This document shows, piece after piece, positions 1 to 64,000 of a DNA stretch of 64,000 bases; the stretch's first letter is position 1; the number at the start of each line of letters is the position of its first letter. The DNA is from Eucommia ulmoides. Its lineage: Eukaryota; Streptophyta; Magnoliopsida; Garryales; Eucommiaceae. The stretch covers positions 25,741,077 to 25,805,076 of the forward strand of contig CM028338.1 of NCBI GenBank assembly GCA_016647705.1, given 5' to 3'. The position numbers and the translations under genes were made by a program. Under the pieces are notes generated by a model. That model searched no databases. It saw only the letters and a program-made list of their open reading frames with translations, and was not told the origin of the DNA.

Positions 1-659
1 AAAAATGATGAAAATAATTATAGGATAAGAAACATACATGCCCTAGCAAAGATCCTTAACACACGATTTTTGTTTCTCTAGAAAACGGTTTCCCGAATGG
101 GCTTTCACTGACAATCGCTCCTTAAGAAGGTTTCTCTCTAAATTTTTGAGCCTTTATTAGAAGGGTTTCTCTCTAAAAATCAACTCCTGAAAGATTTTCT
201 CTCGGAGCCTCGCTCCTTACAAGTATTTCTCTCGGAATCTCTAAGTTTCCCAAAGGGTTTCTCTCTGATTTTTTTTTTTGTAAGCTATGAGGGGGAGGGT
301 TATTTTTATAGAGAATGATGGAGAGTGAAAAACCCTTGAAACATAGTCCAAACTTGGTGAGGAAAAGGAAACAAAACCCAAAAGAAAAGAAAAAGAAAAC
401 AAGAGGAAAAAAAAGAAATCTAGTCCCAATATGGCAAGTAAAAGGAAATACATTTTTTTCTTTTATTTATCTTCTTTTTATTATTATTATTATTATTTTT
501 TTCATTTTTCTCCTCTTTTTTTTTCATTTTTCATTTTTTTTCTATTTTCTGTTTTTTTTTTTCTTCTATTTTTCCAAAAATAAAATAAAATAAAAATAAA
601 GTAAATTGTAAAATAAAATTAAAAAAATTTGCAGGGACGATCAAAATGTCGTGTCTACA
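1..659 (+). mobile_element. 3' end of a long gypsy-type LTR
   Basis: This is the last part of a long terminal repeat that starts left of the window. It ends in AAAATGTCGTGTCTACA at 643-659, almost the same ending as the LTR at 53374-56063 (AAAATGCCGTGTCTACA). Both copies have a TATA-like box (TTTTTATAGAGAA near 303 here) followed by purine/pyrimidine-rich low-complexity sequence and a TAAAATAAAAT stretch. Repeated TTTCTCTCT motifs lie at 130-270. No coding capacity is convincing; open frames here are low complexity. Long LTRs of this type occur in Tat/Ogre-like gypsy elements, but with no internal domain beside it the lineage is an inference. Confidence 0.55.
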
Positions 660-2690
660 TCTGGAATATAATCAATATGAGCATGCAGTCAAGTAATCTA
701 GATAAAAATCACATAAATCATTTTAACTCGAATAATTTGTATATTTCGATTTAGAGCACGCGAGTTCAGACGATGGTTTTAATAACAAAGTAATCAGGAA
801 AAATGATTTCCTGTTTAAGAAGATCACTAATTAACAATGATTCAGACTCGAACAACATTTCTCAATTCAAAATTTGAGTTTCTTAAAGCATAAGATTAGA
901 TCAAAGATAACCACATATATTTTCAAGAAGATCTTACTCAGATGAATACACAATTAAATTTTTAGCTCTAAATGAAGATAATAAAGAACAATCTCATCGA
1001 GATATGAAGAATAAATCAACTTGAAAAGTATCAAAACCCAATAGAAAGAAGACTTTAATTGATAATATTTTTTACCAAAAATTAGCACACAATTTTACCA
1101 AGAAATCACTTTTTTTCTCACCAAAAATAATATCAAGTATGAATAAGGTAGAGTCTATTTTCAGAAGTTTTTCCCTATTTTCTTCTTGATATTTCATGTC
1201 TATTTTGTGATATTAAATTTAACCCATTTTTCAAAAATTTCCAACAGTCACAAAATCTTATTATGATCCCATAGATATAGCCCATTGACTTTATCATAAG
1301 ACTCCCATGGTTTAGGCAATTAAAAATCTGAATATTCAATTAAAATGGATACAAAATAACCTAAGATTCATCCAAATTAATTCAAAAATATGGAGCTATT
1401 TAGGTACAAGTCAGACTGGTCAAAACGATCACCAATTAAGAAGACCAAATCTAAAAATTCAAGGCATTATTTAAAAGATCTAAAAATTTCTATTTTAAAT
1501 ATTCTTTCATGCATTATACTCTTTACAAATATTTTCAATAAATATTAGAAAATAATTTAAAATAATTTATCATTAAAAATTATGCGAAAAGATATCGAAA
1601 AACGTTCAGATTTTTTAAACAGATTTAGGAATCTCTGTTGACTCCCAAAAAATCTAGCCAATTGCCTAGTAAGAAATTTCAATTCTAGGGACTCATTACC
1701 CAAGTCAATCAATTGTACAAACGACCCAGTTGACCGAGATTGCCTAAAATATAGGTTTACAACTTATTGATTTGACCGGTCGACTTTCCAATTGATCCGG
1801 TCAACCTATGCAACAAGAATTTCAAGATTGCAAATTTTAATTAACTCCCATTAACTGTTTTTTCATTATAGTTTAATGTTTTGGCATTATATGAATTTAT
1901 GAAGTGTATAGATCAATGTAAAGCACAACATTCATCTACCATGCAAATATTATGGGTTACTCATATAAGATCATTCATTTTATTAGTTAAAGTGTCCCAT
2001 GTGTGATCCAAATCGAGTTGAAAATTAATCAGATAGATATAAATGTTGTTTAACCATGAAGTACAAAAAATTAAATCTCCAAAAGCTTTATTAATTTTCC
2101 ATTCCATTTGTGTAGCATATTCAGATTCATCATCTTTAAGTCACGACTTGGTTTATCATTATCATTTTACTAAATTTTTCACATTTCTCAATAGACAAAT
2201 TACAAAAAATCATCAAGTCATTGTTATCATCATCTTTTTTTATCGGTCAGACTTGCACCTAAATAGCTCATTTTTTCAGAATTAATATGAAAGAATCATA
2301 GGTTATTTTGTGTCCACATGCATTGAATATTAAGATTCTGAATAGCCTAAACCAAGGGAATCTAATGGTCAAGTATTTCAAAACCTCACTATGTCTATTG
2401 TGTGAGTATGTTCTATGCTAATTTCTATTAAATCATTAACACCTACTTCTCGTATGTCAACAGCGTTAACATTGAACTCACGAAAGATAATTTAGCATCA
2501 CTTTTTCATGTTTCTCGAGGATATATATTTTTCAAAACAATGCTTTTTAGCTCTATCATGGGGCTAATTTCTTTCTTTAGAACTAAGTTTTTTTTGGGGG
2601 GGGAAGGTGTTGAAAATGGTACGGCAAAAAATCTTTGTCTAATGCATAGGCTTTAACATTCAATCATCTTCTATTCTTTGTGTCCTTATG
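660..2690. other. AT-rich degenerate repeat sequence, no gene seen
   Basis: I see no supportable gene here. The stretch has GTTGACC / GGTCGAC / CCGGTCAACC motifs at 1725-1810, the same kind as in the copia-B LTRs (11330-11600, 18300-18560) and at 41940-42260, so part of it may be an old LTR of a related copia family. A G8 run lies near 2595. Confidence 0.35.
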
Positions 2691-3130
2691 GTGGCAATCG
2701 TGCCACAATAGCTAATTTTGATGCATATCTCCTTCATTTTATTATCAATAATGTTCCTGTTGACCTCCATACTCTTATTGTTGAACACATCCAATAGCAA
2801 CTCGATGTCAAATCACGTGTTCTTCCCAACGGTGATGTGATCACAATTCTTCTCAAAACCTTTCAAGTTCCTATAGATGATGAGAGTAGTACTTCAATCG
2901 TTCACAACAATACTTGGTTGAATATTGTATTTGATTAATGGGTTTCGAATATATAGACGACCATTGGGTAAGAAAGGGTGATGGTAACAAAGTTGAGGGA
3001 TCGAGAGAGCAACAAGGAGAAGATGAGAGAGAGTTGAGCTTTAAAGAAAGAGTCTTCTAAAGGTTAACATGAAAGAACAGTTTGATGATTTCCGTAACTA
3101 CACCTACATGATTGATGAAAGGATGGGTGA
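2691..3130 (+). pseudogene. 5' part of a transposon-type coding sequence, split by copia-A
   Basis: Translated on +, 2715-2940 reads as a broken protein with segments such as FDAYLLHFIINNVPVDLHTL and KSRVLPNGDVITILL, with an in-frame stop between them. This resembles the uncharacterised 'putative plant transposon protein' domain found in plant retroelements. After a purine-rich stretch, 3069-3130 reads KEQFDDFRNYTYMIDERMGD and is then cut by the TGTTAG start of the copia-A 5' LTR. A matching downstream part (MATMMEHLQEM) begins near 21524, just after the copia-A 3' LTR remnant. I infer that one older coding sequence was split by that insertion. Its function is unknown and it is not intact. 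Confidence 0.4.
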
Positions 3131-3240
3131 TGTTAGATTCCTATCCCACATCGATTACTTGAGAGTTTCCGTACCAATATATAAATCCAATGAGTTCCTC
3201 TACTTAGTACCATATGGTTTTAAGTTGGAACTTCCTAATA
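3131..3240 (+). repeat. Copia-A 5' LTR (about 110 bp)
   Basis: It starts TGTTAGATTCCTATCCCACA and is followed at once by a tRNA-Met-type primer-binding site. A second copy of its first 85 bases, with scattered changes, lies at 21414-21500. Both contain ACATCGATTACTT and CAATATATAAATC (a TATA-like core). About 110 bp is short for a copia LTR. Confidence 0.6.
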
Positions 3241-3254
3241 TGGTATCAAGGGCC
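3241..3254 (+). other. Copia-A primer-binding site
   Basis: TGGTATCAAGGGCC closely matches the usual plant initiator-tRNA-Met site TGGTATCAGAGC and lies immediately after the LTR, as expected for priming of minus-strand DNA synthesis. Confidence 0.6.
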
Positions 3255-3860
3255 AATTCTTCCTGGCCATGTTCCTACTAAATCTTCATAACCCTATTCC
3301 TTTCAAGCTTCTGCCACGCTTCTGCCTACAACAAATCATTTTACTATTCCACACACCAATACCATATTTACTATCACCACCAAACTCATTTCGTCAAAAC
3401 GAGCTCAACGACACCAAATTCATCACCATCGGGGTACAAATGTATCGCTTTAAACCACCATAGATCTGTCACATCAGTTAACTGCTACAGGCCTTAACAT
3501 AGCTCTAATATAAACAACCATCATACCACTACCTTCGTCTTGACGAGACGACACAAATGACACAACATCCTCCACAAATAAGAGACGCTATGTGCCACCC
3601 AAAGAAAAAAAAAGTCTGTTGTAGTTTAATCCACGCACCAGCGTATCCCATCTTTGCTAGTCTGACAAGTCACTTCCACTTGGCGACACGTCAGCCGTCA
3701 ATATCCATGCCAGCCGTTGAATTGGTGACACATCAGCAATATTTTCCATCCATGTCATCCAACATTTTTGTCACATCAGAAACATGCCATCCATTGACTG
3801 TGCCACATCATTTGTTGACTTTGCCACGTCATCCAAAGTTGTCTGCCATATTTTTGCTGC
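3255..3860 (+). repeat. Copia-A leader with irregular repeats of a CCACGTCA-like motif
   Basis: Untranslated leader between the primer-binding site and gag. Between 3660 and 3850 a short unit built around CCAC(G/A)TCA recurs (GCGACACGTCAGCC, GTGACACATCAGC, GTGCCACATCA, TTGCCACGTCATCC), spaced roughly 25-45 bases. It is interrupted by family X copy 1, and the same kind of sequence (CTACCACGTCACGG) resumes after it at 5492. I see no gene. Confidence 0.4.
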
Positions 3861-5486
3861 CTATTGATGAGTGGTTTATTTACCAAGAAATCAAGTATTT
3901 TTAGGTTTAAATATTTGTTTGTTTTCAATCATTTTTGTTAGTTTAATGTATTTTTGTGTTGTTTTGTAGGTTTATAAATAAATAGAAAAAATAATGCAAA
4001 ATCGATTCAGGTACTGTAACTTCAAGACCCTTTTTGACAATAATAAAATTCGATTTTGGAAAATCTAAAAACATGTACATTGTAGATCTACATCTTAGTT
4101 TTCTATTGGTTTTTGAATCACCTCAATCGAAGTTTCAACGAAGAAGTTACGTCCAAAATACGAAGCGGGTGTCAGTGCTGCTTTGAGGGCAGTGTTTCTG
4201 CCCTTTGCTCGCTACAGCGCTAGCATTTAGATCTAAAACATTAAATAAACATTTTAGGGCTCATTTTGAAGAGAGTAGAGAGAAAGACAAAAGAGAAAAA
4301 AGGGAAGGCGATTTTTGGAGCTACAAAAGGCGATTTTGGGCTAAAAAACACCGATTGATGGCGTTTTGATATGAGATTGACGAAGAAAATATCATTGGTG
4401 GCATGTGTAGTTGAAGATCTGGAGACAAAACCCGCAATAAGTTTTTCTTTACCTTTTTCTTCTTCCTAATATTTTTATTTAAGTTCATATTTGTAATATT
4501 GTGTTAAACTACTTACATTTACTATTTTATTGAGAAGATTAACTATGGATTTGTCTATATTGTGTTCGTAATCTAGATCTAGGGCTTGACGTAGTCTCGT
4601 TTGAACCGTGTTGTGAATATTTTATCAATTGTTAGATTTAATTCCATTTTATGCATTCCATAGGCCTAATGTGTTTGATTCATATAGCCAATGATTTAGA
4701 CAATATTAGGTTGCGAATTTTATACTCGAGAGAGGTTGAATTCGTAACCGGATTTGGGAGTGCATAACTTAGGTTGTTGTGAGTCCGGGAGGAAATTAAC
4801 ACCTAGGTATTCGAGTTGGGAATTTAGGATCTTGTGAGACTGGGAGGTAATCAAGTTCTAGATTCATCAATTAGAGTTTCTATTCAATTGTGTTTACCAT
4901 TTTATCACTTTCATTGTATGCTTGTATATGATATTGTGGTTGATTTGAGAATACGGGGTTTGACGCTTGGGAGAGGTGAACCCGGATTCAGACTAGGATT
5001 AAACACAACACAAGTTCTAATGTTTTGGGAGATTATTAGAACTTGTGCAATCTATAAGGTTGGGGCAAGACGCGTGTAATCATCTAAACTCTTGAAAGGG
5101 ATATCGATTTTGACATGGTTACATATTCACTCACTTTACACTCGGGAGAGGTAGTGAGTGAGTTTTTGAGATCTTGATTGTTGAATGAACGGAATTAACT
5201 AATAATTGCTTAATAGGATAACACGGGAATAACGAGATGAAATCAAGCCCCTAGAACATTAGTGCATAGAAAATCCATATTATATTTTGTTTTGTTTTTG
5301 TATTTATATTTATTTTAGTTATAAACAAAACCCAAAATTCGATTGCCTAGATAAAGTTGAGTTACTACAATCGTAGTACTTAGCGAAGATTTAAACCAAT
5401 CCTTGTGGATACGACAACCCATACTCTTCCTATACTATTAAAAACTTGACCCGTACACTTGCAGTATTGTAGCGACGAAATAATTC
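3861..5486 (+). repeat. Family X copy 1, non-coding repeat in the copia-A leader
   Basis: One of three related blocks (also 6137-7567 on -, and about 23650-25190 on +). It begins near TTGATGAGTGG and ends near CACTTGCAGTATTG...TAATTC. The shared core is at 4960-5180: GGGGTTTGAC, then CTTGGGAGAGGTGAACCCGG, ATTCAGACTAGG and a later CACTCGGGAGAGGTAG. Near the right end is the common GTGGATACGACAACCC. GCTGC flanks it on both sides (3856-3860 and 5487-5491), possibly the target duplication. No coding frame is convincing. It could be a solo LTR or a large non-autonomous retroelement; the class is not settled. Confidence 0.55.
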
Positions 5487-5699
5487 GCTGCTCTACCACG
5501 TCACGGTTCATAGGGATAGACTTCTCTTAACTGGTTCATGCCTTTTTGGACTGGTTTTCTACGAAGTTGGACTGGTTTCTAGGTCTGTGGACGTGCTGAT
5601 TCTATTTCTGACTTCCACTTTGTGATTTGTGACTCCCAGAATATACTTCTCTTTATAATTGTGTAGTTTCTACATCAGTTAACCATCCGACACCCCATT
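5487..5699 (+). other. Copia-A leader, second part
   Basis: Untranslated sequence between family X copy 1 and gag, with three loose repeats of GGACTGGTTT (5540-5580). No gene. Confidence 0.35.
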
Positions 5700-6136
5700 T
5701 TCTTCGCACTTGTAGAGAAATCAGACTCATCACGTGTTATCACCACCATTCCAGATGGATCAAACGATGTCACGTGGGCTCAAGAGATGTCTAGCTTCCT
5801 CTATGGTTGGAAACTGTGGCGTATTGTGATTGCAAACACAATTGAGCCCGAGAATCAACGAAAATGCTAAAAATTTTATTGGACGTCTAGAAGAACGAGA
5901 TAGCCAAAATCATCAAATTCTCACATGGTTTCGTTCCTCTATAATACCATTTATCAAAATCCAATTTGGTAGATTCGAGACGACTAAAGAAGTTTGGGAT
6001 CTTCTCAAACTTTGGTACACCAAGGTAGACCTATTATACCGGTATCAACTCATTTCCACCCTTCACAACATGCGCCAAGAATCTAGACAATCCATCAATC
6101 ATTTTCTATCTTAGATGACTGCTTTGTGGGATCATT
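5700..6136 (+). pseudogene. Copia-A gag, first part
   Basis: Gag is the capsid-like protein of the element. The frame around 5750-5828 reads SNDVTWAQEMSSFLYGWKLW; after a frameshift near 5830 it continues with residues such as FETTKEVWDLLKLWYTKVD and LISTLHNMRQE, typical of the UBN2/retrotrans-gag domain of Ty1-copia elements. A stop follows NHFLS (6112-6114) and the frame then runs into MTALWDHW, where family X copy 2 is inserted after 6136. The sequence resumes at 7574 with the next part of gag. Confidence 0.65.
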
Positions 6137-7567
6137 GGATGCGGTATTTTTTACGCTCACGTCTGACTACTCGCAAGTGCATGAGGTCAAGTTTTAGTAT
6201 AATGGATCTTTAAGATCGGATATCGTTCCACTGGGAAATGTGTTTGAATAATTGAATACCGTAATTTGCATAGTCTTATATTATCCCGATGGTTCAAGAA
6301 ATGTTTTAAATTAAACTAATTAAAAACTAAGTTAAACTAAAAACTATTGGGTTAGTTCTAATTAAGTTGATTATCTAGGGATTGATTTCATTCACTTAAT
6401 ACATATTTGACTTCGTTTAGTTAACAATAACGGTGTTTATCCTATTCGACAATCTCTGTATCTTAAACTCATTCACTCCCTTTCTCGAGTGTTTAGTGAA
6501 TGAATATGTGACTTCGTGATGACGCCGAAGTCCCCCTCGAATGTCTTTTCGAACACATAGTCACATGAGTCTTGACCCAACGTCATGGATTGCACACTTT
6601 CTAATGTCCTCCCGGGTCGTTTGAATGTCGCGATGTGTTTACCCTAGTCCGAATCCGGGGTTACCTCTCCCGAGTGTCAAACTGCGTATTCTCAAAACCA
6701 ACCCTAATACCTTAACAAGCATATTAAAATTGTAATAGAACGGAAACCACAATCAGATTTAGACAAACAATCGTTAAAGAAACATGTATTCAATCAAACA
6801 TGTATTTACATGAATTACATCGATCCCTAGATAATATTTATCTAGCCTACCATGATCTTGGCCATTAAAACTATAAAACAAGAGGGATTCATCATCATTC
6901 ACAATAAAACGTTAAGTTACAAAGATAGAAACAAATAAAGAAAGATCAAATCTTAAAGTGGAGTGGTCTACTGTTGCCAAAGATTGACCTGAAAGTGCTT
7001 CCTCTTTTTCGATATGTGAATCTCTTCTTCGAGCTCTTCAATAATGGCCAAAGATCGCTCTCTAATGTTAGGGACGTTCCTTAACATATGAGGGAGAAAG
7101 GGAATTAAATATAAGGCTTCAAAATATCTGAAAAATAGATATTTTCAGCACAGAGTTACCGCCATAGTGGTGGATTCACCGTTGTGGCAGTGAGTAAGTC
7201 AGTTCACATAACTACTGAGGCGATGACTGACTGTTGTGGCGGTGAATGAAAAATTGAACTCTTTGAACTTTCACCACCTCGGTGATGAGACTGGCTTTTG
7301 GTTTATTGCACTTTCACCGCCTCAGCGGTGAATGACCGCTGGGGCGGTAGCTTCTGCACAATTCTCCTTGCACCGCCTAGAAGGTGGCTTGATGTCCTGA
7401 AACCTTATTTCTTTACCGTTGTTTTCACCGTTTCGCTCGTTTATCACTTTATTACGTCCCTAAACCTGATTTACTTAAAAACAAACTAAAACGCAATTAA
7501 ATATTACTAATACACTCGAAAACTACCAAAATTGGCTTAGAAGTAGATAGGTATTTTCAACCTATCA
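6137..7567 (-). repeat. Family X copy 2, inserted in copia-A gag
   Basis: This block lies in reverse orientation to copies 1 and 3. ATCATT flanks it at 6131-6136 and 7568-7573, a likely 6-bp target duplication that fixes the ends. On - it starts TGATAGGTTGAAAATACC and ends near TACCGCATCC. The family core (on +, 6615-6680: CCCGGG, TAGTCCGAATCCGGGGTTAC, CTCTCCCGAGTGTC) matches copies 1 and 3. At 7155-7380 it carries imperfect palindromes of the type CACCGCC(N)GGCGGTG, also seen in copy 3 at 23868-24045. I see no open frame worth naming. Confidence 0.65.
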
Positions 7568-7573
7568 ATCATT

Positions 7574-8125
7574 TGACTATTTCTTAGCCAATCTGGAAAG
7601 ATCCAGGTGATGCTATTCTTTACACAAGCTACCAAAATGAGATGTGCCTTATGCAGTTCCTGATGCTTTGAGATTAGAATTTAAACTTGTACAAGCCTCA
7701 ATACTACACCGGAGCAAGATATTTTTCCTTGACAATGTTGTTTTCGATCTACTAAGAGAGAAAACACGCCTTGTAACACTACATGGATCAAATACAAATG
7801 TTGTTCTTGACACACTAGCTAGCCAAACTCATCACAACAACCCTTATACTGCAGGTATTGTCATTCACAAGGACACGAATTGCTCAAATGTCTATCTTAC
7901 TTTTGTAAGGTATACAAAAAACCAAGCCACTACCTTACAAACTGCCCTAAACTTTCATCTACATCATCTGGGAACCAATCAAATGGAAAGCAGTCCCGTT
8001 CTCGGGGCTCTCACAACTGGTCGTACTCTAAATCAAAGAACAACGCTGCTACAACAACTGATGTTGCCCCGACTTCACCAAACTCTTCACCTAATTTGAG
8101 TAGCCTCTATACCATACTCACCTAG
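7574..8125 (+). pseudogene. Copia-A gag, second part with degraded zinc knuckle
   Basis: Continuation of gag after the insertion. 7644-7850 gives PDALRLEFKLVQASILHRS, then LDNVVFDLLREKTRLVTLH, the C-terminal part of a copia gag. After a frame change near 7880 the other frame reads KCLSYFCKVYKKPSHYLTNCP, a remnant of the CCHC zinc knuckle, followed by a Ser/Asn-rich tail (7955-8100). Stops separate it from the protease region. Confidence 0.6.
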
Positions 8126-8159
8126 GCTCTATCTAAAACTGGTAAACATATAGCCATGT

Positions 8160-9779
8160 TAGCTACAACAAGTACATCTCAATAGTAATTTGATTGTGCC
8201 TCACATAACATTTGATACCTCTATATTTTTCTCTAAAACCGATGATGAGCATGCACCTACAATTCACATTGCTAATAGATAAGATACGTTAGTTAGCCAT
8301 ACTAGACATGTTGACACTTCTCATTTATTTCTTCCTGATACGTATATGGTCCTTAATCTTGCTCTCAATCTTATATCTATTGGACAATTATGTGATATTA
8401 AATTTGATTTTCATTTCTCTTCTACTAATTGTTGTGTGCAAGACTCTCAGACAGGAAAAGTCCTTGGGACCAATCGTAAAGTCGTGTGCCTCTTTGAGCT
8501 CACTTACATCCAAGTCACATCATCACCATCACATAATCAATCATCTACCTCCATTTCATCACTCTCACCTATAGAATCGTAGTACTCTCAGTTAGGTTAC
8601 ACTTCATCCAGCAGCCTCAAATCTCTTACTTCTAGCAGTTAATTAGGTTTAGTTCAGCATAAGTCTTTTCATTATATTCATTGTCAACTTGCAAAACAAT
8701 TTACTTTACCTTTTATTGAGAGTCGATCTATTTCTCTTGCACCATTTGATTTAGTGTATTCTTTTATTTAACGGCCTTCTTCTCATGCAACAATGGGTGA
8801 TTCTTATTATTTTGTTATATTTGTTAATGACTACTCTCGATATACATGGTTATTTCTTATGAAAAATAGATCTAAACTATTACAATTATATTCTAAGTTT
8901 TCTTCTATGGTTCAAACTCATTTTTTTCTCGAAATATAAAAGTTTTTTGCTCAAATAATGCAATAGAATACAAGGATCGTGTTTTTCTCAACCTATTTCA
9001 CCAAAATGGCACGCTCCTCCACCGCTTGTGTCCTGAAACCTCTAAAAAAAATGGACAAGTGGAACGCAAACATAGACACATTCTTGACACAGTCGATGCC
9101 CTCCTCATTTCTCCATTTTGTCTTGAGCACTTTTGGGGTGTGGCTGCCCTAGCTGTAGTATACACAATAAATTGTGTCCCTTTTGTTATAATCTAGCAGT
9201 AGTTTCTATTTGAGCGTCTTTTCGGTAACCCTCCAACTTACTCTGAACACAAAATCTTTAGTTATGCTTATTTTATTCTTCTCGAACCACATAAACACAA
9301 TAACCTGGAATGAAGGGCCTACCCGTGTTGTTTTTAAGGATACGACATTAAGTATAAAGGGTATCGGGGTTTGGACTCATTTCTAAAACTCTTTGTATTT
9401 CTCGTTATGTTATTTTTTGGGAACATCAAATGTTTTCTTCCTTATGGTCGTTTGACATATCAACTATCACTAACTTCATATTCTTTACTGATCCATCTAT
9501 TAGCTTGTTTTCTGAGTATACAATTTTAGGTACAATTAATCTTACTCCAGAACCACCGATTAATCTTACCTTTCCAACTCCAAAATCACCAGTTGATCTT
9601 ACCCCTCCAACTTTAGAACCACCAACTAATCTCACCCCTACGACGCAATCGAACGTGCTTGAGACTTTTCTTATGTCTGATGACTCTGCACCGTCTCTCT
9701 CGAAGGTCCGCCTTCCAAATCACTCCCGTCACTCTAACAGGCTAACTCATCATCTTTCTTATCTTAATGACTATCATTG
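8160..9779 (+). pseudogene. Copia-A protease, integrase and linker remnants
   Basis: 8346-8520 reads VLNLALNLISIGQLCDI and QDSQTGKVLGTNRKV, the segment between protease and integrase in many copia polyproteins. 8650-8940 includes HKSFHYIHCQLAKQ and DYSRYTWLFLMKNRSK, the integrase zinc-binding and early core regions. 9040-9180 includes NGQVERKHRHILDTVDALL, which holds the third acidic residue of the DDE core, and LEHFWGVAALAVVY. 9430-9780 is a Pro/Thr-rich linker (PPINLTFPTPKSPVDL), as usually found before RT. Many stops and frame changes make it non-functional. Confidence 0.6.
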
Positions 9780-9947
9780 ATTTTCTATCATACTTAATCT
9801 ACGTGAGTTTCAATCCTATAAGGAGGCTAGTACTAATCCTCTTTGGCAGAAAGCAATAGATGAAGAACTTCAAACTCTATCCAAAACTCATACTTAGGGT
9901 CTCGTTGACCTCTCACCTAGCAAAACTCCTATTGGATACAAGTGGGT
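9780..9947 (+). pseudogene. Copia-A reverse transcriptase, first part
   Basis: The frame reads LWQKAIDEELQTLSKT, a stop, then TPIGYKWV, the usual start of a copia RT domain. It is cut after the KW codons by the TGTTGG end of copia-B at 9948, and RT resumes at 19027 (MFKIKTFSDGSVERYKTRL). The flanking 5-mers TGGGT (9943-9947) and TGGAT (19027-19031) are the copia-B target duplication with one change. Confidence 0.7.
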
Positions 9948-12030
9948 TGTTGGCCCAAAGATCTACCTAAGACAGGGGTTCACAGGGCAGTGACAAAAAT
10001 TTAAACAATTAAATCAGGCACAAGTTATCAATTTTCCTAATTAATTATTATCTTGTTTAAGCAGCAAAAATATGTTTAATTAAGTGCACACACAAACAAT
10101 AGAAATATAACAATGCAACACACAACAATTTATCCCGATTCAGCAGACTACACTTATTTATGTCCAGTCCCCCAAGCTCCACAGAGATTTCACAATCCAC
10201 TAACTCTTGATTCCTTTCTTAGGTAGGAATCAAGCTCTTACAATCCTGATTCTATTCGTAGGTTCAAAATCAATCTTTTACATGCTCACACTATTACTCT
10301 TATAATTTTCACAGGTTTAAGCAAAACCTTATCTAACCCTAATTCTATTACAGGAAGAATCAAAACCTAATCTTTTAAAAGGCTAACGATTAACCTAATC
10401 TTTTTTACAGGTTAAATATCAATCTCTAATATTTTTCTCATGCTAAAGATTAAACCCTAACTATCCTAATTAGACACTGTCCCAAATATGAATAATCCGC
10501 TCAAACTCGCAAATATAAAAAAAAATAAAAAAATCACAAGTTTCTTCCCATAGAAGTTTCTACCACCTTAAAATAGTTATGCTCGATTAATGTCCCAAAA
10601 ATTACGTGATAGAATCTATGTGAGGCACAAATTGGATTTTAAATAATTTAAAGCACAAATAATAAATAATAAGATTTTACAAATAAAAATCGTTTTAAAA
10701 GATTTTTCAAGATATTAGATTTGAAAATGATTTTTCTAAAACACTTAATCCAACTAATAAAAAAATAATCTAAAAAATCACTTAATTAACTTGGAAAGAT
10801 CTAACCAGGATTTCTTGAAAATGATTACGATAACTCAGTGAAGAGCAAAGACCGGTGATGAAAACTTTTTTGCGTTTCGATCAAGAACTCTTCCGATAGA
10901 AAATACTCCCTTATAAATTTATCGGCATATAATAGAAAATACTAATTGTTCATGATTAATTCATTTAAAAAAAATGCAGGTCTCTATATATAGACTTCTA
11001 ACTAGACCTCCAACGGCTAGTTTTCAAATCACAAGACTGAAAATGTCTCTTTAAGACCTCATATATCATATACTATCCAAATAGATATATTCCTTTTAAA
11101 AATACTTTTAGAAAATCTCCATTTGGTTGTCCAAACTTTTTTAATTCAAAACACATAAAGATAAGAAATAGTTTTACCAATTCAATTCAAAGAATAATTT
11201 AATATATAGACCAAATAAATAGGATATTAGTAATATACGATATATAATAGTAAAATACCCTAATCCCTAAAAAACCTCTTTGAAAATTATTCAAAACAAT
11301 GTGATTTGGATAAAAAGCCGAACTAGTCAACATTTGAATGTCTGGCCCAGTCAGTTAACTGACCCCCTGTCAGCCAACCGTCCTCGCAATGGTTAATTTT
11401 CTGGCCGTTACACTGACTACGGTGGGTTGACCGATTCACCCAATATATTTTTCCTTGTTTTTTCATTTTAGCTATTGGATTCATTAGTCTCCAACCTAAC
11501 TTGTCAGTTGGCTGAATTAGTCAGTAGGTTCACCCTATAACTCCTTTAAGCCATTGTTTTTATTAGTCGACTGACCCATTTTGTCAATTAACTGAATTGA
11601 CCAGAATACTTATTATTTTATACATTAAAACCATTATTTCACTTAAACACTTTACCAAAAATATTTTTATGATTTAACACTTTATAAAAATCATTTTAGA
11701 ACTTGAAACTTATTACTTCTTACCATGACGTATATAGGTTTATTCATTTTAAAGTGTTGTGCATGATCCTAATTCGGGTTACATTAAGAGCATAAAAGTA
11801 AATGTGTTTTCACCTAAATATCTTCAATATCTTCAATGCTCTGAAAATCTTCATTATCTTCAACGTGCACCTGTCTTTGATTCTTCAATGATCGCTCCAT
11901 GAATTCTTCAACGATTAATATTTTTGACTCATTTCAACATATGGAATTCTTAATCTGAAATCACTCAATAAAACTATTAGTTCCATAAGGTATTAATATT
12001 TAATTGTTCATCAAAACATTAGATTCAACA
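9948..12030 (-). repeat. Copia-B 3' LTR (left copy)
   Basis: It aligns along its whole length with 16908-19026, sharing for example GTGACAAAAATTTAAACAAT (9993 and 16953) and CTCCAACGGCTAGTTTTCAA. On + it runs from TGTTGGCCCAAAGATC to TTAGATTCAACA. It contains GTCAGTTAACTGACC and GGTTGACCGATTC type motifs at 11340-11600. Confidence 0.85.
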
Positions 12031-12050
12031 ATCTCTCCATTTTTTATGAT
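12031..12050 (-). other. Copia-B polypurine tract
   Basis: On - the bases just before the 3' LTR read AAAAAATGGAGAGAT, a purine-rich tract of the kind that primes plus-strand synthesis. Confidence 0.5.
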
Positions 12051-13260
12051 AACAATTAACTTTGATGTTTTCTTATAAATAATGTTACCAAGCTGCCCTT
12101 AAATCTGAGGATAAGTTTTTTCAACTCATTTAAGTACCGTTATGAGAAACACAAACATTATTCAAAAAGATTTTCATTTAAGCACAACACTACTTTGTTC
12201 CCTTTTAAAAAACTTTTCCTCTACATGTTTGCAATGTTTAAGAGAACAAATACTAAAATATCATACAACTTCTTCCCCTTTGTCATCTCCAAAAGTGGGG
12301 GCAAAAAATTAAGACATTTACTTTAGACAAACATCATTATACCTATCCATACTTAAACCAAGAAATTAAAGCATGTCCCAAGAAATGACATGAACAATTG
12401 TACTTTTACGCTCAACTTTGCATCTATCAAAATCAATGCCGTAGTAACTAGTTAATGTAAAATCATTACCCCTAGGCTACCATAACCCTAGAGCACAAGT
12501 TCTTTTTAAATATCGAAAGATTCGGTTAATAGTGGTTAAATGTGATTCTTTCAGGGCAAGATTGAAATCTCGCACACAAGCATACACTAAATATAATATT
12601 GGGACTACTAGCAGTAAGCTACAACAAACTACCAATCATATCTCGATACATTTTTTCATTGACATTTTTTCCCGTATCATCTTTTTCGATTTTTGTAGCA
12701 GTTTCCACTGGAATTTGTATTCTTTAGCACCATCAAAGCATATTTTTTTAGCAATTCCTTTGTGTACTTGAATTGATTAATAAAGATTCTTTCTCTAGTT
12801 TGTTTGATTTGTAGCCCGAGAAAGAATGTTAATTCTCCCATCATACCCAATTCAAAATATACCTATATAATTTTAGCAAACTCTTGGCAAAAATCTTCAT
12901 TAGCAGAACTGAAAATAATGTCAACTACATATATTTGTACCACTAGGATGTCAGATTCATTTTGTTTAACGAAAAGAGTTATATCACTTAGACCACGTCG
13001 AAAACCATTTTCAATTAAGTACTGGCTAAGTATCTCATACCAAGCTCAATGAGCTTATTTGAATCCATACAAAGTTTTGCGTAGTTTGAAAATATGATCA
13101 GGTAATTTATCATTTTCCAAATCCAGTGGTTGTTTCACATAAACTTCCTCAGTTAAAAAACCATTTAAAAAGGCACTCTTGACATCTATTTTAAATAATT
13201 TAAAATTACATGAACATGCAAATATTAATAGTATTCTAATAGCTTTTATTCTAGCCACAC
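12040..13260 (-). pseudogene. Copia-B reverse transcriptase and RNase H
   Basis: 13258-13055 gives residues such as KIDVKSAFLNGFLTEEVYVK and FKLRKTLYGFK, classic copia RT motifs. Further on (12990-12800) the frame reads QIYVVDIIFSSANEDF and GMMGELTFFLGLQIK. The catalytic YVDD motif of the family is YVVD here, so one of the two metal-binding aspartates is lost. Remnants of the connection/RNase H region continue to about 12500 and then fade. Stops occur throughout. Confidence 0.7.
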
Positions 13261-13984
13261 GTGCATATGTCTTATCATAATCAATTTTTTATTCTTGATT
13301 ACAGCCTTGTGCTACTAATCTTGCTTTGTTTCTAATTACCATACATGTTTCATCATTTTTACTAAGATAAACTCATTTAGTGTCAATAACAGGATGAAAG
13401 TCAAGTCTAGGAATTAGAGACCAGATTTCATTTCTCTCAAATTAAAGTAATTCTTCTTGCATCTCAAAGATCCAAGATTTATCAGTTAAAGTTTCGTTAA
13501 CAATTTTAAGTTCAATTTGAAATAGAAATAGAAGTACAAGATTAACGATATCTGTAAGGGAGGACATCGTACTTATACCTTTTTCGATATTAGCAATAAT
13601 TTCTTTTATTGAGTGTTTTGGAATTGTCTTTATAGCTCATGGTAAAGTCGTCCCTTCATTTTGTGACTCCTTATCCTTAGAATTTGATGGTTCTTTTCCT
13701 ATTTAAGCTTCTTGGTTCTTTTGCTTTATCATTATACCTGCGTCGTCATCATCCAAATCCTTTTTCGACACAAATGGATTTGATTCTTCAAATACCACAT
13801 GTAGAGATTATTCCACAACTAATGATTTCTTATTATAGACTTTATATGCCTTACTATCCAAAGCATATCCAAGAAAAATAGCATAATCTGATTTAACATC
13901 AATTTTTTTCAAATTATCCTTATCATTTAAAATAAATCATTTACATCCAAAAACTTTAAAATACAATATATTTGGAGTTTTACC
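13261..13984 (-). pseudogene. Copia-B linker between integrase and RT, degraded
   Basis: On - this is expected to hold the end of integrase, the variable linker and the start of RT. I see only short recognisable stretches and many stops. Confidence 0.35.
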
Positions 13985-14740
13985 ATTCTAAATGTCATAG
14001 GAAGTTTTGTTAAAACCTATTTGGATAGATACTCGATTAATAACATGACATGCAGTACTTATTGTTTCGACCCAGAAATATTTAGAAAGATTGTTGTCAT
14101 TTAGAATAATCCTGGCAATTTCCTGAAGCATTCTGCTATTTCTTTCCACAATATTATTTTGTTGTGGTGTTCTTAGTGTAAAGAAATTGTGAGAATATCC
14201 ATGTTCATCACAATAGTTAATAATTGCATCATTTTTAAATTCTCTGTCTCTATCACTACGAAAGTTAATTATGCAAGATTGTTTCTCATTTTGCACACAC
14301 TTACTGAATTTAGAAAATATAGATGTCATCTCATTTTTCTTAGATAAAACATATACCCACATAAGTCTAGAGTAGACATTGACAATCACGAATGTATAAA
14401 ACTTTCCTCCTAAGCTAGCAATAGCATTAGGACTAAATAAATCTAGATGCAATAATTCAAGGTATGTTGATGTAGATGTATGCAAGTTCTTTTTGAATGA
14501 TAATTTAGATTACTTACCTAATTGACATGCGTCACAAACTTTATCTTTAACATATTTCAGAGCAGGTAATCCACATATTAGACTTTTCTTAGACATATTA
14601 GAAATTAACTCCATACTAGCATGTCCAAGACGTTTGTGCCGTAACCAACTATTTTCAGATAAAGCATTTAAACATGATAAATTTTGTGTCAAAAAATCCT
14701 CAAATGAACAAGTGTAAACATTCTTAACATGTGACGCCAC
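13985..14740 (-). pseudogene. Copia-B integrase
   Basis: 14740-14510 contains WLRHKRLGHASMELISNMSK and later VCDACQLGK, the HHCC zinc-binding region (GAG_pre-integrase). After a stop, 14485-13988 gives the catalytic core: LLHLDLF carries the first Asp, FRSDRDREF the second (family usually SD-GGEF), and PQQNNIVERN the catalytic Glu. It then reads YFWVETISTACHVINRV, the usual tail. All three catalytic residues are present, but the domain is split from the rest of the polyprotein by stops and frameshifts. Confidence 0.75.
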
Positions 14741-15139
14741 AAGTAAAATACTACTATTATGCCCATTCTTAATAATGCATCTAATATTATCAAATATAAC
14801 GTTATATCCCTTATCACATAATTGACTTATACTAAGAAAATTATGTTTAAGACGTCTACTAATAACACATCCTTAATAGTAGTATACACATTACAGATAT
14901 TACATATATCGATAATCTTACCGTTGGCGTTATCTCCAAAAGTCACATGACCTTCTTCTTTATGTGTTAAAGACGTAAATTTAGATTTATCGCCCGTCAC
15001 GTGCCAAGAACAATTGCTATCTAGGAACCATTTTTTCTTATTTAATGATGCTTTCAGAATAATCTACAACGAGTACCTCAAATAATTCTTAAGTGGTCCC
15101 CTAATATAAGCCAATCTTATCTTGTTAGTCGGGATAATT
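14741..15139 (-). pseudogene. Copia-B protease region, degraded
   Basis: The interval between the zinc knuckle and integrase should hold the aspartic protease. Around 15030-14990 on - the sequence reads WFLDSNCSWHVTGDKS, a form of the copia protease start in which the family's DSGCSRHMTG is partly kept. The rest has no long frame. Confidence 0.45.
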
Positions 15140-15145
15140 TTTGTT

Positions 15146-15640
15146 CTTTTAGGAACCCATATCTATTTATATTTAGATAATCTTTGAAAACACCTATTGA
15201 TAGTATGTCCCACAAAATTACAGTTAAAACATCTAACAAGATATTTAGTTTCAGAAAAGAATTTATGAAATCCTTTGGCTTAATATTTTTTTGAAAACCT
15301 ATTCCAACTTTATCAAATATTCCTCTTGAACTTCCCAAAAGTATTTTTAGGTTATTTTCACCACTCATGAATTTGAGAACAATAGAACTTCGTTCCTTTA
15401 GGATCCCATATATGTTTACATTTAGATAGTCTTTGAAAACACCTATTTACAGTATGTCCCACAACATTACAGTTAAAACATCTAACAAGATTTTTAGTTT
15501 CAAAAAAGAATTTATGAAATTCTTTTGCTTAATATTTTTTTGAAAATCGATTCCAACTTTATCAAATATTTCTCTTGAACTTCCCAAAAGCATTTTTAGG
15601 TTATTTTCACCACTTGTGAATTTGAGAACAATGGAACTTA
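15146..15640 (-). repeat. Tandem duplication of the copia-B gag zinc knuckle (2 x about 247 bp)
   Basis: Two adjacent units (about 15146-15393 and 15394-15640) align along their length; each holds CCACTC/CCACTTG then TGAATTTGAGAACAAT, and CCTCTTGAACTTCCCAAAAG-like sequence. On - each encodes its own CCHC knuckle: CFNCNVVGHTVNRC in the upstream (right) unit and CFNCNFVGHTINRC in the downstream (left) unit, both followed by the basic tail and W-(V/D)-P-K. The two units differ at many bases, so the duplication is not very recent. Confidence 0.75.
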
Positions 15641-16720
15641 GATCCAAAATGTTAGATTTTAATTCATTATTTTCAAATTCAAATTTAACAACTTGTTTGT
15701 TAAGTATATTAACTGTACTTTGTAAAGCACTTATCTGTGAACACTGGTTTTTATAATCATGCAATAGTTATTGATAGATATCAAACAATTCATCGAAATT
15801 TAAAGGACAAAAGTTAGAACATTTAGTTACCTCATCTCCAGTGGCCATTAGAGCAAGTATGGATGAATTGTCGCTACTAGATTTTTCAGAGTTGCTTAAT
15901 TTCGAATCATCCCAAGTGACTTTCATAAACTTTTTCTTACCATTTTTTACCTTTTTCTTTTCTTTATCTTTCTCTGGCTCGGGATAATCAGATTGAAAGT
16001 GACCAATTTTATGATAGTTGTATCATTCAATATTGTTAATATCGAATTTTTCTTTCCTTGGAATGTTCATCGGGTTATCTTTCTGAAATTATTGGTGAGA
16101 AGTGCTACATCTTTTTTCTTGTTCACTATCAAGACTTATATAAGCATTTTCATCATTCCCTACATTCTTTTGAGCTTTCAGTGCCAAAGATTTCCTTTTG
16201 CTATTTCCTGATTTGTCAGCTGACTCATGGATCATTAGGTTACCAATGATTTCATCGAGCACATATTTGGTGAGATCCTTAACTTCCTTGATCACTGTCA
16301 CTTTTGGGTCCCCATACTTTGGCTAATGATCTCAAAATCTTCCGGACTTGGTCCTGCATGAAATATAGCTTTCCAAGTGCTCCAAATCTATTGCAGATAT
16401 TGGTGAATCAAATGTACATATCTAGAATTGATTATGCATCACCCATTTAAAATAGTTCAAATTGATAGACTAAGGCATTGATTTTAGACTATTTGACTTG
16501 ATTTGTTCCCTCATGTGTGATCTACAATGTATCTCACATTTCTTTCGTCGGTTCACAACTTGAAACTCTGTTATACTATTTGCATCTAAAGAACAAAACA
16601 AAAGATATATAATTTGAGTATTAATAGATAACTTTTGTTTATCAGTCAAATCCAGTTGTTCATTCTTTTTAACCACTCCATTTTCTTTAGGAACATAAGG
16701 ACCATCCTCAATAACCAATC
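15641..16720 (-). pseudogene. Copia-B gag
   Basis: 16718-16470 gives PYVPKENGVVKKNEQLDLTD and LLFCSLDANSITEFQVV, the N-terminal capsid-like region of a copia gag. 16301-16089 gives TKYVLDEIIGNLMIHESADK and ENAYISLDSEQE, the C-terminal region before the zinc knuckle. 15764-15610 reads as coiled coil (LQSTVNILNKQVVKFEFENN). Stops separate these blocks. Confidence 0.6.
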
Positions 16721-16884
16721 AACCCTCATAGTTGGTGGCTTGTAAGAAGGCAGTCATTCTACCTTTCCAAAATGCATAATTATCACCTGTAAATAAATGA
16801 GGATAATGCATAGATTATCTTTCAGCTAGTGTATTTATGTGGCCTGCCATATGATTTTTTTAGCTAGGATTTTAAGCCCATCGA

Positions 16885-16907
16885 GCTAAACCAGCTCTAG
16901 TACCAAT
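16885..16907 (-). other. Copia-B primer-binding site
   Basis: On - the sequence after the 5' LTR reads ATTGGTACTAGAGCTGG, a match with small changes to the initiator-tRNA-Met site TGGTATCAGAGC. This fixes the inner end of the right LTR at 16908. Confidence 0.65.
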
Positions 16908-19026
16908 TGTTGGCCAAAAAATTTACCTTAGAAGGGGGTGAATTAGGAAGTGACAAAAATTTAAACAATTAGGTCAAACACAAGTTATTAATTTTCCTAA
17001 TTGATTATTATCTTCTTTAAGTAGCGAAAATGTGTTTAACTAAGTGCACATACAAATAACAGAAATATAACGATACATACAACAATTTATCCTGGTTCGG
17101 CAAACTACTCTTACTTACGTCTAGTCCCCTGAACTCCACAAGGATTTCGCAATCCACTAACTCTTGATTTCTTTCATAGGTAGGAACCAAACCCTTATAA
17201 TCCTATTTCTTTTCACAGGCTCAGAATCAACCCTTTAGACTCTCACGCTATTACACTTATTCTTTTCACAGACTTAGGAAGAACCTAACCTTAATTGTAT
17301 TACAGGAAGAATGAAAATCTAAACTTTCAAAAGGCTAAAGATTAACCTAATATTTTTCATAGGTTAAAGATCAAACCCTAATATTTTTCTCAAGTTAAAT
17401 ATCAAACCCTAACTACCCTGATTAGACACCGTCACAAATATGTCTAATCCGCTCGAACTCGCAAATGCAAAAAAAAAAATCACAAGTTTCTTCCCACATG
17501 AGATTCTACCACCTCAAAACAGTTGTGTTCAATTAATGTCCTGAAAATTACGTGATAGAATCTGTATGAGGCACAAATATGATTTTAATCAATTTAAAGC
17601 ACAAATAATAAATAATAAGATTTCACAAATAAAAATCGTTTTAAAAGATTTTCAAGATATTAGATTTGAAAATGATTTTTCTAAAACACTTAATCCAACT
17701 AATCAAAAAAATAATCTAAGAAATCACTTTAATTAACTTGGAAAGATCTTACCAATATTTCTTCAAAACGATTACAATAACTCAGTGAAGAGGAAAGACC
17801 GGTACTGAAAACTTTTTCACATTTCGATCAAGAACTCTTCCGATAATACTCTCTTACAAAATTTTCAGCATAAATTACTCTTTTATAATAATAGAGATTG
17901 ATCGTTCCTGATTAATTCATTTGAAAAATACAGGTCTCTATGCATAGACTTCTAACTAGACCTCCAACGGCTAGTTTTCAAATCACAATACTAAAAATGT
18001 CTCTTTAAAACCACATATATCATATACTATCAAAATAGATATATTCCTTTTAAAAATACATTTAGAAAAGCTCATTTTGGTCTCCAAAATTTTTTAGATT
18101 CAAAACACTAAAAGATAAGAAGTAGTTTTACCAATTCAATTCAAAGAATAATTTAATATATGGACCAAATAGATTGAATATTAGTAATATATGATATATA
18201 ATAGTAAAATACCTAAATCCCTTAAAAACCTCTTTGAAAATCTTTCAAAACAATGTGATTTAGATTAAAAAAAAAAAAACTGAAACAATCAACATTTGAT
18301 TGTTTGACCTAGTCGACTGACTAACTCTCTGTCGGTCGACCGCCCCTACAACGATAAATTTTCTGACCATTGCACTGACTACGGTCGGTTGACTAACCTC
18401 CTAGTCGGTTGATCGATTCGCCCAATGTGTTTTCCCTTGTTTCTTCATTTTAGCTACTAAATTCATTAGTCGACCGACCTAACTTGTCGGTTGACCGAAT
18501 TGGTCAGTAGGTTCACTCTTTTAACTCCCTTAAGCCATTGTTTTCATTACTCAACCAAACCATTTCATCAGTTGACCGAATTGACCAGAAAACTCATTAT
18601 TTTATGCGTTAAAACCATTATTTCACTTAAGCATTTTTATGATTTAACACTTTATAAATCTATTTTAGGACCTTAAACTTATCACTTATTACCATGGTGC
18701 ATATAAGTTTATTCATTTTAAAGTGTCATTCATGATCTTAATTCGGAATGCACTAAGAGCGTAAAAGTAATGAGTTGTTTTCACATAAATATCTTCAATG
18801 TCTTTAATCAATTCTCTGAAAATCTTTACTATCTTCAACTTGCACCCTTTTTGAATTCCTTTGATTCTTCAATGATTGTTTCATGAATTCTTCAACGATT
18901 AATCTTTTTAACTCATTCTTTTTCTCATTTCAACATTTAAATTTTTTAATATGAAATCACTCAATAAAATCATTAGTTCCATAAAACATCAACGTTTAAT
19001 TGTCTATTAAAATATTAGGTTCAACA
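16908..19026 (-). repeat. Copia-B 5' LTR (right copy)
   Basis: Partner of 9948-12030. On + it begins TGTTGGCCAAAAAATTTACC and ends AGGTTCAACA. The GTCGGTCGACCGCC and GTCGGTTGACCGAATTG motifs at 18325-18580 are better preserved than in the left copy. Confidence 0.85.
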
Positions 19027-19330
19027 TGGATGTTTAAGATCAAAACATTTTCTGATGGTTCCGTTGAACGCTATAAAACACGACTTGTTGCAATGGGATT
19101 TGCTCAAGAATATGACATTGACTATGAAGTGACATTTGCTCCAGTGGCAAGGCTCACATCTGTCCGTACTCTTTTTGCCATCGTAGCCATTTGTAAATGG
19201 ACCATTTTTCCGATGGATGTCAAGAATGCATTCCTTAATGACGACCTTCTTGAGGAAGTTTACATGCATACCCCTCATGGCCTAGTTGCTACTTGACACA
19301 AAGTTTCTCGCCTCTATCGTGCATTATATG
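19027..19330 (+). pseudogene. Copia-A reverse transcriptase, second part
   Basis: Clear copia RT: MFKIKTFSDGSVERYKTRL, VAMGFAQEYDIDYEVTFAPV, MDVKNAFLNDDLLEEVYM, a stop after LVAT, then HKVSRLYRALYG. In the family RALYG is followed by LKQAPRAW and the YVDD block; here the sequence diverges at once, so the rest was lost. It continues the RT that stops at 9947, across the copia-B insertion. Confidence 0.75.
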
Positions 19331-19393
19331 GTATCGGAGTTAAGATTTTGGGTCTCTCATTCACTCATAGTCAAATCATCCTTGCAAACCGGG
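19331..19393 (+). repeat. About 60-bp direct repeat left of the solo-LTR-like block
   Basis: The stretch with CATTCACTCATAGTCAAATC and ACAAACCGGG-like sequence has a diverged copy at 21337-21398 (CATTCCCTCGTAGTTAAATC, ACAAACCGGGGG). The second copy leads into the copia-A 3' LTR, so this is probably the copia-A 3' tail, present on both sides of the block at 19394-21336. Confidence 0.5.
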
Positions 19394-21336
19394 TGTAAGA
19401 CCCAATTTTTGCTTTGGCATATTTTTAATTGTATTTTAGAATATTTTAGAAAAATAATGGGGTCTATTTTTTCATTTAAATATTATATTTAAATTTTTAG
19501 GGATCATTTTGGTATTTAAAATTTAGTTTTAAAAAAATAAACTTGGGAGGTTAAATGTTAATTTTAATTTTGACTTTTAAAAATTTAAGAATTATTATGT
19601 TATTTAAAATATAAATTTAGAAGTTTGGTGTATAATTCGTATTTTCTTTATTTTAGGAGGGGTAGTTAGTGTAAGTATTAAAAAAAAAAGATAAATGTGT
19701 TGTATTTACCTATTGAAGACAACACATTCATATATAACATGTGGCAAGACGTGGCAAGTGAATTTGCCAAGTTTTTGCACACGTTTATATTAAAAAACAA
19801 AATTGAAAGTAGCATTAGCTCAACATCTGTGTGTGTGTGTGGAGTCCTTGCATTGATTTTTCTTTCTTTGTTATCTTTCCCTCTTTATATATATACACAC
19901 AAATTTTTCCTCTTTTTTGCACACTTTATTTAAGTATGTATATCGGTTATATGCAAAAATAATATATAGGGGTTTGAGAATTATAGTGGGTTTATATTTA
20001 TATATAATATATCTAATTTGTAAAGAATTTAATTTTAAGTAAAAATTATAAATTTTATTAGAATGATAATTTTTAGTATTTCGTTGACCAACAAATATTA
20101 TTAACAACTGGTTAATATTTTTCTATAGATTAAATTATTAATTATTTTTTTTTGTAATAGTTGTTATAATATTTTTTGTATAGCTATTATTGAGTTAAGA
20201 AAATAGGGCATTTAATTCTAATAAATCTCATATAATCAAGAAAATTTGGGAATGAGAAAAATTGCATTTTAGTGTCATATATTGCATTTCATATTAGATT
20301 TATTTAGATAAATTATTAGTTTAAGCCCTATCATCATTAGGTTCTCAGGCGATGCCGATTACGTTAGTGTTTCGACGCTAGCGTAATAGCAGTACAAATA
20401 TCGAGATGAGTGTATTGTCTTTTATGTAAATTGCCAATTATATTTTCTTACTAAATTGTGAAAAATAAAATATTTATTAAATTAGATAGTTTGATAACAT
20501 TAAATGGATCAAGTGAAATTTTATGTGAAATTTGATTTTTATTATTCTATTATGTCGTAGTATGGTCCCAACAGGAGGGCATGTCTTGCGGGATGTTGTT
20601 GTACATGACATAAGGGCATGTCCTACAGGTGGTTGATATACTGTTGTTGTGATTATCTGTATAATATGGTGATTTTTACTATAGATTGTGATTATTAGTA
20701 TGGTATGGTATTTTTACCACGTGTTGGCTCTTATCATTGGAGATATTGAATGACTTTGACACTGGCAAACTTAGATTGCACATATATACAGGTTATGACA
20801 CAGTTATAACTTCTGATCGTGAGGAAAAATGATCATATGACTAGTAGAGAAATATGTGTGTGGTATTTTATTATATAAAAGTAAGTTGATCAATTGATTT
20901 AAATTCAGATATTTCATTTTGATGATATCTGTGGAATTTTGATATTATTTAGTTATATTTTGTTTTGGAAAATAGATTCTGATAAATGTACTTTATCAAT
21001 AAATTATTTTTATATTATGAGGACAATACACCGACAAAATATTTTATCTTAGGTACTCCAATTAGAGACAGGTCCACTATTGACATTAGATAGAGTTAGA
21101 GAGTAGTGTGACTTTTGAGGCTAACAGGTCAGTTGTTGAAAATGAGTGGTTCAGACTTTTGTAGTTTTGTTACGAATAGTTGGATATGTATAATCCTTGA
21201 ATTTTGAGTTGGTATTTTTTTTTTTTTTTTTAAATATATGTCTATTGATAGTTAGTGTATATCTGTTATTGGTTGGGTAATATGAAGTTGAGGTCGTGCC
21301 TAGCCTCGGGCGTGGGGTCCGAGGTGGGGTGTGACA
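19394..21336 (+). mobile_element. Solo-LTR-like block, gypsy type (1,943 bp)
   Basis: It begins TGTAAGACCCAATTTTTGC and ends GGTGGGGTGTGACA, the TG...CA termini typical of long gypsy LTRs. It has no internal coding domain, only AT-rich sequence with CATGTCTTGCGGGATG and GGGCATGTCCTACAGG motifs at 20580-20625. The flanking 5-mers (CCGGG, CTAGG) agree at only three positions, so a target duplication is not established. The diverged 60-bp direct repeats on either side suggest a more complex history than simple insertion. Confidence 0.55.
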
Positions 21337-21413
21337 CTAGGAGTTGCACATTTTTTATCATTCCCTCGTAGTTAAATCATTCATACAAACCGGGGGTTAT
21401 ACTCAAGGGTGGA

Positions 21414-21500
21414 CGTTAGATTCCTGTCTCACATCGATTACTTAAGAGTTCCCAAATCAATATATAAATCAAAGGAGCTCTTATACTTAGTACTATAAAT
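21414..21500 (+). repeat. Copia-A 3' LTR remnant
   Basis: Matches the first 85 bases of the 5' LTR at 3131, with a first-base change (CGTTAGATTCC). It is preceded by ACTCAAGGGTGGACG, a decayed polypurine tract. Confidence 0.6.
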
Positions 21501-21504
21501 GTCC

Positions 21505-21606
21505 AATCAAAGGGGTTGAATGGCGACAATGATGGAGCATTTGCAGGAAATGTACCGTTAGCACAATACCTATTATCCTTATCCGCTTTCTAAACCATAT
21601 AAGTAG
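21505..21606 (+). pseudogene. Downstream part of the coding sequence split by copia-A
   Basis: The frame reads MATMMEHLQEMYR, a stop, then HNTYYPYPLSKPYK. It resembles the continuation of the transposon-type coding sequence that ends IDERMGD at 3130. It is cut at 21607 by the start of another LTR. Confidence 0.4.
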
Positions 21607-23650
21607 TGACGCACCCCGATTTTTTTTGAAAATAAAATAAACAATATATAAGTTTTTTTTTTTTTTTGAAAAAAAAAAAATATTACAGAGAGGAGATTTT
21701 AAAAGTGCTAGTTTTCTTATAAAAGACTTAAGTCAGTTTTAGAAAAAAATAGTCGCCACTTAGTATTGAGTTTAAATAGTGTGTTAAATCACCGGATTTT
21801 TAAAAAATAATTTTTTAAATAAAATGACTTAAGTAAAATTTTGACTCCAAAAGCACGGTTGAACCAGAGATTCGTTTTAAAGGGTTTGGGAGTTAATTAC
21901 GCTTGTGGAAGGTGTTAGGCACCCTAAGACGTCTGTCCGAAAACGGTACCTTATACAATAAAGTCCAATCAAAATTTAAGTTTGAATGCTTCATTTGATT
22001 TTGAAATCTCTTCCACAAAAATCTTTCTATTTTTTGGCTTTTTTTTAAAAAAAAAAAAATAGAGTGGGACAAAATTTTAGTATTGTTTGTTTTTTCCAAA
22101 ATAAAGTAAATTTTTTATTTTTTTACCTTTGTTTTTGGGTTTTTCCTTGAAACAAATTATTATTATTTATTTATTTGAAAATTTTGATTTTTTTTTTATT
22201 TTTTTTATTCATTTTTTATATTTTTATTAATTTTTTATAAAGTAAAAATTTTATTTGAGTTTTCTTAAAATAATGTAAAAGTTTTTTCTTTTTATTTTTT
22301 TTGAAGTAAAAATTTAAAAATAAAATATGTGTTTTATTTTTTATTTTTTTTTAAATAAAGTGAAAAAATTTACTTTTTTATTTTTTCTTTTTTTTTTTGG
22401 GATTTTTCTTGAAATAAAGTGGAAAAAATTAGTTTTTGTAAATGTTCATCCGGTATGATCTTTTATTAAATAACGATCATAAGGAAATTAGCAAGTTTTA
22501 AGTTTGAATTATTTCGATACAAAAGAAGGAATTTGAGTAAATGAAAAAGTGAAAAAACAAGGTTTTTAGAAAGGAAATATATTGGAGCTGATTGGTTTAG
22601 AAAAATATAGAAAAATGCCATTTTAAAAAACTTGTCTCCCTTCAAAAAATGATTTTTTTTCAACTTGAAAATCATTTGGAATGACTACCCTTTTAGTGAT
22701 TTTTGAAAATATTTCTTTATTAAAAGACAACTTTTTTTATTCGTGCAAAAACTTTTTTTTTATACGTATATATTTTTTAGAACAAAAATGATTTTTTTAA
22801 ACTCATTTTATATATTTTTTATGAAGAAAAAAAAGAATATATGACATACAAATAAAAATTTTATTCTTCCTTTTATTAACTTAACTCAAACTCAAAACTC
22901 AATTTAGAGAAGTGTCTTCCTAAATCCACCGCTTTAAAATTTCACACAAGTTAAGAAATCTGAAACGGTGATATGAAAAACTCTCACTTACTTAGATTTC
23001 AAGTTAAGGTTTTTTCTTTTTCTTTTTTTGTTTGTTTTTTTCATTTTTATGTGTTTTTTGTTATTATTTTATTTCCTTATTTTTTTTATATAAAAAAAAC
23101 ATTCATTTCATTTTTTCATCATTTTTTTGGTATTAAAATGCGAGGAAATAAATATATACAAAAATGAAAAGACAATACATAAAGTGCGTAAAATAAAGTT
23201 ACAAAAAAATAAAAGCGCAGAAAGGCACAAAACAGAAAAATAAACATAAAAAAAATAAAAGCGCAACAAGATACAGAACAAAAAATAAATATAGAAAATA
23301 AAAGAGCTAAAAGGCCTAGAAAAGGAAAGTAAATATAGAAAATAAAAGCGCAAAAAACACAGAACAAGAAAATAAGTGCAAAAAATAAACCAAATTTTAA
23401 AGTGTTCCTTGGAACATCCCTTTATTTTTTTTCTTTTCAATTTTAGGTCATTCCTTTCAAATGGTTTAACCAGGAAATAAAAGTATAATTGGGGAATCAG
23501 AAAACTTACTTGGATTTGGAGAGTTTCTTTTAACGTTTTCCTTGTTTTTTTTACTTCTTAAACTTCCCTCCCCAAACCCCACAAAAAAAATAAAAATCAA
23601 ACCGACTTTCAATACTTTTAACAATTTATCTGAGAGGGGGCTGTGAGAGG
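21607..23650 (+). mobile_element. Long gypsy-type LTR, truncated at its right end
   Basis: It begins TGACGCACCCCGATTTTTT, comparable to TGATGCGCCACGATTTC at 53374. Shared landmarks are AGTCGCCACTTAGTATTGAG (21750; GAGTCGTCACCTAACATTGG at 53492), GGGAGTTAATTACGCTTG (21888), GGTGTTAGGCACCCTAAGAC (21911) and ACGGTACCTTATA (21944). The middle is very A/T-rich. The family end (GTGTCTACA) is missing, so family X copy 3 or a deletion replaced it near 23650. Open frames on both strands are low-complexity Phe/Lys-rich and not real genes. Confidence 0.6.
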
Positions 23651-25190
23651 TGTGATATATCTATCTATTTTCAAACCGAACTAAGTTAGTTTTCGAGCAT
23701 TTTTATAATATTTTATTACGTTTTAATTAATTTTTATTCTTTTTGTATAAATCAGGTGTGTGGAGTGAAAATGTATGAAAACGAAGTGTAAACGATCAGA
23801 TCGAACCAAGAACGGTCGAAGAACAGTGGAAAAAAAAGCACAGAGGCAAGATTCTGAAAAGAAGCCCACCGCCTAGGCAGTGAAAATGCAGAGAGGGCCT
23901 AAATCTACTGGAAGTTCATCGCCTAGGCGGTGAAACTGTAGGATGGTCATCAAATCCACCGTTGTCATCATCGCTGCGGCGATCACTGAATCGACATACC
24001 CACCGCTTAGGCGGTGAATCCCACAGCCTAGGCTGTCACCTCTGCACCAGATTATATATATTTTGAGATATTTTCTCTATTTAATCCCCTCTTATCTCAT
24101 CTCCTTTGAGAACCCCGACCATTAGAGCCCGCAGGGCTTAATATAGAATAAAGAGAGAGTATGGGGAGTGCTCAAACAAATCCAAAGGAGAAGATTACCA
24201 TGCGGAGAAGGAGAAGCTTTCAGTGAACGGTTTTAGCGGCTAATCTTCGGATATCTGCTAAGTTCATCCGTTTTTCCTTTTATTTCTTAACTTTTATATT
24301 TGTTTGAACATGTTTAGCTCGATTTCAATGTATAAACGGTTATGACCATGAGTTAAACGTGGATTATCTTTGAGATTAATATTATTTATGAAAATGTAGT
24401 TTTGTTTGAGTTGTGTTTCTTTAATGATTGTTCTTCGCTATTTTGATTGTGTTTGCCGTATTGTTTATTTATTATGTTTAGATAGATATATTGAGAATTT
24501 GGGGTTTGACACTCGGAAGAGGTAGCCCCAGATTCGGACTAGGGTAAACAACGCGATGATCCAGTAACTTGGGAAGGAGTTGGATTATGGGCAATCGATG
24601 ATATTGGGGCAAGACTCATGTGACTTAGGGTCGTTAAGACGTTGAGGGAGACTTCTTCGTTGACACGAAGTCGCATATTCCCTCGTCTTACACTCAGGAG
24701 AGGTGGCGGGGGAGTTTACGAACTGAGATTGTCGATAGGGTAAATACAACGCGACGATTCAATAACCCGGGAGAGAGTTGGATTGTGTGTAATCAATGAC
24801 GTTGGGGCGAGACTCACGTGACCTAGGGTCGTTAAGACGTTGAGGGGGACTTTTTCGTTGACACGAAGTCGCGTATTCTCTCGTCTTACACTTGGGAGAG
24901 GTGGCGAAAGAGTTTACGAATTGAGATTGTCGAATAAGTCGAACACCATTATTGTAAACTAAACGAAGTTAAACGCGTTTAAGTAAATAAAGTTAATCCC
25001 TAAATAATCTATCCCCTAACTATCTCGTATTAGTATAATTAGTATAGATTAAATTAGGTTATATTAGTATTAGTATTAATTAATTTAAAATCATTATTTT
25101 TAGCCTAGATAAAGTTAGGTTATGACAATTACAGTATTTGATAATAACGACAACCAATCCCTATGGATATCGAGTACCGTATCCTTGTGG
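23650..25190 (+). repeat. Family X copy 3
   Basis: Same family as 3861-5486 and 6137-7567. GTTAGTTTTCGAGCATTTTT (23688) matches the reverse complement of copy 2 near 7520. The core starts at 24500 (GGGGTTTGACACTCGGAAGA, GATTCGGACTAGGG). At 23868-24045 it has palindromes CACCGCCTAGGCAGTG, ATCGCCTAGGCGGTGA and CACCGCTTAGGCGGTG. It ends near CTATGGATATCGAGTACCG. It contains a tandem duplication of its core. No open frame is convincing. Confidence 0.6.
24541..24934 (+). repeat. Tandem duplication inside family X copy 3 (2 x about 196 bp)
   Basis: Unit 1 (24541-24736) and unit 2 (24737-24934) each run from AGGGTAAA(C/T)A through GGTCGTTAAGACGTTGAGGG and GTTGACACGAAGTCGC to GAGATTGTCGA. Copy 1 of the family has only one such unit. 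Confidence 0.8.
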
Positions 25191-25938
25191 TGATCTTTAT
25201 AAATGAATAAAAAATAAGATCAATTTGGTGTTTTAAAATTTTGAATTTTCATGTAGAATAAATATTTTTCTTGAAAGGAGGTAAGTGATTTGAGTGTCAA
25301 ATGTTAATATTTTTGTCAAATTTTATTTCTAAGTTATAGTACTTTGAGAAACGAATTCATGCATATATAGATAATTTAAAAATAATTTCATTTGAGTAGT
25401 CAATATGTGTTTCAAAATTAAGATTTGCAACTACAATATCTTAGTCTTTTTTGTGAATTTCCTTAAATTTAACCATAAAAAAATGAAAATTTTCCCTTTT
25501 GTCCAAATCCGAACTAATATAAGAGTTTTCTTCCATAAGTCTATTTTAAAACCAAATAATTTTTTAAGACCTGCTCAAATAAAATATTATTCACAAGTCT
25601 TATTTAAAAAAATATATGCACAAAATTTAAGTAGAAATTATTTTTGTTATATATGGAATAATTTTTGAAATGAAATTATTATGTATTTTTGATATGAAAT
25701 TATTTTGACTAGTCCTTATAAAATTATTTTTTTAAATTTGAGACCTCTCAAGAAATTTTTTTATAATTAACGAAAAAAAAAAAAAAGAAAAAAAAGAAAA
25801 GAAAAATCAGTGAGAACTCAAGACGCCGTGTCTCCGTCACTTCTTGCTCGCGCTTTTGTCGTTGGCGTCACTGGAGAAACAAAGCTCGAGGAATAACCCT
25901 CAAGTTTATTGAAAGGGCAAAGGTTGTTGAACAGAAAA
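25191..25938 (+). promoter_or_regulatory. Upstream region and 5' UTR of the hnRNP F/H-type gene
   Basis: 25191-25790 is AT-rich with no convincing gene; the open frame at 25405-25668 is Phe/Asn/Lys-rich and probably chance. Composition changes at about 25806 to a more GC-rich stretch (GACGCCGTGTCTCCGTCACT) that runs to the ATG at 25939 and looks like a 5' UTR. I could not fix a TATA box or transcription start. Confidence 0.4.
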
Positions 25939-25952
25939 ATGTTCCATAGAGG
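25939..25952 (+). CDS. hnRNP F/H-type gene, coding exon 1
   Basis: The ATG is at 25939. The exon encodes MFHR and two bases of a Gly codon. The donor is AGAGG|GTATGG with the intron from 25953. Joining to 27496 completes the Gly codon and gives MFHRGKYVD. I chose this start because the join keeps phase and the resulting N-terminus fits the family; without it exon 2 has only an internal Met (27527). Confidence 0.65.
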
Positions 25953-28900
25953 GTATGGCTCCTTCGTTCCATTGCTTTCTCTCACCTTACAATTTATAGT
26001 ACTCGTATCCACGCACGAAGAATATTTGCTGCACAAGTGAACAAATTTTTCTTTGGGAAATGTTTCTTTCATTCTATTGTTGTTTTCGTTTTGAAGTGCT
26101 CCGTCTGAATCTTGGGGTACATTCAATTGTTTTCTGTTGGTTCAGTTGGTTCAATTTTGGCAATTATCAGGGTTTCTCGTTATTATTACTTTTTTTTTTT
26201 TCTTTTTTTTCTTTTTAAACTTTGTGCAGTGAATTATGAGCTTTTCTTGGGATATAATCATGTCATCATTTTCTTTTCTCATCCATTTTTTTTTTTTTTT
26301 TCAATTCAATTAGTTTGGTATAAATTTCATATGTTTCAATTTTTTTTGAGGCGTATCAACCGGATATTCTCTGTATTTTGATGAGTTTGTTTATTTGATA
26401 GCTACAACTGGCCTCTATTGATAAGCTCGTGTGAGGGTTTCGCATGAAGCCTACAGTAAGAGTGTTTGCGAGTTCTGTATGTCAAATTATTTAAGACACC
26501 TCTTTTCCGTTTTCTTTTGAGCAGAGTATGGTTGCTGTTTTATGAATTACTACCATTTTCGGCTTATCAGAAAACACTTTAATCATTCGTGTTTCTTGTA
26601 CCTTTTGAGTTTATAGGATGAGAATACGAATTTAAACGAACTGGATACTACTTGTTGGTACAACAACAACAACTAAGTCTTTGTCCCAATTATGTAGGGT
26701 CGGCTACATGAATCCGTTTATGCCATAGTGATTGAGCAAGAGCCATTCCATCAGTCAGGTTTAATGTCACCAAATTAATTCTAATAGTCTTATCCCAAGT
26801 CATCTTAGATCTACCTTTCTCTCTAGTAACTCCTGTACTTGAATTAAATCACATTTTCTCACTGATGTTTCTATGGGGTCTTCTATGTACATGTCGAAAC
26901 CATTATAAACTATTTTCTCTAATCTTCTCACTTGTTGGTAGTTTATGGAATATACAACTGGCAATGTTGTGGACTGTTTGTTCATTTTGTTATGGGAAAT
27001 GAAGTATGTCGACGGTGGCGGTCAGGATGAAATGACTCACAATTCTAGACGATGATTTGTTTTAGTGTGCTCATTGCTTCTAAGTTTGTTTCTTTTTTCA
27101 TTGACGCGCTTTATTGGTAGTTCTTTTATAGTTAAATTTTGAAATCTTAAGATTGGATGAAAAGGAATAGTTTTCTTTGATATGTCCCTTGTGTGTGTCA
27201 AGCATAAGCGGAACTGAAAATGGTTAGGGCAATTGGGAATTGGGACATTTGTTTTGCCAAATGATACAATTCCATTCATGGATTGCTAAATCCGGTGACT
27301 TAAACCCTCTAATTTTTAAAAATTTTATTTGGTAAATGGCGAAATGTCCCCTAATTTAAAAATGCCATATTTATTTTGTTCTTTGGGTACTTTTCTTTTG
27401 TGGTGTTTCTGTTTTGAACATAAATTGCCAAGGATACTACGTTGAATTACTCAAATATTTGTTACTATGTGCTTTTCTTTGTTGCGGGAATGCAGTAAAT
27501 ATGTCGACAGTGGGGATGGACGTGAAATGAGTCTGAAACGACAACGACTGATTGATCAGGGTTCTTCATTTTATGCGACTTCTCAGGGGACGAGTTTAAT
27601 GTACAATCCTCCTCCACCTGCTTACACTTACACTGGTCACCCTCTTGGTTTCCCTGTCGTCCGACTTCGTGGCCTTCCCGTTGATTGTATAGAAGCTGAT
27701 GTCGCCGACTTTTTCAGGGGTCTAGACATTGTTGATATTCTATTTCTTCACAGGGGTGGGAAATTCATGGGAGAAGCTTTCTGTGTTTTGGGGTATCCAC
27801 TTCAAATTGATTTTGCTCTCCAGAAGAATATGCAGAGCATTGGCGGCAGATATGTTGAAGTTTACATGAGCAAGAGACATGATTATTATAAGGCGATAGC
27901 AAGTGAATTTTCAGATGGTAAATCTCTTCAAAGGGCAAAATCATTTGATGAGGGGAAGGACTTGGCAGCGCATACAGGGATTTTGCGTTTGAGAGGATTG
28001 CCATACTCTGCTAACAAGAAAGAAATCCTGGATTTCTTCAAGAAATTTTCGCTTTCAGAAGACTCAATTCACATTACACTTAATTTCGAGGGAAGAGCAA
28101 GTGGGGAAGCGTTTGTGGAGTTTGCAAGTGCAGAAGATTCAAAAGCTGCAATGGAAAAGGACAGGATGAAGCTTAGGAGTCGCTATATAGAATTGTTCCC
28201 TGCATCATGTGAGGATTTGGAAGAAGCAATATCAAGGGGCCAGTGAGTGTTCTTGACTTTCTCCTTTTGCTATTCGGCTTATGATTTTTAATTTCCTTGT
28301 GTTTTAGTGATTTGGCTTGGAACTATGTTGCTGTTATTTTCACGTGAAAATACCCTTTTTCTTTTTGGAAGATACTGCTTCTATGATACTATAAATCTTT
28401 CCAGCTTCAGCATACTTGATTTCATGAGTCAGATCTTATGTCTGGTTGAAAGATCATGAATATGGCTTGGGCTGGCCAATCTAACTCGATTAGTAGACCA
28501 GGTACAGAATCAAAAGTACTCACTAGTGGGCTTGTTGCCTATTAGATTGTGTTTTACTATTAAGGACCTGATATAAATTCAAGTAAAATGATCTGACCCC
28601 AAATGAGACATCTAAACCACAATTTTAGTAAGTGCCACCCATATCCAGCAATTTTTGTAGGATACCACTCCCGCACACGCCTGATTAAACAATTTAAATA
28701 CACATTATGCACCCTCGTGAACTGAAGCTATATATATATATACATGCACACACACACACACACACATATATACTGCTTGCGATTCAATGTGAGTTATTTT
28801 TCTCGCTAGTGCTTTCTCCTTCAGGTGACGTTTGGTAGCACGAACTTCAAGTTTTGGAATTGGAATTGGAATTGGAGATGAACGTATGCAACTTTTTAGA

Positions 28901-31900
28901 TTTTTACATGAATTCATCTATAATTTCATTTCTGAGCCTCCAATTCCATGAAATGAAATACTGTCTCAGAGTAAATTTAATGAGAATGGAATCCTTTTGA
29001 TGAATTCTTGACTTTCTAGAACTTCAAAGGCAAAAAGGTGAGTAATGATGGATGTTTTGATCAAGCCAATTTGCAAAACCAGATTATTTATGCCTTAAGA
29101 TTTAAAATACCACTGAAGTTTACGTTAACCGGTCAAATGGCCATGTAATTCCATAATTTGCTTTTAGTTGTTATGCTTTAAATATAGAAAGGAAGCTTTC
29201 TTTTCTCTCTATTTTCAGGTGTAATGCTTTAGTTTTATTGGCTAGATGTTCGAGGAGAAATGTTTCTCTCTCTCTCTCTCACATACACGCAAAAACACCA
29301 CCTCCTTGAACCATTACACATGGCTTGGAAACCTGAGCTTGATAAGAGTTTGAGTAGTTGAACTGCCTATTGTTACATCATGAAATTGTATATGATTTTG
29401 TTCAAAGACAAACTTAAGACGAGGGGGGGGGGGGTTCCCTAACTTGGTGATGGCTCATGAAAGTAGAAGTACAATGAATAAAACGAGCGAGTTTTAATTT
29501 CTTGTCTTGATATTTCAAATAGGGAGATTTGAGATTTGGGTTATGACTTATGATTAGCTTAAATAAAGATTCATTTGTTTAATTAAAATAATTCGTAATT
29601 ATGATTGCATGTTCTTTTCCATCTAATCTAGAGGTAACTTAAAATGGACAACTAAATATAATAGACCTCGAGGAGAATTGTTCTCTCCATCTCTCTCTCT
29701 CTTCCCCCACACTCAGAGATACCTCTCCTTGAACCATTACACTTGTGGATTGGAAGCCTGAGCCCCATAAGACTTTGAGTGGTTGAACTTCCTATTGTTA
29801 CATCATCAAATTGAAGAAGTCGGATATTGAAATCAGTTGATTTGCTCAACGGAATATTAAAAAATTTAAATCACAATTAACAACATGTTCCTTAAAATTG
29901 GATTCATCCTTATCAACATAAAAAAAAGGGAAAATTTAAATCTTATTTAATCAATATGCCTTTTTCGATACTTCAATCTCAAAGCCGGTAGTTCCTGAGG
30001 CGTGGTTTGAGTAGGCTTTTCCAAGAGCGATTAGATTTGTTCTCGTTCAATTAGTAGAGAAAACGTTCTCCTAGAAGCAACACAAATATCTTGCCTCTAA
30101 CAGTATGCACATGGAAAACTTTGTACGGTAAGATTTCTAAGAATCGAATCCTCATCTCAAGATCATAAGGTAGTTTTGTTCTAATTCTAAGTGGTAGTAA
30201 GAATTAAACCAGTAGTACGAAGAGAGAAAGAAGGAAAATAAGCCCGAGATGGTGATGATGGCCGAAATTTGCATAGGGGCCAACCATGATGACTTTCCCC
30301 TTATACAAGCCTTGTCCAGGCTTCAGAACCCTGGACTTCTTCTTTCCATAATTACACTTTGGCCCCCAACTTCTAAACAGTTCAGTCTTACTACCTATTC
30401 ATTTTTGAAGGACTTTCTCAACTTTTGTTTCCTCTTATGTGTGACCTATTAGGTTCATACTAAAAGCTGGATGGTGGAATTAATTAATTTACTAATTAAA
30501 ATTAAAACAATTCCAATTTTGACCTTCTAAGAGAAACACTTGCCAGAAGGTGTCTCCTCTAACTATGAATCATGTCTACGTATATATCACAACCATGTTC
30601 CGTTGATAGGGTTTCACCAAGAGAACCTCCCCAGTTATGATTTTCGTATTATACAATTTCTATATGTTGTGTCCCCGAAAGACCAATATGGTATGGATAA
30701 AGTAAAAAATCCCTTGTCTAATTATATGTACATTAATTGATAATATAATTTCTTGTAACATCAGTTGGAATCGCATCCCAATCATAATATTGCTCTGGCC
30801 AGAGGTTTGCGTGCTTTACATTAAATTGAATCACACTGGACAGTCTCTCTTTGTTGAGAATGATAAATCCTATCTTGTATACTCGTATATTCACATGTAT
30901 GTGCCACTATACTTAATGAATACCTTTGAAGTTTTGTGGTTAGAATACAACACTTAGTATTATCAAAGTATAACAACTCATGCATGCAATATACAGTACG
31001 TCAAGTCAAAAGATTACAAATACAATCATATCTCAGACATCTTATTTTGACATTAAGCAAAGTTACCATGTAGGATATCAAGGAGGATCATGTTCGACCC
31101 CTTACTACACTAGTAAGTCCCTTAGTGATTATTTCTAGTGTATTATACTAATGGTTTGAGACTCACCATTTTCATAAGAGAAAAAACACCCAAACAAGTT
31201 AGTCTATATCATTGAAGACCAGTTTCAACAATCCAATATCGACTAGGATCAATTTAGAATACATGTTACCAAATGGCTTTAGTCTCTGCCTTTTAATCAT
31301 ATTAATGAACTGAGACATTTCAACTTTATATTCAGGGTTTGCAACAACAATGGTATAATGAAGAATAATATCAAAATACTTTTTATTAATATTGAGATTT
31401 GTAATGTTTTATAGATAAAGCCACTGAATGTATGAACGCAAGATTGAGTATGGGGCTTGCATCCAACAACCTCCCACTAGCATTATAGATAATCGGAACT
31501 GTATCCAATTCCCATCTTTTCAAGATGCTGATCGAACTATTGTAAAATCATTTGCTACTTTATTCACCTTGTCTACTATTTTAATGTCGATATCATTCCT
31601 CTTGATGATTTCGTGAATCAAGTGAAAGCGTTGCTCAATTTGAATTTTTAATGAGATTTGGGTTCCTTTCCTTGAGTTATAGTACCATTGTTGTCGCAAT
31701 ACAAAGGTATCAGTGACCCAAAGGTTGGAACCACTTCATGTGTATTGATGAATTTCTTAATCCATATGCCTTTCTTAGTTGCATTGGAAGCAGCAATGTA
31801 CTCTACGCCAGTAGTAGAATATGCAGTTATAGTTTGCTTACACACCTCCAGTTAACGACCCCACTATTTAGGATATACATATTCCGATGTTGACTTTCGG

Positions 31901-34900
31901 TCATCCACATCAGATTGAAAATTCGAATCAATATAACCGTCAACCTTAGTTCCCCTTCTTCATAGACTAGAAATTTATTCGTAGTCTTTCTCAAGTACTT
32001 GAGGATAAATTTCATAGCTTGCAATGTTCCAAACTTGGATCTGCCTGATAGTTGTTGGTCAATACATCAACATAACTGATATCGGGCCTGGTACATAGAA
32101 TTGCATGCATGAGACTTCTAATTGCCAAACCATATGGAATCTTAGTCATTGCAACCTTCTTTTTAGGAGAATGATGACTCATTTTCCGAGAGAGATGAAT
32201 CCCATGTTGGACTGGTAAAAACCCCTTTCTTGGAATTCACATGTTGAATTGCTCCAATACTTTGTCTACGTTCTCAGATTGGGATAAAAACTAAGCATCC
32301 TTTTAGATTTAACCCTATAGACCTTTATACCCAGTATGTAGGACACATCTCCCAAATCCTTCATGAAGAAAGTTTGAGAAAGTCATACTTTTGTAGTTGA
32401 TAATATCCTTACATTATTTCCAATCAGTAGGATAATATTGACGTACAACACTAGGAAACATATGGCCTTTTATTCTATTTTCTTGTATACACATGGATCA
32501 TCTATATTTTGGAGGTAACCAGACGATTTGACTGTCTTGTCAAAATGGATGTTCCAGCTTCTAGAAGTTTGCTTAAGTTCATCAATGGACTTCTACAATT
32601 TACATACCTTTTAGCTTTCGCCTTCGGCTATGAAGCCCGTTGGTTGACGCATGTAAATCTCTCTCTCTATATTTCCATTGAGGAAAGCCGTCCTTACATT
32701 CATCTGCTAGATTTCATAGTTGTGGTACGCGACGATAGCCAATAAAATTCTGACGGACTTAAACACAATGACCGGCGAAAAAGGTCTTCTCATAGTCAAC
32801 ATCTTGATGTTGATTATATTCTTTCGCCACCATTCTTGCCTTGGACACGTCCACTTTACCATCTAAGTCTAGTTTTCTCTTGAAGATCCATTTGCACCAA
32901 ATGGGACGATTCCCTCAGGTAGATCCACAAGTGTCCAAACTTGATTAGTGTACATGAAGTCCATTTTAGATTTCACTTCTTACTGTTGATGTCCAACGTC
33001 GCCTCTTCGTAGTTAATGAGGTCGTTACCTCCCACAAGCAGTGGTTCCTCTCTATCATTTTGTCCGAGATATCCCAGATATCTATGAGAGGAGCAGAGGT
33101 TATACTTGATTTACGAGGAACATGTGTACTGGATGCATTTACTATTGTCGGCTCCACATTTCTAGTTTGTTCAGCTTGCTCGGTGTCCAACACCTCCACC
33201 AATTCTATCTTTTGCCTAGTTGGATTCTTCGAGAAATACTCTCTAAGAATACGAGAAATTTGGAAACAAACACCTTTTGTTCTTTTGGGAGAGAGAAGTA
33301 GTATCCAACGGTTTTCTTAGGATACCCCACAAACTTGCAAATGTGAATTCTAGATTCTAACTTATCTGCCTCAAGTTTTTTGACATTAGTGCGACAACCC
33401 GGAATCTTAACATACTTAAGACCCTGTTTCTGTCCAGTCCAAATCTCATGTGGAGTAACTGACATGGACTTAGTTGAGACATTGTTTAGTAAATGAGCTG
33501 CAATCATTAAGGCATATCCCCAAAATGAAACGGGTAAATCTGTCCAACTCATCATTGATCTGGCCTATTTAATAGGACTTGATTTCTTCTTTCCGATACA
33601 CCATTTAATTGTGGTATAGCAGGAGGTGTCCACTGGAAGATTATGCTATTAAGCTTGAGATGATCCAGAAACTCTGTGTGTAAGTATTCCCGGCCATGAT
33701 TCGATCGAAGCGCCTTAATACTTTTCCCAATTTGTTTTTCTACTTCATTTCTGAATTCTTTGAACATTTCAAAAGAATCAGACTTGTGTTTCGTAAGATA
33801 CACAAAACCATACCTAGAATGATCGTCGGTAAAGGTAATAAAGTTTGAATATCCACATTGAGCTGTGGAGCTCATGGGTGTACCAGAATGTCTAAGTAGC
33901 CCTTTCCTAATGTCCAACAAAGGGTGACTTGGTCATTTTGCTCATGAGACAATCTTTTCTTTGTTACATTCTCAGTTGCTATATTATTAATTTCACCACA
34001 TGTTTTTAAATAATAAAGATCATCATGACATATGCTCAAGTCAACCAACTTTAAATGGAAATAAATAATAGGGTTAATTACACTTTACCCCTTGTGGTTA
34101 GGCCTAATTACACTTTGCTTCCTGTGTTATTTCTATTAGCACTTTGCCCTCTGTGGTGGTGGACTAAAGTAGAACTATTGACTTTTCCATTAACTTTAAC
34201 GGTCAAAGTGCAAAAGTCAACAAAAATCGGTTAAATAGCATTAAATGACATTTATACCTTTAAATTTTTTTTAATAAGAATTATTTTTATATACTCAAAA
34301 ACTTAAGCGGTTAATGTGTATTTTCTTTAGCTTTAGGGTCAAAATGTTTTTTTTTTTTCCTTTTCAACTCCCCCCCTTTAGCTCCTGCAACGGCGAACCC
34401 CCCCCCCCCCCTTGCTCCAGAATCAATATTGGCACTCTCATGGTGGTCGCCGCTGGCTTTGTTTTTGGGGCTCTGTTTTTGGACCTCAATGGTGAGAACC
34501 CAAATTGGAGGGTGCTCTGTTCGGGGCATAGACCTTGTGCTCTGTTTGGATCAAGGTAAAAATATCGTGTTTTCTGCTTCAATCAAGCAGTCCAAACAGG
34601 GTTTTACTGCTTGTGCTTGGTGCTTACACAATCTAGCCCCATGCTGCTGAGCTCAACATTAGCATTCCCTTTGTCTAATTGTTTCATTTCAAATTGGTGC
34701 CTCCATTGACACAATGCCAAGGTAAATTTCAACTTTAACAGTGGTTTTTTAAACCATAAGGCCCTGTTTGGTTTTGGTTTTCGAAAACAAAATTTCTATT
34801 TTCGAAAATAAAAAAAATTAACTACTACTCTTTTAGCAACGCAGTTACTCAACTACGAAACAATTTTCAGAATATTCAGTCCAAAAACAGAGCACCAAAA

Positions 34901-34987
34901 TCGATATTGATTTTCAACGGACACTCTATATACAGAATGAGGTTTCTTGCAGAAGAGAGAGGAGAGAGTGGAGAAGATATATATATA

Positions 34988-35022
<35 letters not shown>

Positions 35023-38000
35023 TGATTTTTCGTGGTGGCCACACTGTTGGTAGCCGGGCTGCTATTGGTGGTCGCTGGAGTAGTGGCAGGCGAAGAAGGT
35101 GGAGGTTGGCGTGGTGGATGGTGGCCAATGGGAAGAAGGTTCGGAGGAAGAAGATGATGAAAAAATGAAAAAGAAAAACAAAATACACTTTGGCCCCTAA
35201 CTTTTGGTGAAATGAAAAAGAAAAAATACACATTTACCCTTAAAGTTTGGATAACTTTTTGAAGTGACCCATTGAATTGGTTTTAATAAAATGATGAAAT
35301 TACCATTAATTTTGAAGTGAAATGACACAATTACTCTTACTTTTAACAGTTGCACTTTAGTCCACTACCACAGGGAGGGCAAAGTGCTAATCGAAATAAT
35401 ACGAAGGACAAAGCGAAATTAGACCTAACCACAGGGGGGCAAAGTCATAGTTGTCAAAGGCGCGCCCAGGCGCTCGCCTAGGCGCAGCACACGCGCCTCG
35501 CTCAGGTCTAGGCTCTGAACCTACAAGAAGCGAACGCCTTTGACGCATGAGCGAGAGTCGCCTGCGTCGCCGGAGGCGCGCCTGCGGTGGCCAAGGCGAT
35601 TTTTTTCCAGCCTGGCCTTATGGGCTCTCGAATTAGCTAGCCCAAGCCCTAAATATATTCCCAGATCGGCAGATCCCATACCTGAGCTTCCGAAACCCTA
35701 TTGAATCGGCGTGAACAGAATCTCGAACAGAATCGCTTCGCTTTCGGTCGATTTCTCCTTCGATTTCGTTCGATTGCTCCTCGATTTCGTTCGTTTTCTG
35801 CTTCGGTTTCCATTGATTTCGTCGCTCGCTGCTGCTGCTGGTCGATTGCTGCTCCTTCGACTGCTGGTGGTCCGATTTCTGCTCCCTTCGTCGATTTCTC
35901 CTTCGCTGCATGTAGTGTTTGCTCTCCTCCGACTGCTGCTGCTCCGATTGCTGAAAACGAGCCGTTCGATTTCTCCTTCGCTATTTGATTCCTCCTCCGA
36001 CTGCTGCTGCTGCTTCGATCGCCATCGGTTCGCGGTTCGTCGTCCTCCAGCTGCTCAGGTAAGGCTGTAAGGTAATGGTTTATTTATTTTACTTAATTAA
36101 TTATTTATGTTTTATTAATTTTTTTATATAATTACTTAATTAGTTATTTTATTTATGATTTGCCTATTTGTTTCATGATTCATGTGTAAAATGTGTTCTA
36201 ATTTTGTGTAAAATGTGTACTAATTTTTTGTTTCCGTTTCCGTTTCTGATTTTGATGATATTATTTGTTTATGTTCATGTTAAAACTTAATTGTTTAATT
36301 ATTTATTTAGTTTATTTTTGTTATTATTTGTTTGTTTAATTGTTTGTTAGAAGTTAGGACAAATTAAATGGCTAGTGAAGGATCAAGGGACCCCGCGTGG
36401 AGCCATGCGTATTTGGCGAATCCACAAGACAAAAATTCGGTCACATGCAATTTTTGTAAAAAAGTGACGAAATGAGGTATATATCGGGCTAAACAACACA
36501 TTGTTGGCGGATATAGAAATGTCACCGCTTGCAAAAAATGTCCATCTCACGTGAGAGATGAAATCCGAGACTACATGTCCAAGAAGAAGAAGGAAAAAGA
36601 TCAAATTAATTTGCTTCCGAATTTTGATGACTACGAGGCCGGAAGTGAGGATGAGGATGATGTTCGAGATGTGACATTCCTGAAAAGACAAACACCTTCT
36701 TCAGGTAGAAATTCAAGTACATTTGTTCCAAAAAAGGCCAAAGCAAAAAGGACCTTTGGATTTGTATTACACTCCCGATCCAGAAACGGTTGTGAAAAAC
36801 CGAAAGGGGAAAGGGAAACAAACTAAGTTGGATGATAATGATCATGCGAAGAAAGAGTTAAGGTCCAGAGCATGTACACTCATTGCTAGATGGATGTATG
36901 ATGCGGGAATTTCATTTAATGCAGTCAAATATGATAGTTTTCAAGCGATAATTGAGGGTATCGGACAATATGGTCCCGGTATGAAAGCGCCATCATACCA
37001 TGAGGTTAGAGTTCCTCTATTAAAAAAGGAGGTGCAGAAGACAAATGAAATGCTTGAAAAGCACAAGGAGGAACGTGAAACCCATGGATGCTCAATTATG
37101 GCGGATGGTTGGAAAGACAAACGAGAGAGGACTCTCATTAATTTCTTGGTTAATAGTCCTCGAGGAAGTGTTTTTATTGAATCCGTTGATGCTTCCGCTT
37201 ATGCAAAGACTGGAGAGAAGATGTTTGAGCTACTTAGTACTTTTGTGGATAAGATTGGAGAATCTAATGTGGTGCAAGTGGTTACAGATAGTGCCTCTTC
37301 TAATGTCATGGCCGGTAAGTTTAAATATTAATTTCTAATAATTATATTTTAATTAGAATGTACATTTTTCAAATTTATTAGCAATTAAGTATTATTTTTT
37401 ATTCTTCACAGGGAGGTTGTTGGAGGCGAAATACCAACATTTATATTGGACACCATGTGCGGCCCACTGTTTGGATTTGATGTTGGAAGACATCTTTAAG
37501 TTGCCAAACATGAATCGAACCTTTGTGAAAGCGGTATTTCTAAATGGTTACATTTATAACCACCCTGGTGTAGTTAACATGATGAGACGATTCACTCATC
37601 AGAAGGAATTGCTAAGGCCGGCAAAAACCTGATTTGCTACCGCTTTCATCACATTGTGTAGACTTCATCAAGAAAGGAATAACTTGAGGAAGATGTTCAT
37701 TTCGGATGAATGGACCACTAGCAAGTGGGCGAAGGAGCAACAAGGTAAAAGGGCAAAAGACATTGTACTAATGCCGACCTTTTGGCAAAATGTCGTTTTT
37801 GGTCTTAAGGTATCAGGCCCTCTTGTTCGAGTGCTTCGTTTGGTTGATGGGGAGAGAAAACCCGCAATGGGGTATATTTATGAGGCTATGGATAGAGCCA
37901 AAGAAGCCATTGCCAAAGCATTCAAAGAGGACGAGGAGAAGTATAGTGAGATTTTTAAAATTATCGATCGTCGATGGAATATCCAACTTCATCGTCCTTT

Positions 38001-41000
38001 GCATGCAGCTGGTCACTTTCTGAATTCGGAATACTATCATGGAAACAAAGACATTCATCAAGATGAGGAAGTGATGAAAGGCTTCTATGAATGTGTTATG
38101 AGGTTGGTTCCTACTCTTGCGGCACAAGATAAAATTTCGGTGGAATTGGACAAGTACAAGAAATCCGAAGGCCTCTTTGGGATGCCTATGGCCGTCAGAC
38201 ATAGGAGCACAAAGTCAGCTGGTAAATTTTTTGTTTTAATTTTTGTCGTCTTATTGCTTTAATTTAATGATTCTAAATTAGTAATTATATTTTACAGTCG
38301 ACTGGTGGACCTCATACGGTGGGTCGACACCTAACTTGCAAGCGTTTGCAATAAAAATCCTTAGTTTTACATGTAGTGCATCCGGTTGCGAAAGGAATTG
38401 GAGTGTTTTTGAACATGTAAGTTTTTTTTTTAATATTTAATTTGAATTTATTTAAAAGTTATCAAATATAATCCCCTTAAATAATGATCTTTTAATCTAT
38501 TGCGTATAAATTATTGTAGATTCACAGCAAGAAGAGTAATAGGCTAGCGCAAAAGCGATTAAATGATTTGGTGTATGTGAAATATAATAGAGCATTGATT
38601 CGTCGATATCAAGCACGCGACGTCATTGATCCTATCTCATTGACTGATATTGATGATAGCAATGAATGGTTAATTGGTCGAGTTGATGGAGATTCTGATA
38701 GGGAGCTCGATGATGAGTATGTGCATGATGAAGAAGATGGATTGACATGGACAAATGCAGCTACTGCCGCTGGAGTAGAAGAGAGTCGATATAATTCTAG
38801 ATCGAAATCGACTCCAAGGGTGAATGCTAGAAATAAGCAAGTGGCAAGTTCTTCTACTCCAACAATCCATTTAGATGAGGAAGAAGCAAATTCGGAAGAG
38901 ACTGAAGAAGAAGAGTGTGAGTGGGATGATCACGTGTCCAATGGTGAAGATGTAGACGACTTCGCTTTGGTGGATGACGATGATGATATTTGATTATTTG
39001 GATTTTGGTTGATTGTATTTTTGTTTGCTCTTTGTTTTTGTATGTTTAAAAACTTGCATTTGGAGTTCTGGGCTACTTGTGAGTGTATTTTATATTTTCT
39101 AATTGAAATTTAGTCATAATTTTACTTCTTGATTTTAGATTTGCAATATAAAAGTACTATTTATTAATTTATTTATTTTTTTAAATGTTGTGCGCCTGGT
39201 GTCGCTCAGGCTAGCGCCTCGCCGTGCGCCTAGCGCCTAGGCTCCGGGACACCTTGTGCGCCTCGGTGCGCCTAGAGCCTTTGACAACTATGGGCAAAGT
39301 GTAACTAACCCTAAATAATATAAGTATTAATCCTAAAAGCAAATGAATAGCCATCATTTGTTAAAAAGCAAATTTAAAACATGTGCTGACGACAATTCAA
39401 GTGAAGGTATCCCACGGCTAATGCAACAATTCTTACTCCATTTCCCACAGGCAATGAGATGTCTCATTTACTCGACTTTCTACTTTCCTTTAGACCTTAC
39501 ATAGTATTACACACACATGAACTAGTAGCAAAGTGTAAAACCCAATTTGAAACAGAATAGGTTGTTAAACAACCAATAATAAGCAGCAGATTTGATATAC
39601 CTTCCGAAGGTTTGTCCTTGGAACTTAGGTTTTGGGGACAATTACTTTTCTAATGCCCTTGTTAGCCGCAGCGAAAACATTTCCTTTTATCGGGCCTCTT
39701 CTCTTTCTCTGTCTTTTTGTTCACTTTCAAAGATGAGCTATATTTGCTCTTTTTCTCCTTGAGGTCGAAGGCCCGTCCACTACGAGCAATGAACCCTTGG
39801 ACTTTTACAAGGTGCCTTCGATGGTCCCCAACATGTTAAGAAGACCCCGGAGGAGTAACTTCTAGCTTGTTCATGTTGAAGTTCACCATAAACTGGTCAT
39901 ACGCATCAGGAAGCAACTGTTAACTAGGTACACAACCAGGTTGTGATCAAGAGTTGACCACAATCTTTCTATTTTCTCAACCTGATTAATCATCTTAAGG
40001 ACGTGGTCCCTAACTGATGATTGCTGGCTTCTTGGTCTTGAAAAGCTCCTTTGAGTGGTTGTACCTAGCAGTACGACTGTGCATGCCAAAAAAAGATTCC
40101 AGGAGTTACACAATTGCATATGAGCTCCCCAGTTCTTCGGACTGTTTCTGAAGTTCATTGCGCATTGATGTTATCACATGGCATTGAGCCTGCTTATCAT
40201 CGTCTATTTATTTTTGGATCGTGCTCAGTGTTGACATCAAATGCCACAAGTACTGGACCATCATTTTTCGAGAAGCCAAAACTAGTGTAAGGATTCTCTT
40301 CTAATCAGAGAAGTTAGGTCTTGTTAAAGTATTTTTCTCAAGAACATTGGGTATATGCCAATGACTTCCCTTGTCATTTTGCACTATATTAGATATCTCC
40401 CTTGTCATTTTGCAAATACCAGAAACCTCCCATGTCTTTTTGTTTAAACATCACTTACCTCATTTTGGACAAAATTGCCCATAGGTTATTTTTTAAAAAA
40501 ATTCATTAATACCCTTATATTTTTAAAATTATATTTTTTATCCTTAATTTTTTAAATAATTATATTTACCTCTCACCACCACCCAACTCCCACCACCACC
40601 GCCCAACTCCCACTACCCACAGCCACCGCCACCTCCTACCACCGCCACCACCCTCCCCCATCTCCCACTGCCGCCACCACCACCTCCCACCGTCACCGCC
40701 ACCGCCACCGCCACCTCCCACCACACATCGCCCAACTCCCCCGCCACCACCAATACGCAAGAGGGAGAAAAATGGGGAGTTAAATGGGAATAAGAGAGAG
40801 AGAGAGAAGTAAAAAGGATAGGCCCGCCCTTTTACTCAAACCAAAAGAGGAGAGAGAGGAGGAAAGAGAGAATAAGAGAAAGAGAAAGAGAGAGAATAAG
40901 AGGGGGAGGAGAGAGAGAGAACCTTGTATGTGAGTATGTGAGAGAGAATCATGTGTGGATGTGTAGGTGGGGCCCTACCCTTTTCATGTTTGCCCATGTT

Positions 41001-44000
41001 TGACTTTTCTCTCTCTCTCTTTCGGCACACATCTCTCTCTCTCTCTTTCGGCACACACAAACATCAAACATGGGCAAACATGAAAAGGGTGGGGCCCCAC
41101 CTACACATCCACACATGATTCTCTCTCACATACTCACATACAAGGTTCTCTCTCTCTCTCCTTCCCCCCCCCCTCTCTCTCTCTCTCTCTCTTTCTCTTA
41201 TTCTCTCTCTTTCTTCCTCTCTTTCCTCTTTCAGTTTGAGTAAAAGGGTGGGCCTACCCTTTTTACTTTTCTTTCTCTTTCTCTCTCTTATTCCCATTTA
41301 ACTCCCCATTTTTCTCCCTCTTCAGTATGGGTGGTGGCAGGGGAGTTGGGCGGTGGGTGGTGGGAGGTGGCGATGGCTGTGTGTGGCGGCGGGAGGTGGT
41401 GTTGGGTGGCAGCAGTGGGAGGTGGGGGAGGGTGGTGGCGGTGGTTGTGGGTGGTGGGAGTTGGGTGGTGGTGAGAGGTAAATATAATTATTTAAAAAGT
41501 TTTAAGGGTAAAAAATATAATTTTAAAAAGATAAGGGTGTTAATGAATTTTTTTTAAAAATAACTTAAGGGCAATTTTGTCAAAAGAAAGGTAAGTGGTG
41601 TTTGAACAAAAAGATAGAGGATGTCTCTGGTATTTGCAAAATGACAAGGTAGGTATTTGATATAGTGCAAAATGACAGAAAAGGTCATTGGCATATACCC
41701 CAAGAACATTTTGCAATGGTTTCGACATAATGATATCTACACAAAAGAAAATAAACTTATAAGTTTAGATAACAATACTCTTGATTTAAGAGTATGCACG
41801 AACAAGTTTCTAGGAGCACCAAACACTTTGCATTCCCTAAGTGGCATTTTGATTGCGTTCATATTGTGCTTAAATTATATGAAACTAGCGTAGAAAAGTT
41901 TTATAAAAATAAGAGGTCAATGTGGTCTAGAATTGAGCTAAGGAAATCAATAAAATACAGAGTTCAGTCGATTGAACCCATGAGTCTTCAGTCGATTGAA
42001 CCCATGAGTCCGGTCAATTGACCTCAATAGGGAGTTGATAATTCAACTCAGCTTAATCCGGTCGACCGATTAGGCAAATCCAGTCAACTGATTAGACCAG
42101 GAGGTTTAGAAAATGTTTTTTTTGGTTGTGTTTGGTCAACCGATTGGACTAGGGACTAAGGTTTCCTTGCTTTGGTCAACCGATTAGATCAGAGGCCAAA
42201 AGGCTTACAAAATTTTGAAGATTGGTCAACTGATCAGCCCGTTCGGTCAACCAATCGGCGCAGAGTTGTAAGCAATATTAATCTTGGATTTCAAAATTGA
42301 ACGAGTTTTCTTAGTCAAATTGTTTCAAACGTGTTCGAATCTCAAATTAGATATTTTATCTTGTGTAAACAAATTTCACGAATTATAAATCAAAATCTAG
42401 GAGTCTATTGTGCAAAACAAACTTCTCATTTTTCAGCCCCCCTTTGATTTGTTCCTTAAACTTAGGATCTCCTACCTGATTTGTGCTTGATTTGGCCCGA
42501 TTTGTGCTTGATTTTAGCGAGGGATTTAAGTCTAATTTATTGTCTATATGGTTCGCATGTCTTGGATTCAACCTAATTCTCTCCAATTAGCCTTGACAAC
42601 TGCAACAATCCATTTTTTCTGTATCTCATATATATCTATTCGTCTTGCATGTTTTTAACTAAGCGAATACATAATAAAATACACAAAAAATACACTGAGA
42701 ACACCTTGTTCTAGAATGAGTGATGGAGGCCAATTGAAAAGAAATAAAATAAAAACTAAAAATAAAAAAGATTCTTGCTCAAATAATTCAATAATCAATT
42801 AATCAAAGATGTCTTTATATTACAATAAAACCTCATTATATAGGCAAATAATAACGGCTATGTTAACGGTTACTTGCCAAAATAAGAATAACGGCTATTT
42901 CATGATTTTATTAGCTATAAATATAATTCACTACTATAGGGAAAAAAAAGACTAATGATTTTTCCGCCTTCATCGTACATAAGTTTGAAGTGGTGGCCGT
43001 AGATCCCCATCAATTCTCCCCGGCTAAAAAGAACTCGCCTTCGGAGAGTTATAAGAATGGTATTGCTCCATGAGGTCAGGTGCAAGTCATCTTAACTCCT
43101 CATCTAAAATCCACGTAGCATTTGAGAGTGGTCGACCCTTCCATTTGATAAGATATCTTTGATATCCACCTTGTGACGAGCCAATGATCTCGTCTTCTAA
43201 CACCTCTTCAATTTGATTATCTCTATATAGTGGCAGATGGTGTAGCTTCGGTGTTGGCGCAGGTGAATTAACATCTTTCCGAGTTAGTCCAAGGACAAAG
43301 TCCATGCTTAAATCCTTCCGTGGCATGTGAGGAATAGACAAAGGGGTGTACATGCCTATGTTATTTTTCCTAGCCTTAGTGTTAGCTCCTAACAATGTTG
43401 GAGGGCCAAACAACACCGGCTTGGTGTACTTTGCTACCGGACATGGTGCATGCGGCACGGATGGGGTCGTTTGCAAGGAAGGCACCAACTTGATGCACGT
43501 CGTTGGGCGAGGCATTGTGGCCCAACACCAGTGGGTGTTGGGCAGTGAGAAAGACCTTGGTGCGGTACCGATGCAAGGTGGCATAACGTAGGCGCAATGC
43601 TACGTTGTAGACAGTGTCATGTACGCGGCATGACAAATTGTTGGGAATGGCGGTGCATTTTGGTGCAGAAGATGCATACGGCGTTGGGAAGTCGTTGGGC
43701 GCAACAACGCAACGAGACAGAACGTGGGCGCAACGACGTGTTTTGGCCATGCAGGCGGCGTGGCAAAACGTTAGCGAACATCGGCATGACTATGGGACGA
43801 GATGGTAACGAGACAGGCTGTTGAAACGGTGCAAAAATGTTGGAATGAAGCTGAGCTCGTGGAGAGCTGATAGACTGGTAGTTACCAGACATGTGCAAGA
43901 CATGTGGGTGCTGTCTGGACAGTTGCTGTGGCGGTTTTGGTTAGTTTTCAGACAGAAAAACTAACTTCTATGGGTTGGACACGTGTTGGGACAGGTGTCG

Positions 44001-47000
44001 GTTATTTGCCTAGGCAGTTGGGGCTGTCAATTGCTGATTTCTCCTATAAATAGTCATGTTTTGGGTTTGTTTTTGGTTAGTAAATGTAGACTTGCGGAAA
44101 TCAGACTATTGTTGTAATTGGTTCCTTGTAACCTGAGTTATATAATACAAGGTTGGGTTTTCCTGTAAATGTTACTATGCCTTTGCGTGGGTGCATTTTT
44201 GGTACTGTGTTTCGGTGTATTCTCGGTTGTATTATGTTGCAGGAACGTGTGTGTTTTACATACGGTTGGTGCATTTCCGTTGCGTGGTAGGACATTAACG
44301 GGGCTGCTAGTTGTCGGTGCAACTAGGTCATTACACGGTTATAATTTTTGCGGTAAAAATTTGACCATGTGACACTTAGCTAGTTGGCAAGTTCGACATT
44401 GTGACACAATTTTGGAGACATCTTTCTTCCAGCTAGGCCAATAAAATCTATCCTCCACCAAAGCAATAGCTTTGTCACGACCAAAGTGTCGCGTGAGCCC
44501 CCGTGTAATTCCCATAATAAAATGCTTGATGGTCTGAATATAAAATAAACTCTTGGGATAGTAGATAGTAGCTCCAGTGTCGTAGAGCTTGTACAACAGC
44601 GTAAAACTCTTTATCATAAGTAGAGTATTTTTGTTTGGCGTCATTAAGTTTTTCGCTGAAATAAGCTATCGGGTGGCCTTCCTGACTCAACATGCCCCCG
44701 CTTCCAATGCCAGACTCATCACAAGCAACCTTATAGACTTTAGAAAGGTCGGGGTGTCTTAAGACGGGTGTCTTAGTTATCTTGTCTTTAATGACATGAA
44801 AGGCTCTTAAATTCTCCCTTTTTTATACAATCCGTCATTGGGGCCATGATAGTGCTAAAGGCTTTAATAAAGCGTCGATAGAAAGTGGCTAGTCCATGGA
44901 AACTACGGACATCGGTAATAGATTTTGGTTCTGACCATTCCCTAATAGCTTTGACCTTTTTAGGGTCAACAACAATACTATGAGCAGACACGATGAATCT
45001 TAAGAAAAGTACTTGAGGTTGCATAAAAGAACATTTTTTGAGATTGACGTGCAATTTGGTAGTCCTGAGGGTCTCAAGAATTAAGTGGATATGGCTTAGG
45101 TGCTCATTCCTAGATGTACTGTAAATTAGGATGTCATCAAAGTATACCACAAGAAATTTCCCAATGAAAGGTCGTAAAATCATAGTCATAACTCTCATGA
45201 AGGTACTAGGCGCATTGGAGAGTCCAAATGACATAACTAACCATTTATACAAGCCATCTTGTGTCTTAAAGGCAGTGTTCCATTCGTCCCAGGTTGGATA
45301 CGTATTTGATGGTATCCACTATGCAAGTCGATTTTTGTTTACCATTTGGACCTTGCTATTTGGTCTAGTAAGTCATCAAGTCTAGGAATAGTAAATCGGT
45401 ACTTAATCTTGATCCTATTAATGGATCGACTATCCACACACATTCTCCAAGAGCCATCCTTTTTGGGAATCAACAAACCAGGAACTGCACAAGGGTTAAG
45501 GCTAGGTTGAATTCGACCTTTTGTGAGAAGTGCGTCTACTTGCCTATTCATTTCTGCCCGTTCTTTGGGATTCAAGCTATAATGCGGGAGATTAGGCAAT
45601 TAAGATCCTAGTACTAGGTCGATGGCATGTTGAATGTCCCTCATAGGTAGTAATTCTTCAGGCAGTTCTTTGAGTGTCACGTTGCTGAACTCCCCCAACA
45701 AGGTGGTGATCTCTTCTGGGAGATCAACACTTGTTTCAGTAGGAAAGCGAATTTCTCCTTTTCCTACTAATGCCAATAGGACGCCCGAGTTCTTACTCTC
45801 ATTCTCAAACTTTTGACGGGATAAGATTTGCAATTCATTCTTATAGTTTTTTTTTGAGAAGAAAACTCATTCTTTGTTTGACTCTTTTTTGGGTCGGGTT
45901 TGGTTGGTTTTAAGATTATGTTTTTGCCAGCATGTTGAAAAACATAAGTATTGTCCTTACCAAATTTTTTCACGTCCACGTCATAGAGCCATGGACGACC
46001 TAAGAGAACATGAGTAACATCCATGGGTAAAACATCACATAATATTTGTGTGGAGTAGTCACCCATCTTGATTGGTATTAAACAAGTCTCAGAAACAGGT
46101 AAGGAGGTCTTATCTACCCAGGCAACCCTATAAGGGTGAGGATGTGGGTTAATTTTGAGCTTTAACCTAGTAACAACAGACTTGGATACGACATTCATTG
46201 AGCTTCCTCCATCGATAACCAACTTACAAATTCTATCCCCCCACACTTGACCTAAGTGTGGAAGATTCTGGTACGTTTCCAGGAGTCAGAATCTAGATAC
46301 ACCTCATAACATTAAGATAAACATTCCTAGCTTCATCCCCTAGTTCTTTTCCCTCTTCCGATGGTTCTAAAGGTTCCACTACTTGGTTATTTTCTTCCTC
46401 ATCTAGGGGTTCTACCTCTTCAACACCTATTGCTAGGGCTCGATGTGGGCAACGTGATGCAAAGTGACCTACACCATGATAATTGTGACATTCATTGGAG
46501 GAGAAATCTCTAGTCTTAGTCATACTAGGTCTCTGGTAGATACTCTAACTAGGATTAGAGCTTGTCTTGGAGGCCCCTGGTTGTACGTGACTGGGGTTGT
46601 AACTACTCTTAAGTGCTACGGAGACAGGTTGTGATTGATTGGTCCAATGTGATTTCTCAAAAAGTGCAGATCTAGACGGATTTAATCCTCCTATTTGAGA
46701 AGTTACTCTTCTCTGATCGAGAAACCTAGAGAACCTCTCTATTTCTAGAGCCTTATGATATACCTCTTCTAGTGATTCTGGTGAATGGAGAGAGAATTCT
46801 CTTTGAATATCAAGCCTTAACCCATTAATGAATTTGGTGATACGAACCCATGATGCCTCATCAATATCACACCTCAACATTAATTCCTCAAATTGGGCTA
46901 CATAATCAGATACCCTAGAGGACAACTGCTTAAGGTTGAGCCATTGGTTCATTAGTTGTTGCATATAACATGTCGGGAGATAGTTCTCTTTTAGCCGTTT

Positions 47001-47982
47001 CATGTCCTCGCAACGGGTGATAGGTGTCTCTCCTATTCGTTCTATGTTTCTTTGGACACCTTGCCAATACCTCTTAGCAAACCCTATAAGTGTCATTTTG
47101 ACAAATTTTACCCTATGGTTATCTAACATCTCATACCATTCAAAATAATCATCCAAATCATTTAGCCCATCTAAGAAAGTGTTAGGGTTTAGAGTGCCAT
47201 CATAACAAGAAACATCAACCTTGACCTTTCTAATAATATCATCATGGTCAAAGCGAGGTTGATGGGGTCTACCCTAAGCTCTTATTGGTCTAGGATAGCT
47301 AAAGGTGTCCCCTTCATTGGGGTATACTTCATCTAAAAATTCTGGAGCCTCATCAAATGGATACTTAGGGGTTATGGGCTGATGACTCTCTAGGGGACTA
47401 TGAGAAGGAGCTAGGGTAGGCGAATAACTTGAATTTAGAACTTTCGGAGCGGTCGGCAGTCAGTTGGGGGCTGGTAAATTTTCATTATGATGAGAAAAAT
47501 TAGACTCCACTCTACATTCCCGTACTGGTTGTTTTTCCATGTGTCTAGTAGCCCTATGGTTTATGTGTTAGTCAACTAGTTGAGTGATTAGGCAACCTAA
47601 CTCAATGCGGATCTCCTTATGGAATTCAATTTGTTGCTTATGGAGGTCGATATATAAATTATCTCGATTTTGGTTCACTTTCTCTTGAAGGTGGTTTATA
47701 GAATTTTGAAGTTGGTTTATGGAATTTTGAAAGTTATCCACAGTCTCTTGTATGGTTTGGAATTCTTGTTGAATAGAATTTTGGGAAGTTTTATAGGTTT
47801 CGAATAGTCATGGAGTGGATTATAAATTGATGATATTAATGCCCCAAATATTCGATGGAAGTACTATAATGTTATATCTGTCACAAAAGAAAATAATGCA
47901 ATAGGGTACTAATGTAACTAGAATATAGAAATAATGTGTTGCCTTTTTTTTTTTCTATTTTTTTTTTTTAAATTGATGTCTG

Positions 47983-48016
<34 letters not shown>

Positions 48017-51000
48017 TAAATAGAAAAACTAGGAATAAAACAATAGTGTGTGTATATATATATATAAGTAGGACTTACAAACCGTGCCTAGGGCACAAAG
48101 CAATCGGCAACCACTACGGATGGGATCTGGAGTAGACTTCAGGTGCCGCGAAGCTCCGGTGAGGGCCCGAAGGGCTGGAACAGGCCTGTCGAGGTTCGGT
48201 GAAGGCTAGCCAGCAAGGGCTCGTAAAGGTCCGATGAGCTTAGATCCGGAGCAGTGGCTGATGGATCTGGATCGTTGGGCTGTTGTAGCAGAACGTGGCT
48301 GGCCTAATTGATGGTGGCTAGAGTTTTCTGTTCTGTGGTGGCTAGGGTTTTGGTTTTGCACGCGAAGCGTGAAGGATCAAAGTGAGCTTTGAATACCAAA
48401 TTGACGAAAGCGGTCAATTGAAAAGAAATAAAATAAAAGCTAATAATTAAAAAAAATTCTTGCTCAAATAATTCAATAATTAATTAATTAAAATAAAGCC
48501 TCATTATATAGACAAATAATAACGGTTACTTGCCAAAATAGAATAACGGCTACTTACCAAAATAAGAATAACGGCTATTTGACATAATAAGGATAATGGA
48601 TACTTAACGGCTTTATTAGCTATAAATATAATTCACTACTATAGGGAAAAAAAAAAGACATGATTTTTCCGCCTTCGTTGTACATAAGTTCGAAGTGGTG
48701 GCCGTACATCCCCATCAACGAGTGATATAGTGTTTCAATAAACACTACAAATCCAACATTGTTTGCATTCGATTGTGAAAAACTGAGAGCTTGTTCTTGA
48801 AAGCCTAGGTCTACATTCTCTCTGGTCTTTACACAACTTTAAATCTGTGATTTACTAATTTCGCTTATCTTAAACGAGTTCATATCTATAAATCTGGTGA
48901 GTTCGTTCCAACTTTAATAGTCTTATGATTGCTTATTCTTTTCTGGGAATTGGAACGTGTTTATATGTGCTATATTGCTAATATCTATCTATCTATCTAT
49001 ATATATTATACATCTTGATCGTCTAGATTTTGTTGAATCACATATTTGTGTATTTGCTTACCTTAATCTTTGAAAAACACTGGTTAGATTTCATGTATGC
49101 TAAAACGAGTCTGAATTATCTTATTGTGTAAAATCTATTGATTTGGAAAACTTGATTATCACTAAAATGTTAAAACGTTTTCCTAAATGTAAAGATTACT
49201 TTAATTTGTTAATTTTGGTATATTGGAAAAGGGAAAAACTTGTACCGCTGGCGTGATTTAGTTCTCTACGAGGTCTTAAATCTTCCCTTACCGATCTTAA
49301 TAAGAAGCAAGCTAATCGAGTTGTTTTTCATTGAACATTATTGAGACAACTTTGTGAAATTGTAACAAATTGATTTTGAGAAACTAAGAATCGACTATTC
49401 TAAAAAGTTGTTCTTACTTGGATACCTTATTGCATTTTCAGATTAATTATGAATTTGTCTATTCCTCCTATTTCTCTTGTTCTTTATTGAGATCATCATT
49501 CTGATACATATGTTTAAGGAATTGAAGAACCCTAAATTGAGCTAAATATTGAAAATCATTAGATCTAGATATTTGACGTAAACCGTGTATATCTTAACCT
49601 GTATTTCCAAATTTTTGAGTATTTGTGTGGTCTTCTTAATAATGATCCTTGTTATAATTGCTGAATTATCTTTAAGCGTGATTGATTATAAGTGTGCTTA
49701 CTTGATTCATCCTTGTTAACTATAAATTGTCTCATTAACTATAAATTGATCATCAAGTCTAGCTTAATTCTCATAAATCATATTGGATATCTTAAACGAA
49801 AAATCCTTGCATGGATATCTTAGAAGCTCCGTCGTGTTTGTGGTTTAGATTGTAAAGCCTTTAGTTGAGTCTATTGGTTTACTCATCTAAGCATATTAAG
49901 AGTTGTATTCGTCCTTGACCATATTCTGTTAGATGTATTCATCCTCGATCATATTCTGTTAGAAAATACTATAACGTATAACAGGAAAACTGAAATATTC
50001 CAAAGTGTGAAGAAGAACAAGGGAGGTGCCTTTGGTGTAGTATCGGCTCGATCTCGCCCGTGAAGAGATTAGTGTGAAGAAAACCAAGAGAGTGAATCTA
50101 GATTTGTGATAGTATTTTTTTTTTGAGTGTAATATTTGTTTGTGGTTGGTTGTCTCTTTTGTGAATTGTATGGTTGAGTTGTAATAATGAGTAAGACATA
50201 ACCTCAAAGGGGGTTTGAAATCCAACAGAGTGTACCTTGGTAGTGAAGACTTAATCTTTGCCTGTGAAAGGAGGTTAGAAATCCAAGGGAGTGAACCTTG
50301 GTAGTAGGGGCTCAATCTCTGCATGGGAAAAGGGATATGAAAATCCAAGAGCAGCACTCTTCGTAAGTGTAAAGGTTTGATATTCACCTATGAAGAGGAT
50401 CAAAGATTTAGTGGATTATAATTCTCCGCAGGATTTTGGAGTAGATGTAGGCAAATTGATATTTGCCAAACTACTATAAATTCTTGGTGTCGTGTGTTTG
50501 CTTGATTGACTCTGTCCCTATCTTATCCTTGTGGTTGTGCGACAGTGATTATTGTGATTACTTAATTGATTCACCGCTGCTAATATATATATATATATCA
50601 TTTCTAAGTAAATCACATCCATCTCAATTGATTGAGTAATTTGCAAAGTAGACTCTTTGTTTCACATCATTACTGTTGTCTACTAAAAAGATTGGTGAAG
50701 ACTGAATAGTTTTGTATTAACAAATTTAAAGAAAAGCAGAAAAATTTCAAGACCCAATTCTCCCCCTCTTGAGTCACATCTAGGCCAACAAAATATATTG
50801 CATAATAACACAATATTCTCTTCCTCTCCAAAATCCTTTTCATTCAATGTGAATAAGAAAGAAAAACCAATTACTTGATACGGATCTCCACGTTGTGTCA
50901 AAAGTAACATGGTTCAACCAGAATCATCTGAGCTCCAATTTATTTGTAGGAGAAAGTTATAGTTACTTTTGGTTATTTGACTTACAAGCACCAAGGCTTG

Positions 51001-51676
51001 CTTGAGTTTTGACATATCAATGTGTTACAGCCCTGTTCCACTTTGAACCTCAAATCTAAATGCAAACCTTCTGAGAATTTGTTAAATTTCAGATGCCAAT
51101 ATATATGATTTTTCAGTTTTACTTTTTTTCTTTACTAATTTTGTGTGTATCCAAGATAGCAGGGAAAATAAACTTAACTGTGATCGAGAAATTTAAAATT
51201 TACTTTTCATTGTGTTGGTAGATTTATCGAATGCAACTTTGTTACAATCGTGATCTAGAATGTTCACCACTTATTAATGCGTACTTTATTTATTTTTTTG
51301 TTTTTCTGGTGTTCTGTATTCAAAACTTTATGCTTGATGAGAATGTAATCGCAAGCTGTTTTTGAGCAGATATTCACCAAAACCTCCAGAATCAACAGAA
51401 ATGACGTCAGTATTGCGAATGAGGGGATTGCCTTATTCATCTGGCAAGGATGATATCATTGAGTTCTTCAAAGAATTTACTTTGTCAGAAGACTCGATTC
51501 ATATAATGAATAATTGGGAGGGAAGGCCGACTGGAGAAGCATTCGTGGAGTTTGGGAGTTCAGAGGATGCGAAAAGGGGCCTGGCCAAGGACAGGATGAC
51601 CCTCGGGAGTCGTTACATTGAGCTCTTTCCTTCATCTCTCGAGGACTTGAATCAAACAATTTCTAGGCAGCATTAG
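25939..51676 (+). CDS. hnRNP F/H-type RNA-binding protein with three quasi-RRMs (exons 25939-25952, 27496-28242, 51370-51676)
   Basis: Three coding exons join in frame to give 355 residues. The protein starts [20 protein letters not shown], an N-terminus typical of this plant family. Quasi-RRM 1 spans about residues 59-129 ([16 protein letters not shown]), qRRM 2 about 166-240 ([16 protein letters not shown]) and qRRM 3 about 266-342 ([16 protein letters not shown]). qRRM 2 and 3 share about 57 of 89 residues. Proteins of this family (animal hnRNP F/H, GRSF1, ESRP relatives) bind G-rich RNA and affect splicing and RNA processing in the nucleus; the plant role is inferred. Intron 2 is 23,127 bp. 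Many plant members I know of have two RRMs and about 250 residues, so the third could be lineage-variable or an exon duplication. I am sure of the family and fairly sure of the exon joins, without transcript evidence. Confidence 0.85.
26661..26929 (-). mobile_element. 5'-truncated RTE-type LINE in intron 1
   Basis: On - the 3' end reads AATTGGGACAAAGACTTAGT and then (TTG)n, the usual tail of plant RTE LINEs, and the translated part includes [18 protein letters not shown], the C-terminal end of the RTE ORF (compare 63365-63930: LIEAPVKKCNLIQVQ). The insertion is flanked by an exact 11-bp target duplication, ACTTGTTGGTA, at 26650-26660 and 26930-26940. It is about 270 bp long and cannot be active. 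Confidence 0.85.
26985..27050 (+). repeat. Degraded second copy of the start of exon 2, in intron 1
   Basis: TTTGTTATGGGAAATGAAG then TATGTCGACGGTGG...GATGAAATGA (26989-27036) aligns with TTTGTTGCGGGAATGCAG then TAAATATGTCGACAGTGG...CGTGAAATGA at exon 2 (27478-27531), including the end of the intron. Translated it reads [18 protein letters not shown] and then stops, against [17 protein letters not shown] in exon 2. The copies lie 495 bp apart. Confidence 0.65.
27496..28242 (+). CDS. hnRNP F/H-type gene, coding exon 2 (qRRM 1 and 2)
   Basis: Acceptor GGGAATGCAG|T at 27495/27496; donor CCA|GTGAGT at 28242/28243. It carries the N-terminal tail, qRRM 1 and qRRM 2, with a linker rich in charged residues ([19 protein letters not shown]). 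The exon has no in-frame stop. The codon after GGC reads CAG and the next is TGA (28244-28246), so an unspliced message stops right after the donor site and encodes 254 residues. Coding pattern and conservation of the RRM signatures make this the best-supported exon in the window. Confidence 0.9.
28728..28772. repeat. (TA)n(CA)n microsatellite
   Basis: TATATATATATATACATG is followed by a CACACA run to 28766 and TATATA. Confidence 0.9.
29250..29396 (+). repeat. Direct repeat with 29666-29815
   Basis: Both blocks run CGAGGAGAA, then a CTCTCT tract, CTCCTTGAACCATTACAC, GGA(A)ACCTGAGC, TTTGAGT(A/G)GTTGAACT, CCTATTGTTACATCAT. They lie about 415 bp apart in the same orientation. No coding content. 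Confidence 0.75.
29666..29815 (+). repeat. Second copy of the 29250 direct repeat
   Basis: See 29250-29396; the copies differ by several small indels and substitutions. I see nothing else in 28780-30100 apart from a G11 run near 29424. Confidence 0.75.
30200..31468 (-). repeat. Copia-C 3' LTR (left end uncertain)
   Basis: On - it begins TGTTGGATGCAAGCCCC after the purine tract GCTAGTGGGAGGT (31469-31482), the usual copia arrangement. Later it holds AAGATAGGATTTATCATTCTC, a typical transcript-start-side region of copia LTRs. The outer end is somewhere near 30.0-30.5 kb. Confidence 0.5.
31648..32030 (-). pseudogene. Copia-C RNase H
   Basis: 31845-31648 reads [20 protein letters not shown], then [18 protein letters not shown], the RNase H motifs of copia polyproteins. 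32024-31827 reads [20 protein letters not shown], the region just before it. A frameshift separates the two. Confidence 0.75.
32100..33202 (-). pseudogene. Copia-C reverse transcriptase, degraded
   Basis: On - 33100-32100 holds scattered RT segments, including [19 protein letters not shown] linker residues near 33030 and [13 protein letters not shown] near 32440, where the family has YVDDILLIG. Both catalytic aspartates are replaced. Many stops. Confidence 0.6.
33205..33930 (-). pseudogene. Copia-C integrase
   Basis: 33920-33552 gives the core: [38 protein letters not shown] (second Asp replaced by Asn) and [11 protein letters not shown] (catalytic Glu). 33555-33205 continues with [38 protein letters not shown] and [19 protein letters not shown], the C-terminal part. 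Frames change between the two. Confidence 0.8.
35690..36070 (+). other. hAT 5' region with CTG/TTC-rich sequence
   Basis: Between the subterminal repeats and the transposase ATG lies GC-rich sequence with TCGATTTC and CTGCTGCTGCT runs. Open frames here are Ser/Leu/Phe-rich and overlap in several phases, so I do not call a gene. A GTAAGG donor-like site at 36060 suggests that part is a 5' UTR exon. Confidence 0.4.
36368..38993 (+). pseudogene. hAT transposase (BED zinc finger, DUF659, hAT dimerisation), inactivated
   Basis: Four inferred exons: 36368-37314, 37412-38221, 38298-38416 and 38520-38993, all with GT...AG borders and consistent phases. Exon 1 begins [16 protein letters not shown] and carries a BED-type finger (CNFCKK...H...C). 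Exons 1-2 hold the DUF659/RNase-H-fold transposase region ([45 protein letters not shown]). Exons 3-4 hold the C-terminal hAT dimerisation motif ([27 protein letters not shown]) and an acidic tail. Breaks are a TGA at 36473-36475 in the BED finger, a frameshift in the A6 run near 36730 and a TGA at 37630-37632 (after RPAKT). The rest reads smoothly, so inactivation is recent. It belongs to the plant hAT family with BED-DUF659-dimer architecture. Confidence 0.9.
39321..40338 (-). pseudogene. Copia-C gag, main part
   Basis: On - 40338-39880 contains IVLYRNRIL-type leader residues and then [20 protein letters not shown], a classic UBN2 gag segment, followed by [17 protein letters not shown] near 39890-39840. 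Basic and Ser-rich residues and a degraded zinc-knuckle area follow at 39750-39640. It runs to the MULE target duplication at 39312-39320. Frameshifts and stops occur every 50-150 bases. Confidence 0.6.
40349..41700. mobile_element. 1,352-bp near-palindromic element with a 10-bp TSD
   Basis: The left arm (40349-41003) and right arm (41064-41700) are inverted copies over about 640 bp each: GGGTATATGCCAATGAC at the left end, its complement at the right; CTCACCACCACCCAACTCCC (40565) against GGGAGTTGGGTGGTGGTGAG (41456); CATGTTTGCCCATGTTTGA against its complement at 41064. The 60-bp centre has two copies of CTCTCTCTCTTTCGGCACACA. The flanks are an exact 10-bp duplication, CAAGAACATT (40339-40348, 41701-41710). 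It is a foldback or MULE-like element; it encodes nothing convincing, and the Gly/Trp-rich and Ser/Leu-rich frames come from GGTGG and AGAG tracts. It sits inside the first codons of copia-C gag. Confidence 0.9.
41711..41728 (-). pseudogene. Copia-C gag start codon region
   Basis: ATG at 41728 (minus strand) reads MSKPLQNVL. It is cut by the palindromic element and the frame goes on past it at 40338. This ties the palindrome to copia-C. Confidence 0.5.
42721..43012 (-). repeat. Gypsy 3' LTR
   Basis: 292 bp; partner of 48402-48717. On - it begins TGATGGGGATC just after the purine-rich AGCCGGGGAGAAT. TATA-like CTATAAATATAATTC is present at 42914. Confidence 0.8.
43087..43379 (-). pseudogene. 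Gypsy integrase remnant and chromodomain
   Basis: On - the frame reads [20 protein letters not shown] (start of the integrase core; only the first catalytic Asp is left) and then jumps to [20 protein letters not shown] and [20 protein letters not shown], a chromodomain. The family normally has about 200 more integrase residues between these parts, so the core is deleted. Chromodomains target integration to certain chromatin marks; that is family knowledge. Confidence 0.75.
43380..44374 (+). mobile_element. Solo LTR (995 bp) inside the gypsy integrase
   Basis: Begins TGTTAGCTCCTAACAATG and ends TTGACCATGTGACA, with TG...CA termini and an exact 5-bp duplication CTTAG (43375-43379 and 44375-44379). 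The gypsy integrase frame is interrupted at a point that fits (zinc-finger side at 44380, core side at 43375). A TATA box CCTATAAATAG lies at 44043-44053 on +, so the LTR probably points in the sense direction of the surrounding gene. It contains no coding domain; open frames in it overlap on both strands. Confidence 0.85.
44045..44052 (+). promoter_or_regulatory. TATA box of the solo LTR
   Basis: TATAAATA, about 330 bp before the LTR end. In this position it would start transcription in the sense direction of the hnRNP F/H-type gene. Confidence 0.5.
44380..44693 (-). pseudogene. Gypsy RNase H fragment and integrase zinc finger
   Basis: 44693-44540 gives [20 protein letters not shown] and [20 protein letters not shown] (RNase H), then a deletion and frame change. 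44590-44380 gives [20 protein letters not shown] and [11 protein letters not shown], the HHCC finger of integrase. The solo LTR begins right after CQLAK. Confidence 0.8.
44788..45833 (-). pseudogene. Gypsy reverse transcriptase
   Basis: 45833-45600 is the protease-RT linker, ending in a stop. 45599-45339 begins [38 protein letters not shown] frameshift lies near 45300. 45252-44788 continues: [16 protein letters not shown] and [11 protein letters not shown], with the catalytic YFDD intact (45133-45144), then [16 protein letters not shown]. The connection to RNase H is truncated. Confidence 0.85.
45767..46246 (-). pseudogene. Gypsy aspartic protease region
   Basis: Reads [20 protein letters not shown] (the D-x-G-S active-site region; here DGGSS) and [20 protein letters not shown], typical of gypsy proteases. 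It overlaps the start of the next segment and lies downstream of the gag zinc knuckle. Confidence 0.75.
46293..47290 (-). pseudogene. Gypsy gag and zinc knuckle
   Basis: 47260-46545 gives the gag domain: [81 protein letters not shown] stop follows at 46545. 46523-46293 has the knuckle [16 protein letters not shown], in which the second Cys of CCHC is Tyr, so zinc binding would fail. Stops upstream of 47270 remove the N-terminus. Confidence 0.8.
47291..48401 (-). other. Gypsy 5' leader and gag N-terminus, degraded
   Basis: Between gag and the 5' LTR. It holds T-rich runs (47947-48012), a (TA)n at 48054-48064, and at 48386-48400 on - TTTGGTATTCAAAGC, a decayed primer-binding site just after the LTR. 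47500-47830 on - has several TTCAAAATTCCATAAACCAA-like repeats. No usable open frame. Confidence 0.5.
48402..48717 (-). repeat. Gypsy 5' LTR
   Basis: 316 bp; see 42721-43012. It has an extra AACGGCTACTT-type block compared with the other copy. Confidence 0.8.
50209..50398 (+). repeat. Three tandem units of about 61 bp in the copia-D LTR
   Basis: Units begin near 50209, 50270 and 50331. Each has (A/G)GGG(T)T(T)(T/A)GAAATCCAA, GAGTG(T/A)ACCTTGGTAGT and a CTGTGAA/CTATGAA-like end. A weaker related segment precedes them (50010-50090). Confidence 0.65.
50791..51369 (+). other. Last part of intron 2 before exon 3
   Basis: AT-rich, no element or gene recognised. It ends in a T-rich tract (51285-51310) and TTTTTGAGCAG, a suitable acceptor. 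Confidence 0.5.
51370..51676 (+). CDS. hnRNP F/H-type gene, terminal coding exon 3 (qRRM 3)
   Basis: Begins with the A that completes the split Gln codon, then [20 protein letters not shown] and the whole of qRRM 3 ([30 protein letters not shown]), ending ISRQH and TAG at 51674-51676. The domain has no frameshift or internal stop across 101 codons although 23 kb of element insertions lie upstream. That argues that splicing still works and the exon is under selection. Confidence 0.9.
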
Positions 51677-51960
51677 ACATGTTTTTTTTTTTTTGCCTTC
51701 CTATCTGCCCTTTGCCCGGCTTTGGCGTTAGATTTTGATGATACAAGACCCTTTCCTGTTTCTTTTCACTTTTTAGTAGGAATAGGAAGTTTGAGAATAG
51801 ACTTCCCTTTCTTGTGGTGTAACAAGCCTTGTTATTACAATGGATTTTGTTGGGCATTTTGTGTTGCTTCATGTGTATCATATGGCTTCTTGCTTTCGGA
51901 GTCCGGCCGTTAGGGTGGTGTAAAGAGAGGATTTGTTCTAGAAAGAGATTTAATAAATTC
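51677..51960 (+). terminator. 3' UTR with polyadenylation signal
   Basis: About 280 bases after the stop, with T-rich sequence at 51681 and AATAAA at 51952-51957. The length is normal for a plant 3' UTR. Confidence 0.55.
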
Positions 51961-52004
51961 CAAAATTCTAATCTTGTGTTTGGCAACCTTTAACAGAGAT
52001 TTAA

Positions 52005-52145
52005 AATCTGTTGGGAAGCGTTTGGTAGCATGGGATGAGGTCATGAAATTGGAATTGTAATTGGAAATGAATCTTAATTAATTTTTCAGATTGTTGCTTT
52101 CCTTCATTTCTAATTTCAATTCCTGCACGACAATTCCGTTCTAGA
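52005..52145. repeat. GCGTTTGGTA-type short element
   Basis: GAAGCGTTTGGTAGCATG followed by GAAATTGGAATTGTAATTGG and TTCATTTCTAATTTCAATTC resembles 28830-28945 in intron 2 (TGACGTTTGGTAGCACG, GGAATTGGAATTGGAATTGG). Probably a small non-autonomous DNA element; the ends are not resolved. Confidence 0.4.
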
Positions 52146-52251
52146 GGCTCTTCCTCCGAATCTAGAATAATTGGACAACTATTTTATATGCACGCTCCTT
52201 GTCTGTCAACTTGCCTTAGAGAAAAAGTTAAGAAAGAATTTGTATAATTTG

Positions 52252-53200
52252 TTAGTCATGTAGGATTAATTTTGTTTTAATTGATTTTGATGACAATAAC
52301 TCGTTTATATTATTTGTTATCTAATGTCTCTATTGAGATTGTATCTTAGACAAATGAACGTTATGATATAAATTGATAAACCAACAAGATACAAGCAATG
52401 TGTTAAGACAAATGAGGAACTAGATCATTGAAGAATAAAATAAATTGAAATTAATGACATTGAATATGGCGAATTGAAGATCAAGCTTTTTAATTTTTCC
52501 TTAATAGTAGAACAACACATAATCTGTTAATGTAAATTGACTTGGTTAGATTCACACACAAAGCATCACATAAATGAAACATATTAATCATTCTAATATG
52601 TTTGTGGCATAATACAACGTGTGACAACGATTAAGATGCGTATCATGAATTTTGGTTCTTAAAACGTCTTGAAATTATGTTTTCCTTGAGATATTACCCA
52701 ATTCAGTGAACTAGAGATTAAATTAGTTCATAAGACATGTCAATGGTTTCTTGGATCCGAGCCATCTAAGCCATATGGGGGAGATTCGGGATTGCCTTCT
52801 GATATCATCCTGGAATGAGTCTAGGCCTGACTACAAGTAAAGACCGAACTTCAGATGGGGGAACTAGAATTGCTTTTCTGGGATTAATTTTTCTGTCTCG
52901 TCCAGTTCTTACAACAAACCCATTTATTAGTCCACGTGGGTCTTAGGTAGTCTTAAAATCCATTCGAGTTTGAAGCACTCAATTCAGATAATGACCAATC
53001 AAAACAGATAATGATTTATGAAAATTATTTCGTTACTTAATCGGTATTAGAAACTTTGAACTCATTTAGTTTTTAAGACTTCTTAACACATCATCAATCC
53101 TTCAAGTATAAAACCCATTTTCACATCTTGTATTCATTGAATCCCTGGGGATAATATGGATGCAAGACGACTGTACTTGTGTTGGAGGGTTTGCAACAAT
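52252..53200 (+). repeat. Probable LTR fragment
   Basis: Starts near TGTAGGATTAATTTTG and TTGATTTTGATGACAATAAC, resembling the start of long copia LTRs, and holds a TATA box (GTATAAAACCC at 53107). 53148-53200 (GGGGATAATATGGATGC) may be the end. No second copy or coding domain was found. No gene is seen in 52145-53370. Confidence 0.35.
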
Positions 53201-53373
53201 ATAAGAACCCGAGAAAAAGAATGAAAAGAAGTAAAAAACAAACATCACAACTTATTTACCAAAATAGCAGGAAAATATAATAAAATAAAATTTAACATTC
53301 GAACATGGATTAGTTGGCCTTATTTGCACATATTAGGCTTGACCTTCTAATTTTTCCCAGTAGAGTTGTTAGT

Positions 53374-55797
53374 TGATGCGCCACGATTTCTTGAAAGGAA
53401 AAGGATATGAAATAATAATGGTGTAAGAGAGGGGTTTTTAAAGCGCCGTTTTTTCTAAAAAAAATAATACTTAGGCCGTTTTTAAAACAATGAGTCGTCA
53501 CCTAACATTGGATTTAAATGGTGTGCTAGGTCATCGAATTTTAGAAAATAAATTCAAAAAGGCGTAAGTAAAAATTGACTCAAAAAAAATACGGTCAAAT
53601 CAAATATTCATTTAAAGGCTCGGGAGTTGGTTACGCTAGAGAAAGGTGTTAGACACCCCAAGACGTCCGTCCAAAGACGATACCTTATATTCGATTAAGT
53701 TCAATTAGTTTAGTCCGAATATTTTATTTTATTTTGAAATAATTTTCTTCTTATGAAATCTTTTTGGAATTTTCAAAAATAAGGTGAGACAAATTTTTGT
53801 ATTTTTGAGAATGTTCTCCTGGCATAACTTCTTATCAAATATTAAAGATTCGACAAACATGGTATGAATTCTATTTTATTTATGTCATTTAAAGGCTCGG
53901 GGGTCGGTTACACTTAGAGAAGGTATTAGGCATCCCAAAGCGCCCGTCGGAATACGGTACCTTATATCCGATTAAGTCCAATTAGTTTAGTCCAAAAATT
54001 TTATTTTATTTTTGAAATCATTTATTTCTTATGATTTTTTTTTTGGTATTTTCAAAAATATGGTGGGACAAGTTTTTATATTTTCGTGAATGTTTCCCTA
54101 TTATGACCTCTTATTAAATATTAAGGGTTCAACAAAGATGGTCCCATGGGGGTATTTATATATATTTATGAGAGATTGTTTTTATCTTAAATGGGTAAAC
54201 TAAAATAAGTGAAATAAGTATCAAAATATGAATACAAGAACTAACATTATATAAATTCTATTTTATTTATGCAAAAATGACCTAAAAACTAAAGGGTTTA
54301 ATTTAAACATGCCAATGTAAAATAATATGAATACGAGAACTGCATAGGGAATTCTATGTGAATTAAGGTGATTATGGGTAGCAAGGATATAATTTTTTAA
54401 TATATAAACAAAATGCAAGTAATGTACGTATCGTGATTAAATGTGAAAAAGTAGTATGGATTATAAAATAAAAAAAAATAATATGTATGAACTATTAAAA
54501 AAAAGTGTAAGTAGTGAAAGTATCATAAATATGCCGTCTAAATCATACAAGAAATAAATATGCCAGACGGATACAAATAATGTCTATTTTAAGTTTGCCC
54601 AATTAATTTAAAGAAATCCCGATTTAAAATACCCTCAAATTCTATAGATATGAAAATTGAGGGAGGATCGCGGGGTTTTTTTTGTTAGAATTAATCTTTT
54701 CGAAACATAAGCAGAATCCCACCAATCATTTCTAAATTCCACTCTAGTTGGAGAATGAAAACGAGATCACAAAAAACTCTCCTACGATTTATCAAATCGT
54801 CGGATTCATCTTAAGGTTCATAAGGATTAATTCCTACAAACTAAAATTTTATTATTTTTTTTATTTTTATATTTTTTTTTTTTATGTTTTAGGGTTTTGA
54901 TAACAAGAATAAAAATTAAATAACGAAAATATAGAAAAATAAATAATGAAAACGTCATTCACCTAACACTTGGGGATTAAGTTTAAGTAAGAGAAACTTA
55001 TTCCGGCGTTTTCATCGGATCATCGAATGACTTAATTTTTTTGGTTTTTTCCTTTTATGAATTGAGATAAAAAATAAATAGTAAAAAAAAAGAATGCAAA
55101 AATAAAAGAAAAAAAAATAGCGAGATATGGGTGTACTCGTTTAAACGTTCAAATGTTCAAATTGAGAATGAGAAATCTCATTTCAGCGTTTTCATCGAGT
55201 CATTGGACAATTTAAAAAAATAAAACTTGCAGGAATTTAAATTGCGAAGACAAAAAAATAAGCTGAAAAATGAAAGATAAAAGAAAAACATACTGGTTCA
55301 AGGCCAAGAATTCCGATACTCGGGTTTTTCCTTTCTCAGATGGCTTCCTGAAAATGCTTTGAGAATTACTCTTTTAGGGGTGACTCCTCTCAATTGTTGA
55401 ATCAATCAACTAGGAGGAGGGTCCTATTTATAGAGAAAGATAAGGCGTGAAAAACTATAGGAAATCTTAAAAAATAAATCTGGCCACCAAAGCTCAGTCC
55501 AAGTTGGACAGGGAAACGGTAAAATTGAAAAAAAAAACAAAAAAAGACAAAAAATTGATGTTTCTAGACCATAGGCGCGCACCTTTTCTCATTTGGCCGA
55601 CACGTGGTGATGGGTCCCTTTTCACCCCATTGTTTTGTGTTTGCTACTGACAAGGCGAGTCCATGCTTACACTCTTTTTTTTTTTTTGGCTGACACTTGG
55701 TAGGAGGCCCCACGCTCTTGACTTTTTTTTTTTTTTTTTTCTCTCTCTCTTCTCTCTTTCTTCAGTGTTGGTAGTAGGTGGGCCCTCCCCTCCTTGA

Positions 55798-55829
<32 letters not shown>

Positions 55830-56063
55830 TCTCCTCTCACTCTCTCACCTGTCACTTTCTCACCAAAATCTCTCTCTCTCCTCTTTCTCTATTTCTATTT
55901 CTCTTAATTTTCTTTTTCAAACCCTTTTCATTTCAATTTTCTTTTTTCTTCTCTCTCTTTATTTCTCTATTTTTTGTATTTTTTGAAAAATAAAATAAAA
56001 ATAAACTAAACTATAAAATATAATATAAATTTTTTACAGGGCGGTCAAAATGCCGTGTCTACA
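53374..56063 (+). mobile_element. Long gypsy-type LTR (2,690 bp), probably solo
   Basis: Begins TGATGCGCCACGATTTC and ends CAAAATGCCGTGTCTACA, matching the end at 659 and the start at 21607. It contains two partial copies of the block GGCTCGGG(A/G)GT(T/C)GGTTAC ... AAGGT(G/A)TTAG (53620, 53894) and a TATA box (CCTATTTATAGAG, 55423-55433) followed by GC-richer, CT-rich leader sequence. No target duplication is evident (TTAGT / GTATC). Open frames at 55640-55990 come from CT/CA tracts. Confidence 0.6.
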
Positions 56064-56092
56064 GTATCCATGATATCCGATAGTGATATAAT

Positions 56093-56745
56093 AAGAGTAG
56101 AGAAAAATACATTTTAAACTCTTTAACTATTAACATATTTCTAAGTAATTCTCCTAAATTTATACATTTCATTTTAAACGCTCCACGTATGAACACAGTT
56201 TTAAAAGACTATTTTGTCAGATTTTTAATCAAATCTAACAAATTTGAGGGGCAAAATGACATTTTACTATTTTTTATTCTTTACCTTCTTCACTTCTCTC
56301 TATCTCGCCCACTCATCTCCCTCGCTCTCCTTGCCAGAAATCACCCCCTATTGCAAGGGTGGTTCACCCCCGTAACAAGGGGTGAGGACCTCCGTAACAG
56401 GGGGTGGTTTTGTTAGGGAGAGGGAGAAGGAGAGGGAAGAGGAGGGAGAGAAGAAGAAAGAGAGAGTTGAGCAAGAGAGAGAGAGAGAGAGGTGAAAAAG
56501 AAAAAGAAAAAGAAAAAAAGAAAAAAGAAAGCAAAGAAAATAAGAAAAATAAAAAAAATAGTAAAAAACCATTTTGCCCCTCAAGTATGTTAGATTTGAT
56601 GAAAAATCTAATAAAAGAGTCTTTTAAAACTATGTTCATACGTGGAGAGTTTAAAATAAAACACATAAATTTAGGAGGACTAATTAAAAATATGTCAATA
56701 GTTAAAGAGTTTAAATTGTATTTTGCCCATACACGTACTCAAAAA
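56093..56745. mobile_element. Inverted-repeat element (about 650 bp)
   Basis: The left arm (56100-56280) and right arm (56560-56745) are inverted copies: AAACTCTTTAACTATTAACA against its complement near 56695; CTCCACGTATGAACACAGTT against the complement of 56630-56650; AATTTGAGGGGCAAAATGAC against 56572. Each arm is about 190 bp. The middle has CGTAACAAGGGGTGA repeats and AG/CT tracts. No transposase; exact ends and target duplication not resolved. Confidence 0.7.
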
Positions 56746-56799
56746 ATACAAAATTGCCCTTTTTATTAATAATACTTGAGATTGAGATTGTAATTTTAT

Positions 56800-57510
56800 A
56801 GAAACACCCACTAAACATGATAAAATCAGATTGACTATGAGGTTTATCTTCAATACATTGGAGTGTATCACATCCTCATGACGAGTGAAAGTAGCTTGGA
56901 CTCCTCGCTGCTTTCACTATTCACCGTGATGCCATCATCGCATGTGATTTTCATCACATTTTCTTGACATGAGGAAATTTCTATTTGCGTTCACATTTTT
57001 CTTTTATAAGAGAGTGAAACTTGTAGCATTCCACTTTAGATGATATACCTTTGAGAATCTTTTGCCTTTAAACTCTTTCCAGCAATTAGATCATATTTCC
57101 TTGTAATAAAAAGAACATAAATTTTTTCAAAACTCCCAAGACATAAAATCATCACTTGTAGGGGTCCTATTTTAATGAAGGGTAATGGGATCTCTACAAG
57201 TAGTGGATTTATGTTTTGAGACTTTTGAAAGAATTTACCTAAAAAGAATAATATTCATCTCCGCTTCGTGGTGTGATTATTCATGTCACTTTATTAAATG
57301 CCTTTGCCATTCCCTTTTTTTTGGAAATCAAAACCTCATCTTCATAGAATATGATTGATGGCTCATGAGTGTTTAAGATTTCCAATAAGATCGTCAGTCG
57401 AATAGGTGTTCAAGTCTTGTTCTTGTCGAATTTTTTTTAATCACTTTAAGTTCCCATCATATCCCTAATAGTCTTACCTTCCTCCATTTTGAACATTTTG
57501 TATTGGATGA
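56800..57510 (-). pseudogene. Copia gag remnant (C-terminal part)
   Basis: On - 57510-57340 reads VIQYKMFKMEEGKTIRDMMG and later YSTDDLIGNLKHS, typical of a copia gag after its UBN2 core. 57075-57010 has a decayed zinc-knuckle-like VECYKFHSLIKEKCERK. It is cut at 57511-57519 by the MULE-2 target duplication; the earlier part of gag lies at 58975-59100. Confidence 0.5.
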
Positions 57511-57519
57511 CAATATTAA

Positions 57520-58965
57520 GGGTTAATTATATTTTATTCCTTGTAGTTAGATCATTTTTATACTTATCTCCCTGTAGTATTTGTTTGTGAACTAAAATGT
57601 AATAGTTAAAAATTAAGGATATGGTTAAAAATTAACACAATTAAGGATATTTTTGACATTTAATTTTAAAAATAAAGACGATTTTGTCATTTTATTCTTA
57701 CGAGTGCAGTGGGACGCATTTGAAAATTAGTTTTAAACTTAAGCGGTCAAAACTCTCTCTTCCAAAAAAACCCATCCCCATTTCGTGATTCCCCTTTCCC
57801 GCGACGGCGACCCATCGGCCGCCCTCAACCACCCACCTGTTTCTCTCTCTCCCTATATTTCTCTCTCTATCTTTTGGGTGTGCATGTTTCATTTTCATAT
57901 TCATCTTCCTCCTCATCATCAACCACACCCATCCACCGCCACGCCTTCGACGGCCACCACCGATCCACCACGCTGAACCAACCAGGCCACCACCATCAGG
58001 CCGAACCACGACGATACCGAACCACCAGTTACCACCCCAATTGGCCCAGAAGAAGAAAACGAACAGAGCGCTCGATGATCGATCCCGCTAGTGAAATCGT
58101 TCCTAGCAGCTCTCTCTCTCTCTACAGTAAAACCCAAAAAAAATAAAAAAAAATAAACAGACGAAGTAGATGGGGAGTGGAACGGGACGACGAGAACTGG
58201 GTGATCGACGATGGTTTTTACTGCGTCGGCTGCCACAGTAGATTAACGGAATTGATCGAGCTGGAGCCATCGACTACATCGGAGACGCCGCATCTGGGCT
58301 TCACTATCTCCTTGAGCGTCGGCTCGTCGAGCTCGCCGGTGACGTTGACATTGATGTTGAGCGTCAACTCATCAAGCTCGTGGGGGTGGGTGGGTTCTGG
58401 TTGGTTGGTTCGAAGGAGATGGAGCAGGGGTGGGGGTGGGTTGCCGGAGATGGATTAAGGTTGGGGGTGGGACGCCGGAGATGGGCGTGGGGTGGGTTCT
58501 TAGGAGATGGAGCAGAGGGTGGGGGTCCAGGTGGGTGGGTGCTGGTTGGGTGAGTTCGCAGGGGATGGACCAGGGGTGGGGGTGCGAGGTCGGTGAAGCA
58601 GTTATAAAAAAAACATAAAAAACAATTATACTATTAACCCTTAAGTTATTGAAAAGTATCAAAATAGTCCCTATTAAAAAATTTAAGGGTATAAATGACA
58701 TTTCACATTAATTGACAGAAGAATAATGTTAATTTTTACCTTTGACCGTTAAACTTAATAAAAAACTTAACCGTTGCAGTTGCACTTTAGTCAGAGATAA
58801 ATGGTGAAAAAAATACCATAAAAAAATAAAGTGCAAAATGATTTAACCACAAGGGATAAAATATAATTACTGTTGCACTTTAGTCGGACTAAATGATGAA
58901 AAAAATACCACAAGAGAATAAAGTACAAAATGACCTAAGTACAAGGGATAAAGCATAATCAACCC
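57520..58965. mobile_element. MULE-2: Mutator-like non-autonomous element (9-bp TSD)
   Basis: Same family as MULE-1. It starts GGGTTAATTATATTTTATTC and ends AAGCATAATCAACCC. The flanks CAATATTAA (57511-57519) and TAATATTAA (58966-58974) are a 9-bp duplication with one change. The right terminal repeat is present twice in tandem (58780-58872 and 58873-58965). The interior 57765-58600 is GC-rich with CT tracts and codon-like stretches (for example 58150-58400), which may be captured host sequence; I cannot name a source gene. Confidence 0.8.
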
Positions 58966-58974
58966 TAATATTAA

Positions 58975-59100
58975 TTTTGGACTCTTTCCCCTCATTAGCG
59001 CCTTCATATGTAGCTTAAATTGTGTTCCAAATCTCCTTGTTCGTTTTGCAATTGGTAACCCTGTTGAATTTGTTAGCTTCTATAGAGGAATATAAATAAA
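58975..59100 (-). pseudogene. Copia gag remnant (UBN2 part)
   Basis: On - it reads YSSIEANKFNRVTNCKTNKE, then IWNTI, a stop and ATYEGANE, a copia gag core. It is the upstream neighbour of the remnant at 56800-57510, separated by MULE-2. Confidence 0.6.
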
Positions 59101-59104
59101 ATTT

Positions 59105-59235
59105 AGGGTTTATTACACTTTATTCCCCTAGTTCGGCCGTTTTGCACTTTACTTTCGTGTGGTATTCGCGTCACTACTTTACCTCATGTGGTTAGACTTT
59201 TGTTGTACTTTACCCCCTCGTCAGCACTTTGAGTT
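59105..59235. repeat. Single terminal repeat of the MULE-1/2 family
   Basis: AGGGTTTATTACACTTTATT, TTGCACTTTACTTTCG, CTCATGTGGTTAGAC and ACTTTACCCCCTCG match the inner organisation of the MULE-1 ends. No opposite end was found, so it is a fragment. Confidence 0.55.
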
Positions 59236-59762
59236 GAAACGTACCTTGAGACCAACCCAAACATCGCAAATAGCAAGCAAAGATCCTCCAAATACATCAA
59301 ACAAGTTGAGAACTATTAGGTAGGTAAAAAATCAACTAAATATTATTTGATAAATTCTGAATTACATTGAGAAATTGAGAAAACCACTCATTAAAGTATC
59401 TAATAATATTCTTCTCCTAATTGAACTTCATGTGACTTCCATTGTAGTTAAGTCCATGTCAAGGGGGGAAAAAACAAACCCTATAACCAAAGACTGGCCT
59501 CAGGACTACATAGATGGAAGTTCAAGTATCAAGGGACAAGTTGATGGGATTAAAACAAGAGCCATTTGATTTCATGAAACACTGACACAACATTAATTCT
59601 AAAAGGGCACTTTATTACAATTCAAAGCTAATCTCGCAGAAACATGATCTTCCTTTTCTACTTTTAAACAAGCGAAAAAGAAGGAAAATAAAGCAGGTAA
59701 ACCAACTCCATCTTTGAGCTCAAATAATGGCGGAGTGGAAGATCACGATCGTGATCATTAAT
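59236..59762. other. No gene recognised
   Basis: AT-rich sequence with no convincing open frame or repeat. On - the part 59560-59762 would be the 3' UTR of the exon at 59763-59914, with a possible AATAAA signal near 59611. Confidence 0.3.
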
Positions 59763-59914
59763 TCAGTCAGTATGAGAACTCGGTGACCGTGGCCAAGCAT
59801 ATATTAACATTCCCACAGTAAGGACAATGGCACCTGCTACAAATCCCCGTGGAAGAGAAGAAGCAACGCCAAGATATGGTAGTGGCAGAGTAAATAAGAA
59901 TACGGATATTGGCA
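59763..59914 (-). CDS. Possible terminal exon of an unidentified membrane protein
   Basis: On - a good acceptor (TTTGCATTTCAG|TGCC, border at 59914/59915) precedes a frame reading PISVFLFTLPLPYLGVASSL, then PRGFVAGAIVLTVGMLIYAW and PRSPSSHTD with a TGA at 59763-59765. It looks like two hydrophobic segments with a short basic link and a polar tail. The composition is unlike the low-complexity frames nearby. I did not find an upstream exon within the window to join to it, so it could be a remnant, and the family is not recognised. If the acceptor is not used, the frame extends upstream to 60005 with a Met. Confidence 0.35.
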
Positions 59915-60029
59915 CTGAAATGCAAAGCCAACAAAAATCAGCAGGAAATTTATTCACAAGAATTAGCTGTAAAATTAGAGGGAAAGTGCAAGGAAATTTC
60001 TCCATAGTTCTAGAGACATGGTGTTAGCA

Positions 60030-61190
60030 TCAGCAGATCAAATGAGGTCATTTCTGCATATTTTGACAGAAAAAAAAGGAAAAAAAAGAGGCAGACTCGC
60101 ACTTTGCACCATTAAAGTTTGTGTGGGTCTCAATATGCACCTGATGTTTTATGTTTTGCAGTGTACCCCCCATGAACTTTGATTTTTGTCCCCCAGCTTT
60201 TGTCTCAATCTGTCCAATTCACAGATTCTGGTCATTTTAATTGCTGGAGCGGCAAAAAGTGCACCACACATGAGGGCAAAATTGGAAACAAAAAACAAAT
60301 ACCCACAGTGTTTTACACATGCAAAACACATGCCATGGAGGGTTCTTCTGCAAAAAATGATCCCTCCCTCCCTCCCTCAACCTTCAGAACTCCAAAAAAA
60401 TATGAAATCCTGGATTTTTATTGGGGTTGCAATTCAAACAATTTTGATTTGGATTTGGATTTCGATAACAGACTTGTTTTCAACCATATAAGATTTTTAT
60501 TAGAGATTTTTTTTTTAACTCTATTTTGACATCTGTTTAAAATCTGAGAGAAGGACAGAAAACGAGAGACCTGAAGTGCTGGAGGTGAAGAAAATCCATT
60601 TTAGGGTACGTGGTGTTTTCGGATTTAGGTGTAAAGAGGTGATGTTGATCTAATTTAATTTGCAAGAGAGGAAGTGGCAGATGACAATGGCGGCAAGGGG
60701 CAGTGGCGACGAACGATGGTTCCAACTATTTGACCATATATGATTCTTGTTCATGTAGTCTCACTCACTAAGCTTTGAGAGTCTTCCCCAGGATTCTCTA
60801 TTTTTGACTATGGACTTGTCTGAGAATTCATGCGGGTGAATCACTTCTCTTGGCCTGCCTCAATTTTTTTCTTTTTTATGTTTTATTTTTTGGCCTGCTT
60901 TAATTTGTTGCAGAAGGCAGGGTTCTGGCACTTTCTGAAGAGACGATTGATTTTATAGAAGTTTTTTGTTCCCAGTGATTGGTATTTACTAAGCCATAGA
61001 ATCTTGGTAGTATTGGCATTGTTTATTGATAAGGGTAAAAGAAACAATCTTGTGGCTTTGTTGAGACTCGAGAGAGACAGACAGACAATAACAGAGTAAA
61101 ATGAGGAAGAAAGGAAGAAAAAGAAAAAAAAGGGACAACTGAGAATAAATGAATGAAAGATTTGAAAAATGAAAATAAAGAAAAAATTTA
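60030..61190. other. No gene recognised
   Basis: 60080-60220 has CTCGCACTTTGCACCATTAA, GTGTACCCCCCATGAACTTT type sequence that looks like one end of a terminal-inverted-repeat element; I do not see the other end. The remainder has T- and A-rich runs and no convincing gene on either strand. Confidence 0.3.
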
Positions 61191-61191
61191 G

Positions 61192-62196
61192 GTGGCGTTT
61201 GGTAACCGTTTCGTTCCTAGAAATTCCCATCTCATTCCCAGATTTTTATTGGACACAGCGTTTGGTAACCCATCTCACTTTTTTATTTCTGTTCCCATTC
61301 CATTTCAAAGTGAGAATTGTGCTCACTTTTTTATATAGGCTTGAGAAACAAAAACAGAGTTGTGCCCAAGGATTCCCATCCCATTTCCAGCCTAAAAAAG
61401 GGACACGGCCTTCATTTTCAAAATTGATAGTGAGATCCCCTCTTCAAGTTGTAAGCTCACTCTTTTGTTTCTTTTTTTTCTTCTTCTTCACGAGCTTCTG
61501 CGTGTTTGCCGTGTTCGTCGTCTGCGTGCTCAGGTTTCGATTTCGTCGTCTTCGTCCGCTCCTTCGTCTTCTTCGTGTTCGTCTGCTCCTTCGTCATCTT
61601 TGTCTGCTTCTGCTCCTTCGTCGTCTTAACAAATCGAAATGAGGTTTCGAAATCAAAATCGAAATCGAAACTCGAAATGGGGTTTCGATTCAATTTCGTC
61701 TGGTTTTGATTCGAAATCGATTTCAATTTAGTATATTTTGATTTCGACCCTAAATCGAAATCGATTTCGATTTCGTCGATTTCGATTTAGGGTATTTCAA
61801 TTTTGATTTCGTCGATTTCCATTAGGGTTTCAATTTCGATTTCGATTAGGGTTTTGATTGGGGTTTAGAATTTCGATTTCGATTGGGGTTTAGGGTTCAA
61901 TTGCTTGGTGATTTCTTGATGAAATCTTGATTGTGGTTTAGGGTTCGATTTCTTAATTGTGGTTGTTCGATTGCTTGATGATTTCTTTATTGTGATTTAG
62001 GGTTTGTTCTTAATTTCTAAGACTAAAATAGATTATGTCGTTACCAAACGCGATTTTGTTCTCAAATCAAATCAGAATTATGTCGTTACCAAACGCAATT
62101 CTACTCTCAAGAAGGAAACAAAATTTTCATCTCATCCCATCCCATTCTCATTCCACTGGATGGAATGGACACAAAATGGTTACCAAACGGGCCCTA
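61192..62196. mobile_element. Terminal-inverted-repeat element (about 1 kb) with repeated subterminal motif
   Basis: Ends GGTGGCGTTTGGTAACCGTT (61191) and AATGGTTACCAAACGGGCCC (62176) are inverted repeats. The motif GCGTTTGGTAAC recurs inside: GCGTTTGGTAACCC at 61259, and GTTACCAAACGC twice on the right (62039-62050, 62085-62096). The interior is built of CGAAATCGAAATC-type repeats (61630-61900) and CTTCGTC tracts. No transposase or target duplication seen. Known short elements with this terminus occur in many plants; superfamily not decided. Confidence 0.65.
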
Positions 62197-62300
62197 ACTT
62201 AATAGTTATGCTTTCTCATTGTTTTCGTATTCATTTCTCTCTTTAACACTTAGGTTCAATGATTCAAGACAATAGCGAAATTGAAGAGGACATTTGATAA

Positions 62301-62811
62301 TGGGTAATTTTGCTAACCATTTACTATCAAAATTACCACTATAACTTAATTTGACCACTAAAACCTACCACTACCATAAAATGGCCTAACCACTAATAAG
62401 TGGTGGCCTAATTTCACTATTAAAATGAGTATTTAACTCCAAAATTAATCCAAAAAACCCCTATAAATAGGGGTTTCATTTTTCACTAAATGACACACCA
62501 AGACTTACTTACAAAACACAAGTCTTTCAATTTTCTTTTTACTTGAAGAAAAGTCTTGGCTTAATAGCGAAATAGGCAAGCTGAATTCTCGAGCCTACAC
62601 TTCTAATTAGAGAGCAATAAATTCTACTTCACTATAAATTCTACTTTAAATTCCCTGAAGCATATTTTTCTTTCAAACAACGGTGACTAATTCTCACACC
62701 AAAGGGCTTCAACGGGAACCCAACCCCCGATGTCTAAACCTTGTTTTGCAGGAACAGGTCAACGAAATAAACCCGATAGAGTTCAACCATATTGACTATG
62801 ATCCACCTTGA
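62301..62811 (+). repeat. 507-bp direct repeat, copy 1
   Basis: Runs from TGGGTAATTTTGCTAACCAT to ATGATCCACC (62807) and is followed at once by copy 2 (period 511). It contains a TATA box (CTATAAATAGGGG at 62461). It resembles an LTR or a very small LTR element; no coding frame. Confidence 0.75.
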
Positions 62812-63318
62812 TGGGTAATTTTGCTAACCATTTACCATCAAAATTACTACTATAGCCTAATTTGGCCACTAAAACCTATCACTATCATAAAATGGCCTAA
62901 CCACTAATAAGTGATGGCCTAATTTTACTATTAAAAGGAGTATTTAACTCCAAAATTAGTCCAAGAAACTCCTATAAATAGGAGTCTCATTCTTCACCAA
63001 AGGGCACACCAACATTTGCTTACAAAACATAAGTCTTTCAATTTCTTCTCTACTTGAAGAAAAGTCATGGCTTAATAGCAAAACAAGCAAGCCGAATTCT
63101 CGAGCCTACACTTCTTGTTAGAGAGCAATAAACTCAACTTCACTATAAATTCTACTTTAAATTCCCTGAAGTATATTTTCGTTCGCACAACGGTGACGTA
63201 TTCTTACACCGGAAGGGCTTCACAGGGAACCCAACCCCCAATGTTTAAGCCTTATTTTACAGGAACGGGTCAACGAAATAAATCTGGTAGAGTTCAACCA
63301 TATTGATTGTGATCCACC
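62812..63318 (+). repeat. 507-bp direct repeat, copy 2
   Basis: The same length as copy 1 to the last ATCCACC, with scattered substitutions and a TATA box (CCTATAAATAGGAG at 62971). After it the sequence changes to GACATCATCAACATT repeats and then the LINE. Confidence 0.75.
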
Positions 63319-63364
63319 AAATCAGATTTTGACATCATCAACATTACTCTTTCGGCATCATCAA

Positions 63365-63930
63365 CATTACTCATAGAGTCGAGGCAGGATGATTAAAGTA
63401 GAGAAGTGCAATTGGGCAGATATGTGATCGTAGAATACCGTTGAAGCTTAAAGAAAAGTTCTATAAAACTGCAATAAGACCTACGATTCTGTATAGTTTA
63501 GAATATTGCGCAGTAAACAGAAAGCATGTCCACAAAATTGGTGTGATTGAAATAAGGATGCTACGTTGGATGAGTGAGAAGATGAGAATAGATAAAATTA
63601 AGAATGAAACTATTAGGGAGAATTTAATAATAGTATTCATCAAAGAGAAGATGAGAGAAAATCGCTTACAATAGTTTGGGTATGTGCATAGAAGACTCAT
63701 AGAAGCACCAGTGAAAAAATGCAATCTAATTCAAGTGCAAAGGGGGGGTGTAACTAGTGGGAGAGGTAGGCCTAAAAAGAGTTGGGACGAGACTATTAGA
63801 ATTGATTTGATGACATTAAACCTGACTGAGGGGATGGTCCTTGATCGATCATTATGGGTTAAATGGATTCATGCAGTCGACCTTGCTTAAGGGAACAAAG
63901 ACTTAGTTGTAGTTTTTGTAGATCTAATAA
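63365..63930 (+). mobile_element. 3' end of an RTE-type LINE
   Basis: Coding remnants: KLKEKFYKTAIRPTILYSLE and IEIRMLRWMSEKMRIDKIKN, then after a stop IEAPVKKCNLIQVQ and SGRGRPKKSWDETIRIDLMT, DRSLWVKWIHAVD. This is the C-terminal end of the RTE reverse-transcriptase ORF. It is followed by the family 3' end GGGAACAAAGACTTAGTTGT and TAGTTTTTGTAG. Frames change at 63440 and 63676. It is 5'-truncated. Confidence 0.8.
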
Positions 63931-64000
63931 AAACAATCGATTTTTAGATTTAGATCTAGCCACCTTCTTTTATTTCTAGTAGATCCATTTGATTTCTGAA
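63931..64000. other. No gene recognised
   Basis: Short AT-rich end of the window. Confidence 0.3.

Follow-up and report, generated by a model that had tools for sequence, protein, structure and literature searches.

The window, a 64,000-nucleotide stretch of Eucommia ulmoides DNA (G000:C14:25741077-25805076), lies inside contig C14, which is 61.16 Mb long and belongs to an assembly of 391 contigs totalling 946.67 Mb. On its forward strand is a gene predicted to have three coding exons and to encode a protein with three quasi-RNA-recognition motifs (qRRMs). Coding exon 1 (25939-25952), the only candidate accepted by the exon-search script within 25700-26700, encodes MFHRG and ends at the donor AGG/GTATGG. 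Intron 1 (25953-27495; 1,543 bp, phase 2) is followed by exon 2 (27496-28242), which carries qRRM1 and qRRM2, and by intron 2 (28243-51369), which spans 23,127 bp and is again in phase 2. Exon 3 (51370-51676) carries qRRM3 and the stop codon TAG (51674-51676). All three exons are open and, when joined, form one frame of 355 amino acids; counted from the ATG at 27527, the product of exons 2 and 3 has 340 amino acids. A sequence-only reading of the window had proposed that a 23-kb intron splits an intact RNA-binding-protein gene, and this part of the proposal holds; coding exon 1 is added by comparison with a paralogue. The intron does not separate single RNA-binding domains as had been stated, since qRRM1 and qRRM2 both precede it and only qRRM3 follows it. 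A second copy of the start of exon 2 (27497-27533) lies in intron 1, some 490 bp upstream (27002-27038), with 30 identities, 5 mismatches and 4 gaps; its score is 31, whereas 500 shuffles gave no more than 24.

In a search of the PDB, exon 2 matched a solved hnRNP H structure with an E value of 7.9e-31, and exon 3 matched hnRNP H with an E value of 5.3e-35. Together with a Pfam RRM_1 score of 33.8 bits for exon 3 (cut-off, 20.7), this bears out the earlier view that exon 3 retains a full open qRRM, and 20 of its 22 conserved positions are kept. The protein contains tandem qRRMs resembling those of hnRNP H/F, with a match to 6dhs over two stretches (E value, 1.3e-33). Pfam RRM_1 was detected in qRRM2 and qRRM3 and missed qRRM1. 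Judged from these matches, the gene is a predicted plant hnRNP F/H-like RNA-binding protein gene with three coding exons and three qRRMs. A structure model of exon 2 made without an alignment had a mean pLDDT of 41.3 and was set aside. No Rfam family matched anywhere in the window at gathering thresholds, and single pattern-based scans returned no close relatives of exon 3 among viral contigs and none of exons 2 and 3 among genome contigs.

The boundaries of intron 2 are as first read: the donor CCA/GTGAGT at 28243 and the acceptor GAGCAG/ATATTC at 51369 join in phase 2 and leave the frame open to the stop codon. Within the intron, 55 of 1,324 other GT dinucleotides match the donor consensus at least as well, and 110 of the remaining 178 CAG trinucleotides have a pyrimidine tract that is as rich or richer. 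The splice signals by themselves would not single out this donor and this acceptor.

Most of intron 2 is transposon sequence. The nest spans 31400-48717, or 75% of the intron, of which about 2 kb (39312-40338 and 41711-42720) is assigned by position only, and the intronic parts outside the named elements sum to a few kb. Of the minimum of seven elements originally proposed, six are supported, namely a copia, a MULE-like element, a hAT, a foldback, a gypsy and a solo LTR. The outermost layer on the left consists of Ty1/copia remains on the minus strand (31400-42720, outer ends approximate), interrupted at 34071-39311 and 40349-41700. In their left flank, SH3_retrovirus scored above the cut-off, and rve (24.7 versus 32.6) and RVT_2 (28.8 versus 31.6) scored below. 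No LTR pair was found for this element, called copia-C in the earlier reading. Because three pieces tested within 39312-40338 and 41711-42720 contained no retroelement domain, the attribution of these two segments to copia rests on their position.

The MULE-like element (34071-39311) has terminal inverted repeats of about 100 bp (82%) and is bordered by an exact 9-bp target-site duplication (TSD), TAAATAATA, at 34062-34070 and 39312-39320. Its right terminal repeat is split by a hAT element on the plus strand (35446-39292), which is in sense orientation relative to the gene, has exact 15-bp termini and is bordered by the exact 8-bp TSD GGCAAAGT at 35438-35445 and 39293-39300. Two hAT domains scored above the cut-off, DUF659 with 127.4 bits and Dimer_Tnp_hAT with 30.8 bits. 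Target-site duplications and domain matches thus back the proposed layering of hAT within MULE-like element within copia. The foldback (40349-41700), MULE-like by the length of its repeats, has arms of about 650 bp that differ by a K2P distance of 0.113 over 618 aligned sites, and is bordered by the exact 10-bp direct repeat CAAGAACATT at 40339-40348 and 41701-41710. Folded as RNA, it reaches -1021.4 kcal/mol, compared with -338.9 to -372.9 kcal/mol for five mononucleotide shuffles.

On the right side of the nest lies a Ty3/gypsy element on the minus strand (42721-48717) with LTRs at 42721-43012 and 48402-48717 and flanks, ATGAG and ACGAG, that agree at four of five bases. Its gag, reverse transcriptase, RNase H and integrase zinc-finger domains scored above the cut-off, and Chromo scored below (23.3 versus 25.1). 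The two LTRs differ by a K2P distance of 0.115, with 29 differences over 275 aligned sites and five gap openings, one of them at the alignment edge. A solo LTR of 995 bp with TG..CA ends (43380-44374), the sole candidate from a search of such ends, sits inside the gypsy element between exact 5-bp copies of CTTAG. The second proposed series, a solo LTR in a gypsy element in a copia-D LTR, is therefore retained for its two inner layers; the plus-strand stretch that had been called the copia-D LTR (48718-50790) was not confirmed as an element, as no relative of it was found within the parts of the window compared.

Further repeats lie outside the nest. An intergenic copia-like element (9947-19026) has LTR-like repeats of about 2.1 kb that are 82% identical, with integrase and gag_pre-integrs matches between them. 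Inverted repeat copies at 26659-26929, in intron 1, and at 63645-63920 are 79% alike and resemble the tRNA-derived Au SINE. A tandem duplication of about 510 bp with 89% identity occupies 62300-63318.

With the exon 3 protein as query, the whole genome yielded nine matches at E <= 0.001 (all 19 candidates scored): its own exon 3 (one), its own exon 2 (two), and contigs C5 (three), C15 (two) and C9 (one). The C5 matches belong to a paralogue on the minus strand, with exons 2 and 3 at 62065779-62068283, that has the same three exons in the same phases as the C14 gene, with both introns in phase 2 at homologous codons. Its exon 1, one of three candidates there, encodes MYYRG (versus MFHRG in C14) and ends at the donor AGG/GTAAGA. 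Intron 1 is 1,556 bp in C5 versus 1,543 bp in C14, and intron 2 is 1,427 bp in C5 versus 23,127 bp in C14, interrupting the homologous codon as AA/G and CA/A, respectively. Since a homologous in-phase intron of 1,427 bp is present in C5, intron 2 already occupied this position before the two copies diverged. The C14 intron is 16 times as long as its counterpart, a ratio that holds relative to this paralogue only; the paralogy is old (dS about 1), so that the C5 intron is a poor guide to how long the C14 intron was when the insertions began.

In the C15 relative, a single open frame of 267 amino acids encodes two qRRMs, and the protein probably resembles Arabidopsis At5g66010. The C9 match (L041, G000:C9:32515781-32515966) resembles the end of the C5 qRRM2 and the donor region, and is probably a duplicated pseudogene piece. 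A tree of ten qRRMs gave no clear order for qRRM2 and qRRM3. Between qRRM2 and qRRM3, dS was 1.63 and 1.97 in two comparisons, values near saturation, and was not computable in two more; for corresponding domains in the C14 and C5 copies it was 0.93 and 1.03. The age of the qRRM2/qRRM3 duplication rests on a dS that is itself near saturation.

Taken together, the locus is very probably a three-exon hnRNP F/H-like gene in which an old intron 2 was enlarged to 23.1 kb by nested transposon insertions. Given that this intron measures about 1.4 kb in the C5 copy, the long C14 intron looks like an ordinary intron inflated by transposons, and the sharing of its position and phase with a paralogue at a synonymous divergence of about 1 shows that it is old. 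The pre-mRNA would be transcribed through the nest and the spliceosome would remove the whole 23 kb, joining 28242 to 51370. Assemblies are in general prone to fail at long nested repeats, so a chance joining of unrelated pieces might produce such a structure. Against this, the window contains no N and lies within a contig of 61 Mb, which agrees with the proposed contiguity of the two halves as far as the assembly record shows; the two halves lie on the same strand and match in phase, the structure of the C5 paralogue agrees, and the target-site duplications make the nesting steps consistent. The genome-wide matches, confined to the gene's own exons, C5, C15 and C9, also provide no other qRRM partner near exon 3. 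An assembly artefact is accordingly extremely unlikely.

Comparison of the C14 copy with the C5 copy reveals purifying selection on both halves of the gene. Exon 2 shows 66.9% amino acid identity over 248 codons (dS 1.14, dN 0.205, dN/dS 0.18) and exon 3 shows 69.6% over 102 codons (dS 1.03, dN 0.211, dN/dS 0.20), with dN/dS values of 0.20 for qRRM2 and 0.14 for qRRM3 (79 codons each). The similar ratios, which are averages over a long time, indicate that exon 3 has been conserved to much the same degree as exon 2. The period since the gypsy insertion was addressed by a neutral simulation clocked by the gypsy LTRs (20,000 runs), in which 80% of indels were assumed to be frameshifts. Exon 3 stayed open in 5.7% of runs with indels and in 55% when stops only were considered; under this model, continued selection on exon 3 since the gypsy insertion is weakly supported.

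Faster change in the C14 copy is confined to one domain, qRRM1. The branch of this domain is 0.33 in C14 versus 0.077 in C5, and the C14 copy has GLPV where C5 and C15 have GLPF, a motif whose aromatic residue may take part in G-tract binding. This long branch and the substitution would fit a C14 copy that is decaying as a whole towards a pseudogene, with the swollen intron as a symptom. The remainder of the gene speaks against such decay, which we regard as improbable: all three exons are open, dN/dS between the copies is 0.18-0.20, and the branches of the other two domains are alike in C14 and C5 (0.14 and 0.15 for qRRM2, 0.20 and 0.13 for qRRM3).

The donor of intron 2 contains an in-frame TGA (28244-28246), and the donor of the C5 paralogue likewise holds an in-frame stop, TAA. 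As a phase-2 donor of the form GTRAGT always reads as a stop, the donor stop is no special device. If splicing failed or an intronic poly(A) site were used, translation would stop at this TGA and yield a protein that has qRRM1 and qRRM2 but lacks qRRM3. The nest might even have uncoupled the gene, the functional transcript ending in the intron and encoding a two-qRRM protein, with exon 3 left as a relic or transcribed separately. Besides the donor stop, such uncoupling would be in keeping with the 24 AATAAA motifs on the sense strand of intron 2, with the in-frame ATG of exon 3 at 51401 and with the C15 relative, which is a two-qRRM protein. Yet exon 3 is open and constrained about like exon 2 (0.20 versus 0.18), tests that a recent uncoupling would escape, and, with 12 ATG in the 579 bases preceding exon 3, a short separate transcript would serve poorly as a message. 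Uncoupling is therefore considered quite improbable, and transposon enlargement of an intron that is still spliced remains the preferred explanation.

A switch between a two- and a three-domain protein may operate at the C14 gene. The nest could act as this switch if the silencing state of the intron decided between a two-qRRM product, ending at the stop in the donor, and the three-qRRM protein; the silencing might perhaps be fed by small RNAs that arise from the 1.35-kb foldback hairpin when it is transcribed along with the gene. We consider this version unlikely; if true, it would mean that a splicing-type regulator is tuned by transposon silencing. As a sequence proxy for methylation only, the observed/expected CpG ratio was 0.67 over the nest versus 0.61 in the intergenic copia; it reached 1.03 in the hAT and was 0.28 in the foldback, which is of low complexity. 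C-to-T changes, likewise a proxy, were 5/32 at CG versus 14/111 at CHH in the gypsy LTRs, 4/28 versus 35/478 in the foldback arms and 37/129 versus 142/945 in the intergenic copia. By these proxies, neither CpG and CHG depletion nor the C-to-T contexts of the intronic elements differed clearly from the intergenic copia. The C14 and C5 copies form a natural pair in one genome, paralogues of a splicing-type regulator with a 1.4-kb intron and a 23-kb nest at the same place, so that RNA and methylation data could directly test the cost of a transposon-filled intron and the two-domain isoform.

Among known relatives, the Arabidopsis hnRNP F/H-like genes At5g66010 and At3g20890 belong to the same named family as the C14 gene, and a table in PMC545797 lists two RRMs for each, in contrast to the three qRRMs found here. 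As Pfam misses qRRM1 in the C14 gene, domain counts of this sort can be one too low. No paper on a three-qRRM plant hnRNP F/H gene was found among the matches listed from the open-licence literature, a weak negative.

With regard to the intron, intronic heterochromatin and IBM2 are reported to be able to prevent early 3' ends in Arabidopsis and rice (PMC4417168, PMC7145194), and IBM1-type genes with intronic heterochromatin are described as controlled by IBM2/ASI1/SG1 and EDM2 (PMC4417168, PMC7145194, PMC11265718); RPP7 is named in a cited title within PMC7145194 and PMC11265718. The C14 gene is like these genes in having a transposon- or repeat-bearing intron where early polyadenylation would drop the downstream part of the gene. 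A need for chromatin marks to stop early polyadenylation, which the sequence-only reading named as frequent for such introns, may apply to the C14 gene as well. The gene differs in that the reports on IBM1-type genes include chromatin marks, short isoforms and a genetic dependence, whereas the C14 locus is known from its sequence. In grapevine, LTR elements, together with other transposons, are reported to drive intron size, with a bin of introns >20 kb shown (PMC3058033), and transposon-driven intron size is described for MSH1 genes of green plants, with one intron reaching 101,025 bp (PMC10487979). The C14 intron is of the same kind, and adds, for one gene, a nesting order resolved by target-site duplications and a short-intron paralogue in the same genome. 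The expansion of this intron by transposons is well supported, and gives a new instance of a kind that is ordinary for repeat-rich plants.
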